Shown here: piece after piece, positions 1 through 64,000 of the stretch
Position numbering within the stretch: position 1 is the first letter of the stretch
Layout: every line of letters starts with the position of its first letter
Assembly: GCA_009746045.1 (NCBI GenBank)
Contig: RPFO01000154.1
Coordinates: forward strand, 3,240,763-3,304,762
Direction of reading: 5' to 3'
DNA from: Mesostigma viride
Taxonomy: Eukaryota > Streptophyta > Mesostigmatophyceae > Mesostigmatales > Mesostigmataceae
DNA: 64,000 bases
Program-made: the position numbers and the translations under genes
Notes under the pieces: generated by a model
Database searches by the model: none
The model's input: only the letters and a program-made list of their open reading frames with translations
What the model was told of the DNA's origin: nothing

Positions 1-16
1 GGCGTCCAACCGGAAC

Positions 17-290
17 CTACGCTTGCTGTTTGCTGTTGAAAGCATCTTCAAGTTCTCGTAGAATGCCAGGGCGTTCCCCATTTTTGGACCACGTGTTTGA
101 AGCGATGCCATATGCACGCTCCAAGGTACCATAGTCGCAGCTATGAGAAAGCCACTCTAATGCACCAATGAGCATTTGCTCGGGTCTTACCACGTCCAAC
201 CGGAGATTCGGCTCGCTGATCGGGCCGATTTTCTCCAGTAAATAACCGAACGCCTCCAGCGAGATATGGCATGTTTTGTGCATGTGACGG
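17..290 (-). pseudogene. HARBI1/PIF-Harbinger-like transposase fragment (partial)
   Basis: An open minus-strand stretch reads 'CHISLEAFGYLLEKIGPIS', then RLDVVRPEQMLIGALEWLSH and 'YGTLERAYGIASNTWSK'. This is the layout of the N-terminal helical region of HARBI1-like nucleases: an 'F..LL..I.P' segment, then a helix of 'R....+.LI.AL.WL', then a 'sy..l...fgIs.sT' helix-turn-helix. The reading frame stops at 17-19, right beside a possible donor (GC|GTAGGT), and the window ends there, so the DDE catalytic domain is not visible. The upstream part of the open frame (to 484) has no family resemblance. I infer a partial or decayed DNA transposon. It could instead be the first exon of a domesticated HARBI1-type gene. 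Confidence 0.5.
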
Positions 291-3200
291 CGGGCGGCTC
301 TGGGGTCGTCCCCAGCCAATAAACAAACCGGCTTTGAAACAATATCGACAGAGAAGCACTGGCACCAACACCTGGAAAAACTTGCAAAGAAAGCTAGCTG
401 TCTGCGTTCGAACGCAGACAGGTAGCTGGAAAAGCGACATGCACGACAGGTCACCGGCGCGTTTTTATCATATTTCTGCAGCACTGTATCAAATTAGTGG
501 TGCAGAAGTTAGTGGTTTACAGCTGGACAAGACGTGCATGTTATTAGCCAGCATGCAAGGATGCATCATGCACTTGCTTGACGTTTGCGCCCTTTCCCGC
601 GAAATCTGGGCTGTCTTCCCGCGCCTCCGCCAGTTCACAAACGAGTTCACTGGCGAGCAGTTCACTACGTCGTTGCGACCCATGTGAGTGCGTGAACTCG
701 AAGTGAAGGGCCGGTGAAGCGCCGGTGGCGACCCGGCCGTCGACCCAGTTCACAAAGAGTTCACCGACGGAGTTCACCGAGCCTCATGTGAGTCGTGCCT
801 TTTTTTTTTTTTTTGGTTGGTACCTTTCGAGTTGGATTCCCGCCACGCAAAATCCTGAGTCGGGGTGCCGCGTGCCGCCGGCCGCGGGCATGCCGGCTTC
901 CGGAATGCACGTCGACTCCTCGACGGTCGCGGGCTCACCGGGCACGTCTTTGTTGTGTTGTGGCGCCTTGCCGGCGAGGGGGAAACTTGGTTCCTGCCGT
1001 GCCTGCCTGCAGGCTGCAGCCTAATTATTTGCCAGTCTTCCTGCAAGACATGCGGCACTAATTGAGTTTAGGGCTAGTGTTGAAAGTGTGTATGATGGCA
1101 ATTTATATAAATTGTGGGAGGTGACCTTGATACAAATGGCGTCCGTTATACGATGCGTCTAATGGAGCCTGGCCACTGCGAACAAGCGCTTGCCAAGCAG
1201 CTTTTATCCTGAAGTAGGCTGTCTCTATCTCGATAACCCTAATATTAGCGCATCATGCGGCACCCATATATCCAGCTCATCTTTACCACCTCCGTTTACG
1301 CGGCCAGGATATACAAAAGTCAGGGCTAGCACGCAGGTCGGCGTTCACGCGATGTCCACCCTGCGCTGGTTGCCTTGTCAATTTTCCCGCCAAGTGAGCC
1401 AGCTTCCCGAGTGCAACGGTTTCCATGTCACATATACAAGAAGGCGTGCGCCGGGCAAGGGTATGGCACCACGACATCACTTAAAAGTTAACGACATTGC
1501 GCCGCCTTTCCTTATCGTGCATGGCTCAGGAGAACGCATGGACTGGGGGATCGTAGCCAGGCCTGCATTTTGAGAAAGGCTATGAATTCTTCACTTGCTG
1601 TTGAGAAAGAATACTAGGAGGCCTTCTGCGCCGTATCGGTGCCCGTATGATTGGCCCACGCCTAAGCCACAAAACGCTCGATGACGGCACATCTGTAGCT
1701 GTGCCCAACACTATCCTAACGTGTACGTAACAACCCCCCACCCAACCACCCTCACAATATGTACTTGCGTGCCAATCTATTGTTCACAGATTGTCTCTAG
1801 ATCAATATAGGCTTTTCTCATGAATGGTTAATGCTCCGTGGCTCTCCAATGGGACCACGTGTAATGAAGTAATAAATGATTTCTACGGTTATGGTAGACG
1901 AGGCGGTAGTGTTGCGGCTATCCCCAGCGGCAATGACGTCTACCTGAGGGCTACCCCGTCTAGCAGTGGGCCGCGGTCGAACCATGGGGAGACGACAGGG
2001 CCAAAGCCTTCAGAGCGGAGCCTATTGTATATGACAGCCCATTTCTCCTTGTCAATCATGCGGGCACAGAGCACTAACAATCCCTCCAGCCCTACATCCT
2101 CAAGCACACAGATGCGTTGGAAACGGATGTCCATGTGACGGTTAGTTAGCATTCATATTATTTCCATGTCATGCTTATGAAATTGCTATATTTATAGTTG
2201 TCTCACTTAATGGCACATGAGCTACATATAATTCTCTTGGAAAGATCTCACTCAATGTGTTCGTGGTGTGTCCCTCGCAACTTGAGGTCTACAAAGTAAT
2301 AAAAGGCAGCCCACTACTAATGTATCAATGGGGCATGACTAGTAATCGAGATGTATCGCATCAAGGAGACAACCAGCGCAGGCCAGAAATCGGGAGAAGA
2401 CCACGGTAGCTGGACGGAGCCTGCCGTTATCTTTTTCGCGTTTTCGAGTCGTGCAGGATGATGAATATGACAATGGAGATGGAAGTGTGTAGCCTTGTGC
2501 ATCGTATCAAGGAGACAACCAATGTATAAATGAGACAACCAGCGCAGGCCAGAAATGTAAAGATCGAATCCGGAGCATGGTAGCTCGAGCATGTTGTTAT
2601 CTTATCCACATTTGGCGAGCCCTAAGTTAACATGATTATGGAATTGAATGGAGGTGGATATGTCAAGGTGGATATGTTTACGTAGCCGTGAACAAAGAAA
2701 TTTATGGCTGGCTAATATTCAGAGCAAGATCTAGATGGTTTAGCTAAAAGACTCGCTCTTTACGATCAATGCATTTGTTCAGTCTAGCGGCCAGGAGTGT
2801 CCTGTCGTACACTCCTGCCATACACCACTGCTGTGATCAATCACTCTCCTGCCACTAGTTTGTATGAGGAATCACCTTCAATGGAAAGAACCCTCAATCG
2901 AAATCCCTCTATTTGTATTATTTGACCGGGTCCACGCCGATAACCCCGCAAACGCATGGGCGGGCCAAACTAGGTGGCTCAAGCTCATCATCAATCCCAA
3001 GTCTTGAGTCCCAAGCTCATCACTTCAAACCCTACTCTTGAATCCTGGCTCTACTTAAAACTTGTATGTCATTGGACTGTCTCATGTGTTATGACTTCTG
3101 AGTCAAGCAGAGAGATTGCTGTAGTCATAACAAACCCAGCTACTGTACAACTAGCATAACTGCATGAAGCAGTCTGTCTGAGAACCCCTAGCTGGGTACT

Positions 3201-3907
3201 ACAGTACTGTACTAGCTGGGAACCCCTAGCTGGGTGCTGTAGATAACAACATTGACTTCTACAGATGTAGGTATACCTGCAGGTTTGGCAGTTGCTAAAG
3301 ACTTCACCCAGTGTCCCTCAAGGGCCCCCTTGACCCCTGGACACCCGGGGTATGCTTTTCAGCGGGGTTTGCAAGGCGGGTCATTGCAAGACTGCATATC
3401 AGGGCAGGATACCGAAGTCACTGCGGACAGTGCGACCGAGTCAGCGACTGAGTTCATGGAGATGAAGGTAAAGTGAGTCAAAAGCAGTGCCACCATCTGA
3501 ATGATAATTGTTGTTGAGAGCTCGTTATTGAAAAAAGATAATCATGAGCTTTGGTGTCATCGGTCGTTGCAATTGTTCTCGTAATTGGACGGCCGTGGAC
3601 TTGTCTGCTGATAGCATTCTTCATTGCCATGTTTTGACGGCTTCGCTGTTGCAGGCTCATTGTTCTCGCTGTCTGGAAGCCCTGCTTTGACCAGGCCAAT
3701 TGAATACACGTAAGGGTTGCACGATCCCTCTTCTCTTCGAGACGGTCAAGCCTGTGATTGCGAGCGGTCGGCTCGCCATCCCAACAGGCACGGGGAGTTC
3801 TTTTCGTCCGCCACTCGGCAACTGCGTCTCAAAGTACCTGACGAATCCGAGAAAGGCAAGACTGGAAACCTTGGTAGCCTCGCATCTTATGTTATCGAAG
3901 CAGCTGG
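291..3907. other. No recognisable gene
   Basis: No frame here gives a recognisable domain and open frames are short. Two related segments at 635-690 and 745-800 share 'cagttcacaaa.gagttcac' followed by 'catgtgagt', with inverted GGTGAACTC-type words between them, so this may be the edge of a mobile element. A T14 run follows at 799-812. From 2357 to 2620 there is a dispersed repeat (separate entry). Around 3180-3245 the phrase 'aacccctagctgggt' is repeated. Confidence 0.5.
2357..2620. repeat. Dispersed repeat, copy 1 (with internal partial duplication)
   Basis: The segment starting 'catcaaggagacaaccagcg' and running to 'gtagccttgtgcatcg' (about 2357-2505) is nearly the reverse complement of 14787-14945. 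The start of the unit recurs at 2507-2600, giving a partial second copy in direct orientation. The copies are similar enough to be recent relatives. No terminal repeats or coding domain were identified. Confidence 0.7.
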
Positions 3908-6900
3908 ATGGTTCCCGACATGCAGAAGAAGAGGAAAAGCGGAGACCCTCCCTCGGAGGCGGAGCCCCGCACCAAGACACGGGCATCCTTCGCTGCCCTG
4001 GCGGCCGCAAAACACGCTGGCGGCCCACTTGGAACCCTCTCCTCGCTCCAGGATGGAACACACGGCCAGGTTCTTCCCGTGAAACACGTCCCTTTGCTGT
4101 CTGGTGACAAACCAACCACGTCCAGCCCTCGCCTTGGCTCCAGCAATGGAGACGTGCCAGAGGCCACTGGCCATGGCACCCACTCCCCGTCCCCCAACGA
4201 GGTCCATCCTGCAATTCCTGGCCTCACAACACGCAGGGGGACCTTGCTGCCAGCTCATCGCCTCGCAGAGCCGCCCTCCGCCCCTGCTCGTTCGGGCAGC
4301 CGTTCTGCTACCGATGGCAACGCCAAGCGCCCTCACGACGTCGCCAGCCTCTCGACCACTTTCTCCAAAGAAGGAGAGACGGCGCAGGACGCGGGAGGAC
4401 TCTACTGGGCAGCCCACAGTGCCGGTATCGCCGAGACAGGACACACAATCGACAGCCGGCCAACCACGCGCAAGGGGCGGGAGCTTGTAGCGGCGCGCCG
4501 AAGGGAAAGGCTCGACCGAGAAGCCGCCGAGGCCGCCGCACAGGTCGCTGCTGCTGCCGCCGCCACCTTGCTCCCTGGTCCGGCCAAAAATAGCCGGCGG
4601 GCCGCCGAAACCCGAGCCCTTCAAGGACATATCAGCACAGAGCACGGCACGTCGGTTCATTCAGGGGCAGCCGGCAGGAAGGGGCGAGGGCTGTGGACGG
4701 GAGGGAGAGGGGAAGGGGGAGGGGGAAGGGGAGGAGGGGGGACCCCCGGAGAGGACGAGGTCATGGTGGATATAGAGGGTGTTGATGACGATGATGTCGA
4801 TGGTCATGATGATGGTGGCGGTGACGGTGATGCCCGCGGCGATGGTGATGGCGGCGGTGACGATGATAACCGTCGTTGTAATCGTCGCCGTCGATCCTCG
4901 GATGGTCCTGAAGGGGACATCAGCAACCGTGCAGACAGGGGTCAAGGGGACGCCACCGTGATGGCGACCAGCGGTGCCGCCGGCACGGAGTCCTTTGCCG
5001 CCATGCTGCTGTGGCTGCGGGAGGCGGCCAGGGACCCCCTGGGGAGCCTGTTCCACGTTCCCAGGGTGGCGGCGGCGCAGCCAGAGCTTGCCACTGCGGG
5101 GGTGGCGCCCGCGGCGGTGGCCGCGATTCCGTGGGAGGCAGTGGCAGCAGCAGGAGGCGGAGGTGATGGAGAAACGGCAGGAGCCGCAGCCACCGCAGGA
5201 GTACCGGGTGCCGCAGCGCCAGCAGAAACAGCCGAAGGACCCACGACGGCGGTGGCAGCGGCCGCAACAAGTGCAGCAGTGCTGCTGCACGCGCAGGTCG
5301 TGGTGGAGCAGGGGGAACCAGCGATGGGGGTGGGGGCTGGTGGGCCCCAGGGCGACAGCAGAACCGGCACGGGCGATGTGCCATGCAACGACATTTCGCC
5401 AGGCAACGACATTGCGCCAGGCAACAGCAGTGTGACTGGGATTGCGGCTGGCTACCAATTGGATGCAGCAGTGGTAGGGATGGATGAAGGCGTCAAAGTG
5501 GAAGCAGCAGTGGGTGGGACGGATGAAGGCATCAAACTGGAAGCGGCAGTGGCAGGGACGGATGAAGGCATCAAACTGGAAGTGGCAGTGGCAGGGACGG
5601 ATGAAGGCATCAAACTGGAAGTGGCAGTGGCAGGGACGGATGAAGGCATCAAACTGGAAGCGGCAGTGGAAGGGACGGATGAAGGCATCAAACTGGAAGC
5701 AGCAGTGGCAGGGACGGATGAAGGCATCAAACTGGAAGCGGCAGTGGAAGGGATGGATACAGCGGGGAGCGTTGTGAGGGTGTCTGATGACGGCAAGGTC
5801 AGGTCTGCTGCTGGCATCCCGTCACTGCCGCTAGACCACCCCTCTGGCGCTATTTCATCGGACGCGGGTGCCCCGCTGCCGGCGCACGTGCCATCGTCCC
5901 TACCATACGCCCAACCGCCGCAACAGCAATCGCAGTTGCAGCAACGGAACGATGGCGTGAATGGGGTGGTGGCTTGTGTTGCCGGCGAGCTCCCGTCGGC
6001 GCCCTCGAGTGACGCACGCGACGCCAGCGCGCCGCCGCACACCCTAGGGGCCCCACCCTCCTTGGCCACAACCCCAGGGGCCGCTCATCATTCCGCCTCT
6101 GCCATCGCAAGCCCATCGGGAGCCGCGGTGGTGACACTATGCCCCCCGTTGATGTCCCCCGGGGCACCTATGATGGCAAGTCCAAGTCCAAACGGGGGCG
6201 ATAGCATTCCCCCCTCCGAGCCAGTGGCCACAGACAGCAACCACTCCGTGGGACTAGCTGTCAGGGGCACGGTAACAGACATTGACAATGACAGCAGTAG
6301 CATGAACAGGACCGGCTTCCTGGGGGGGGGACCGGGTGCCTCCCCCGCAGGAGCAGCACCCCCCACAGCCATTGCGGCACAATGGCCAGTCCCTGTCGAT
6401 TTTCCAGGATCCAGCATGGTCGTGGTACCAGGACAAAGCACGGTGGTGGTACCAGGACAAGACGCTATCTCGGGACATGAACAAGGCGTTGTCGCGGTAC
6501 CAGGACCCAGCGTGATCGACGAGGCGACCATCTCCCCCCAGGCGGCTCCTCGCCACCTGTTCGAGACTTGCATCCGCCCCCTGATCGCGTTCCGCGAGGC
6601 CGTGTACGGTGGCGCCGACAGCACGGTGTTGCCCGCCGGCAGCAGCCACCGTCCGCGCTTCCTGTCCCTGGCCGCGCGCTTCCTCCGCGAGATGGAGCGC
6701 GCGCACATGGTCGGGTACCTGCAGGGCAGCGATGACGACCTCGACGACCTCGCCGGCGCGCTCGGTGGCAAGGACAAGCCCGGGGGGGCGGGAGCGGGGA
6801 CCCGAGCGGACGGGCGCCCGGCGAGAGGGTGCCTTCGGGTCAGCGCGGGGCGGTCGCGCGTGGCGATTCGCATCGGGCCGCGTGCCCAGGTGTCCATCCC

Positions 6901-9900
6901 GCCATGGCAGCCGCCCCCCCGCCGGCCAGCCCCGGCGGCAAATCGGAGCCCATTGGGGGAGCCGCCCCGGAGGACGCGGGGGGCGAGCCAGGATGCCAGC
7001 CCAGGGGCGTCCCAGGGACCGTCGTCGTCGGCAGGCAAGCAGGGCGCAAGGGGGCGCGATGTGTTGATGGGAGGCATGGGCAGTTCCCCACTAAGCAGCT
7101 CGCCTGCAGACGCGGGGGTATTGCGACGGCCGACGCGGCTCTCGCCTGCGGTGGATGACATGGGGCGCATGCCCTCGCCCGCGCTGCAGGGCGGGCGAGG
7201 GCGGGATGGCCGGGGTGGCAGGAAAGGCGAGGCGGTGTCGGCGGTGTCGGTTTTGTCGGCGGGCAGCAGAGGCAAGTTGGGGACAAGCGAAGGGTTGCCA
7301 TCGGCGGGTGAAGGGGATGGTTTGGATGGGTCGGGGGCCAAATGCGCCAGGGTCGAAGGAGGGGGGCGGGTGCTCAGCGGGACGTTGGCGATGCGGCGGA
7401 TACAATTAGGGCGGGGAAGCTTGATGGCAGGGAGTCACTTCTTCCGTCTAGCCCTTCTGGGGATGGATCCGTGGCAGGGCCGCAGGTGGGAGGGCCGCGC
7501 ATGAACGGGGATGCGGGTGGGATGAGGGGGGAGGGGGGGGCGGCGGTGGCGGGGGCGATACGTGGGAGTTCCGTGTCGCGTGCAGCACAGCCCGGCGGTG
7601 CAGAAGGCTCACATGGGGCCGCAGGGTTACGGATGCTTGGAGGAGCCGAGGCCGAGTCCCTTTCTGATGAAGATAAGGAGCCGGGGGGCGGGGGAGACGG
7701 GCGGGCGGGGGCTGCCAGTGGTAGGTCAAGTCAGGGCGGCGGTCATGAGGGGGGAGAGGAGGGCGGTGATGCGAAGGGTGAAGAGGGCGGCGCTGACGGG
7801 GACGGGCTTCTTTCCGAGAGGCAACGTGCGGAGAGGGAAGCTGAACTGGGCAGCGTGTGCGGCGTGCTGGATTTTGCAGGCCTGGAGGGTGGGGCGGGGG
7901 AGGGTGGCAGAGGTGGAGGGTATGGGGAGCCAGACCGGCGCGCGGGGCGGGTGATCTGGCGGGGTAGGGGCGATGAGTTGGTTCGGACCACGCGCGCGAA
8001 GGCGGTCTCTTTCGTGAACGGCCAGAAAGTTGAAGTCAAGAATCTGCCCAAGTTGGGTGGGGTGGGTGGGGGTGGGTCGGGGAGAGTGGGTGACCGGGGG
8101 CGGTCGCAGTCTGCAAATCCGTCGACTACGTCACTCCAAAGGGAGACGGGCTCTCCTAGGTCGGGGGGGGGGGGCAGTCGTCGTCGTCGTCGCCCCCCCT
8201 GGTGGCCTCGCAGAGGGTCACGCGTGGCGCGGTGGTGGCGGCAGCAAGCAGCGGGGCCCCGCTCGAGGGGTTCCCCTTCCGCCCACCCAGGGTCCCTGTC
8301 TCGCAGATGATCGAGGAGGTCCGTAGCGCGATGCGCCGCGCGTCGCTGGCGCTGGTGAACGAGACGGGCAAGGCGGCCAAGGAGCTGGGCCTGTTGAGCG
8401 TGGGGGAGCGGGACAAGGCCGATTGGACGGACAAGGAGCTGGTGCGGCTATTGTTAGATTGTCGTCAGATTGTTGTTCGACTGATTTTTTATTGTTGTTA
8501 GATTGCTGTCATGTTGTTGTTGGATTTTTGTTAGATTTTTGTTGGAGTGTTGTTAGATTGTTGTTAGATTGTTGTTGGATTGTGGTTGGATTGTCGTTAG
8601 ATTGTTATTATAAATATTGCGACAATAATGATGTTCATCACCAACATCATCGCACCATTACGATGGTAATTGATAGTGGATGATGGTAGGTGGTGGTACT
8701 ATAGGGGCGTATCTCGATACTATAGATACGACGGACGGACCGACGAGGATCTGGTGGCCGCTTTCTCTTGGGGTTGAGGATAGCAGCGGATGTATTCCGG
8801 GCATTCGCTGGTGGCAGGTCCCTGTGCATGTACGGGGATGGTAGTACCAGGTAATTGACTATGCTCAGGACTGACGAGAAGCTGATGCGACAATGTTCTG
8901 TGACTCTTAGTTTCATTATAGTTTTGTTATATCCATTTGTAGTATAGGAGGCGCTATCAGTTAGTGGTTGGACCGGTTTATGTTATAGGAGGGTGACCCC
9001 AACCCCGGGGTTCACCCTCGCAAAGCGTTGGTGTAGAGCTGGTGTGACGGTGTTCCCTTGTTGGATCCATTAGGGATGGTATTAGGGATGGCATTAGGGA
9101 TGGTATTAGGGATGGCATTAGGGATGGTATTAGGGATGGCATTAGGGATGGCATTAGGGATGGCATTAGGGATGGCATTAGGGATGGCATTAGGGATGGC
9201 ATTAGGGATGGCATTAGGGATGGCATTAGGGATGGCATTAGGGATGGTATTAGGGATGGCATTAGGGATGGTATTAGGGATGGCATTAGGGATGGCATTA
9301 GGGATGGCATTAGGGATGGCATTAGGGATGGCATTAGGGATGGCATTAGGGATGGCATTAGGGATGGCATTAGGGATGGCATTAGGGATGGCATTAGGGA
9401 TGGCATTAGGGATGGCATTAGGGATGGCATTAGGGATGGCATTAGGGATGGCATTAGGGATGGCATTAGGGATGGTATTAGGGATGGCATTAGGGATGGT
9501 ATTAGGGATGGCATTAGGGATGGCATTAGGGATGGCATTAGGGATGGCATTAGGGATGGCATTAGGGATGGCATTAGGGATGGCATTAGGGATGGCATTA
9601 GGGATGGCATTAGGGATGGCATTAGGGATGGCATTAGGAATGGCATTAGGGATGGCATTAAGAATGGCATTAGGGATGGCATTAGGGATGGCATTAGGGA
9701 TGTGTTCTATCCATTAGGAATGGCATTAGGCTATGTTTTTTAATAGTATGTAGGGAATCAAGCAACTATTTGACCTACCTCTCAGAGCCACGGGGTCAGT
9801 CATGCAGTTGCTTAGCTTTTTTTCGTACTTACAGGCTTATTTTTTGCGAACTTACCTACCTCCTGCAAAATTAAAAAGTCCCAAGCGTACGCCCTAAGGC

Positions 9901-10722
9901 AAAAAGCCCCACTTCCGGGTGTACGGTGCAAGTGCCTAGAAAAGATGTTTTGGGACTATGGACCCGGTGGCGCTGCGCCACTTCTTTCGTGAGACCAGAC
10001 AATCTCAATGCTCGCGCGAGGACGTATTTCTAATTTCAACTCCTACATGCCTCCCCTCTTTTACCGGGATTTTCGCGCCGATCCTACGGCTGAGATTCCA
10101 GGATTGGGCGTGGCGTGACCAATTCCAGTCATGACGGCTAACAGCCTGGTGTCATGTCTAAAGGTTATGTTACACCATCAAGGTTAACTTACTGGACGGT
10201 TTTAGGTACCTATCAAGTTCTCCACTTGTCCTCGCCCGGTTAGGGCTAAGTTTTGCAAAAACACAAGTCGTATGTCCTAAACATCTTTTTGCACCTGTTG
10301 CTGGATATTCTCGTCTGCTCCTGTATCTTTTTCTTTTTTGGTTTTATTTTAGCTTGGTTTGCATATTTTATTTGCATCTGCCACCTTTGTTCTGGTTTGC
10401 ATCCGCCACCCACGTTATGCTCCCTATACCTGCCATCGGTGGCTCCTGTCCCCCATCAGGCCGCATACATGGAAGGCTTCCAGCTGAATTTCCATGCTGA
10501 TTCATTGTTATCTCTTTTTGTTTAACCCACCGTGTGCTGTCTATTTTGTTTGTTGCTATCTGCCGCACACGCGTCACCATCCCCCCCGTCAGGCTGCTTA
10601 CATTGAAGGATTCCAGCTGCACGGCCGGGACTTTGCCAAGGTGGCGCGCGTGGTGCAGTCCAAGTCGACCGCACGCGTGGTGTCCTACTACTACAACGTG
10701 CACAAGCCGCAGCTCATCACAG
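3908..10722 (+). CDS. SANT/Myb-like domain nuclear protein with long low-complexity N-terminus
   Basis: Exon A (3908-8441) begins [16 protein letters not shown], with a basic cluster suited to a nuclear localisation signal. About 1,400 codons of Ala/Gly/Pro/acidic low-complexity sequence follow, including an Asp-rich block near residues 280-320 and eight 13-residue tandem repeats. It ends in DWTDKEL at a GAGCTG|GTGCGG donor. The phase-0 intron 8442-10592 leads to exon B (10593-10722), reading [20 protein letters not shown] and then [18 protein letters not shown]. Together these form one SANT repeat with the expected spacing (W...F..G.DF..VA.....K....VV.YYYN). It resembles plant ELM2/SANT-type chromatin proteins, so a role in transcriptional repression is inferred. 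Exon A needs two frame changes (near 7371 and 8163), each at a G run and each fixed by one extra base. The end is uncertain: exon B closes at CAG|GTGGGT, but reading on gives a stop four bases later. No further exon was recognised. Confidence 0.7.
5482..5757 (+). repeat. 39-bp coding tandem repeat (13-aa unit)
   Basis: About seven to eight in-frame copies of [13 protein letters not shown] with small substitutions (V for A, E for A) lie inside exon A of the SANT gene. Unit length is a multiple of three, so copy-number change would keep the frame. Near-identity of the DNA copies points to recent expansion. Confidence 0.9.
9069..9731. repeat. 12-bp minisatellite TTAGGGATGGCA in SANT gene intron
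   Basis: Roughly 55 head-to-tail copies of TTAGGGATGGCA, with a TTAGGGATGGTA variant that recurs in patterned blocks. This suggests multi-unit duplications. It fills part of the 2.15-kb intron 8442-10592. Because 12 is a multiple of three, both strands stay open (LGMALGMA on +, MPSLMPSL on -); neither reading is a real protein. The first half of the intron (8442-8620) is separately made of degenerate TTGTTAGATTG repeats. Confidence 0.97.
10451..10500 (+). repeat. Duplicated copy of SANT exon start (decoy acceptor)
   Basis: A pyrimidine stretch, CAG and 'gccgcatacatggaaggctt' copy the true acceptor and start of exon B ('gctgcttacattgaaggatt' from 10593), 133 bp upstream. The copy would encode AAYMEGFQL and then leaves the SANT frame. 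It keeps a usable AG. Confidence 0.8.
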
Positions 10723-12324
10723 GTGGGTGAGGGGGTAAAGGCCTTGTTTTTTGGTACTACCTTGGTGCTCTGTGACCGTGTACCATGGGACATTGGGAAT
10801 TTCTAGGCCTTTCTGCTTGGCGCTCCTTTGTTGTGCCATCCTAGGCATAATGAGGCTTTACGCTGTTCGGTGAGGAAATTTCGTGGGGTAAGGAAATACT
10901 TGTTTTCCGCTGCTATGACTTGAACTTGTGTGGAAGGTTGGCAGCAGAGTTATCTGTCGCACAGATCACTGCCATGCAAACAACATCTCCGGCCCATCTT
11001 TTTTGTAATGGCGATGGTATGCCCATCTGCGATGCATCATGTAGGCCCATCTGCCCTGAATCCCATCTCTCACTCACGGGCATGCTGCATGACACCAGGC
11101 CATGGGGGGGAGCACCTGGTTCCCTGGTTCCCCCCTGCCTTCCCCTTCCCGCCTTCCCCTACTTCGAACCGAACGTGGCCACCCCAGTGGACAGGGGGTC
11201 GCTCATGAAGTATTTATAGTCCACCTGTTTGGCCCCTTTGATCTCTTTGTTTCCTTGCTGATAAACTTGATTTGTTTCAAACTTTGGTATCCGTCCCTAG
11301 GTTTTTGAAGTGGACATGACCATGATTGGTGAAATCAGTCATTCCGTTGACATCATTGATGTGAAATTAGTCACTCATCCCCTCTACGATCTTTCGATCC
11401 GAACGCGCACGCTAGGTTCTGGCCACTCTCTGACCCGCGGTGGCTGCTGTCATGCTCTTTGCGTTTGCTTATGCGCTCGTCCCCACTGCACCGCATGTGC
11501 ACGTGGCTGCAGAGAAGCTTTTGGCAAAGGAGGCGGCAGCCCTGGGGTCTGCCGGGGCACCCAAGGGGTTCCCCCCTCCGCCTCCTGTCAGGAACCGGCC
11601 CGCCTGCTGAGACCACAATCAAGATCTAAACTATCGGCATGTGCCTGCGTCGTCGACGCGCGCTGGGAACTTTTGGCACGAGGGGCGATGTTTGCACATG
11701 TATGGGAGATGTTGGCTATGCTGCCAGTGCAAGCAATCGCATTCCTCCTAATGCCAGTGTATGCCGGTGTCCATGGCTCGCAATCATATTATACGCGAGC
11801 AACTTGCCGACAACTCATGGGGGATGCGGGAGAGAGGGACTTGTGTGCAGTGAAACAACCACTGGATGCATGTAGGGGTTTGTGGCAGCCTGGCAGGAAA
11901 TTAGAAGCATGCAGATTGCATCACGTGGCTTCCAGGAACCTTCAAAGTCTAAACCCCAAGTCCTCAGGGCTCATGGCAGGTAACGCAGCGGCCACTTACC
12001 AGACGTGTCTGGGGGCATGAAACGAGGAATATGGCAAGGCAAACAAATGGTGAACACCCTCATGGGGTACTGCAGCAAACACAGTGGTACTGGCAAGAAC
12101 AGGCTTCTTGTTATGCCTGCATTGGTTATCTCTTTGATATTGCTATGCCAAGACTCAACCAGGATGATGGGGCCTGTAATTTATTAGTACGCACGTAGAC
12201 TGGGTCACGTGGGTACAGTTAATTGATTAATTTACACGTAACTGCATCACGTGAGCAGAAGTCCTCAGGGAAATGAATATGGGATGGGTTGGATGGATGT
12301 AGTTATGTCTAGTTCCTAGTGACA
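10723..12324. other. No recognisable gene
   Basis: Open frames exist (the longest 11310-12020, +) but show no domain, no consistent splice context and mixed composition. This could be downstream intron or 3' flank of the SANT gene. I could not find an exon that continues the phase-1 end at 10722. Confidence 0.4.
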
Positions 12325-13790
12325 GGGTTGCGGGCACCACAGCCTGAATCGCTATGCATGCCAAACATAGTCACACGCGGAGGCCCCACCGACTGGGTGG
12401 TGGTGGCTTTCATTACTGTCTGCCACCTACCTTCACACGTCATTTTAAATTAAAATTTAAAAAATAAATAAATTATAACGTGACTCCGTGGCCGGAGATC
12501 ATGTAGCACGTGTATTCCCTTCCTTGGTGGATGGAGGTGAGCGCAGCCGCGAAATCTAACTAAGCTAACCCTAATCTAATCTAGAAAATCCTAACTACTC
12601 TACTCAGCAAAGCACCCCTTCCTCCTGGGGGGGGGGGGGTTGCCCACAGGGACTGGCGTGTGGGCCTGGACAATGATCTGCCACCTCTTCTTGTTCTTCA
12701 TTGCAGTCCAAGCAAGAGAGAGGGAGGGAACGCGGTGTTCAAACTGGGCTGGGACCACTAGGTCCGCCAGCAACTGCTGTGTGTAGTTCATTGCAGGTTT
12801 ACCAACCTTTCTGGGAATGTCCTTGGGGCCAGGCCAGGTCAGGATATGCCGCCCTGGCTGGCCAAGCCGCTGGGGGCCGGCCAGACCGAGGGCGGTGTCT
12901 ACCTGACTGGTGCGAGCAAGATGTCATACGAATGCTATCCTACACTGCCTAATCTCAACCGTAATGCGACACATGCACGTCATCTGCCTCCATATTACAG
13001 ACAAAGCACTGGGGGGGGCCTGGGCGTGAGCCTGCCCCGTATGTGGGGAAGCACATGTCCATGCCACCCCAGCCACCCCAGCCTAGGGAATATATAGCAG
13101 TAGTGTAGACTAGAAAGCTTAGTGACGTGGCCATGTACGTATGCCTACGTGACGGGCCCACACCCGCCCTTGCAATAGCCGTAGCAATTTCGAGTCATGC
13201 TTTGCCCATGCAGGGAGTTACTCCCTGCTGAGAGGCCATGTGTACCCTAGCTATAGCCTAGCCACATACCTTCCACCCCATATGTCATGCAGGCCTTCTA
13301 GGCCCTCTCCTCAAGCCCCCCCTGGGTGCCTGTGCTTGATTAGGAGGCATGAACCACCATGGAGGTGCAGGTGCACCTCTAGAGTGCACCCAGAGCAGGT
13401 AATAGTTGTACATCCTACACCTGCAGGTTGTCGCCCTGATTGTATTACAAACCCATAGATGCCCCTTTCTCAGGGCTATGTGTTACATATGCTCCCCACG
13501 GAGCTATGATTTTAATTAATTAATTAATGTCCATGCCCATATCCTATCGCGAAAAGTCCAGGTGCCGGGGCGCGCAGCCTGGGCCGGCAGGCCACGTGCT
13601 CAAGAGGACACATGCAACGCCCGGGCTGGCCGGGCTGGGTGCACCAGCTAGCTAGTCTACTGATCTTATGTATCTACCTCATCTGTGCGGGGCAGGTGCC
13701 CGGCTTGGCCCAGGCACCTGTGCCTAAGAATGTGGGAAACATATCGTAACTCAGTGTACAAATCATCCTTGCGAATATGCAAACCTTGAA
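12325..13790. mobile_element. Dispersed non-coding 'element C', copy 1, split by a LINE insertion
   Basis: Left part 12325-12443 ('acagggttgcgggca', then 'tcacacgcgg') and right part 12976-13790 ('ctgcctccatattacagaca', 'gggcgtgagc', 'tgtgcggggcaggtgccc', ending near 'gcaaaccttgaagggatcga') match, in the same order, sequence that is contiguous at 17640-18010. They also match the related copy at 47390-47860. A retrotransposon tail sits between the two halves. No coding capacity or terminal repeats were recognised, so its class is unknown. Confidence 0.65.
12444..12975 (-). mobile_element. 5'-truncated non-LTR retrotransposon (family B), copy 1
   Basis: Minus-strand remnants of the C-terminal part of a LINE reverse transcriptase protein. 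A frame including 'QQLLADLVVPAQFEHRVPSL' and AWTAMKNKKRWQIIV is homologous to the copy at 44241-45047. The insertion is flanked by the 8-bp direct repeat CACGTCAT (12436-12443 and 12976-12983), a target-site duplication inside element C. The 3' end (left side) is an A/T-rich tail. Short length with an intact 3' end is the 5' truncation typical of target-primed reverse transcription. Confidence 0.8.
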
Positions 13791-13794
13791 GGGA

Positions 13795-13910
13795 TCGAAT
13801 ATTAACTGCCGTGCGCAGAACCTTGGTGGTCAACAATGCCGTCGAGTCGTTTCTCCAGCTCCTGCGTCAGCGTCCACGTCTCGATGCCGTAGGCCAGGAT
13901 CATCAGAATT
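13795..13910 (-). pseudogene. LINE reverse transcriptase C-terminal fragment (LAYGIETWTL motif)
   Basis: The reverse complement reads ILAYGIETWTLTQELEKRLD, matching the 'LLYG.ETW.LT..LEKRLDG' block that follows the reverse transcriptase thumb in many eukaryotic LINEs. Flanking sequence does not continue the protein. It abuts element C at about 13790 and a TTAA-repeat tract at 13906-13924. Confidence 0.7.
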
Positions 13911-13916
13911 AATTAA

Positions 13917-14560
13917 TTAATTAAATAATTGAACTCGTGCTCCCGTTAATTGGGGAGTCACGGAGCACCAAAGTACCGCTTTTAATCCCTGTGTACGCAC
14001 AACGGGAGAAAGGGCAGAGACCCCCATTCTCGATCCTTCATGCCAAAGGCATGCCACAGCTGCAATCGGACACGCTAAACGATCCGGCAGGATCTGTGGG
14101 TGAAATAAGACCCATGTGAGCATGGCATAACAAGGAGCGTGGGCAAGTAATCTTAGAATAGCCGTCGATTTCATCACGACTCTTGTTGAACTCCTGCATC
14201 GTTTGTTCGGGTCAAAGACTATGACCGAGACATTATGCTCCATCAAGTCCGGTGTTTTTTGCAACGCCACCCACATCTCTTCGGTGCGCTGCCCCTTGGC
14301 ACAAGCTCTACAAACAGGTTGTGGACCGGCTGGATCGCGTAGTATTTCCACACATCTGAACCCTGTGATGCCAGATCTCCTTTGCGGACATTCCGAGCTT
14401 GGCACTGGATTCGTTGTCCACATCGTCGCGTCGCTGCAGCGACACGATGTTTTCTGGCATACGCGGGCTTTTGGTTCCCGCCGCACATTTGAAAGTGCTG
14501 TCCTCCGGATTTTTGCCTTTGCACCGTGTTAAGTTCTTGGACGTTTGGAATCATGGCATG
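13917..14560. other. Unassigned GC-moderate stretch with long open frames on both strands
   Basis: A 189-codon minus frame (13917-14486) and a 109-codon plus frame (14203-14532) overlap. Neither has a recognisable domain or splice signals. Their coexistence suggests chance or a decayed mobile-element coding region, and I make no functional call. Confidence 0.25.
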
Positions 14561-14786
14561 GCTAACGTAATGACTGTCAGACTAGCTACTAGAACTTTTC
14601 AGTGGTTTTCCATTTGCGGGTATTTCCTCGTAAATTACCAGTGGGAGAGCGATCGCAGCAATGGTGCTCACCACTAGTGCTCCCGGCCAGTTAGGCTCGA
14701 AACACATGCCCTGATCAAGCAAGCTGTTTCCGGCCCCACCGTCTAGGTCATCTAGTCGCTCTACACGTAAGCCAGCCATAATTTCA

Positions 14787-14945
14787 ATGCACAAGGCTAC
14801 ACATTTCCATCTCCATTCATATTCATCATCCTGAACGACTCGAAAACGCGGAGAAGATAACGGCACTGAGGCTCGAGCTACCATGGTCCGGATTCTCCCG
14901 ATTTCTGGCCTGCGCTGGTTGTCTCCTTGATAGCCAGGACGTATC
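14787..14945. repeat. Dispersed repeat, copy 2 (inverted relative to 2357-2505)
   Basis: Close reverse-complement match to 2357-2505. Here the minus strand keeps one open frame across the repeat (part of 14582-14947), running into a hydrophobic stretch ALVVSTIAAIALPLVIYEE. The repeat may therefore derive from a protein-coding mobile element. No family was recognised. Confidence 0.65.
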
Positions 14946-15119
14946 ATGGCTGTACACAGGACTAAGCTAGCTAAGGCTATGGCTGGTTGTGTACTGTGCG
15001 TTAGCGGTGCACGTGACTACTGACTAGGTATGTTGGCACAGCTAGGCAAACATTCTAAGCATGGCTGCCATAGCGGCAGTGACTACCATGCAATGGATAC
15101 AAGCTAGCCCTGGCTATTA

Positions 15120-16560
15120 TGCAAGCTATTCTAGCCCGCAGGGGGCGTCCACATCTAATTGTGGTTGATCATCAGGTCCCCGCCCCTCCAGTACACCTTG
15201 GGCTTCTGGGGGTCCTGCTTGTGGCGGAGGTATTCCGGCCACAGGTCGCGTCGCTGCTGCTGCTGAGCGGGGGTCAGGGCGTCGTCCAGCGTCCAGGTGA
15301 GGTCCGGTGCGACCGCTTGCGACGAGAGAGGAACCGCTGCTTGTCCTCACGGGAGGTGAAGGTGAGCAGGACTGGTGGGGGGGCCGCCTTGTCCCGTGAG
15401 TGGGGAAGGCGGTGGCACCCACGTAGTTCGGCTACCTCACCTACCAGGCCCATTGGGTAAGAAGCTGGTCCTTGAGCTCGTCGGCAAGAAGGGAGGTTGA
15501 CGCCTCACCTGGCTTCTGGGGGAAACGATCGACCGGCGCAGCACCACTCGGCACTCGCGGCGAGCGCGGTCGGTGCCAGGCCTCCAGTTGGTTGGCCTGG
15601 CGGTGGTCCTCCAGCTCCTGGAGCTTCGTGGCGATGGCGTCGGTGGTTGAGGCGGTTGCTGACCCCAGCAGGTCCGCGTAGGAGAGCGGCGGGAGGTCGC
15701 CAGCATCCTGCCGGGGTGGCTGGGATGCGATGGTGGCCGTCTATAGGCTCCGCTATCTTTGGGACCTGTGTGGCCAGGGCCTCGGTGTGGCCGGCGGTGA
15801 TGGCTTCAAGCTTCTTCATGAGCACGGCGCACTTGCCCTCCACCTGGTTAAGGCGAGAGACAAGTGCAGCGTGCGTTTCCGATGCCTGCGCTGCGGTGTG
15901 TAGCGCCGTGAACGCATGAGGTTGGAGCTTGTGGACAACCTTGGTTTCCACATTGGAGACCCGGGCCTCCACCGTGTTCAGCGTGGTGTTCGATCAGCGA
16001 TGTCAGAGCTCTTCTCGGCCAGCGGCCAGGTCATGTGCTCCTCCATCACTGGGCGGATGTCATCCTTGCTGAGGGAGGGAGCCGATGGGGCTGCCGGCTG
16101 CCGGCGGGGGCTGGGGTGCTGAGCGCTCTGAAGATGTCGCCGAGGCTGCGCTCGTAGTAGCTGGTGAAGATAAACAGGCGTTGGCGTGGTTCGGGATAAG
16201 TGTAGAGCCAGGACGTGTCGCGGTAGCCGACCCCCCTTCTGGGGCACGAAGAGCTTCCGTTCCTGTCCGAGGAACTGGAGGACCTCGACGCATTCCTGCG
16301 GCGACAACGAGCTTGCCACTCGAGGAGTGAGAACAGACAGTTTGTCGCCGGGCAATTAAGAAGTGGCGCCATTTGTGATCGTGGCAGGGTTTGTTGGGCT
16401 CAGGCGAGGCGCTGGGCGATGGTTGGGCGGGTAAGCCAGGCCGGCGGCGGCTGGACAATGGCGAGGGCGAGAGGGTGGGGCTGGGCGCTGGGAAGCTGCG
16501 CCAGCTCCTTTTCCAGCCCTCGTTTTGCTTTTGGAGTCGTCATAGCTGCTTGTCACGTGC
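15120..16560 (-). pseudogene. Decayed LINE ORF1 (gag-like), copy 1
   Basis: Read on the minus strand, the pieces run in order. First comes a Ser/Pro/Lys-rich start near 16556. Next are 'SSLSPQECVEVLQFLGQERK' (16355-15978) and a heptad-like coiled coil 'VSNVETKVVHKLQPHAF' to 'VEGKCAVLMKKLEAITAGH' (15972-15760). The end is 'LTPAQQQQRRDLWPEYLR' followed by 'KVYWRGGDLMIN' and a stop near 15160. The final 'LTPAQ..RR.L.P.Y......+.YWRG..L' block is seen at the C-terminus of ORF1 proteins in algal and plant non-LTR elements. Several frameshifts and stops separate the pieces. A homologous copy lies at 48907-49660 on the opposite strand. Confidence 0.7.
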
Positions 16561-16831
16561 GTAACTTTGTCGATACTGCGTGTCAGCCGTAACCGATTAT
16601 ACTGGCGGGTGCGTCTTAAAAAGGCGCATCGAATGATGAGCTTGAACAGGTCGCGCTTGACAAGCCGTGGCAGGGCGGGGTTGCTCCACCAGCGACGGTG
16701 CTGGTGGAGTTGCCCCCGGCCACGCCATGCCGATCCGGGTCGTCATGTCGTCCTCGCAGTCGTTAGGCCAGCTGCCGAGCAGCGTGAAGCGGCCTGAAGC
16801 AAGGAAGTTTACCGTGATGTCGTCGCGGAGC

Positions 16832-17035
16832 TCAGGCGGCCGGGGGGCCGGCCACCAGGCCAAATCCCATGGCCTCCGTTTTGGGGCTGATTTCTAGACC
16901 AACAGCACGGGCCTTGAGTGCCAGGCAGTCTAGCCAGAGTTGGGAAGACTCCGGCTCCTCAAGGAGCTTGGATGGACGGGGTGGATGGATGTAGCTATCT
17001 AGTTCCCAGTTACAGGTGTCGCGTTTGCGTGCCAT
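16832..17035 (-). pseudogene. LINE reverse transcriptase fragment (palm/thumb junction)
   Basis: The minus strand encodes 'LDCLALKARAVGLEISPKTE' then AMGF, matching the conserved block just after the YxDD motif ('LD.L...A+..GLEIs..KTE.M.F'). No active site is retained in this piece. The adjacent ORF1 fragment (15120-16560) lies downstream on the same strand, the wrong order for one intact element, so the two probably come from different insertions. Confidence 0.7.
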
Positions 17036-17639
17036 TATATCCTAGCCTATCACTTGGAATGCATATCCATAGCAATAGAGTACTCATGTGTGTGATCCAA
17101 GGCCTTGCCGACAAGTGACAACACCAAGTTGTGAGGGAGAGTAACGAGCGAACAACGACCACCATGGCCGCTGCCGTGCTCCTAAATACCTCCAAAAATC
17201 CCGGCATCCATGCGCTGTCGCATTTGCCAGCAAGCCGCCTGACGTGCACTTAGACTGCCAGCAAAATGCTTAGCAAGTCTGTTCGACAGCCACGTGCGAG
17301 CCAGCACACCGGCCGCACACTACGATCTGCGTATCTAGCTTTGTCCGATGGACTGAACATCATTCCGTCTGGACAATACAAAAGATGCGTAACTGCCAAA
17401 TGTCACGCACCGGAATATTGCGCAAGCCACCAAGGCTTTGCGCCCCAAAGTCTTGCGCCTGAACCTAAGTCAGGTCACCTAAGACTGTCACTCTATAGAA
17501 ATTCAGGCCTTTCCGGCGCGGTGCTCCACACCGGCCCAAGGAACAAAGCCTGCGGCCTACTGAATCGGAACCAACCAAACGTCGGTAACGATTCCGATTA
17601 CGGCAACCGCGTAACTTCTTGAGTGCACGGACGTAAATG

Positions 17640-18010
17640 ATCACGGACGTGACACAGGGTTGCGGGCATGCAACACGGCCCAAGTCGCTATGCATGACAA
17701 ACTTGGTCACACGCGGAGCCCTCACTGACTTGGGGGTGGTGTCCTGCATGACTACCTGCCACCGGTCCTTGCGAGCCATCAAGCTGCCTCCATATTACAG
17801 ACAAACCGGAGGGGGCTCCCCGGGCGTGAGCACGTCCCGTCATGGGTATAACACATGTCCATGCCTAGCCTATCACGGAAGGTCCGTACGGAGGGCGACC
17901 CAACCGGCGCGCATGGCCTGGGGCGTGCCACGTGAGGATAAAATGCCCGGGCTGAGCGGGCTTGGTGCCAGCTAGTCTGTCTCATGTGTCTGCGTGGGTA
18001 CAAGGAACCT
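17640..18010. mobile_element. Element C, copy 2 (uninterrupted)
   Basis: Matches 12325-12443 joined directly to 12984-13700, which shows that the family B insertion in copy 1 is secondary. It appears truncated after about 18010. The 18200-18440 flank has several 'agactgcgtcacatgag' phrases also found near 12200 and 44465. Confidence 0.6.
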
Positions 18011-18686
18011 TCAAACCCTCTGACACAATGAGGAGTGAGGGTGCCATAGCTTCTCTCACTGCCGCAAGCGGGCAGGCCAAAGAGGGGCACTCTCTCTGCA
18101 TATAATATAATGGTGCAGGCCCAACGGTGGGCTGGTGCAATACAACAACAAATATATAGGCAGACACCAAGCAGATGCTCTAAAGGTGAGGTGCGCGCGC
18201 TTATCAATTTACACATAGACTGCGTCACATGAGCATATAGAAACTTGAGTAGACAGCAAAATTAGTTTCTTCTGGACTTCCGACATACGCGCATGATAAC
18301 CGCCACATACGCATTATAACTATGATTACTAACTCTGCGTCACATGGGCATAAAGCCTCCATGCATGACTGCGGTGGGATGGATGGATTTAATATCAATT
18401 AACTAACACGCAGACTGCCGTCACAAGTGCTCAGTGGAATGGAAATGGAATGGTGATGGCGTTAATCTAGAACAGTCATGATCAAGTGGTACAATTGGTG
18501 GTGCCAACCATGGTCTGCCTAAGCTAGAGCCAAATGGGCTTTCGGCCCGGGCGAAACAGGTTCACGGCCATCTTTGTCACGCAGAGCTATCTAGTACAAT
18601 GCCCATCCATGTAACCAGTCAGAGCCAGTTTTATGCCTTCCGGCCAGCTCACCACTTCCCTTCCCATATATCTTGGGGCCATGTAA

Positions 18687-21600
18687 TTAAGTCAAGCCCA
18701 CCACCTCCCATATCTTGACCACCATGTCATCCCCTGCAGATGCCAGCATCTTCTTGTCCTGTGCACGCAGCACCAGGCATGGGATCGGGTTTCAGGGGGG
18801 AGGGTGTCATGACAGCATTTTTTTTCTCGCGTGACACAAAAGACGGCGGGGTAGATACAGGATACCCTGAATATGGAGGAGAATAGAACAAGCACAACGC
18901 CTATTTCTGATAGCGGTATTGATTTTATGTGCAGACATTGCATGGTCCACTCACTACTTGGTACAATTGACCAACGTCAGGGTACTGGTCTGATCAATAG
19001 CACACCTCAAATGGCCACCAGATGGACGCACACCAGCAGCAGACTAATGATCATTGAACGGAGCAAAGCTGGCATCAGGATGTGGCTTTGAAAACAACTG
19101 ACGCAATGCTAGCAGACATACTGTTGGGTTCCACCGCACGCAGTTGATGTCGAGCGCATGAGCCTTGTCCTGGCAGAGCAGCATCCTGTACGAGGGAACG
19201 CCCGCATCGGCCTGCTTGCACAATGGGTGTTGCCAGCATCAGTGGTAGGCATAGTGGCGCTTGTATGAGTGCTAGCATAATTGAGTATTGCATGAAGGCA
19301 CGCCCGCATCGGCCTGCGACCCCAAGAAAGCGGTTTGCCACCGCAAGCATGGGCGAGCGTAAGTTTTCTAATGGGTGAGCAGTGAGCAGGAATGGTGCCG
19401 GCTGTCAGCGAAAGCAAAAGTGACCAGGAATGGTGCCGGCTGTCAGCAAAAGCAAAAGTGACCAGGAATGGTGCCGGCTGCCAGCAAAAGCAAGTGCGAG
19501 CAGGAGTGGTGCCGGCTGCCAGCCAAAGCAAAAGCGAGCATAGCTGCAGGCATGAGAGGTGACGAACGTGACCGCGTAAAAGCAGGCATGCGTGCAACAG
19601 AAAATAGGAGCCAGAGTTTGTGAAAGAGCAAGTGCAAAGGTAGATTTTTCCCACCCATGGCATTCCTATAAGCACCTGTATCCATGCCCCCATGCGCCAA
19701 GTGAGCAGGAACGTTGCTGCACGCCGGCACAAGGATACCCACGCACTATGCTCCATTCTACAAAACAGGAAGCAAGGACGATACTTGCAATGCTGTTCTT
19801 CCAAAGTCTTGACTGTCCTTTGAAAGTCTTGGCTGCTCTTGAAAAGTCAGCTCACCCACACGCTACCGAGTCAGGTACTGCCATGCTTGGCTCCATGCGC
19901 ACTAGCAGAGACGGGTCATGCGCGCTTGCCAGCAGACATTTGCCAGCAAAAGTTCGCAGCAGATTCTTGTCAGCAGACGTTTGCCAGCAGACAATCACCA
20001 GCAAATGTTTGACAGCAGACGTTTGCAAGCAAACGTTTTCCAGCACACATTTGCCAGCGGATGGTTGCCAGCACTAGAAGCATTGATGCAATGACAGGAA
20101 CGCTCCCCAGCAACGACCCCATACAAAAGACGAGGAAGCCTGACCCAGCTTGGAATTCAAGGTACGTAGGTCTACTCTCACAGTCAAACCACCAAGGCCC
20201 TTCTCCCACAGACAGCCCCGCACGGGTAGTATGCGTACAACTTGGGCAGCGCAGAAAGTTCGTCCAACTATTACATGGGCACGTCAGCCCAGCGTTCAGG
20301 TACGGTAAGGTACAAGTGATGATGGGGCCAACCCACCAATGCCTCGGGGGCCCTTTCTGACGGCACAGCTCCCTTCTCTCTTCCACCCCTTGTTCCCTCC
20401 AATCTCAAGGACTCACCTCCGCATGCCACCATCCCCTCGACTCTCGGGGCCCACCTCTTTTCTACCTGCCAGACTTTCCTCCATCGCGTTCTTTCTTTGA
20501 ATTTCAACAGACTGACCTCCCCTTTGCCCTCCCAAGCCCCCTTTGCCCTCCCCTGTATTTTGAGGCAATCCCATCCCCTTTCGCACTTCCCTATACCCTG
20601 AGGCATGCGGGCTCACCTCCCCTTCGCCCTCCGGTGTTGTCTCTCCAAACAGCCGCAAGTTGTCGTCAGCCGCGCCCGTGGCAATCAGCCCGTTCAAACT
20701 GCGTGTACCAAACCACCATCGTATGCACCCAACAACACCGCGGTTTTCCAAGCTCGAAGGGTGGGCATATCAGGGGGAGGGTAGAGGGGGAAGCTGAAAA
20801 TGGCAGCTCATCTCTTAACACGGGGGGGCCCATGTATGCAACAGAATACAGTTGGCAGCTAGGCGGCAAGGTGATGACGGCATGGCCAACCAGGATCCCT
20901 GCTTTGCTTTTTCCACAGAAAAAACAAACTAAAGGGAGAGATAAGCAGAAAGCAGGATGAGCTCTTTTCTAACACATCATCATATGGGAAAGGTGTCAAG
21001 GGCGAGGTAAGCAAAGGCATGGGAACGACCAAGGGCACAAAAGGCCAAAAGGCCAACAGGGCAAGGGGGCAAGGGGGCAAGGGGCAAGGGGGCAAGGGGG
21101 CAAGGGGCAAGGGGGCAAGGGGGCAAGGGGGCAAGGGGGCAAGGGGCAAGGGGGCAAGGGGGCAAGGGGCAAGGGGGCAAGGGGGCAAGGGGGCAAGGGG
21201 GCAAGGGGGCAAGGGGGCAAGGGGGCAAGGGGGCAAGGGGGCAAGGGGGCAAGGGGGCAAGGGGGCAAGGGGCAAGGGGGCAAGGGGGCAAGGGGGCAAG
21301 GGGGCAAGGGGGCCAGGGGGCCAGGGGGCCAGGGGGCCAGGGGGCAAGGGGGCCAGGGGGCCAGGGGGCAAGGGGGCAAGGGGGCAAGGGGGCAAGGGGG
21401 CAAGGGGGCAAGGGGGCAAGGGGGCAAGGGGGCAAGGGGGAAGGGGCCAGGGGGCAAGGGGGCAAGGGGGCAAGGGGCAAGGGGGCAAGGGGGCAAGGGG
21501 CAAGGGGGCAAGGGGGCAAGGGGGCAAGGGGGCAAGGGGGCAAGGGGGCAAGGGGGCAAGGGGGCAAGGGGGCAAGGGGGCAAGGGGGCAAGGGGGCAAG

Positions 21601-24600
21601 GGGGCAAGGGGGCAAGGGGGCAAGGGGGCAAGGGGGCAAGGGGGCAAGGGGGCAAGGGGCAAGGCAAGGGGCAAGGCGGCAAGGGGGCAAGGGGCAAGGC
21701 GGCACGGGCCCATGGGGAGCGAGCACCAAGGTAGGCGAGTGATGCCTCGCCTGGACCCGCTCCATGCCTGGCACATGCGGATGGGGTGATTTGGTGATGC
21801 GGCATCCCCCGGCCATGACACGGTCCCACACATATTTGTGGTTCGGGGGCACGAAGGGAAAGCCCGCAAAACACACACAGAGCAACCCTACGACACACAC
21901 AAGGAGCAACCCCACAACAAGCCCAATATGTGTGGACATAGTCGGTATGCAGAAACTATATACATGACTTGATTAGAAAAAAAAAGGATGAATAATCCCA
22001 AGACTACCGAACGCAGGAGATGTCCCAGTCTAAAGAGGTGCGGGGGGGAGAGAGGGCGGGAGGGATAGAAATGGACAAGTCCCCAAGCAATCACCCCCCG
22101 GAGCTGTGGAGGGAATATATCCACATTTGGTCTTCCCAATCTTTGCTTAGGCACGCAGCCACGGATCCCTACAAGAACCCCCAGGCTTAGGCACACGGCC
22201 ATGGACCTTTCCAGATCCTCACAGCAACTTGACTCGTTGCACAGCATGCAACACAAGACTCGAGTTAACCATAATTGAACCCACATGAACGAACCATGCT
22301 GTGAGCCACAACCGCTCGGTGGTAAAGAGTGGTGAATGAACCTCCCTGGTGAATGAAGGTTACACGCCTAAGGCCCACCCCAAAAATTAAAATGGGGGCA
22401 TTACCTGGACCAATGCACCGAGAAGATGGTCCGTGAGTGGTATCCCCCCAGTGAGCAGAGGTTCTTCCTGCACGCACATGGTTGCAGGGCAGACACCACG
22501 TGGCTCCGAACACGTGAGTGGCGTGCCTCGTGCTTGCCCCCCCCCCCCCATATCCCGCGCTTGATTCAAGTATGGCACCATTTCATTTCTAGACGCAAGC
22601 CCTGGTGCCACCATTTAATTTCTAGACTCGAGCCCTGGTGCAAACATTGAGCCCCTAGCTGAAGGAGGCGACAAGCGGCTCTCGCGGGAGGCAACCAAAC
22701 GAGCTTGGTTCCACTTTTCACTCCCGCGAGCCAGTTAACTCTCGTACGTTTCAGAACACACTTCGCCTCGTTTCCAAGGGTTAGGTGGAATCTGCAGCAT
22801 CCTCTGTTGCAAGGCCGGTTCATATCTGGTCAACTCAAGGGTAAATTCGAGGAAGAAGGCATGGTTGGATCCCTTTATTAGGTCTTGCAGTGTCCCGCTC
22901 TCTCATGCAACATATCGCAGCTTTCCAACGCATGCTTGCCCTGCGCCACTCATGCATTTGCAAACACATGCGCCGTACGTTGCTATGCTCACGCACCTGG
23001 CCAGACGAAGAGGATAAAAAAGTCATCTAGAAAACACCACAAGTCTCCTATTTAAGCCCACATGAAAGTTCACACATTACCGGAACAGTAAGCATTTGAA
23101 TCCTACCATAACCCAATGCGCCGGACGTTGCTATGTACCAGGACATAGTACTCGGCATACAGTGAACGGCATCACCATGGATACCCTGAGAGCTATGTCA
23201 AACTACCAGCACTGAAATTCCCAACACACAGTTGCGGGGTTTCAATCCACGAATCCACTGTCTGGAACGTGTGAAAGGGCAGGTATCAAAACAGGCTGCT
23301 TTTGTAAGAATTCACTTGGTATGGACCTTGAGTTGGTACCAATTATTATCAATGACATCATGCATGAACCACAGTCACCAATTTCAATTTTCTTACCAAG
23401 TTCTTCAAAACATGAAGTCCGATCTCACCTCCGCAAAGCCTAGTCTCCTGAACTGGCAAACGTACCACTTTCCCGCCACCTTTTGGGTCCCTGCGGCCGC
23501 GTCCCCGTTCTCCGTCGACGCGTCATCTTCCCATCCCCAGACCATGAGCGTCATGTCGTCGCTGGTGGCACGTATATTTACAGTATTTACAGTTAGTATA
23601 ATCTTTACATGAACAAAGATATCCTCCGCGACAGGGAAACATGCAAAATGTCAGTTCACACGTGGGATGCAAATGTCACCTCACAGTTTCGACATGGCAG
23701 GCATGATGTTAGCGAGCATGGGCCCTGGGGGCGGCGATCCACAACGCCATTTATGCGGCTGAGCAGCCGATCACGGTGATTAGTGCTTGTAGTGGGAATC
23801 ATACGATACGGCTCCTGTGTGTTACGGCTCATATGGTAAGGCTCTTATGTGTTGGGATTCATATGAAAAGGCTCCTCTGTGTTACGGCTCACATGGTAAG
23901 GCTCTTATGTGTTGGGACGCATATGAAAAGGCTCCTATGTGCTACAGCTCACAGGATGATTTGTGACTTGTGGGTGTTACGGCTACGGCCTTGCAATAGC
24001 ATTTGATAGGATAGCCTGCGCAGCCTTAGCATGGTTGAGGGGAAGTGACATACTGTCTATAGGCCCACCTTTTGTACTCTTTGGAGTACAGTGGGCCTAT
24101 AGACAAATACATCCCGGCCATTTGCCTGGGGAAGTCACCTCTCCACACATGCACGTGTGATATCAAGATGCACGTGCGGCATTAACACACGGCTGCTTCA
24201 CCGTGCAGCAGCAATAACACGCGCTGTGCAGCAGCAGCAGCAGCAGCCCAAGCAGCTGGCCAGGATGCAAGCATGATATGTGTGCGAGCTACTACCATGT
24301 GGCATCGCGCGACAGCATTAAACTTGGGAGGTGGGGTTTAGGCTTTAGGCTTTAGGCTTCAGGCTTTAGGGTTTAGGTTTTAGGGTTTAGGGTGTATGGC
24401 AACGGCTGCTGGTGGGAGGGCCCTCCCCATATCCGCAAGGCGGCATTAACAAGTGGCAGTGGCAGGGCCGAGCAGCAACGCTTGGCCTGTTCATTCACAA
24501 GGAGGACTTGAGAGATTTGAACGGCTCACCTGCAGGACACCATCCGGCTGCCGTCGGCGTTCAAGGAGATGCCCCATACCGTGGAGCCATGGCCCCTGAT

Positions 24601-27600
24601 GGGTTCAAGACAAAAGGCACCCACAGGTACCAAGCCGCCGAGAGGCGGCCCAGCACAAGCACGCACAACCAAACCAGGAAGTATGGATCGTTGGAATGGG
24701 AAGAAAGCTAAGCAGGAAGAATGGATCGTTGGAATGGGAAGAAAACTAAGCAGGATGAATGCGAAGCAAACTTAAAGGGAGGGCCCGCTGAACGGAGGCG
24801 AAAATCCCACACCAAATTGGGGATATGGGTTTGAAAGCGATGGATGATGGATGGGATGGAAGGAAAACTAGGATACGATGGCAAAAAAGCAGTGAAATGA
24901 TAGGATAAAACATCCCATTCGAACAGAAAACATCCCACCACACCAGCAATATGACCGTGTGATAAAGGGTGGGATGGGGCAGCCCTCTGTGGAGGGTTGC
25001 CCTAAAGCACAGCCAGAGATTGTAAACATTACAACATGGGGAAATGAAACATGATAAACAAATTAAACAAATTAAACAAATTAAACAAATTAAACAAATT
25101 AAACAAATTAAACAAATGCAGCACCGATGTAAGAATCGATGCACGTGGGGAGGGACCTTTGCGTGCTATTTTTTCTAACGCATGCATGCTAGAGAGAGTG
25201 CCAGTGGGGAATAGTATGCCAGTAGTACGTGCATAGGACGCGTGTTGCCCTTTCAGGCAGAGGCGAATCAGGCTGGCTGTATTGTACTGCGCCCTGCAGC
25301 GCTTGTATGCATAGTAGTATGTGGGAAACACATGGTACGGAAGGCAAAGCTTACTGCGTCGGGCCCTGCAGTGTCTGGATGCACGCCCAGTCCTCCGCGT
25401 CGCGATCCTCCGCCCATACCTGGCAGCCATGCGCAGTGGGAGGCCCACGGGCATGGGAAGGCGAACACACATTTACGAGCTAATGCACGCATGTTTAAAA
25501 CTATGTGATGCGCATGTGTTAGAATCACACAAAGTTATAGTAGTATCTAACCAATGCGCATGGTATTATTGCACACATTTCCGAAATATATTTGGCACTT
25601 ATCTACTGGATTTAGCACTTATCACGCATGCACATATTTATGATCTGATATCATGCGCCTAGCCACCTGAGCAGTACCTAGATCGCGGGAGTTGGTTCAC
25701 TTGCGGGTGTGATGGCATCCCTCAAGCCGGCCACGTCTGCCAGAGGTAGGCCACCCTGCTGTGCCATTACGACGTCAAAGACCATCATGCCGTTTGCCAT
25801 CAATGCGCTCCAATGAGACTGCATAGACCGCATGCCGCTGGATTGATCCTTATGACAGCGCTCGTCATGTGCACGCTCCTATTGAGACCGTGCACCCTAA
25901 TTCGCATGCGTGTGCCAAGGAACCCTCATACGAATGTACCACATGGCACACATGGCACACCAGTGTATAGTAGTATATAACACTTTATTATATGCAGGGG
26001 GGGGGGTTAGTGGCGTTTGCCGCCAATTGTGGCGGTGTAGCACATATTTAGGTGATTTGCGGCAGTGCCACACCATTTGGCAAGGGGGTCCATATGCCAC
26101 AATTTGGTGGTGCTATTCTACCTTGTCGTTTTCATATGCCGCAGAGTGGCCGTGCATAGAGTCGACCCTACTACAGCTGACGCCACGATTGGCTGTGTCA
26201 GAAGACTCTTCAGCCACCCTTCCGCCACGAACCGCCTAGCACGCAGGTGGCGCTCAAGTTGCCGGGGTGGCCATGCTTGGGTGCCGCTGGTGAGCTGAGC
26301 AAGTGCTGGCCAGTGGGCCGTGTCGTGCAGTGAGCAGTGAGCTGTGGGCACTGGGCACTGAGCTGAGCAGGGGCAGCATTACGCTCCGGGCAGCATCACG
26401 CTCCGGGCAGCATCACGCTCCGGGCAGCATTACGCTCTGGTATATTGGTCCGGTAGCGCCGCGCCGTGCCGCGCCTGTCTACTTGTAGTTGCTGTGAGGG
26501 GGCATCACGTCGCTGCACCAAGGAGAGTTGGACGAAAGCCCCTTGGTTGTCCCGCCACACATGGCCATGCCGGGACCACATTTTATTGGCTAAAAGCCAC
26601 ACGGTGGCCGAGTCAGCAGTTGTTCCGGCAGTTCAAAACGCCACACGTAGCCGAGTGCGAAAACCTGAAAGGAAACCCTGCCTGACCTACCTATTGATTG
26701 TTTATTATGTTCTGAAAGTGGAAACCCTATGTTCTGAAAGTGTGGTGGCAGTATAACAAAGATGACGACATTCCATCTCAATGAATGCACTTATTGAAGG
26801 TGCTATAACTCGCACACAGGTCAAACATTAGTAACCCTAGTACTGCCTTTACCGCCCACCTCAATGCTGTCACCGTAGCCGCCCTTCATTATTCATCGAC
26901 CCACCTTAATGCTGCCATCACAGCTGCCCTCCCTTACACCTTGACCCCCCTTCATGCTGTCGTCGTAGCTGCCCTCCCTTACACCTTGACCCACCTTAAT
27001 GCTGTCGTCGTAGCTGCATGACAGCAGCATGCGGAGTGACGGGTGCCACGTCACCATCTTGACGTCCTGCGAGTGGCCGCTGAGCACCGACACGCACTCA
27101 AACTCGGTCCCGTGAGGCTCCCAGATCCACACGCTGCGGTCGCGGCTGCAAGTGGCCAGCATGCGGCCGCAGGGGCTCCAGGCAACAGACTTGACCTCGC
27201 ACTCGTGGCCCTGCAAGTAGCGCGCAACCGGGTTGGAATATTAATAGATATTATTAGGGTGGGTTATTCTGATTTGGCACGCCGCAAAGGTGAAAACCAT
27301 TTGCGTTCAGTGCCGGTCCGCGGTTATGTATCAATGCGTTGACGACTTGACCTCGCACTCGTGGCCCTGCAGGTTGCACCGCAGTAACAGAGAGCCATGT
27401 TGTGCGGGTGGCCTGTCAATCCATAGGCTGACAACTTGACACCGCAAGCGCGGCCCTGCGCACGTCAGAACCAACTTAGAATATTAATATTGATTGATAA
27501 TGCGGTTCGCCTATCAATCACATTGATAATCACATCGATAGGGTGGGTTGCCTATCAATCAATAGGGCGATAATATTAACGCGCGCACGTGGAAGTAGTG

Positions 27601-28491
27601 CGCAGCCATACCGAGCACATCAATGCCGCGTTCAACTCGAGATGCGATCGAACAGAAATGAAACAAAAATTAGCACAAAAATGCATGAAATGCACGACAG
27701 GCATGTGACATGCAAAAAGCAAGTAGAACCAAGTCAGCCAGAGCCCGGAACTATGTGCACGCACGAGAGAGTGCATTTGTGGGAGCAACTAACTTGTGCG
27801 CAATGGTAGTTGGTGTGTGGGGTGGGCCGGGGCCGGGGGCACATGGACCATACAAGTATCAAGGTGCAGGAGATTTGGGGGGGCGAAAGGGGGGTCAGGC
27901 AGGGGGGAGGTTCACGAAGAAAGGGAGGGGGGGGGGGGGAGGAGGAAGAAGGGAGATTTACCTCCAGTGTCGATGTACATTCAAACTCTCCGCCCTGGTA
28001 GCGCCAGATAGACACTGTCGCGTCGAAGCTGGCGCAGGCTAACATTTCCCCATTCGGCGACCACTCGCATGACCGAATTGTGCGGTCATGTGTGTCGTCC
28101 AAAACCGCCTGCAATGCCATCACGCATGCCCATACACCACTTCAATATCGACTTGAGATCAAACTCCCATTAATGCTCACGAACGGCCAGGTAATGCAAG
28201 TCAGAGTCGCTTAGAAACGCTCAAGCAGCTGCTGCGTTGCCAGTCAACAAAGGGCTCTAACGGACATGCAGAACACATTGTTGACTTTCTCTACTTCTAA
28301 AATACGACAGGCAGGCTATCTCCTACCTTGCAAATCCATGGCGATCCCGGACCTGCTTTAGGACCCCATATGCGCACTGATTTATCACTGGCACACGTCG
28401 CCAACGCATTGCCATTCGGGGACCAAGATACATGCCAAACCCGGTCGGCATGCCCCTCCAACACAGCTACCTCCTTAAGTTGTAGAGACAT
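18687..28491 (-). CDS. CIAO1: CIAO1/Cia1-type WD40 protein of cytosolic Fe-S protein assembly
   Basis: Ten exons (28491-28327, 28108-27962, 27210-26995, 25419-25355, 24595-24530, 23561-23466, 22467-22405, 20698-20617, 19211-19122, 18758-18687) join in phase to 353 codons plus TAA, close to the family's usual 330-350 residues. The family forms a seven-bladed beta-propeller in the CIA targeting complex, which delivers iron-sulfur clusters to cytosolic and nuclear apoproteins. Family signatures are in order: [29 protein letters not shown], '[20 protein letters not shown]', '[13 protein letters not shown]', [16 protein letters not shown], 'SDDMTLMVW', [14 protein letters not shown], '[13 protein letters not shown]', [13 protein letters not shown] and [15 protein letters not shown]. 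All introns are GT-AG. The loop after IQTL carries four extra residues (GPTQ) at the exon 4/5 junction. Introns hold an 8-bp GC repeat, a telomere-like tract and several copies of the gene's own splice junctions. Confidence 0.95.
19295..19330 (-). repeat. Duplicated copy of CIAO1 exon 9 acceptor and start
   Basis: The minus strand reads 'gtcgcag|gccgatgcgggcg' with exon-start equivalent at 19313, copying the real acceptor of exon 9 (start 19211) 102 bp upstream in transcription. The AG is retained. Confidence 0.75.
19380..19545. repeat. About 36-bp minisatellite in CIAO1 intron 8
   Basis: Four to five copies of a unit containing 'caggaatggtgccggctgtc' followed by 'agcaaaagcaaaagtgac'. A second, shorter-period array of 'gccagcagac.tttg' words lies at 19930-20070 in the same intron. 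Confidence 0.85.
21056..21705. repeat. 8-bp GGGGGCAA minisatellite in CIAO1 intron 7
   Basis: About 650 bp of GGGGGCAA with 7-bp (GGGGCAA) and CCAGGGGG variants. The plus strand has G5 runs every eight bases, so it has strong G-quadruplex potential. The CIAO1 transcript strand is C-rich. Six long overlapping open frames here are repeat artefacts. Confidence 0.97.
23815..23960. repeat. About 60-bp tandem repeat in CIAO1 intron 5/6 region
   Basis: Alternating 'aaggctcttatgtgttggga' and 'ggctcctctgtgttacggct' blocks with 'catatg' spacers, about two and a half copies, between CIAO1 exons 5 and 6. Confidence 0.8.
24336..24392. repeat. Interstitial telomere-like repeat (degenerate TTTAGGG)
   Basis: Eight or so units of TTTAGGC, TTCAGGC and TTTAGGG in one orientation, in CIAO1 intron 5. 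TTTAGGG is the plant and green-algal telomere unit. This tract is internal and partly decayed. Confidence 0.85.
25054..25117. repeat. 9-bp AAATTAAAC repeat in CIAO1 intron 4
   Basis: Seven perfect copies of AAATTAAAC. In this intron a partial copy of the exon 4 end is also present (donor equivalent at 25288). Confidence 0.95.
26373..26440. repeat. 17-bp tandem repeat in CIAO1 intron 3
   Basis: Four copies of 'gggcagcatcacgctcc' with single-base variation, 1.4 kb upstream of the exon 3 donor on the plus axis. Confidence 0.9.
26900..26995 (-). repeat. In-frame 45-bp duplications of CIAO1 exon 3 end and donor
   Basis: After the true donor (exon end 26995, AAG|GTGGGT), two downstream copies lie exactly 45 bp apart, with end equivalents 26950 and 26905. 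The first has lost GT (GGGGGT); the second keeps AAG|GTGGGT. Reading through stays open and encodes two more SYDDS/SCDGS segments, so use of the 26905 donor would add exactly 30 residues in frame. Confidence 0.85.
27335..27465 (-). repeat. Two upstream copies of CIAO1 exon 3 acceptor and start
   Basis: The reverse complement of 'cttgacctcgcactcgtggc' plus 'cctgcag' recurs with exon-start equivalents at 27366 and 27455, upstream of the real start at 27210. The 27366 copy keeps CAG|GGCCACGAG; the 27455 copy is degenerate. AT-rich blocks between them ('gaatattaat', 'agggtgggtt') are repeated too. Confidence 0.8.
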
Positions 28492-29371
28492 CCGCAGAGA
28501 GGGTGAACTTTTTATTACAGTGAGCCTATAAGGTTACTGCCGACGCATGCACTGCAAGGTGTAGTTTAACTACAGGAAGACACAAGAACCTCCCTTTGCA
28601 TTAACAAAAGCCCCCCAAAACTGTCCAATTCACGCGGGCATAAGGCAGCAATTTCAGCCAATACCACCTCCTTGCTAATGCCTGCTTCCAAGGCAGTCCT
28701 GCAGCCAATACAGCCTCCGCGTAGCCTGATATGATACAGTAACCAGAACGGGACGTTTACGTCATTAATTTTCGCGGGGAAACGTCGCCTGCGCTGCATC
28801 GCATGGCGGTTCGCGGACTACACGCCAGCTCACCCGGACACTCGCAGCAAGACCTACCTGATGAAGGTTCAGCGGAAATGGTTAATGGGGATCTCCCCAG
28901 TTCGTGATTAAAAGGGCTAGATACACCACGATTATTATAGCCTATGCTATCATTGCTATGTACCATCCATTCAATAGGCCATGTCTCGCGTCTGGCTTTC
29001 TGCTGGTCGTTTCTGCTCGAGTGCTGGTCGACCGAACAGTCAGCCTGGTCTGACCGCCCCCGGTTCCGCAGGACCGTCCGCGTCCGGACTCCTGCCCCAG
29101 ATACAGTGTAACCGATCCAGTTGCCTACATTTGTTAGTATGACAGTATTAGCAGCATAAATTATATCGTAAGCCCAGTACGTGATTACTGATTAGGCCTC
29201 GCGCAAGCGCAATAATACACGCGATGTCTAGCGATGGCAGCATTCCCAGCACGCATAAACAGAACTCCTGGCTCTCCTTCTAATTCGCAACAGACACCGT
29301 GCAGAAATTAATTCATACATGAGCTGAATTGTTCTCAAAATTGTGCAATCATCATTTGTGGTAACCCAAGC
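28492..29371. promoter_or_regulatory. Shared upstream region of divergent CIAO1 and ABHD11-like genes
   Basis: 880 bp separate the two start codons. Most of it lacks minisatellites, unlike the rest of the locus. A short palindrome-like 'ttttcgcggggaaacg' lies at 28767-28782. A 77-codon minus frame (28799-28566) sits just upstream of the CIAO1 start and could be an upstream ORF or chance; no family is recognised. The promoter role is inferred from position only. Confidence 0.45.
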
Positions 29372-32300
29372 ATGGGCATTCGTGCGCTGGAACGTCTGTT
29401 GCCATCTCAACTAGTGCCGGCAATCAATTCCGTAGGCTGGCGCTATTTGGGAGCTTCCGCGATTCCGCCTACCCTGCATTTCGAAGAGACAACGTTTTCG
29501 GGTGCACGTAGTGAAGCAGGCAGCTTAGGAAAAGATTGCGTGCCGGAGCAGGAGGATGTGAAGGCAGGTAAAGGGCGCGATACCGTCCTTTTCCTGCACG
29601 GCCTGCTCGGCACCGGGCGGAATCTTCGCCAGCTGTCCAATAAACTTGGCGACTCGATGTCGTCCAGATTAGGTAATGCGTTTGATGCCCTGGCATAGGG
29701 GCTTGCTTGTAGGCATCTCGAACTCGCCTTTTCCAATGTCACCTGTCCAATGGTTGTTCTCATGAGGCAATTTAGGCGCAATTTCCCCGTTACTCGTGTG
29801 GGCAAATGTAAAGGTATCCGTCAGGGTTTGGAAAGCAGACAGGTTGATATCTGGGTGTCTCTTGCCGCAAACACTGCTCCACATCTGGGTGGCACGAATC
29901 ATCTCATATAACCACAGGTGTGCGGGTGAATACTATGACCACAGGTGTGCGGGCGAAAATTATTTCCTGTGACTGGTTTCTCGTACGTTGGCTCGAGTGC
30001 ATCTGATGAGAACTTCATGGCCATTAATTACAATGCGTTTTGCAGACCGGCAACCTTGACATTTCTCAACTTTTTTTTCAATGTACTGCTATGTCTACTG
30101 CATCTCGCTCGGCATCACAGGTAGGGACGTCACCGTCGTCGCGGTGGACCTTCGAAACCACGGCAAGTCGTTTGCAGGTACGTGGTTGGTATGGTGTTTG
30201 TGGGTACGGTGACAGGTATAGTGATAGGTATAATGATCGGTATAGTGATAGGTATAGTGATAGGTTAGTGATAGGTACAGTGATATGTATAGTGATATTC
30301 AACCCGGATAACAGCTGTGGCATGTAACCATCTGATGCATATCTCTACATCTGATGGCTGCTTTAAGGTAGTCTCATTCCTCCCATGCTTTGCGATCCCT
30401 TCCCCTTCAATCCACTTTTCCACCCCGGTACATGTCACGCTTGTCTGGTACGTTCACCGTGTAGCAATCCTCAAGCAGAACGGTGAAGCCGGTTTTGGTG
30501 CCATACTGAATTGTAACAATTTGTATCGCTAACCTAGCTATCCTCAAGCAGAACTGTGTGCACGCTATACCTTGGTTGGTACAGCTAACCTTGGTTATTA
30601 ACGGACACGTCCTGGTTGTTCTTGCTTCGCAGCATGGAACAAACTCTAGTAACAAGAACTGTGCGTCTTATGAACGGCAGTGCAGCAAATCAAAGGTGCA
30701 CGCCCTATGCCTTACCAACGAGTGCACGGTCTACTAACAAGCGGCCTGGCATGTGAGAGGTTGTGTGGCACTTGATGCTAGAATGATGGAACTTAACCCC
30801 CTTTACACGAGGTATCGCCCCCATGAGGACTATCCAAGTCATTATAGCTGTCTCCAAGGGCTGGTTCATGATGCAAAAGTGATTGTCTGGAGATGCGCGA
30901 AAGCCGTCTTTAAATGGTCTGTAATATTTTTGTCATGTTGAGACTGTAAGTCGGGCATGTTTCTTTTCGCGATGTAGGCAGCTGGTGATGGATTAGGGGG
31001 GTCTGATTTCGTGTGACATTCTCCACGAGACCGGTGCATTCATATAAGCCCCGGGTCATAATGGCACGTGTTAATACATCGTGATTTGAATAACATCTTG
31101 TGGAGTTCCATGGAAGGCAATGGGAAGGATCCACTAGCCCCGCACTTTGCTTGGGAGGAAACAGAGCGTTTAGTTCATTATCAAGCAATCGTTTGGTTGG
31201 TTGGTTGATAAATTACTTCTCACCTTGAGCCCAAGTTATCACTGATGCTCATCGTTGAAAGTAGGACAACTCGGGTGGCTCCCAAGTCCCGGCTCGCCTA
31301 TTCGAATCATTTTCTCTGTATTCTCCTTATTCTTCGTTTACTATCTCTCTAGTCTCTTTGATTCCTCGTCCTTGAATACATATAACGGCTAAACCACTGC
31401 AAAATCACTTGTTAGGCAGCCCCCTTTCAGTCACCCTACCTCCGATCACATCACCCACCCTTTCCTCGCGATGACTCGACGTACCCCTGGTGCCTCCACC
31501 GTATTCTGTCCCCACAAGGCGCACTCATACTAAGCACGTGAGCACTCATGGATGCACCCCACGCCTCTCCACCTCATCCTCGTCCACCAAACTTGTCCAC
31601 GTGACTTCACCCTTAACTGCCCGAAACCCTACACTGCCTCTCCGCTCCTTTTTTGCCTGTCACCGCCCATCCCCTCCTTTCTGCCAATTACGTCTCGAAG
31701 CATCCCTTAAGTCCTGGTATCCAGCTGTGGGCATTGATAGAATCGATGGTTTACCTTTGTGGGCATGCTTCCTCTGCTCATGTCTCCACCGCACCCACCT
31801 CTCTCCACCGCACCCACAACTTTCCACCACACCTGGGCTCCAGGCTTTCCTGGCCCCCACCGCATGGAGCAGACGGCCAGCGACCTGCTCACCCTCTGCC
31901 GCACCAACGCCATATCGTGGCCCAGCATTGTGGTCGGGCACTCGCTGGGGGGGAAGGTGTGTGCTTGCGTTTGTGACATGTTCACGGTGGTGCACTCCCT
32001 TCGCATACCTCAAGGGTAAGTGTATTGTGTTGCTGATGCTGTCACTCATCCACGCCTGTCCATCCGTGCCCATCCGTGCCCATCCGTGCCCATCCGTGCC
32101 CATCCGTGCCCATCCGTGCCCATGCGTGCCCATCCGTGCCCATCCGTGCCCATCCGTGCCCATCCGTGCCCATCCGTGCCCATCCGTGCCCATCCGTGCC
32201 CATCCGTGCCCATCCGTGCCCATCCGTGCCCATGCGTGCCCATCCGTGCCCATCCGTGCCCATCCGTGCCCATCCGTGCCCATCCGTGCTGTCCGCCCAA

Positions 32301-35300
32301 CCTTCGCAGGATGGGTGACATCATCAGCAACATAATCACCTGTGGGTCCCTGAGAATCACAGGGATTGGTAGAGCACGTAAACGAGATCACGGGATTGGT
32401 AGGTAAAAGACATGCTGGCCCCACCACCGACAAGTACACCTACGACCTATACTAACCCCCTGGAAATGATTTTTTCAAATTGATTAGTTATTATCACTTG
32501 CATCGATGTCTGCGGCATCAATCAAGTTGCACACCGTCGTGCCATATAACACGTGCTTGCATATTTATTGAATAATGACAGCATGTTCACACTCGCCACT
32601 AATTCCGTAGAATTAGGATCCAGGGCAGTTTCTAAAACCCCCGAATTGCATTCGGGAGTACTCCCACCTGAACAGCGAATCCGGCCAATTTTGTATAGTG
32701 ACCCCCTGTGACTTCACTCCCGACCGACACTGTGGCGATTTGGCAAATTCCCCTGAATCACGGTGGGAGTGGCTGGAACGGACCATGAGCCGGACCGGAG
32801 CAGTCTCATCCACTCCCACTCCAAAAGCCCCAATTTGTGCCCTGAAAAGTATCTCGCACAGTACATCTCCTTCTCGATTCCTGAACATTAGCACGGTCTG
32901 AACAATCAATTTGTTGAATACCAGCGATGTGGTACTGTCTACTGTTGCCGCACCGCGTCGATCCTTATCAGGGACATTTGGCGACCCTACAAGGGCCGAA
33001 GCCGGTCACTCCCGCTTCACTCCCAAGACGCACCAAGTATCCGGGCTTTTAGCCCAAACCCCCCCAAAAAAATTCAGCGGAATTTTTTGTTAGTGTGAAC
33101 ATGCTGTAAACGATGTTCTCTAGTCAAAGCCCACCGCGTGCGTCTGTCATGAGAGTGGCCTGGATAGGACGCCACATCACCAGCGCCCGCATCCCCTTCA
33201 TGCCGACTGCTGAGATGTGCTTTCCACCGATTGCTGCATGCTTGATTTGCTATGGCAATTCAAGGTATGCTATCTTCATTCAAGATCTGATGCTACAAAC
33301 TGCCGGCTCCAATACAGTTTACGACAGCAGCAAAATGTTGGCCATGTAATGATGCTGGTTTGGAACGGAACAATAACTGCCCTCCAACCCTCACAGGTGG
33401 CCCTGGAGTACCTGCGCTTGTGTCACCAAGCAAAGACGTCGGCCGCCACGGCGCAAGTACCCCGCCAGGCAAGTCCCTGTGTGTCATTTGTGCACAATGG
33501 TTGGGCACAACCATGAGTTTTTGGCAGTAGAGAGAAGAATTCGCTAAGGTGAATTTGCGGAAGTAAGAATGGGTTTGGAAGGGAGCGGGAGGGAAAGGAG
33601 GCCATTGGGGGACAGAGGGGAACAAACGGAAGCACAAATGAATTGTAATTAATTAATTATTTATAGAACGAGCAGAACAGAACCGATGCATTGTAATGGA
33701 TTGATGAGAGTAAGGACAAGACAGAACCAATAATGAGCTTCAACAAGCAAAATTGGGGACATACTTACGGAACACTGAAGAAACATAAAAAGTCATGATT
33801 CATTTATCTTTTTATCTGTTGACCCATGCCCACGCCACTTCTTGACCATGCATGTCAATGACTAGTTATGATTTCCTTTGGCTAGGTTTTACCACGGTTT
33901 CCTTTTATGTAAGCAATGACAGGATGGGAGCCATGTAGGCATACCGTTGTCACATACTGGCAAGTTCGTACCCTGATAAGGACAAGGAAAAGATGAGCCA
34001 GCGATGTAATTGCCGATGAGTGGGATGCTTTGCCTTGCTATATCTTGACACACGCCCCCCACCTCCCTTCTCTCCTGTCCCTCCCCTCCTTATAACGATC
34101 TTAGATTGAGGAAGGACACAAGATAGTGTGCCAATGTGGTTTTCCTCTATTTGTGCGCCAATGTGGTTTCCCTCTATTTGTGTGCCAATGTGGTTACCCT
34201 CTATTTGTGTGCCAATGTGGTTTCCTTCTAAATGTGTGCCAATGTGGTTTCCCTCTAAATGTGTGCCAATGTGGTTTCCCTCTATTTGTGTGCCACGTGG
34301 TTTCCCTCTATTTGTGTGCCAATGTGGTTTCCCTCTATTTGTGTGCTGTGTCTTATCCCAATAGACAACGTCTCTACGCCCAAGCAAGCTGACCCCATAG
34401 GCTCCTCCTAATGCCAACTTCCGCGGCGCTTGAGCAGGGTTGTTGGCGTCTGCGTGTGCCACGGGTTTGAACCCTCTCCACCGTTTTGTTATTCTTTCTA
34501 TCAGTAGCAGCTACCTATTTTGCCAAGGGCCGAGCACCCACCACAGGGCCGAGCAGTGCCGAGGGCGTCGAGCGCCCAAAGCACTCTCGAGCAGTGCCGA
34601 GGGGCCGAGGGGGCCAAGTGGGGTCACAGGGCCTCGCGGGCCCAGTGGGCCGAGGGGAGCGGGAGGAGCCCTCGCAGGCCGAATGGGGTCACCCTCATAA
34701 AACGTAGCTCCGAACAGAATTGAATGTGAGATAACAAATTTGGTTCCCCTTGAAGTAAGCACTTGAGAATTTTGAGGTTTAAGGGGAATCAAGCATCATC
34801 AAGCCGTGTCCTGGTCGTGCCATCATATTAAAGTCATGGATGCTTTGATTGCGCCTAATTGAGTCAAAGATCACCTTAGTTCTAAAGTTCGCGCGATTAG
34901 TCGTCGTTGCGGTGAGCTGGATCACTCATGGTTGGACTACGAGCGCCATTCGACCAAGGACGACATACACGACACCGCATCCCCTCCCGTTCCCCTACTG
35001 ACATGAAATCAAGAATGCCCTCTATTTTTCAATCCAATCTGTTATATTAGGGTGCTAAGTCGCATCCTGGTTGCTCGCACGCAAGCACATCTGCGCAAAA
35101 ATGGACTTGCAGGGGCCAAAAAGCATTTACCCTTGGCCACTAGCAACCTTCCAGGGCTATCTGTGTGTTTGCCTGGCACCCCTCCCAATATTCTGCCACC
35201 CCTCCCGATACTCTGCCACCTCTCCCGATATTCGTCCACCTCTCCCGCTATTCGTCCACCCCTGAAGATACCAAGGCTGCGGCTTCACAAGAAATAGTCT

Positions 35301-38300
35301 GCCTTGACATAATCCGGGGCATCGGTGAGACTTTCCACCCCCTTGTGTCCCTGCGTCCACAGGTCTGGGTGCTGGACAGCGTCCCTTCGCGGATGCAGGT
35401 GAGGAGGGGGGCATGAGTCCGTTTCATGCGGCAGATTAGATTGATTCATGTGAGATTGGTTTTCATGTTGATATTAGATTGGAATTCTTATTTGTTTCCT
35501 AACTAGTTAGAGCTTTTTCATTTAAATTGGATAGAGTTATCTTCCAGTAGCTGTACTGTAACTTAGTTTCGCACTTATTGGTAAATTATGCCGCATGGCA
35601 GTGATAGAGGCAGAGAGGGCCTAGTTTCCGCCAGTTTTGTCCCGCCCGACTTTGCTGTTGAAGGATTTTGTAAGAGAACGTGTTATGGAGAATGCTCGTT
35701 CCTAAGGTGGGCCATGCCAAGAATCAGCCCAGTGGCACAAATGCTGCCTACTGAGCCTAGCTGAATAGGGATTAGGCAGCAAGTTATGTTCTCGTGTGGC
35801 CATGGCAGGGCCGGTTGTAGAGTGCAGACACGCAGACACACACATCCACGGAGATACAGATAACAAATGCACAGATAACATATGTACCAATAATAGATAC
35901 ACCGATGCACAGATAACAGATGCACAGATAACAGATGCACAGATAACAGATGCACAGATAACAGATGCACAGATAACAGATGCACAAATAATAGATACAC
36001 GGATACGCAGATACACAGATAACCGATAAGGAAATAAAAGATGCACAAATAATAGATACACGGATACGCAGATACACAGATAACCGATAAGGAAATAACA
36101 GATGCACAAATAATAGATACACGGATACGCAGACACACAGATAACCGATAAGGAAATAACAGATGCACAAATAATAGATACACGGATACGCAGATACACA
36201 GATAACCGATAAGGAAATAACAGATGCACAAATAATAGATACACGGATACGCAGATACACAGATAACCGATAAGGAAATAAAAGATGCACAAATAATAGA
36301 TACACGGATACGCAGATACACAGATAACCGATAAGGAAATAACAGATGCACAAATAATAGATACACGGATACGCAGATACACAGATAACCGATAAGGAAA
36401 TAAAAGATGCACAAATAATAGATACACGGATACGCAGATACACAGATAACCGATAAGGAAATAAAAGATGCACAAATAATAGATGCACGGGTACGCAGAC
36501 ACACAGATAACAGAAGCACAGACACGCCCATCAACCAATACACAGGCACAGAGATACGCAGAGTATTGCCTCCCTACACAGGCACGGCGTTAACTATTGA
36601 ATGACAGTGTCCGAAAAACTTGCATCGTACATCGCATACCAATAAGCTGCGTGTCATTCTAGGTTCCTTTACTATTTTGTTGTGAATATTGGGAGGTCCC
36701 CACCCGTTATGCAAATCTGTTCGTGTATGCCTTCGGCCTTTCTCTTCAGCAGGAGGGCCACACTGGGTCACCTAACTGCCTGAGTTATGTCTGAATAATC
36801 ATCGCTTTCTTATGTCACCAGAAAGGTGCTTGCCCCTCCAGGGGAAGGACCACACGGGCGTCATTGAAAAGTGCTTGAGTGATAATTAAATAATCACTTT
36901 GTTTCGCACGTCACTCAAGATGTTCTTGTCCCTCGAGCCTTGCCATTCAGGGAGAGGACCACACGGGCGTCACCAAGGTGCTTGAGTTTCTCCAAGAGCT
37001 GCCATCCCACATGAAGTCGCGCCAGTAAGTCCCTTCTTTTGGGCACACTTTTCAGCTGTATTGGTCCCGCCAGTATAGGCAATTTTACTGGAGCATGGTC
37101 TCCTCAATATCAAATTTATGTTACAATTCAATTCAATGGTCTCCTCTCGATCTGCTTGTGCCAGTAAGGGCCCTCTCTTGAGCCCATGATTTGCCTGTAT
37201 GTGGTCCCGCCAGTGAGCGTCCCTTGTGTAACGCACGATCTCACGGGTATGTGGCTGCGCTAGTCAGGCCCTTCTCTTGAGCAATTTTTTCTTTCTGTAT
37301 CAGGTAGCTTTTTGATCAGGTAGCCAATATTGCTATGCCATGACATCCTTATACTGTATATCAGGCCGTCACGCGTGTCACGCTACCTAAATATCACTTG
37401 ATTATGGATCCAGGCATACAGCATAGGTGCCTGTCCGTTAGGGCTGTCAGCAACTATGCTTCTTTTTTATTTATGCCAGCTGGTGATGGTTTGCGGTGTA
37501 CTCTTCTCACCATGCTTGGTATGCCCTAGTTGTTATTGAAGACCTTGGTGCTGGCAGCCTAGTAGCCTGGCTGTTGTGCACTCTGCATGGCCACTGTGTT
37601 GTACATCCCGCACCAGGTTCAGTGGAGCTGAGGATTATCTTGGCCTGCCAAAACGCCCTAGATATAAATAGATAGATTGATACTACTAGTAGCTAGTGTA
37701 AAAAGGAGTATAGATATAGTAGTAAACAGTTAAAGGTCCCAAGCGATCTTGCACAGTCTGGTTTGTATGTCAGATTTGGATGGCCCTAACGGGCTTTGTT
37801 ATCTTACTTATTTTAATGGTGGCCCCGATGTCATGCATACACGCATGCTTTGCAATGCCTGCTGATCAGTTATATATGTTTCCACTAAGGGCGTTTTTAC
37901 ATGGGGATTGTTAATTAAGAGCCAGCTATGTTTGGACAGCTAGCTGTGGGCATCCGTATTTGGCAGCTAGTTCTGTGTCGGGTTCGCTGTTCTCTCCAGC
38001 GGCTGCACAACGAGCATGGCCAGCACCCCGTTGCACTGTCTATCCCGATATTGTCGCAACGCTGGTCTCTGCGCCCACACCGTGAACCGTCTGCCACATC
38101 GCAACATAACACATTGCACGGCCATACACACGCCATCACAACGTATTGCACGTCGTAACAAGAACGCCCACATTTAGGCAAGGCATCTGCAGGAGCGTCA
38201 CCGTCATGTGTCCATAGCAGCCTCTCCCACTGCTGAAATGCTCAATACTAATTGCGATCATGATAGGGGTGGAATGATAGGGGTAGAATGATGGGGGTGG

Positions 38301-41300
38301 AATGATGGGGGTGGAATGATGGGGGTGGAATGATGGGGGTGGAATGATAGGGGTAGAATGATGGGGGTAGAATGATGGGGGTGGAATGATGGGGGTGGAA
38401 TGATGGGGGTAGAATGATGGGGGTGGAATGATGGGGGTGGAATGATGGGGGTGGAATGATGGGGGTGGAATGATAGGGGTGGAATGATGGGGGTGGAATG
38501 ATGGGGTGGAATGATAGGGGTGGAATGATGGGGGTGGAGTGATGGGGGTGGAATGAAGGGGGTGGAATGATAGGGGTGGAATGGTAGGGGTGGAATGATG
38601 GGGGTGGAATGATGGGGGTGGAATGATAGGGGTGGAATGATGGGGGTGGAATGATAGGGGTGGAATGGTAGGGGTGGAATGATGGGGGTGGAATGATGGG
38701 GGTGGAATGATGGGGGTGGAATGATGGGGGTGGAATGATGGGGGTGGAATGATAGGGGTGGAATGATGGGGGTGGAATGATAGGGGTAGAATGATGGGGG
38801 TGGAATGATGGGGGTGGAATGATGGGGGTGGAATGATAGGGGTGGAATGATGGGGGTGGAATGATGGGGGTGGAATGATGGGGGTGGAATGATAGGGGTA
38901 GAATGATGGGGGTGGAGTGATAGGGGTGGAATGATGGGGGTGGAATGATAGGGGTGGAATGATAGGGGTGGAATGATAGGGGTGGAATGATGGGGGTGGA
39001 ATGATAGGGGTGGAATGATAGGGGTCGAATGATAGGGGTGGAATGATAGGGGTGGAATGATGGGGGTGGAATGATGGGGGTGGAATGATGGGGGTGGAAT
39101 GATGGGGGTGGAATGATAGGGGTGGAGTGATAGGGGTGGAATGATAGGGGTAGAATGATAGGGGTGGAATGATGGGGGTGGAATGATGGGGGTGGAATGA
39201 TAGGGGTGGAATGATGGGGGTGGAATGATAGGGGTGGAATGATAGGGGTGGAATGATGGGGGTGGAATGATAGGGGTGGAATGATAGGGGTAGAATGATA
39301 GGGGTGGAATGATAGGGGTGGAATGATGGGGGTGGAATGATGGGGGTGGAATGATGGGGGTGGAATGATGGGGGTGGAATGATAGGGGTGGAATGATAGG
39401 GGTAGAATGATGGGGGTGGAATGATGGGGGTGGAATGATGGGGGTGGAATGATGGGGGTGGAATGATAGGGGTGGAATGGTAGGGGTGGAATGATAGGGG
39501 TAGAATGATAGGGGTGGAATGATGGGGGTGGAATGATAGGGTAGAATGATGGGGGTGGAATGATTGGGGTGGAATGATAGGGGTGGAATGATGATGCTGG
39601 TCGCCACCACCGCCGCAGGCAGCTGCAGGAGCGCGCATCCCCGTGTCTGGCATGTGAGAATGCGCAGTAAGCACGGTTACGATACGCGACATATGTGCGC
39701 AGTAATTAGAACCCTGGTTGCCGCACCCTCAACAAGAACGCAGGCAGGTGCAGGAGAGCGCGGTCATGAGTGCGTCTGCCTGCATCACCGCATCTGCCTG
39801 CGTGAGTGCTAGAATGCGCAGTAGTACTATCAGTTTTTTGTCGCCACACCCGCACGGTAACCACACCCGCCACCACAGGTAGCTGCAGGAGCTCATCAGC
39901 TGCATTTTCATGATGCCCTGGATAGGACCAATGGAAACGCGCTATATAAATGCTGGTCGCCATAGTAATCCACATCCACATAATGCAGCAGGCAGCTACA
40001 GGAGCGCGTGGCCAAGTGCCTATGGCCGTACCATGAATGATATGTTTTTTATTTGGATTGTTTTCGCCACCACCGCAGGCAGCTGCAGGAGCGCGCGGCC
40101 AAGCGGGGCTTCAGCGCGGAGCTGGGCGCGTGGCTCAGCATGAACCTGGTGCAGGACCCTGACAGGGAGGGGTGGTACGCCTGGTCCCTCAACCGCAGCG
40201 GTGCGATGGAGATGTTCCAGTCGTACAGGTATAGTGTACATTCTAGATCCATATTGTACTTATTATCATTGTAGCAAGTCATCAATCCATGAAGCAGCGG
40301 CGGGACGAAGGTGTTCCAGTTGTACAGGAACCCTCGTTTAGACAGGTTGGGTCTTGAACAACGACGTAGGCGTGTCCGCAGGTGCACTGATTAAGACCGG
40401 CTGGGTATTGGTTAAGAAAGCCCACAAGACAGGATCTTCGTTCTTCCGCATGTTTTGGGTACAGATTAAGAAGGACGGCGGGGTATGTCAATGCCGCGGC
40501 ATGATGGGCATGCTTCCAAGACTTCTCCAAGAAGCAATGACCATGACTTTTCCAAGAAGCCATCGGCGTGGATATTGGCGCTGTGAATAATGTTGTTGTA
40601 AAGATATACCAGTCGCTCTGGTTTATTGGCTGTTGTAGAGGGGATTGTGCAATCAACCCCATCGCGCCTGTGGTTAGGCTCTGTTAGAAGGGATCTGGCA
40701 CTCTGTGTGTGTGCGTGTGTGCGCGCGCAAAATGCCTCCGGGGCTTGGCGGGGAAGGGGCCAGGGTGGGGAGGGAAAGGGGGACATGGGATAAAGGAGAG
40801 CGTGGGCAGGCAAATGTAAGGTCCTGCAGGGGGCTGTGGAAGTATGACATGTACTTGTGGTGAGTTGTGTTTGTGCTTGCCCGTCTCTGCATACGCGTCT
40901 ATCATAGTTGCCTCTATGCGTATCAGAGAAGACTTTGTTGGATGGATGTCATCAGGAAGGAATTGACCAGCGCCTGGGAGAAGCAACGGCTTTCTGGGCA
41001 CTGTGCTTGTGGTTATTATCACGTCCGGTGACTGTGCCGAGCTTCTACAGAGGAAAACCTTGTTTGCAGCACCTGCTTGCAGTACCTGTTAATAGATCCT
41101 CTGTGCCTGCTTCGGTGTGTGGTGACTAAATGTCCCGAACAACGGCACCAGGGGGGAATGCCATGCCCCTGGTTGTCAGCCTTGCAATAGACAGGTTGTC
41201 ATGCATATAGTCCTATCGATTGTCATCATGCTACTATGTACATAACCCATACTACAGTATCGAGTCATCCATGGATATCAAGTCCTAGCGGACTCCCTTG

Positions 41301-43379
41301 CACGGTTGCATCTCCCATGAGCTCTCACCATGCTTGCCGTCAACAAGTGGGCCGAACATACATGGAGCCTTGCTTTGCTTCGTCTATGGTTCCCCCTGAC
41401 ACGCCTGGACCCCCACCTGTTCTCTTCACCACGCCTCGCATCCTTCTCTCCCGTCTCCTATTCCCTTGCCTCGCCCCTTGTCATCTGCGCGATTGCAGGG
41501 AAGAAGACTACCTGCCGTTTCTTCGGACATTACCGCCAGGCACGTAATCTATCTCTGTCACAAGTTACTCGTGTGCATGGGTACCCACTACGAGTGTAAT
41601 TTTATCTTTGTAATTTTATCCTCGTAAAATATAATTCCCAGAGGAAGAGCAGGAGTGAACGGGGATATTTGTTCCTCGTATAATTGATATCTTTGTAATT
41701 TTCATCTTTGTTACTTTGTAGAATATAATGTACCAGAGGGAGAGAGGAGTGGACGGGAAAGGGACAGGGGAACGGGTTTCACGTTGCTGGGCGGGACCCA
41801 ACGAATGCGTTTGCCACGTGGAATCAAGACGGAATGAGCCGAGTGCCTGCCACCTGGCAGAAAGCGTGATTGCGGGTGTGGGCGTCGATTGTGCAGCTAC
41901 GGTTGCAGTAATCAGCCACGGAAAAGCCTGCTGCTCGCTCAGGGACGTTGTGGTAGCTTAATGTCATGGAATAGCACGGCTGATGGCTAATATGTGCTGT
42001 GGTGGATTCAGCTACCAGAGCATGCTATGCTCGGTGGCCTATTTTTACGGTGGATAAACTTTGTGGTTACATGTGCGTGCGCATGAGGAAGGGGGGGGGG
42101 AAGGGGGAACGGGCGTGGGCGTGGGCGTGGGCGTGGGCGTGGGCGTGGGCGTGGGCGTGGGCGTGGGCGTGGGCGTGGGCGTGGGCGTGGGCGTGGGCGT
42201 GGGCGTGGGCGTGGGCGTGGGCGTGGGCGTGGGCGTGGGCGTGGGCGTGGGCGTGGGCGTGGGCGTGGGCGTGGGCATGTGATGGTTGGTGGTTCTGGGT
42301 GTGGGGGAAGCGTGCTGTAACTATTTGGCTTCTTATTATTATGACTTTATATCATGGCACAAAGATGCCTTTCTTGTGCATGATAATCCTGGCGTGGAGT
42401 CGTATCTTGTTGGTGTATGATTGGGCCAGTGTTACCGTGGAATTACTGTGCCTTTTTAAAAAGAAAATGTACCCATTATTGAGTTGATCAGCGCAGGGTG
42501 GACAGACATTTTGACGCCAAGATCTGTGACATGATTAGGAACCACAAGAAACGTAATAATCTATATGTGGAGGAACCACACGAAACCTGAACAAATATGA
42601 ATACATAGTAGTTTTAATACATGGAGGAACCACACGAAACCTTAGCAAAGCCTGCTGCACTGCTTGCCCATGAGTCAATAAACTCACAGAGCATATTCCA
42701 TGGCCCAGCCACCACTTACACCAATTTTGATACCAGTCATACTATGAGGCAATTATCATGTCCATATCATTATCCAGTGGCCAACCACCATACTCATATA
42801 ACTGTGGGACGGCTTTACTATGATTTTTCTCATGATTCTTCTCCTGATTCAGACTGTCCCCGTTATAAGTTTAACTACAGGAGATCACGCTCTCAAGGCA
42901 ATCCACTGCAGATGTGAGGCTGTTCACGCGTACTCCGCTAAAGAATAAGCCAGGCATTATGCTGAAAATTGCAGCACTTGTCGATTGTGGTCAATATGGG
43001 ACCGAGCTTGTAATTGCTAAATCCTGTGTGAGTAGGCCTGCTGTTATAATCATGTTGTGTGTGTGTGTCTGATGCGGGGTCCTGTAATCCGTGCTACCTG
43101 TGCTTGCACGCCTTTCTCTGCTGCTTGGCACGGCTGATTATCATTGGTACTGACCATTTTGCAGCTGTCCGGGTGGACATCGTGCGGGCTGTCAGAAGTG
43201 ACCGCTGGAACCCTGAGAACACCGCGGCGGTGCACCAGGTGGTGGCGGACACTGAAATGTTCGGTGGTCGGGGGGAGGGCGGCATGGTCGCATTTCACAA
43301 TCTAGAGGACGCGGGCCATTGGCTGCATACAGACAACCCGCATGGGTTAGTTGACCTGATGACCCGCTTTCTGTCATGA
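29372..43379 (+). CDS. ABHD11-like alpha/beta hydrolase, probably mitochondrial
   Basis: Nine exons (29372-29672, 30121-30177, 31844-31956, 33397-33468, 35363-35398, 36951-37024, 40079-40228, 41499-41539, 43165-43379) join in phase to 352 residues plus TGA. The fold's landmarks are in order: the oxyanion/strand motif 'LFLHGLLG' (residues 73-80), [13 protein letters not shown], the nucleophile elbow GHSLGG with Ser153, SDRW with Asp294 as the likely acid, and EDAGHWLH with His333. The 'D.RNHG' motif, C-terminal 'AGHW.H.D.P' and short lid identify the ABHD11/YfbB-like esterase group; human ABHD11 acts in mitochondria. The first ~45 residues, basic and lacking acidic residues except E7, could be a transit peptide (inference). 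Introns 4 (CAG|GCAAGT) and 8 (CAG|GCACGT) use GC donors; the others use GT. Exons 6 and 7 are surrounded by tandem copies of their own splice junctions. The start is the first Met in the open frame. Confidence 0.93.
30205..30295. repeat. 10-bp GATAGGTATA-type repeat in ABHD11 intron 2
   Basis: About eight degenerate copies of 'gataggtatagt', starting 28 bp after the exon 2 donor. Confidence 0.85.
32063..32290. repeat. 10-bp CATCCGTGCC minisatellite in ABHD11 intron 3
   Basis: About 23 nearly perfect copies. Two copies read CATGCGTGCC. Since 10 is not a multiple of three, every frame is open on both strands, producing spurious proteins. Confidence 0.97.
32579..33106. mobile_element. Non-autonomous DNA transposon (MITE-like) in ABHD11 intron 3
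   Basis: 528 bp bounded by inverted repeats. The left end CAGCATGTTCACACT is matched by the right end AGTGTGAACATGCTG, with weaker inversion continuing to about 30 bp (AATTCCG on both sides). Flanks are TGA (32576-32578) and TAA (33107-33109), possibly a mutated 3-bp target duplication as in PIF/Harbinger elements. No transposase is encoded. A HARBI1-like fragment lies at the left window edge, but its relationship is unproven. Confidence 0.75.
34124..34350. repeat. 27-bp minisatellite in ABHD11 intron 4
   Basis: About eight copies of 'tgtgccaatgtggtttccct' plus 'ctatttg', two of them with 'ctaaatg'. One copy has a 2-base deletion ('gccacgtgg'). Confidence 0.95.
35160..35275. repeat. About 20-bp tandem repeat before ABHD11 exon 5
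   Basis: Five copies of 'cacccctcccgatattctgc'-type units ending about 90 bp before the exon 5 acceptor. Confidence 0.8.
35870..36525. repeat. 61-bp satellite-like array in ABHD11 intron 5
   Basis: Nine nearly identical 61-bp units (start points 36001, 36062, 36123, 36184, 36245, 36306, 36367, 36428, 36489) containing 'ggatacgcagatacacagat', preceded by five 15-bp units 'agatgcacagataac'. All three minus frames are open across it and look like membrane proteins ([10 protein letters not shown]), but the 61-bp period shifts frame at every unit, so these are artefacts. Confidence 0.95.
36745..36950 (+). repeat. Two upstream copies of ABHD11 exon 6 acceptor and start
   Basis: The true exon 6 starts at 36951 ('ggagaggaccacacgggcgt'). 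A close copy starts at 36842 ('gggaaggaccacacgggcgt', 109 bp upstream) and a more decayed one near 36750. Shared downstream words ('taataatcatcgctttct' and 'aaataatcactttgtttc') show that the unit includes sequence between the copies. Confidence 0.85.
37018..37270 (+). repeat. Four downstream copies of ABHD11 exon 6 donor
   Basis: After the true end at 37024 (cgcgcca|gtaagt), copies with end equivalents 37072, 37163, 37212 and 37262 repeat '(c)cgcca|gt.ag' plus 'ccctt.tcttgagc', mostly at 48-50 bp spacing. All four keep GT. Confidence 0.8.
38263..39596. repeat. 14-bp GGAATGATGGGGGT minisatellite in ABHD11 intron 6
   Basis: About 95 copies over 1.33 kb, with ATAGGGGT, TAGAATG and TGGTAGG variants. 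It is followed within 20 bp by the duplicated acceptor array of exon 7. G-rich on the transcript strand. Confidence 0.97.
39601..40090 (+). repeat. Four upstream copies of ABHD11 exon 7 acceptor and start
   Basis: The real start is 40079 (ccaccgcag|gcagctgcagg then agcgcgcggccaag). Copies start at 39619, 39744, 39879 and 39992, each with CAG plus 'gcagctgcaggagcgcg' or a close variant, spaced 87-135 bp. All keep AG. A single copy of the exon end ('gtgttccagttgtacag', end equivalent 40327) lies after the donor at 40228, with GT lost. Confidence 0.9.
42107..42276. repeat. 6-bp GTGGGC repeat in ABHD11 intron 8
   Basis: About 27 perfect tandem hexamers. It encodes Trp-Ala, Gly-Val or Pro-Thr strings depending on frame; none is a real protein. 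Confidence 0.98.
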
Positions 43380-43487
43380 TATCGTCACGATAGTAAGGGA
43401 GACAACTATATTGAGTGCGTGGATGGTCATGAGATCAGTTGGCTTACCACTACCATATAAATGCCGACATCATTTATACATATACTA

Positions 43488-43545
43488 CTATTCATTGAGA
43501 ATGAAAAATTATGGAATTGAGACCAGCATGCAACATTAGGAAACT
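43488..43545 (-). mobile_element. Degenerate 3' end of family A retrotransposon
   Basis: The reverse complement has 'ttgcatgctggtctcaattc' and 'cattctcaatgaata', a decayed version of the 3' terminus shared by the copies at 43618, 44022, 45048 and 47946. It starts about 110 bp after the ABHD11 stop. Confidence 0.6.
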
Positions 43546-43617
43546 GCCCATGTCAAAGAGATTAAAATATATTCATTGAGGATCGATGATAAATATATGT
43601 GATAGATAGTATACGTG

Positions 43618-43890
43618 ATATTCCGCCGCACCCGGGCCGACTTTGTCGCGACCCATGCGGTCTAGATCCCTTCCAGGCCTGCATGGTGGGCCGGCAGCGC
43701 TGTTGCTGGCAGCGTGTAGTTTGGTGATGTATAGTTAGTTGTACCTTGTGCAGCTGGCGTGATCCTTGGATATCCGTGTCAGATTACTATTAATTTCTTC
43801 AGGGTTATTCTCCCAGTTATCGGGTTTTTCCTTATGTTGCATGCCCATCTCACCTCCGTAATCTATCATTCTCAATGAATATATATCATC
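43618..43890 (+). mobile_element. Family A non-LTR element, 5'-truncated copy (3' end only)
   Basis: Carries the last codons of the element protein (FRRTRADFVATHAV and stop at about 43665), then its 3' UTR ending 'cattctcaatgaatatatat'. A partial second 3' end follows at 43930-44021. Confidence 0.85.
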
Positions 43891-44021
43891 CTTCTTATAT
43901 ATTAAATAGAAGTATATAATTACTCTTCTTATATATATCATTCTTCTTTTCGGGGTTTTCCTTCTGTTGCATGCCCACCTCACCTCCGTAATTTATCATT
44001 CTCAATGAATATATATCATCC

Positions 44022-44240
44022 TAGATCCCTCCCAGGCCTGCCTGGTGGGCCGGCAGCGATGCATTGCTGCGTGTCGTAGGTTTGTGATGTAGTTAGTTGT
44101 ACCTTGTGCAGCTGGCGTGATCCTTGGATGTCCGTGTCAGATTACTATTAATTTCTTCAGGGTTCTTCTTCTTTTCGGGGTTTTCCTTATGTTGCATGCC
44201 AATCTCACCTCCGTAATTTATCATTCTCAATGAATATATA
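44022..44240 (+). mobile_element. Family A non-LTR element, 3' UTR copy
   Basis: Same UTR from 'tagatccctcccaggcctgc' to 'cattctcaatgaatatatat', diverged in the middle ('ttcttcttcttttcgggg'). It is joined head to tail to the partial copy at 43930-44021. Confidence 0.8.
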
Positions 44241-45047
44241 TTAAAATTAAATTAAATTATAACATGCCTCCGTTGGGAGATCATGTAGCACATATTCCTT
44301 GATGGGTGGTGGAGTGGAGAGAGCCGCGTAATCGGACTATCCTAACGCGAATCTATCTAGTCTAGAAAAATCCTAACTACCCTACTCATCAAAACGCCTA
44401 GGACCTAGATAGCTTATACCATCCATTCCATCCCATGTTCCCCTCCCATGCACTGGGGACTTATGCTCACGTGACGCAGTCACGTGTCTATTAATTAATT
44501 AATTAATTAATTAATTAATTAATTAATTAATCAAAACGCCTCCTCCTCTTGGGGGGAGGTGGCTTGCCCACAGCGGGGTCGGGCGTGTGAGCCTTGACAA
44601 TCTTCTGCCACCGCGTCTTGTTCTGCATGGCAGTCCACAGAAGGGAGAGAGAGTGGATGCGGTATTCAAACTGGGCTGGGACCAGTAGGTCATCCAGCAA
44701 CATCTGGACGTAGTTCGTGACATGTTTCCCTACCCTTTTCGGGGAATGCCCTTGGGGCCAGGCCAGGTCAGAATGTGCCGCCCTGGCTGGCCAAGCCGCT
44801 GGGGGCCTGCCAGACCAAGGGCGGTGTCGACCTGGCTGGTGCGAGCAAGGTGTCCTACAAATGCTATCCTACGCTGTCTAATCTCGTCCGAAATACGAGG
44901 CATGCCCTTATACAAAGACTCTAATGACGGGCGCTTGGAAAACCCTACGTTCAGGACCTGTCGGAGAATCCTGGTTACCGTGCCGTTGATCGAGCCTGGC
45001 TGCCAGTGTGGTTGTGAGTGACGCCTAGCTCGGCGCCATACGTGAAT
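44241..45047 (-). mobile_element. Family B non-LTR retrotransposon, 5'-truncated copy 2
   Basis: The minus strand encodes TVTRILRQVLNVGFSKRPS, SLYKGMPRISDEIRQRR and 'IAFVGHLARTSQVDTALG', then a second frame with LLDDLLVPAQFEYRIHS. This is the terminal 'R.lL....P.+S.eIr.RRl.F.GH..R' block of many LINE polymerases. The 3' end is A/T-rich and preceded by a 40-bp TTAA repeat (44491-44530). Stops and at least one frameshift show it is dead. Confidence 0.8.
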
Positions 45048-47093
45048 ATATATTCATTGAGAATGATAGATTACGGAGGTGAGATGGGCATGCAACATAA
45101 GGAAAAACCCGATAACTGGGAGAATAACCCTGAAGAAATTAATAGTAATCTGACACGGACATCCAAGGATCACGCCAGCTGCACAAGGTACAACTAACTA
45201 TACATCACAAAACTACACGCAGCAACAGCGCTGCCGGCCCACCATGCAGGCCTGGAAGGGATCTAGACCGCATGGGTCGCGACAAAGTCGGCCCGGGTGC
45301 GGCGGAATAGCACATCAGCCACGGTGCGAGTGAGGGCGAGTGACAGGCGCTGCCGCCAATACGAGGACCACATGCCGGCGGGCAGACCACGGGGCGGTCT
45401 GACCCTCGAGGTCGAGGCGGTCTTCATGGCGCTGGCAGCACTCGTGGAAAAACTCCGCTGTCTTTGGGCCCATGGCCCCGAACTCCTCAAGGACAAAGGG
45501 GATGACCCGGTGGGGCCCCACATTGCCGTAGGAGGCAAACTTGTCGCGCTCAGCCACAGCGGCAGCAGCGCCGGCATCCACAGCCGCCCGGAGGATGTGG
45601 CGACCGGAGAGCGGCCGAGCCACGGAGACATCGATGTGCAGGTGGCGACCCTGCCCGTCGTAGTCAAGCACGGTAATGTCGGGGCGGTGGTTGGGTGAGT
45701 AGAGGGCGGCCCCATCCGCGTCCTCGCACTTGATGGTGGAGTGGGGAAAGACCGACCGAACCATGGCACACACCACCCGGAAGAGAGCGGTATGGAGATA
45801 GAGGAACCAGTTCTGGTTGTGCTGGCCACCCATGCACGCGATGTAGTGCGTCCCAGTAGTATCCAGAGCAAGCCCGCAGCTGCCGCAGGACGCACCCGCC
45901 GTGATCAGTGATGAGAGGTTGCGGGGCAAAGAGCTGGTGGCGGAGAGCGATGGCGTAAAGGGCCGGAACCAGCGTGAACAAAGGGCTCATGGGGAGGGCA
46001 CGCAGGAATGCGGACCCCACGCTCCCCTCAAGGGAAACGGAGTGAAGCCAAGCCTTCCCCTGATCGTTCAAGCTCGCATGCACAGACCCATCCAGTCGGC
46101 ACAGTGTAGTATACCCGCGTAGGTCTTTTGTTGTTGTTCATGAACGCAGGCAGGGAAGACACTAGGACTGACGACAGTGGACACGCCGGGCGTGCCCCGG
46201 GGCAGGCGACGGTGGACGGCCTGAGCGGGGCGGACGAGGTCGCAAGCGTGCTGGATCCCGAGGTAAGAATCCTGCACAGCCTGCACAAAGGGGAACTTAG
46301 GGGGATGGGGTGACCAAGTTGGCGGAATGGCGCTGACGGCGCTGGGGACCAACCGGTGGATCTCCGCCCAGGCCTGAGCAACAGAGCCAAGGAAGGCGGC
46401 GGGGGCGAGGCGGGCGGCGCGGGTGAGCCCACACCCGCCCATGCATGCGGCAGGGGAGGGTGGCCAAGCGCATGCATGGAGTGAGCTGGCAGGCTAGGGC
46501 CGGGGAGGAGCACCTGCAAGGCGGCCTGAATGCGCTCGTCATGGCCTTCCGCGGCAAGCCGCACCAAGTGGGGAAGAGCGCCACGGAGCCAGTGAACCAC
46601 CCGCGGGTGGGCGCAAAACCACAGGAGGAGCCCTTGGGTCTGGGGGTCCTTGAGGCGCGCCCAAGTCTCGAGGACATCATGGGTGCGCTGTGCCACGGTG
46701 GCCGGGAGCTCCTCTTCGACGTAGTCAGGGTCACCCACAGGGACGCCCAGGCACGAGAAACCACGCGCCCGCGCCAATGCCCCCGGGATAGCTGCGGGGA
46801 AGCCAGAGCACTGAGTCCCCCTGCATGGGGCGAAAAGACTGCACACTTGGGGAGGGTGAGCCGAAGGTTGATGGCCGCCATGGCCACTTCAAGGGCAACC
46901 AGGGCGGCAACCACAGCGTCGGCCGGGCCAAGGGCATGGATATCGTCCATATAGGCGAGGAGCACGACATCCGGGTGCGCAGCGTGGACACCTTGGAGAG
47001 CCTTGTGCAGCGGGGCAGACAGGTAAAAGGGGCCGAGGGGGTCACCTTGCTGGGTTCCTGTGCGATCCCATGCGGGCCCCGAACGTACTCCTC
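45048..47093 (-). mobile_element. Family A non-LTR retrotransposon: RT, CCHC knuckle, restriction-like endonuclease
   Basis: Read on the minus strand from 47093, the RT palm blocks come first: RTGTQQGDPLGPFYL, then 'VVLLAYMDDIHALG' with the YMDD catalytic motif. Next is the post-RT segment 'LGVPVGDPDYVEEEL' with 'LKDPQTQGLLLWFCAHPRVV', then 'GGCGLTRAARLAPAAFLGS' and WLHSVSLEGSVGSAFL. A C-x2-C-x9-H-x3-C knuckle (CGSCG to HYIAC, near 45880) is followed by 'HRPDITVLDYDGQGRHLHID' and 'KFASYGNVGPHRVIPFV'. The RPD...D...K spacing fits the C-terminal restriction-like endonuclease of R2/NeSL-type elements. It ends RTRADFVATHAV at 45263 with a 3' UTR to 45048. Several frameshifts break it into frames 47102-46731, 46965-46297, 46846-46028, 46442-46068 and 45929-45263. 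The 5' part, including the first RT blocks, is missing. Confidence 0.88.
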
Positions 47094-47165
47094 AACTGAC
47101 AAAGGCGATGACCCGGTGGGGCCTTACATTGCCGTAAGAGGCAATGTCGCGCTCAGCCACAGCAG
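47088..47165 (-). mobile_element. Endonuclease-domain fragment fused to the RT fragment (chimeric junction)
   Basis: Immediately upstream of the RT blocks, the minus strand reads AVAERDIASYGNVRPHRVIA, which is the C-terminal endonuclease segment of the same family. It cannot precede the RT in an intact element. The two pieces meet at 'actcctcaa' near 47090, a sequence also present at 45480 in the true endonuclease region, so microhomology-mediated joining is likely. Confidence 0.75.
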
Positions 47166-47389
47166 CTGCAGCGCTTTATTGTAATATGGATCCTCGATCC
47201 GTTCGAGCTTGTGCTGGTTTCAATCAGCTGCAATTACCTCATCTATTAACTAATTAATTAATTCATTCATTTAAAGCACGCTAGCTCAGTAGTCCCTGGC
47301 AGCTAGGGCTGCGGGCCCGGCGGCGCCATGCCTGGCCAGGTGGGATCACGTACTGTGTTCACCACCAATCTTAATTAATTGGTCACACG

Positions 47390-47860
47390 CGTCAGTAACA
47401 GTAATCCCAACTGACTGGGGTTAGGATCCTTCAATGTAACCTCCGGCCTGCCATTTCTCTTTCTAGTCATCTGCCTCCAAATCACATGCAGATAAGCCTG
47501 GAGAGTGGAGGCTGCCCGGGCGGCCTGAGCCCGTTCTTTCTATAACTTCCTAGAGTATATAGCACGCGTCCAGGCCTAGCCTATTATCGCGGATAGTCCA
47601 GCTTGCATGGTGCCCAGGCCACCTTGCCGGCCGCGTTGTGAGGACATAGCGCCCTGGCTTTGCAGGCTTGCCAGTGCCAACTATAGTCTATCTGATGTGC
47701 GTACTGACTGGCCTCATCAGCAGCTATAGGATCTGTGCGGGCCAGGTGCCCAGCTGAGCCGGCGGCGGCCCAGGCGCCTGCATGACTGTGCCGAAGTATG
47801 TGAGAAACAAAAGGTGAAATCGGCTTACAATTCCCAATTCCTGATGTGCAAACTGTACGG
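47390..47860. mobile_element. Element C, copy 3
   Basis: Shares with copies at 12325-13790 and 17640-18010 the ordered blocks 'ggtcacacgcg', 'aactgactgggg', 'catctgcctccaaatcacat', 'gcctagcctattatcgcgga', 'ctgtgcgggccaggtgccc' and a terminal 'gtgcaaactgtacgggatca'. Confidence 0.65.
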
Positions 47861-47945
47861 GATCATTGAGTGCCTTACATCGCATCGATCTTGCATGGTG
47901 ACGACTTGAATCATCGAGCCAGCCGAGCCCATCCATCTCCTGCAT

Positions 47946-48314
47946 ATATATTCATTGAGAATGAGAGATTACGGAGGTGAGATAGGCATGCAACATAAGG
48001 AAAAACCCGATAACTGGGAGAATAACCCTGAAGAAATTAATAGTAATCTGACACAGACATCCAAGGATCACGCCAGCGGCACAAGGTACAACTAACTATA
48101 CATCACAAAACTACACGCAGCAACAGCGCTGCCGGCCCACCATGCAGGCCTGGAAGGGATCTAGACCGCATGGGTCGCGACAAAGTCGGCCCGGGTGCGG
48201 CGGAATAACACATCAGCCACGGTGCGAGTGAGGGCGAGTGACAGGCGCTGCCGCCAATACGAGGACCACGTGCGGGCCGACCACGGGGCGGTCTGACCCT
48301 CGAGGTCGAGGCGG
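47946..48314 (-). mobile_element. Family A non-LTR element, 5'-truncated copy
   Basis: From the 3' terminus 'attctcaatgaatatatat' (47946) through the UTR and the last codons (SYWRQRLSLALTRTVADVLF, then RRTRADFVATHAV), truncated inside the endonuclease domain at 'gaggtcgaggcg' (48314). Both flanks contain 'gcatatata', a plausible target-site duplication. Confidence 0.8.
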
Positions 48315-48349
48315 CATATATATGCAGCATATGCAGCCTTCAGTGCTAT

Positions 48350-48800
48350 GAAGCCTTCAGTGCCCATACCTCCACCCCGTAGGTCAGAACCTTAATTCAA
48401 AATGACGACAATCCGCATTTGCCAATCCTCATGCAGGCAGGGCTGGCCATCAACGGTGCTTGTGCAGTTGTGCCCACGCTAGGCCACGCTTAGTAGCCCA
48501 CACGGGTCTTCATGTCGTCTCCACAACGTCGGGGAGCCATGCAGACTGCCAGAGCCTGAGTCTGCCCAGTACTGCTTGATCGAGCGACTTCAGTTGGGGA
48601 TAGGATGTGTCAAGGTGTCATCCACCTGGGTGGCGTACATAGCTCAGGGCAGGCTTCCGGGCCGGAGGGTCGGCAGGCCGACGGCCATGACCTCGCCGGT
48701 CTTGCTGGGCTAATTTCTAAACCAACCGCGCCTGCATCGAGCGCCACTGAAGCAGTCCAGCCAATGATGCAGCTAGAGCTTGAGCTGGGGCGCACTTCGG
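48350..48800 (-). pseudogene. LINE reverse transcriptase fragments
   Basis: The minus strand gives VLTYGVEVWALKA near 48360-48400 (the 'LtYG.E.W.L' block) and, upstream, ALDAGAVGLEISPARP (48610-48795), matching the block after the YxDD motif. These resemble the 16832-17035 fragment. Frames are interrupted. Confidence 0.6.
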
Positions 48801-48906
48801 TGTCTCAATGATCTTGATCACGTCCGCAGAGATGAGCTCAGCAGATACTCATAGTTGTTTTACTTATTAATAACGAGTTAAGTACCCGAACTTCCCATAC
48901 CCGAAA

Positions 48907-49660
48907 TGCAGGATGTCCGCCGCTTCGGCGCCGGCCAGCAGGATTTTTGCATCTAAGTTGGAAATCGTTACGCTCACGAAGGAACAACGCGACGATGTTA
49001 TCAAGTTCCTGGCCCGCCATGACGAACTTTTTCTGCCTACTCCTGGCGACAAGGTCACCATTGCATGAGCCCAACTGGGAATGGCTGCTTCAAGAACCGG
49101 AGGCGTACGTACTTGGAAGGCTGTCATCATGTCAGCAGCTACCTCAGTGCGCTGCGACGCCCAGGACTTCATCCAGATTGGCTACGCTGGCCTCAGGAGC
49201 CTCCTGCATGAGCGCAGACGGGCAGCCACAGCAGCTGCAGCATCCTCGCAGCTAGAGCGGCACCTCCCCCAGCACGGACTCCATCCGAGCTGCAGTGGCG
49301 GAGCAGCCAGGGCGCCGATGGCCGAGCAGCTCGCCGCCCTGAGCGCGCCTGACGGCCCACTCACTGACACTCTCTCCGCCAATTAGGTCAACAACATTGA
49401 AGCCAGAGTCGCATTTAAGCTCCAGCCTCAGTTTACTACTACGCAAGAGCACATTAGTCACCAAGGTTTCCGACTGAGGCCACAGCCGGCTGTGACTGCC
49501 CGCCTTCACTGACCAGGTGGAAGGCCGAGTCGGCCAAGGCCCACCGGCCGTGACTTGAGGCAGTTGCTACCAAGTTAGATGCCCTGGCCACGCAGGTCCC
49601 CAAGATCGCCGAGCGAACGGCCACCATCGCCGCCCAACCTGCTGGTATATAGGACTAGCG
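48907..49660 (+). pseudogene. Decayed LINE ORF1, copy 2
   Basis: Homologous to the minus-strand copy at 15120-16560. 'LTKEQRDDVIKFLARHDELF' corresponds to 'LSPQECVEVLQFLGQERKLF', 'VNNIEARVAFKLQPQFTT' to 'VSNVETKVVHKLQPHAFT', and 'gccctggccacgcaggtccc' near 49580 is nearly identical to the reverse complement of 15765. Stops occur at least three times. Confidence 0.7.
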
Positions 49661-50505
49661 ATGACCCCTCGACTCGCGCTGCATGGCTCGTCGATGGTGA
49701 AATCTTGAAACTGCCAGGCTGGGTGGCTCGGCGGGACGACTGCGCGCTTGGGCTCGAAGGAGAGGCCGACGGCGAGGCCCGGGAGAATGTACCTCTAAAG
49801 CTTGGTAAGTGGTGCTGCCTTCCACGCCGGGCGGCGGAACTCGAGGCGTAGCTTCTTACGTAGCTGCAGGGCTCAGCGCTGCCGCTAAGCTGCGCTGCGT
49901 CGAGGTGCCTTTGCTCGTCATGATATTGCGTAATATAGCTTCAGGAAAATAGATCAGCGTGTGCGTCTTAGAAAGACGAAGCGATTGTGATATTCACGGC
50001 CGAATTTGGTGCCCAATCGTGAAAGTTATGAGCTCCGCCGTCAGCCATGGCTACCTCGTGTCTCGTCAGTGTCTCATGCATGCATGCACAAGTCTAAATT
50101 TGCTGAGCTCCGCCCTAGCTACCGTGTGCATAGGCTGAACTAACTAAAGGTAGCCGGTAGTGTGCTGATCATGATCGTCACCGGCGATGCTCATTCACAA
50201 GTGATCATGCACCAGGTCAGGCTCCCGGAGTCCCGGTGAGCCTCACCGGCGAAGCTAGGAAAATACGCGAGCATGCACGCACTGCCTGACGCCTGTGCCG
50301 TAATCCACCACAATAATGAACAAATTCGGTTACAGCTAGCACACAGCCTTGCGCCATGGATGGTGCCCATCATGCAATCTGCACTTGGGCATGGCGCCGG
50401 AGCACGTGGTGCCGTGTTGAGTGCACGCACCATGGTGCCGGTCAACCCATCATTAATATAAACGGTCTCCTTCATCACTGCTTGCCATCTATCTGTCCTT
50501 GCCCA

Positions 50506-50703
50506 TCATACATATTGCGAATGACAATTGCAATGCAGGGGGGTGGGCACGCGAGCGCAGCTAAGGATGATCCGCATAGAGCTAGCGTCAATCCAGTGGA
50601 CAGAATCGAAAGCCTTGATGAAGTCGACCAAGATCATGCAGGATGGCGGGAAACTCACCAGGCTGCATGAGCGCGCTCTCCTCATCGCAGGCCTGGCGCG
50701 CAA
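50506..50703 (-). pseudogene. LINE reverse transcriptase fragment (motif A)
   Basis: Encodes ILVDFIKAFDSVHW, the RT motif A block with the first catalytic Asp ('DF.KAFDSV'). The upstream sequence (50588-50968) is probably more of the same gene in a shifted frame. No intact neighbour motif was found. Confidence 0.7.
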
Positions 50704-51435
50704 GAAAGATGCATGGCCATCTGCAGCTCTGCATGGCTAGACTCTTTCGGGCACCCAAGGCGCATGTGAAGCGATTCTTGAAAATAGCACCGTGATGGAG
50801 GCCGTGGTGCCATGCATCGTGTTGAGTATTGCGGTCCCCGGCCCCCTGGGCTCCTAGTTTAGTTATAACTTTAGCTGCGCCTCCCCACGCATGCATGTGA
50901 GGGGGTGCCCAAGCTGCGCCCAGGATGTGTTGGTACTGGTGTGAACCAAGTGCCCTGCTGCCTGTCATCTACACGCCAAGTGCATTGATGGTGCTGGTAA
51001 TGTCCGCCATATGCCCAGATGTCGTGATGTACGGATTCTCCTCGCGCACATGCATGGGCGTTAAACTGTACTTAAATATGTATATCAACATGCATACATG
51101 CTAAAACTAGTCTGACCACCACACGCACGACTCAATGAGTAAGTAAGTGCGTGAACATGCACTGAAAGCATGCCACGGAGTACCAGATGAGGTACTTTTC
51201 TACGCGGGTACTTTCCCCCCCCGAAGGCAAGTGGGGCGACTCACTCAACAAGTGCTCACATTTTAGGTTTACACTAGTACAGCATCACGACATAAAGATC
51301 CTTTTTTTTATCCCAAGTGAGCCTTGAACTCATTGTACTTTATCAACAGAACGTTGCACTGATAATCACTCGATTCTGCCCTTATGCATCCACAGCCGTC
51401 CTTCATCATGCACCTGATAGCTGTACCAAGTCTTG

Positions 51436-51610
51436 TGCGAGGCTTGTTCTTGTTCTGTTCTTGTTCTTGTTCTTGTTCTTGTTCTTGTTCTTGTTCTTGT
51501 TCTTGTTCTTGTTCTTGTTCTTGTTCTTGTTCTTGTGCTTGTGCTTGTTCTTGTTCTTGTTCTTGTGCTTGTTCTTGTTCTTGTTTATGTTCTTGTTCTT
51601 GCTCTTGCTC
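51436..51610. repeat. 6-bp TTGTTC repeat
   Basis: About 27 copies of TTCTTG/TTGTTC with occasional TTGTGC and TTTATG variants, continuing into a CT-rich tail to about 51670. Three frames read as Leu/Phe, Cys/Ser or Val/Leu runs that mimic membrane proteins. Confidence 0.95.
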
Positions 51611-51672
51611 TTCTTGTCTTTCTCTTCCTTATTCCTCTACTCTTATTCCTTCCCCTTTTCCTTCCTCTCCTT

Positions 51673-52340
51673 CTAACCGGCCACTGCGTTCGGCCGCTTC
51701 AAGAAGCTGCACGTCCTATATATCGAGGCCATGACATCTGCAGACGACATGACCTGCCTATTGCCGGATGGCGATGACTGGGGCCCAGCGTACCAGAGTT
51801 GGACCGACCTTGGGTCCTCAAGGTCCCCATTATCACCTAGACTACTAGCCACTGCCACGGCATGCTCATCATCTACCACTACCCCAGACAGCCCCACACC
51901 TGGCCCACGATTCATGCCCCACCTAGACCCTGGCTCACTCCTGCTGCCATGAACATGTCCCTGCAGCGCTTCTGCGCATATGTGGCCATAACCTGCGCAC
52001 CCCGCGCCAGAACAGACGAGGCTGGTTGCCTCAGGCATCGCCAGCGCACCCTGGCTCGCCGCAACACCCTGGCAGGTGGCAGTCTCTGCCCCCGCGCTGT
52101 GCGAGGGCATGGCGGAGGTGCTGAGCCTGCCCGGCGGCACAGTCACGGTCGCATCTCCTGCGTGCTGCTGTGCCGGCTGCCATGGGGCCTGGCGCGTGTC
52201 ACCCGGGTTGGTCAAACTGCGCATCCCGCGGATCACACCCACCCACATACCAACCGCCCATGCAGTTCAGCGAGGTGTTATCGGCTCATCGGCAACGTGA
52301 CTAGCAATGTTCTGCAATGTGCTAGTGTCAGATACGTTTC
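51673..52340. other. Unassigned GC-rich stretch, possible degenerate coding sequence
   Basis: GC-rich relative to its surroundings, with open frames on both strands (51673-52248 minus, 51862-52353 plus, 52076-52300 plus). None has a recognisable motif and no exon chain could be built. It may be a remnant of a mobile-element ORF or a relocated gene piece. Confidence 0.25.
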
Positions 52341-53212
52341 AGCAACCTGTTAGCCATGCCACTTAACTATGCGCGTTAGCTATGTCAGTTAGCAATTTGT
52401 TATCGAAGTGGTACCAATGTCGGTTAGCAAGCGATGCCATCCATCCCCATTTCCAACACAATGTAAGCTAACGTTACTCGGTGGCATCTTTAAAAAAATG
52501 TTTGAACTGTCCACAAAGAATGCTTGCGACCCCAAGTAACTGCGCTCTGGGAAAAAATACATGTCCAGCGAAACCAGCAACTTCCTTCTATCATGGTACA
52601 GCGTTATTACAGAGATAAGATAAATGGATAGTATAGTCGTATATTTTTATTAAAGATATAAGATAAATGCATAGTAGTTTATCTATCGGTCGACAAGCTG
52701 TAGCATGTAGCAAAGTCCATCATGCAAAGCCATTGCCGATGCATATACCTGCATCCACCAAGGCATGAAGATGCAGTTAGCTTGTACGCACGTCTTTTTT
52801 CCAAACAAATGCCCTCCTGATCCTGGGCGATTGCCGATAATATCATGCCACATCAGCCAATCCTCTCCAAAGACTAGCGAAGTGTGCCCGGTGCCGCTTG
52901 CAGCATAGATAGATGGTCTAGGGATGAGTCAATTCCAGTTCAACTAGTAAAAAGGACTAATAACTAGAAAAATCAACTAGTAAAACAATGAATTCTTGTG
53001 TGAAGGAATTAGAAAGTTCAGGCATACCCTACTCTTTGCGGTCCGGCCATGCGTGGATAAAAGAACGGAATATATCGATAAAACAACGGAATAGCGTGTG
53101 GGGGGCAAATAAGAGGAGCACTTGCACAAGTCGACATGCGCACACATGCACACCTACACATGCAAGCATCAAGAGAAATGCACTCAATCGTTTGCAACAA
53201 TTACCATTACCC

Positions 53213-53370
53213 CCCCCCCCCCGCTTCCCCCCGCCTCCCCCCGCCTCCCCCCCGCCTCCCCCCCGCCTCCCCCCGCCTCCCCCCGCCTCCCCCCGCCTCC
53301 CCCCGCCTCCCCCCGCCTCCCCCCGCCTCCCCCCGCCTCCCCCCGCCTCCCCCCCGCCTCCCCCCCAATC
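53213..53370. repeat. 9-bp CCCCGCCTC repeat
   Basis: About 17 copies with one-base length changes of the C run, so all strands and frames remain open. Purely repeat-derived Pro/Ala or Gly/Arg proteins result. Confidence 0.95.
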
Positions 53371-54231
53371 CCACCCATCCACTTCCCCCACCCCAACACC
53401 CTCCCACCCACCAGTTGCTGATTCTCATGGAGCCCATGGGGGCCGACACATGGGCTGGCTGGCCCGCACCTCCCACCGCAGAGATGGGACGTGGTGGAGC
53501 TGCCCACCCCGTTTATGCAACCGGACATGCAGAGACAGAGACGGAGGAATCGGGGATGGATGGATGGTGATCACAAATGACGTACTAGCCCGGATGGTCC
53601 AATATAGATGGCCCCACAACCTATTACTGTGAGCTGCCCTTGGTTCGTGGCTGCTGCATATGCATAAAAAATAATGATGATGATGATAATACTAATAATA
53701 ATAATGATCATGATAATTACGCACCCACCGTAATTGTTATTGACCCCTGTCTACCATTAAGGTTGCTGTAGAAGTGACGATATGAACCCACCATCCTCTG
53801 CAGTGACCCCGCCTATCGTAACACATAGCCCATTTCATGCTTTGAAGCAGGCACGCTGGCCCAACCGTGACTGTGTCTCGCTACGGTAGTATGGGCAGGT
53901 GGGCATGTCTACCATCTTCGGTGGCAAAATTCACCCGCTGCATCGTCAACCCTCTGTGGCTCACTCTGTGCGCCAAGGGTAGAAAGACACAACAGAACTT
54001 AAATCAAGAAATCTGGTGCATCGGAATGGACGAAGAGCCTGGCCATAAAACCAATTAAAAAACTAGCTCACATACAATGGGGCAATTAAAAATCAGGTCA
54101 GGGCACTCGGCCAATACGAACGGCCTAGCAGAACCTGGCTAACTGAACGACATCTACCAGAGCGAACAGGGCCTGCATGTATGGGGAATCCCAGCATGCA
54201 GATAGCCATTTTCACCACTATGTTGACTAGA

Positions 54232-57200
54232 TCAATTACCATGGGGCGCGGCATGCTGGCCTCCGCCTCTTGCTGGGGCGGCGCTGGCTGGCCTCCGCGT
54301 CACCCCCCTGGGCAATGAGCCCAGGGTCAAGGCGGCGGAGGAGGACGAAGTCGTGCCTTGGCTTGGGTAGCGGTGGGTGGGCGCGCGCGCGATAGAGGCC
54401 ACCACTTCATTGCGACGCGCCTGCGAACGATTCGCCGCCGCAAGACAGCAGTTTTCAGTTTGCAACATGGATACCGAACCGGAGCAATGTGGGATTGTGC
54501 CGCGTTGGCCATGAGACCGGAATGATTTGCAATTGTAAACCATGACTGCCGGAGCCGAGCGATACAATCATGTGATATATATTAGCAAAACGTAACAATT
54601 TGTAACGATTGACAATATCAATAAAGCATATTGATTATACAGGTGAGCGACATGCATTTGTACACGGTTTGCGTTGATCGCCTCTTGCAGTGATTGCCTA
54701 AGTCCAATCACTTTAGGGTCCACGCACTTTTCAGGGGCTGCCTAGCAAAGCGGTGGTAAACACACAGCTTGATTTCTGAGGGTGAACTGCTAGCCATGCC
54801 AGTGATGTAGCGACTTGTAGACATGCCCTAAGTTGCAATGTCGCCTCACAGCCAGGCGACATGATCACCGTCAACCGTCCGATCACCAGCTAACGAGAAC
54901 GATGCATATCTGAAGTCATCATTATTTACTAACACGACGGGTATCACATGGTGCAGCACTTTCGACCTCCTGCATCTTCAATCTCCTGCAAAAAAAAGCA
55001 ACTCGCACGAAGCCTGAAACCAAACCACGCTAATTGCCTCCTTGAACAGGGTGGATGGGTGCCACAATTAGCAGAAAGCACGCTGCAACGCGCAAGGATC
55101 AGCACAGGCTTTTTTTCGGCGACGATGGTGTGCCTCTGATACAGCGGGCAAACTAGGTGGAGAGGGGAAGAAGGTCACACTGTACTGCTATCATACCGGC
55201 GGTTTCTAGGGAAGCGTTGTGTGGTGATACCGCAAACAAGGAGCGGGGGGGCACCTGGGCAAGGCTGTATCATGGGCAATAGGGGGGCATGCACAAATAG
55301 TGGTTCTCACAGAAATATGATGGATAAATTTTCTGAGCCATCTGCTCATCATATAGTAATGTTGCAGCGGGCTCAAAAGGGGCCGATCTGCCACCTGACT
55401 AGCGTAGCTCTACCGTACGTCACCTACACCATGTGAGGTGCTTGTGTTACATAGGACTGGACTAGAAGGGGACCGGTGTTGCGCCGGTACTAGCGCCTAC
55501 TGTCAACCGTGCCCGCCCTTTTGAGGGGGGCGCTCCGCCTTGAGAGCATGTGCTTTGTTATTCATTTCACACGTACTTAGAGTGGTGTGGTGAACGTAGG
55601 GAAGCCTTTTGCAGCTCCAACCCACCCACCCTCGCTGCTGTTGGGGACAAGATTGGACCAAGGGGGCATGTGCTGGGCCCCAGCATGGTGAACTGGCCTA
55701 ACTTGACAATGACTTGTACAATGATTTTGAGGGTGTGGCTAGGCTCAACTGTTACAGCCTGCACACACTTATTGTAATAAACTTGTTTCTCTGGTAGGAA
55801 GGCACTCCAATGGACCTTAGCTACAGCACCTGTAGTGAAATAGAAGTAAGGGGGCACAGGAAAATGCTGAGCAAAGCCAGCACGTTATATCCATACATGG
55901 TCAACTATATCTAACCTCCCCCAGATGGCACCAACCTCCCTGCACATCTTGTACACCCCTTGCCGCCTCAATAACTAATCCAGTCTCTTGCCATTGATGA
56001 TTATGCCCTCCTTTCTTTGCGCCTACCTTTTGCTAAGCCCGAGCTGCAACGCAACTTCCCAGCTCTCCACCCCTAAAAACCTCGACCCTAACCCCACACT
56101 GCCCCACACTGCCCCCTGATAACAGCGGCATTCGCCCGAACGCCCCCCTCCCCGTTCCCCCCCATCCCCCCCAATGGCTAAAACTCCCTATCCCCAACGT
56201 CCCTCATCCCCATAGTTGAAGTAGAATGCAACCGTGAAAATAAAGATGTAGCGTGGCCCTGAGCACGCCAGCGCGCCACCACGCGCACGCGGCGCCACCC
56301 ACCAGCAGCTCCAGCTTCTGCTGGCGCCGCACCCCGTGTTGCAGCAGCCGGTCCTCGATGGGCACTCCACGCTTCTGACAGCCGCAGGATGCCAGAACAA
56401 AAAATACACGTTCACGGTTGAAATCACATGAAAACGATGCGAAACGATTAGAGGCCACACAAGACCTTATGAAGCCATAATAAACCGAGGCCACACAAGA
56501 CCTTACGAAGCCATAATAATAAACAGAGGCCACACAAGACCTTACGAAGGCATGATAAGGAAAAGAGCCACACAAGACCCTAAGAAGCCATTATAAGAAA
56601 ACCATCCGTCGGAACCACAAGGTGCCCTAGAGAGAATATGAGACCGTCTTCTCGTTCTCGGAACAATGACCCAAGAACAAGCTGTCACACGTCACACATC
56701 ACACAAGCAGGCGCGCCACCATGCACGACACCGGGATGACCTCGGGATGACAGAGCGATGCGCCCATGTTCTTTGTCTATTCAGAATAGATACTGAAAAG
56801 TGCTATTGACTGACAGAAACAACCACACACACCATCATGCACGAGACGGGGTTGATGGCGGGCCGAAACCGCGGTGTGCCAGTGCCCTTTGTCTATTCAC
56901 ACCAATTATGTACTACGAATATGTATTATACTACTATCATTTTATGACATTATTAATTGTCAGATACAGCCACAAGCACCATCATGCGCGAGACAGGGTC
57001 GATGGCGGGGCGGCAAACACACACCGTCCAACGAACAAACAGACAAACAATAGACAACGAGGACACAGAATAATGAATATGAAGAAAACTCAGAATAAGG
57101 AGGAGGAGGAGGAGGAGGAGGAGGAGGAGGAGGAGGAGGAGGAGGAGGAGGAGGAGGAGGAGGAGGAGGAGGAGGAGGAGGAGGAGGAGGAGGAGGAGGA

Positions 57201-60200
57201 GGAGGAGGAGGAGGAGGAGGAGGAGGAGGAGGAGGAGGAGGAGGCAAGGAAACGCACCATCGTACGCGAGACAGGGTTGATGGCGGGCCGAAACAGCGGC
57301 GCGCCCGTTTCCTTATCCCGCGTCTCCGCCACTGCGCGCGCCATCGCCCGCACGCGCCGCCGTCCCTCATACACGCCAGCGCACCCAAACAATCGGGCGA
57401 CCGCATCGTCTGGTACCGTGAGCACAGGCCCGTCCGCGCCGTCCCGGTGGGCTGGCACGGCCCCGTCCACCGGGTCGTTGCTGCCGCGGCTACTGCGCAG
57501 TGCCGCGGGGGGGTCCCGTGCCACGGCCTGGCCATCCAGCATGGCCACGGGTTTCGGATGATGATGATGACCAGCATTCTTGTTCTTGTGATGGTTGTTG
57601 GCATTGTGACCGGACTTTTTCAGGTCGGCTAGCGGACTGCCTCCATCGCTATCAGATCTCGGCTCATCCTCGGGGTGGAGACCCGGCTCCTCATCGTCGG
57701 AATAGCTCTGGCTGCTGTCACTGTCCTCACTGCTACCCTCGGTATACCTCCCCTCTGCTTCTTCCGCGTCTCCTCGTCCCTCGGCCCCTTCCCCCCTCCC
57801 GCGCCGCGCCACCACCTCGTCACCGCCATCGCTGCCATCATTATCGTCGTCGGACTGCGAGTGACGCCGCGATGCACCACCACCCTTCTGGTCCGGATGG
57901 TCCGCCCTCGGCCCATCCACCCGCTTCGTCCCCCGCACCCCTCCCGTGCCGGACTGTTTCTGAGGCATTCGCGGCTGTTGCTGTGGGTGCTGCTGCTTCT
58001 GCCCTTGCGACTGCTTCTGTTTCTGCTGCTGCCGCCACGCCACCCCCCGGGCCATGGCCGCACGCTCCCTCTCTGCCACGCGGGCCATCGCAGCGATCTG
58101 CTGGCGACGCTCCTCCCCCGATTGGAGCAGGCGGTCCTCAACCCGCTTCTGCGTGGGGTGAGGGTCAAGACAAGGGCAACACAGGCGTGAGAGTACCTTA
58201 GCAGGTGGTCCTCAACCCTCTTCAGCGTGGAGTGAGGGTAATGAGAAGGGCAACAAGGGCTTGAGAGTACCTTAGCAGGTGGTCCTCAACCCTCTTCTGC
58301 GAGGGGTGAGGGTCAAGACAAGGGCAACACATGCGCGTGAGTCTCTTAGCAGGTGGTCCCCAACCCGCTTCTGCATGGGGTGAGGGTTGCACGTGACATG
58401 ACGAATTCATGACCGACCATGACATAGATAGCTCAGGGACAAATCACATTTATATGCAGGGCATCAGGGTTGTGATCAGATCATGGATGGACTCATCAAC
58501 GAACCGGCCGTGGCATGGCCGCCGCCATCTCCGCCGACACCGGGTCGATGCTGGGCCCTGGCTTGACCGCACGCAGCTCCCTGGCCGCTACCTCCTCCCT
58601 CATGGCCGCGATGTGCTGCTGCCGCTGCTCCTCCCAGTGGAGCCAGAGCTCGGGCCCGCGGTGCATGGCTTGGGAGACCGGGTTGATGACGGGCCTGGGG
58701 GTAAAATTAATGAAGACAGGTAAAATAAATGAAGTTGATTGAAGGGGGTGAGGGTTTGATGAGGGGAAGCATGGGGGACACGGGTAATGGGAGCAGAAGC
58801 AAGGAGGGAGGGAAGGGAGCAGAAGCAAGGAGGGAGGGAAATAGTTTGCATTTATAAGTCGAATTGGATTGGATTGGATTGGTATTTGGTCCCTATGTGT
58901 GGCTTGTTGGAATGGGTTGATGACAGGCCCGGACCGCCCGATGCTTTTTTACGGGTAAGTTTCGGAATGTGTGTGTGTGTGGTGGTGTGGTGGGGGGGGG
59001 GGGGGGGGGCATGGGTGGGTGCATGGGTGGGGGAAGGAGTGTATGTGTGTCTGTGTGTCTGTGTGTGTGTAATTTGTGGGGTTAAAAAACAAGCCGAAAG
59101 AGGGTTCGGGCTGACCAGAACGCGGGGGGGGCCAAGTGTGGGAGCCAGGAAATCGTCGTGGGTAAGAACAAGAACGGGCAGGGCAAAACCATTCCAGTGA
59201 AACAATCTACTAGTTTAAGGAAAGGGGGCCAGCAATGCGGCAAGAACAGCCACACACCTTCCTTGTCGAATAGCTACTCAATTAACGAGCCAAGAAACCA
59301 ACAAACAAACCAATCAAACCCTCCCTCCCTCTCACCCACCCACCCACCCACCCACCCACCCACCCACCCACCCACCCACCCACCCACCCACCCACCGACT
59401 CACCCACCCACCGACCCACCCACCCACCGACTCACCCACCCACCCACCCACCCACCCACCCACCCACCGACTCACCCACCCACCCACCCACCCACCCACC
59501 CACCCACCCACCCACCCACCCGCCCACCCACCCACCCACCCATCCAGCCACCCAGCCACCCAGCCACCCACCCAGCCACCCACCCACCCACCCAGCCACC
59601 CAGCCACCCAGCCACCCACCCACCCACCCACCCAGCCACCCAGCCACCCACCCACCCACCCACCCACCCACCCAGCCACGCAGCCACCCAGCCACCCACC
59701 CACCCACCCACCCACCCACCCACCCACCCACCCACCCACCCACCCACCCACCCACCCACCCACCCACCCACCCACATAACCACCCACCCACCCACCCACC
59801 CACCCACCCAGCCACCCACCCGGCCACCCAGCCACCCAGCCACCCAGCCACCCAGCCACCCAGCCACCCACCCACCCACCCACCCACCCACCCACCCAGC
59901 CACCCACCCAGCCACCCAGCCACCCAGCCACCCAGCCACCCAGCCACCCAGCCACCCAGCCACCCAGCCACCCAGCCACCCAGCCACCCAGCCACCCAGC
60001 CACCCAGCCACCCAGCCACGCAGCCACCCAGCCACCCACCCACCCACCCACCCACCCACCCACCCACCCACCCACCCACATAACCACCCACCCACCCACC
60101 CACCCACCCACCCACCCACCCACCCACCCACCCACCCACCCACCCACCCACCCGCCCACCCACCCACCCACCCACTAGTTAATTTACCATGTGTTCATTA

Positions 60201-61503
60201 AATTATTACTTAAGCTGCATAAATAGAAGGTACGTGACTGACAACTCGCAAAGTGCCCAAGCACATAATCTCAGGCAAGCTCAGGAGGGACCAGTGGGTC
60301 ATGCCGTTTTTATAACCGCTGCACTTTCCAAACCACCAGTTTCCCAAACCACCAGCTTCCCAACCCACTAGCTTCCCAACCCACGCATTCCCCAAAGCAC
60401 GACTGCCACCCTCTCGGCCTGCCCCCTTACCTGCGCGGGTTGGCTGCCTCCCTCTCCCTTTCTTCTTTCTCCCGCAGCGCCGCCGCCAGCTGTGCCTTCT
60501 CCTCTTTCTTCTCCTCGCCCCATGCCAACAGCTTCTGAACCAAGAAATCCATCGCGTCCGCCCCGTTCGGGCCCCCCGTTGGGTACCGCCTGATGACCTG
60601 GTACCCCCCCTCGTTCCCCCCTTGGGGCCGCGGCGGCTTGACCCTCTCCTGGGCCTCCCATTCGGCCGCCTTCTCGCGCAGTTTCTCCGCGCGGTACTCC
60701 CCCCACGCGAGCAGCCGGGCGACCGTGTCCTCGGGCGTGCTGCGCCGCTGCTGGCGTTGGCCACCACGATTACGCTGCGTCACCGCCATGATGGCCGCGC
60801 GCTCCCGGAGCAGCTCCGCCGCTTCTTCCATCTGCAACTGCCGCCCGAGCTCCTCCCGCTCTGCCTTTTTGCGCGTCCACCACTCGTTCAGGCGCTCGGC
60901 GGTCTCCCGCGCGCGCGCGATTGAGCGGCGCTTGGGCCGGCGGCGCTTCGGCTCGGGGTCTGCCGCTTTTGTGGACGCTGGCGCGTCGTCCGCCGGGATG
61001 GCTTTTCGGCGGTGGGACTGAGTGCGGGCAGGAGCACGCCCCTGGGGTTCCTTCTTCGGCACCGCTTGGCTGGCGAACAGCCTTCGGGTCGCGGGTCGCG
61101 TCGGGCCTCCATCGGAAAGTGTATCGAGGGCGAAATCGTCGTGCCGATCCGGGTCGGACAAGGAATACTCCTCGCCGGTTTCCAAGGCGGCATGAAGCCA
61201 TCCGGCAGTCGGCCGTTGGGGGAGGCTCGAACTGGTGTAGAGACGCGGGTGACTGTTGTCCTGCGGCGGGGTCAGCGCGATGTCTGGCCGCGAGTCTCCA
61301 ACGGCGGTCAGAGTGGAGATGTCTTGCAGGTCAGACGGGAATTCAATGCTATCTTTCCTGAACGACTCCCAGCTATCGCTAGCTGGCTTCGGCCCATTCT
61401 GACCACCGTTCCCTAGGTCGAATTCTTCTGGACCACGCAGGCTGTACTCCCGGTGTCGACCTTTCTTCATGTCCTCTGCCATGGGTAGTGTCGATTCAGC
61501 CAA
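54232..61503 (-). CDS. Repetitive coiled-coil protein with FxPxINPxS motifs, function unknown
   Basis: Five exons (61503-60431, 58694-58505, 58148-57258, 56374-56303, 54420-54232) join in phase to 804 residues plus TGA. The first ~180 residues are acidic/polar with a basic KRRRPKRRS patch. A two-part module then repeats. Part one is a helical 'V..RLL..GE..R' unit: 'EDTVARLLAWGEYRAEKL', 'FLVQKLLAWGEEKKEEK', 'RVEDRLLQSGEERRQQ', DDAVARLFGCAGVYEGRRR and 'IEDRLLQHGVRRQQKLELL'. Part two is a short proline motif: RPVINPVSQAM, PGPSIDPVSAEM and LFRPAINPVSRTM. A Gln/Asp/Ser/His-rich insert fills much of exon 3. I know this alternation from uncharacterised protist and algal proteins, but have no function to assign; a cytoskeletal or ciliary role would be speculation. 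The exon 5 join (ELL|ARRNEV) is supported by phase and AG only. Exon borders 1/2, 2/3, 3/4 are well supported. Confidence 0.8.
56455..56585. repeat. About 37-bp tandem repeat before exon 4 of the coiled-coil gene
   Basis: Four copies of 'gaggccacacaagaccttac' plus 'gaagccataataa', ending 80 bp upstream (in transcription) of the exon 4 acceptor. Confidence 0.9.
56715..57300 (-). repeat. Three downstream copies of exon 3 end and donor (coiled-coil gene)
   Basis: The true end is 57258 (tcgcgtacgatg|gtgcgt). Copies with end equivalents 56980, 56833 and 56720 repeat 'cccgccatcaaccc.gtctcg' followed by a catgatg|gtg-type donor. The 56833 copy (ATGATG|GTGTGT) still encodes RFRPAINPVSCMM in its own frame, so an alternative end is conceivable. 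Confidence 0.85.
57100..57243. repeat. GGA trinucleotide repeat (about 47 copies)
   Basis: Perfect (GGA)n just inside intron 3 of the coiled-coil gene, 15 bp after the donor. If the donor were skipped it would add a poly-Ser tract. The poly-Glu, poly-Ser and poly-Pro open frames across it are artefacts. Confidence 0.97.
58148..58385 (-). repeat. 74-bp triplication of exon 3 acceptor and start (coiled-coil gene)
   Basis: The real exon 3 starts at 58148. Copies start at 58222, 58296 and 58370, exactly 74 bp apart. Each repeats AAG(A/C)GGGTTG.GGACC-type exon sequence and CACCCC..CGCAG-type intron sequence. The 58296 copy is a complete mini-exon: CAG acceptor, 26 nt (58296-58271), then GTACTC. 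The 58222 copy has lost its acceptor (CTG) and the 58370 copy its donor. Confidence 0.92.
58898..58940 (-). repeat. Decayed copy of exon 2 start (coiled-coil gene)
   Basis: The reverse complement 'ggcctgtcatcaacccattc' matches the exon 2 start ('ggcccgtcatcaacccggtc', 58694), 234 bp upstream in intron 1. The acceptor AG is lost. Confidence 0.7.
59331..60175. repeat. CCCA tetranucleotide array in intron 1 of the coiled-coil gene
   Basis: About 845 bp of CCCA/CCAC with interspersed CCCAGCCA octamers that form blocks (59555-59700 and 59800-60025), and two 'cataaccacc' interruptions (59774, 60079) that suggest a large internal duplication. G-rich (TGGG) on the transcript strand. Four long open frames here are artefacts. 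Confidence 0.97.
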
Positions 61504-62496
61504 GGAGCCAACGGCTCCACCTGATTAGCTAACAACAAAGCGCCTTATTTTATAATGTCTTTATCTCAACGTGGAGGTTTGGCCTGCCACCAACGCTGCA
61601 CCACCTCCATCAGTTACTTCCATGAACAGGTGGCGAAAGAGAGCTCTGCTCATCTTTACGGAAACCCGGCCAACGCGGGCAGAAAATGCGATAATCAGCT
61701 ACTCAAACTGGCTTGGGCAGCATGATGTATTCCCCGGTGATGATTCAATCTACTTGTGTCCTAGATGAACAGTCGGCCTGTCGTATACTGCGTGATCTTC
61801 GTAAACGATCTGCCGTCGAGCTAGCCGAAATGCGTGCACTAACGACATAGCCACCCGTTAATTCAAACGCCTTAGTACAACGTACGGCAGTTGTTAGGTA
61901 ATCAAAATGTTTAAGGCGGCAGAATAAAAGACGTATCCCTGATTGGCCGAGATTGGCCGTACAGTAGTAACGTACGAGCTGCCGATGGAACCGTATCAAG
62001 AACGTACGGTAACCGGTCACAATCCCGATTGACACCAGGAATCTGCATTTGCGTCCTCGCGGGCATGCCACATCGGCAGTCACCTTAGCCACCAGCTTCG
62101 CCAATAATCGCCATACCTTCTTGAGTGCAGAAATCTCTGGCTGACAACGCGGCGACGACAGGCTTAGCGGTGCATAACATCGATTGAGTCAGGATTGAAT
62201 TCCTGATTGAGTCCCTAATCTTGAACTGTCGCCTGCGGCTCTTCTGCGCACCCATTTTGGTTTTGCTTTTGAGCGCTACCATGTATAGGTCTCAAAACTA
62301 GGCCTTCCGGTTTTGAGACTCGCAAGCAGAGGAAGACGTTCAGGCGTAGGGGACGCTCCCCGGGGAGCCGTCTTCAGTTCGACGGTTTGGGTACTGAAGC
62401 AGATTGGTGAAAATTCTTGCCTTATAATAACCCATTACGCCGCCTCGTCACTTCCAGGGATAAATCCGTTTCGTTTACGGCATCATTGAACGCTTA
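61504..62496. promoter_or_regulatory. Upstream region of the coiled-coil gene, no gene seen
   Basis: About 1 kb lacking minisatellites between the coiled-coil start codon and the small membrane ORF. Minus frames at 61745-62104 and 62085-62282 have no recognisable domain. The promoter of the coiled-coil gene should lie here by position; no specific element was identified. Confidence 0.35.
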
Positions 62497-62733
62497 TTAG
62501 AGTGGGCAGCCTGAGCAAGCACAACCTCGGGTTCGTATGGCAATTACCATGACGACCACAAGTATGAGAACGGTTCCACCAAGGGCAACATATTTAACTG
62601 CTCCAGCTCGAGATTTGGGCGCGAGGGATTCGCCGTTATTGGCGAGCGCACCAGTAAACCCACTGGCGACGCGGTTTCGACCCCCGCTCCGGTACCCGTC
62701 CGTCCGTCGCAGGGGCTCCTCATGCGGGATCAA
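62497..62733 (-). CDS. Possible small single-pass membrane protein
   Basis: A 78-codon frame starts MIPHEEPLRRTDGYRSGGRN, has a basic/polar middle, one hydrophobic helix (VALGGTVLILVVVMVIAI, about residues 49-66) and a Cys-rich tail RTRGCACSGC. The frame extends upstream to a possible acceptor (TTTTTGTAAGCAG at about 62745), so this may be the last exon of a longer tail-anchored protein. No family recognised; SNARE-like or Sec61-beta-like identities were considered but lack key residues. Confidence 0.35.
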   Translation of the reverse strand: MIPHEEPLRRTDGYRSGGRNRVASGFTGALANNGESLAPKSRAGAVKYVALGGTVLILVVVMVIAIRTRGCACSGCPL

Positions 62734-63250
62734 GGGAGTCGCTGCTTACAAAAAGGACGTGCCCACGGTAAGGGTTGCAGTGGAGTGCAAGTCGCGAACA
62801 AGTTGCATCCGACAAGGGTTCAGGTTTCAATTCCAATGTCAGCAAGGCGTTCCCGATCCTTTGCGTGCCTGGTGAACGTGCCGGTGTCCTAGCCCAGGTG
62901 TGCACACACCATACCAGGTATACCAGGCAAGCACGCAGGAATACACATTCCCTTATGCCTCCAAGCCAAATGGAAAGTGCGGGGCTGAGCTAGGCTGACT
63001 GGGGTCAGTGCAAGCCCGACAAACCTGCGCGTAGCTGTAGCTACAGCCTCAAGACCATGGTCCAGTATAGGGCATCAGAGCGGCGAAGAGCACGGAAGGG
63101 TTGTACAGCCAGTCATTGCCCATTCAAGTTGCTGGCTGTGCCGGTTGCAGGGGGGAGGAGGGGGGGAGGGAGGAGCGAGGGCCAGGTCTTCAGGTAAATG
63201 GGTTCACAGGTGGGCAAGATGAAAGGCAGGGGGGAGCAAGGGGCATAGGG

Positions 63251-63440
63251 AAGGGGGGGAGGGGAGGGGAGGGGAGGGGAGGAGGAGGGGAGGGGAGGGG
63301 AGGGGAGGGGAGGGGAGGGGAGGGGAGGGGAGGGGAGGGGAGGGGAGGGGAGGGGAGGGGAGGGAGAGGGGAGGGGAGGGGAGGGGAGGGGAGGGGAGGG
63401 GAGGGGAGGGGAGGGGAGGGGAGGGAGGGGAGGGGAGAGA
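63251..63440. repeat. 5-bp GGGGA repeat
   Basis: About 36 copies of GGGGA with a few 3-4 bp irregular units (GGA, GGAGA). All strands read as Gly/Glu/Arg or Pro/Ser strings. Confidence 0.97.
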
Positions 63441-64000
63441 CAGAAGACAGATAAAATGGGTTGCCATTGCCAAGGAAGGCTTGTGTGGCAAACATCACAA
63501 AGTCGCCACTTGGCTGACTGCATGACTAGGTGTTTCTGGGCAAGAGGTGAGCCTATTATTATCGCCATAAAAGATTCTTCGGTGGATTGCTGGAAGTGCT
63601 GCAGGACAGGCGTTGGGCAGGCCGCCCCCCAGCAACTGACAGGCGTCAGTACAACCAAAGGTGGATCAACCTGTCAGCATAAGGACAGACGATGGATTCT
63701 GATAGTGCATGTTGTGGGGACTTTCAAATGCCAGCTGTGCGATGCCAAGACTCTTAGCCCTGTTGGGTATTCTTTGCCCAGAATAGAAGCTGATGTCGAG
63801 TGCACAATGTTAGCTGCTGCATCCTACACGATTCACACAGACAGCATGCACTTCAACACAACGGCTTCGCAGTGAAAAAAAAAGGGGGTGCGCAGTTCTA
63901 TAATGGAAATCAGCCATCCACTTCCTCAGCCACCCGAGGTTGCGCATTTTGTCGCAGGGATAGGTGGAAGTATTGGAAGTGTGAATTTTACACCCAACGA
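63441..64000. other. No recognisable gene
   Basis: A 139-codon plus frame (63456-63875) runs through this stretch but has no domain, no low-complexity bias and an overlapping minus frame. It could be chance or part of a gene continuing beyond the window. Confidence 0.3.

Follow-up and report, generated by a model that had tools for sequence, protein, structure and literature searches.

Exon edges copied together with their splice signals into adjoining introns of Mesostigma viride suggest a way for introns to grow

The window analyzed here, a 64-kb stretch of Mesostigma viride DNA taken at its full length, contains four genes that were modeled by hand: a SANT-type gene whose Myb/SANT match is weak (E=1e-4) and falls short of the Pfam cut-off, CIAO1, the protein of which matches Ciao1 structures (E=7e-99), an ABHD11-like gene with an Abhydrolase_6 match (E=3.5e-17), and a coiled-coil gene with no Pfam match. 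An Rfam scan of the window returned nothing at the gathering threshold. Our gene finder performed poorly on the whole window, recovering 11 of 42 hand-made edges in its last round and returning long minus-strand chains, and the window edges are therefore those of the hand models. Each edge word, comprising 25 exon and 10 intron bases, was searched for without gaps within its own intron, over a maximum of 800 bases, and a score of 13 or more was taken to denote a clear copy. The exons concerned and the repeats beside them are as follows:

10593..10722, plus strand: SANT-type gene exon B (real), hand model
10450..10486, plus strand: copy of the SANT exon B start with a CAG acceptor, 133 bases upstream, 86% over 37 bases, score 24
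26995..27210, minus strand: CIAO1 exon 3 (real), hand model, Ciao1 match
27344..27377, minus strand: copy of the CIAO1 exon 3 start, shift 156, 94% over 34 bases, score 28.8
27430..27465 (ends approximate), minus strand: older copy of the CIAO1 exon 3 start, shift 245, score 15
26855..27017, minus strand: CIAO1 45-bp array over the exon 3 end and donor, real end plus 3 copies, TRF 3.6 copies, scores 28.6, 21.2 and 19.2
20507..20542 (ends approximate), minus strand: copy of the CIAO1 exon 8 end, shift 100, score 16.6
19294..19317, minus strand: copy of the CIAO1 exon 9 start (real edge 19211), shift 102, 92% over 24 bases, score 20.2
36951..37024, plus strand: ABHD11-like exon 6 (real), hand model, Abhydrolase_6
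36829..36880, plus strand: copy of the ABHD11-like exon 6 start that includes the acceptor, shift 109, 81% over 52 bases, score 21.2
37160..37214, plus strand: weak, mostly intronic repeat of the ABHD11-like exon 6 donor region, 76% gapped, not recovered by the ungapped search
40079..40228, plus strand: ABHD11-like exon 7 (real), hand model
39607..39636, plus strand: copy of the ABHD11-like exon 7 start, shift 460, 97% over 30 bases, score 25.8
39739..39766, plus strand: copy of the same start, shift 335, 89% over 28 bases, score 21.4
39867..39892, plus strand: copy of the same start, shift 200, 88% over 26 bases, score 18.6
39985..40016, plus strand: copy of the same start, shift 87, 93% over 29 bases, score 24.6
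40294..40328, plus strand: copy of the ABHD11-like exon 7 end, shift 99, 83% over 35 bases, score 16.2
57258..58148, minus strand: coiled-coil gene exon 3 (real), open reading frame with GT-AG borders
58126..58387, minus strand: coiled-coil 74-bp array over the exon 3 start, real acceptor plus 3 upstream copies, TRF 3.5 copies, scores 26.4, 26.4 and 24.4
56976..57019, minus strand: copy of the coiled-coil exon 3 end and donor, shift 278, 86% over 44 bases, score 22.4
56827..56889, minus strand: copy of the same end and donor, shift 425, 83% over 63 bases, score 20
56703..56783, minus strand: weak third copy of the same end, 72% to the second copy, below the search threshold
58903..58938 (ends approximate), minus strand: copy of the coiled-coil exon 2 start, shift 234, score 14.6

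Twenty clear copies were found at 11 of 44 tested edges (19 copies at 10 of 43 edges if the SANT exon start is set aside), and they occur in all four genes, as the sequence-only reading had maintained; its total of about 25 stands for these 20, the remainder being weak. Agreement was complete for the single copies at the starts of CIAO1 exon 9, coiled-coil exon 2, and SANT exon B, the three at the coiled-coil exon 3 start, and the four start copies and one end copy of ABHD11-like exon 7. Two start copies of CIAO1 exon 3 were recovered as described, together with three end copies where two had been counted, and a copy of the CIAO1 exon 8 end had been missed. One of two copies claimed for the ABHD11-like exon 6 start is strong and the other weak (score 11), and two of three claimed for the coiled-coil exon 3 end are clear. 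The edge-word search did not recover the copy proposed for the CIAO1 exon 4 end, and of the four proposed for the ABHD11-like exon 6 end it yielded none, leaving a single gapped repeat pairing 37021-37074 with 37160-37214. The statement that copies never lie inside exons is partly a consequence of how exons are defined.

Exon-boundary words were also compared with controls in 25 further stretches of the genome, chosen through WD40 matches and blind to repeats, with exons taken from our own ab initio gene finder, and the pattern recurred there beyond chance. Direct copies in the edge's own intron reached a score of at least 13 at 34 of 137 donors and 12 of 142 acceptors, against 0.2% and 0.04% of trials in the mismatched introns of other genes and 1 of 88 and 0 of 94 exon-interior words, respectively; at score 14, copies persisted for 29 of 137 words at donors and 12 of 142 at acceptors, against 0.04% of mismatched trials and no exon-interior word (0/88 and 0/94). 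Inverted copies in the own intron were found at 1 of 137 donors and 0 of 142 acceptors, and searches across the exon gave 0/138 and 0/138 direct and 0/138 and 1/138 inverted matches for donors and acceptors. The copies are thus direct and confined to the intron adjoining their edge. Spacings between edge and copy range from 22 to 576 bases, and no copy accompanied the start (0/3) or stop (0/7) codon edges available as unspliced borders of coding sequence, numbers too small to weigh. Approximately 10.8 kb lies between edges and their farthest detected copies, compared with 159.5 kb of intron in 142 introns, a share of about 7%, which is rough because the introns behind the two counts are not quite identical and because copies of greater age or distance go uncounted. 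The proposal of a general mode of intron growth by tandem duplication accordingly holds insofar as the pattern recurs elsewhere in the genome and lengthens introns, but the enrichment does not take the form of true tandem arrays.

With the window included, arrays with a period of at least 20 span only 9 of 142 donors and 2 of 142 acceptors, whereas such arrays cover 7.9% of intron points. Tandem arrays that are long or young are thus no more frequent at junctions than within introns, and most copies lie outside such arrays, unlike the contiguous, near-identical units of a minisatellite. Plain array formation therefore fails to explain an excess at donors that is evident among short blocks (16 to 60 bases, identity 0.85 or more). 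Such blocks were present at 16 of 119 donors versus 1.05% of intron points, a ratio of 12.6 (locus bootstrap, 6.7 to 21.6; P=5e-9 against twice the intron rate) that was 15.8 against points matched for complexity and GC, and the excess held when twice the rate found over the first 150 bases of the intron (1.8%) was taken as the reference (P=6e-6). It was retained at an identity of at least 0.9 (11/119 donors; P=3e-6 and P=1e-4 against twice the intron and proximal rates) and, in small numbers, at 0.95 or more (4/119 versus 0.3 to 0.4% of intron points). Acceptors carried short blocks in 6 of 119 cases versus 1.3% of intron points, which does not differ significantly from double the intron rate (P=0.09).

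Ungapped donor matches ended on the intron side between -2 and +10 in 24 of 34 cases and on the exon side between -8 and -54, identity fell to baseline by +10, and gapped homology continued past position +8 on the intron side for only 7 of 20 isolated donor copies and for 2 of 11 at acceptors. Decay of whole, large tandem units was rejected as a source, as gapped extension mostly fails and the mismatch rates would leave recognizable intron flanks; a G-rich flank was rejected as a cause, G-richness after donors being 0.354 with and 0.356 without copies. Windows of 24 bases had copies in 27.5% of cases at the exon edge, 12 to 24% within the first 60 intron bases, and 3 to 11% deeper, and the donor edge stands about twofold above the 12 to 16% of windows that begin between 4 and 48 bases inside the intron.

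Mismatches in the copies fall at all three codon positions: 28/335, 32/352, and 46/347 in donor copies (third-position odds ratio, 1.6; P=0.03) and 14/178, 19/174, and 21/177 in acceptor copies (1.3; P=0.37). Silent change in the real exon alone can yield a modest third-position excess over all copies. Among donor copies 45 of 64 have GT, and among acceptor copies 23 of 30 have AG, about the same retention as at neighboring bases, and spacings show no preference for multiples of three (18, 22, and 16 for remainders of 0, 1, and 2). On these grounds, the copies appear to be mostly neutral debris. Proteins align straight through copy-bearing junctions in TBL1XR1 and beta'-COP, once predicted extra pieces are excised, and in Pf20, uncut.

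We consider it somewhat more likely than not that frequent local direct duplication gave rise to the copies as by-products, most of them neutral, in combination with a hot spot near 5' splice sites. A duplicated block spanning the exon-intron border would bring its own splice site with each copy; provided that the outermost splice sites remain undamaged and the spliceosome keeps to the site nearest the exon body, so that the outermost sites are those used, the protein would be unchanged and the intron would simply grow. Duplications inside exons would be purged by selection, leaving the border as the copyable part of the exon, and because selection preserves the real edge as its copy decays, border copies should be recognizable about twice as long as intron-intron ones. 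In addition, short duplications arise at and immediately after 5' splice sites several times oftener than deep in introns, which points to a mutational hot spot there, for example through staggered-break fill-in or polymerase slippage near the border. The elevation reaches past the border into the first 60 intron bases, which sits less comfortably with this explanation. Junction-edge copying suggests a way for introns to grow while the protein is unchanged.

A more specific reading, in which a dedicated process tied to splicing or transcription copies the exon end and donor at 5' splice sites (e.g., by staggered nicks at R-loop borders and filler repair), is doubtful, although it would account for block ends clustering at the border, for identity reaching baseline so soon beyond it, and for donors being much more affected than acceptors. 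The search window (-25 to +10) and faster decay on the intron side favor such clustering in any event, the proximal intron is elevated too, and similar short, spaced direct duplications occur within introns (57 in 124 kb at an identity of at least 0.9). A related claim, that 5' splice sites are mutational hot spots at which a process coupled to transcription or splicing recurrently copies exon end and donor, with introns lengthening outward from the 5' border as a result, is one that we consider less likely than not; if it is true, fossil copies would record such events at between about a fifth and a quarter of donors. Conversely, there may be no hot spot, ordinary tandem arrays arising everywhere and their remains merely lasting longer beside exons. 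The crossing of donors by arrays at about the intron-point rate and the nonsignificant acceptor excess speak for that account, and the roughly twofold advantage of donor edges over the proximal intron is as it predicts, but we regard it as unlikely: one-sided decay gives at most about a twofold effect, far short of the bootstrap range at donors, the excess persists at an identity of at least 0.9, and the proximal intron would still be required as a hot region.

That the copies have a function, be it as alternative donor or acceptor sites, as pieces of mutually exclusive exons, or as decoys maintained by selection, is very improbable. Over half resemble real splice sites, 34 of 64 donor and 18 of 30 acceptor copies scoring above the lower quartile of real sites, and all four exonic mismatches of the SANT copy fall, by eye, at third positions. 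Third-position mismatches are also in excess in the best copy per acceptor edge (15/109 versus 13/216 at other positions; P=0.02), more than copy drift alone predicts. Overall, however, the third-position excess is modest, GT and AG are kept no better than their neighbors, and frame bias is absent; mutually exclusive or alternative exons were rejected for want of coding constraint on the copies. The pool of decoy sites envisaged earlier may thus exist, in that many copies score as usable, with no clear sign, as judged from sequence, of selection for or against them. An assembly or gene-model artefact is hardly credible. The 25 stretches rely on exons predicted ab initio, and apparently false exons were built, some of them from copies (loci L009, L029, and L032), but the copies differ from the real edges in sequence and flanks, the pattern is present in hand-built and homology-checked genes, and the Mesostigma viride assembly was built from 113x long reads and optical maps (PMC6947507).

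Templated-insertion end joining gives copies in both orientations and was rejected on finding 1 inverted versus 46 direct copies in 279 own-intron tests. Insertion of introners or transposons was likewise rejected: the 49 edge-to-copy inserts form no common family, a single 17-base match being found among them, and 1 of 49 had matches in other loci within the 314 kb compared (the 25 stretches plus the window). The available text on introners describes large-scale change in intron content, a point of likeness, primarily in fast-evolving lineages such as green algae (PMC9860276). In Daphnia, as far as the available account goes, new introns resemble ours in holding short direct repeats (55 of 90, versus 100 of 617 established introns), which are attributed to staggered double-strand breaks and proposed to lengthen introns (PMC4202315). 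Those involving the neighboring exon end are described there as 4 to 12 bp long and at the opposite end of the new intron (PMC4202315), whereas Mesostigma blocks mostly span about 14 to 55 bases and lie close to the edge that they copy, with no repeat common to both ends of the intron. Intron gain of the Daphnia type was rejected, a repeat common to both ends being found in 0 of 142 introns at score 9 versus 0.6% of mismatched pairs, in a test that resolves repeats long enough to reach that score. Such pairing of 5' with 3' borders, not in excess here, also characterizes the direct repeats of 4 to 30 bp close to intron borders in the available part of Rogers and Bendich 2025 (PMC11782384). Introns of Caenorhabditis F-box genes are similarly lengthened by local tandem repeats, of about 50 bp, reported in the text available as lying within the intron and not as copies of exon edge and splice site (PMC8665587). 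Tandem genomic duplication of AGGT-bearing exon sequence yields intron gain (PMC3443670, PMC2891723, PMC4974935); by the available accounts, splice signals come along and the protein can stay unchanged, as here, but a new intron is created inside an exon, whereas an existing intron grows at its edge in Mesostigma (PMC3443670, PMC2891723). Direct local repeats and an unchanged coding sequence, the marks of intron lengthening by local direct duplication, were both found. Lengthening by repeats is already known, and no description of the junction-centered form was found in the openly licensed papers searched.

Intron lengthening is usually ascribed to transposons. Constant, selected exon edges beside decaying copies provide a second, datable record of intron growth, from which the rates, ages, and breakpoints of individual events would become directly readable, and in the copies nature supplies matched pairs of real and decoy splice sites with which site choice can be tested. 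They are also a warning that gene finders can take such copies for small exons; a fourth protein (locus L032) has short extra pieces in the raw prediction.

Copies of exon edges recur in adjoining introns beyond the window. The sample comprised 25 stretches of 10 kb from the same assembly (439.9 Mb, 2243 contigs), centred on WD40 places and chosen without looking at repeats; a small gene finder whose training set was the window predicted 148 exons scoring at least 5, and edge words (25 exon and 10 intron bases) were searched against up to 800 bases of the intron adjoining them. At a score of 14, copies were found for 29/137 donors and 12/142 acceptors, as against 0.04% of donor and 0.04% of acceptor words in introns of other genes, 0/88 and 0/94 exon-interior words, and 45/816 and 52/816 intron-interior words. 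At a score of 13, the edges with copies numbered 34/137 and 12/142, the mismatched introns gave 0.2% and 0.04%, and the exon-interior words gave 1/88 and 0/94. The 142 introns of the set have a median length of 914; the published account of M. viride NIES-296 gives an assembly of 442 Mb in 2363 scaffolds and a mean intron of 1142 bp (PMC6947507).

The window genes were modelled by hand. CIAO1 (minus strand, 10 exons) is backed by a match of its protein to Ciao1 structures (E=7e-99), and the plus-strand hydrolase of 9 exons, provisionally named ABHD11-like as in the sequence-only reading, by Pfam Abhydrolase_6 (E=3.5e-17); two of the introns of the latter open with GC in place of GT (33468, gcaagt; 41539, gcacgt). 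Four exons were modelled for the minus-strand coiled-coil gene, for which a Pfam search returned no family; its protein carries a P-x-INPVS motif twice, where exon 2 begins (58694) and where exon 3 ends (57258), and an EDRLL stretch recurs at the start of both exon 3 and exon 4. The SANT-type gene has its terminal part in the window (2 exons modelled), and its Pfam Myb match is weak and under the cut-off. Local BLAST of the window, with the listed simple arrays set aside, gave 30 repeat pairs, 20 of which, by our count, touch the region of an exon edge in one of the four genes. Edge words searched directly had copies at 11 of 44 edges, 20 in all, as against roughly 25 in the sequence-only reading; some entries of that list proved weak or were not recovered. 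Direct copies occurred at 4/22 donors and 7/23 acceptors, with no inverted copies at window edges and none beyond the exon.

The copies of exon edges are direct in orientation. Within the own intron of the sampled genes, inverted copies were found for 1/137 donors and 0/142 acceptors, against 34/137 and 12/142 direct; donor words had none in the upstream intron (0/138 direct, 0/138 inverted), the search of downstream introns with acceptor words yielded 0/138 direct and 1/138 inverted, and intron words used for comparison gave 55/816 and 12/816. In alignments the copies mostly span about 14-55 bases, comprising the exon end and the first intron bases, and shifts range from 22 to 526 (median, 83) for donor copies and from 71 to 576 (median, 149) for acceptor copies. 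Young arrays account for a few of the copies, with spacings of 71 bp (L020), 66 bp (L022), and 40 bp (L029) in three of the sampled loci.

When 24-base windows were slid along 80 donors and a copy was sought in the next 500 intron bases, copies were found for 0-2.5% of windows starting at least 52 bases into the exon, for 27.5% at the peak (-20), for 12-16% once the start lay 4-48 bases inside the intron, for as many as 24% between +52 and +60, a stretch in which first copies often lie, and for 3-11% from +80 onward. Thus, the zone just past the donor is raised as well as the edge itself. The profile of 82 acceptors stood at 8.6% at the edge and 5-8% in the adjacent intron, climbed to 15.5% about 40-50 bases into the intron, and was 4-7% beyond 80 bases. 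On-diagonal identity at donors is maximal at the border and falls off to baseline within 10 bases on the intron side and about 40 on the exon side; anchored gapped alignment of isolated copies (shift of at least 60, block of at most 60) extended homology into the intron for 7 of 20 donor and 2 of 11 acceptor copies.

Enrichment was measured by counting the duplicated blocks that span a given point. Since decay at an exon edge is confined to the copy, an excess of up to twofold is expected there. Long blocks (at least 60 bases, identity of at least 0.85) showed no excess at donors over intron points (3/119 versus 2.8-3.5%), and 1 of 13 window points 45 bases inside exons lay within a long block at an identity of 0.78. 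Short blocks spanned 16/119 donors, 6/119 acceptors, about 1-2% of intron points, and none of 110 points 45 bases inside exons. The donor ratio over the intron rate was 12.6 (bootstrap, 6.7-21.6; P=5e-9 against twice that rate), the excess coming from 11 of the 25 loci; it was 15.8 against points matched for complexity and GC, and the donor excess held against a doubled rate for the first 150 bases of the intron (P=6e-6). The donor excess is greater than one-sided decay yields. The acceptor ratio of 3.8 (0.7-8.0; P=0.09) is not significant beyond twofold; acceptors appear the stronger in the window (4/21 versus 2/21 donors at identity 0.85), which had been picked for showing the pattern.

Mismatches at codon positions 1, 2, and 3 over all copies, with arrays capped at four and the window included, were 8.4, 9.1, and 13.3% for donors and 7.9, 10.9, and 11.9% for acceptors, a modest third-position excess of the kind expected from free drift of the copy together with mostly silent exon change. 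The best copy per edge gave 21/213, 20/221, and 28/217 for donors and 6/111, 7/105, and 15/109 for acceptors; the larger third-position excess of the latter (odds ratio, 2.5; P=0.02) is a point against simple drift. GT was intact in 45/64 donor copies (24/34 best copies) and AG in 23/30 acceptor copies (8/12 best copies), 34/64 and 18/30 outscored the lowest quarter of real sites, and spacings showed no preference for multiples of three. No clear selection, purifying or adverse, is visible on the splice signals of the copies.

The most likely account combines local direct duplication, which would be tolerated at exon-intron borders, with a trace that would fade more slowly at exons and an additional mutational supply close to donors. 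Because the copies are direct and the DNA between real edges and copies, in the fetched stretches and the window, contains no insert family, slippage or staggered-break fill-in appears to fit better than templated insertion or transposition. In the parts seen of the literature, the nearest descriptions are internal direct repeats attributed to staggered breaks in Daphnia, introns elongated by ~50-bp repeats in Caenorhabditis, intron gain through tandem duplication, and direct repeats shared by the 5' and 3' borders of an intron; copies centred on one junction edge are not described in those parts.

Protein alignments were made for 4 of the 25 loci. Once predicted extra pieces were removed, the products of L029 and L009 aligned to TBL1XR1 (E=8e-147) and beta'-COP (E=0), and that of L020 aligned uncut to Pf20 (E=1e-128), all three across copy-bearing junctions. 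L032 aligned to WDR1/AIP1 (E=3e-95), and its raw prediction has two short extra pieces, one apparently made out of an edge copy. Small extra exons apparently assembled from edge copies by the gene finder were seen at ~5926 in L029 and ~1133 in L032; edge copies are a likely cause of annotation errors in this genome.

Minisatellites also abound in the window, with 62 rows of tandem repeats, and among its repeats and elements are the following.

24337-24391, degenerate TTTAGGG-like array, 7 bp x 7.9, inside a CIAO1 intron
38260-39593, tandem repeat, 14 bp x 95
43662-44241, local direct repeat, ~225 bases, 89% identical (window BLAST)
about 45300-47200, minus strand, reading frame with the reverse-transcriptase-like stretch GTQQGDPLGP
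59318-60175, tandem repeat, 4 bp x 214

The TTTAGGG-like array resembles the plant-type telomere repeat, and we take the minus-strand frame to be probably a LINE-type element; pieces similar to it occur in predictions from L013, L015, and L027, three of the sampled stretches. By eye, sequence like the 43662-44241 repeat seems to be present reversed near 45030-45300 and 47950-48230.
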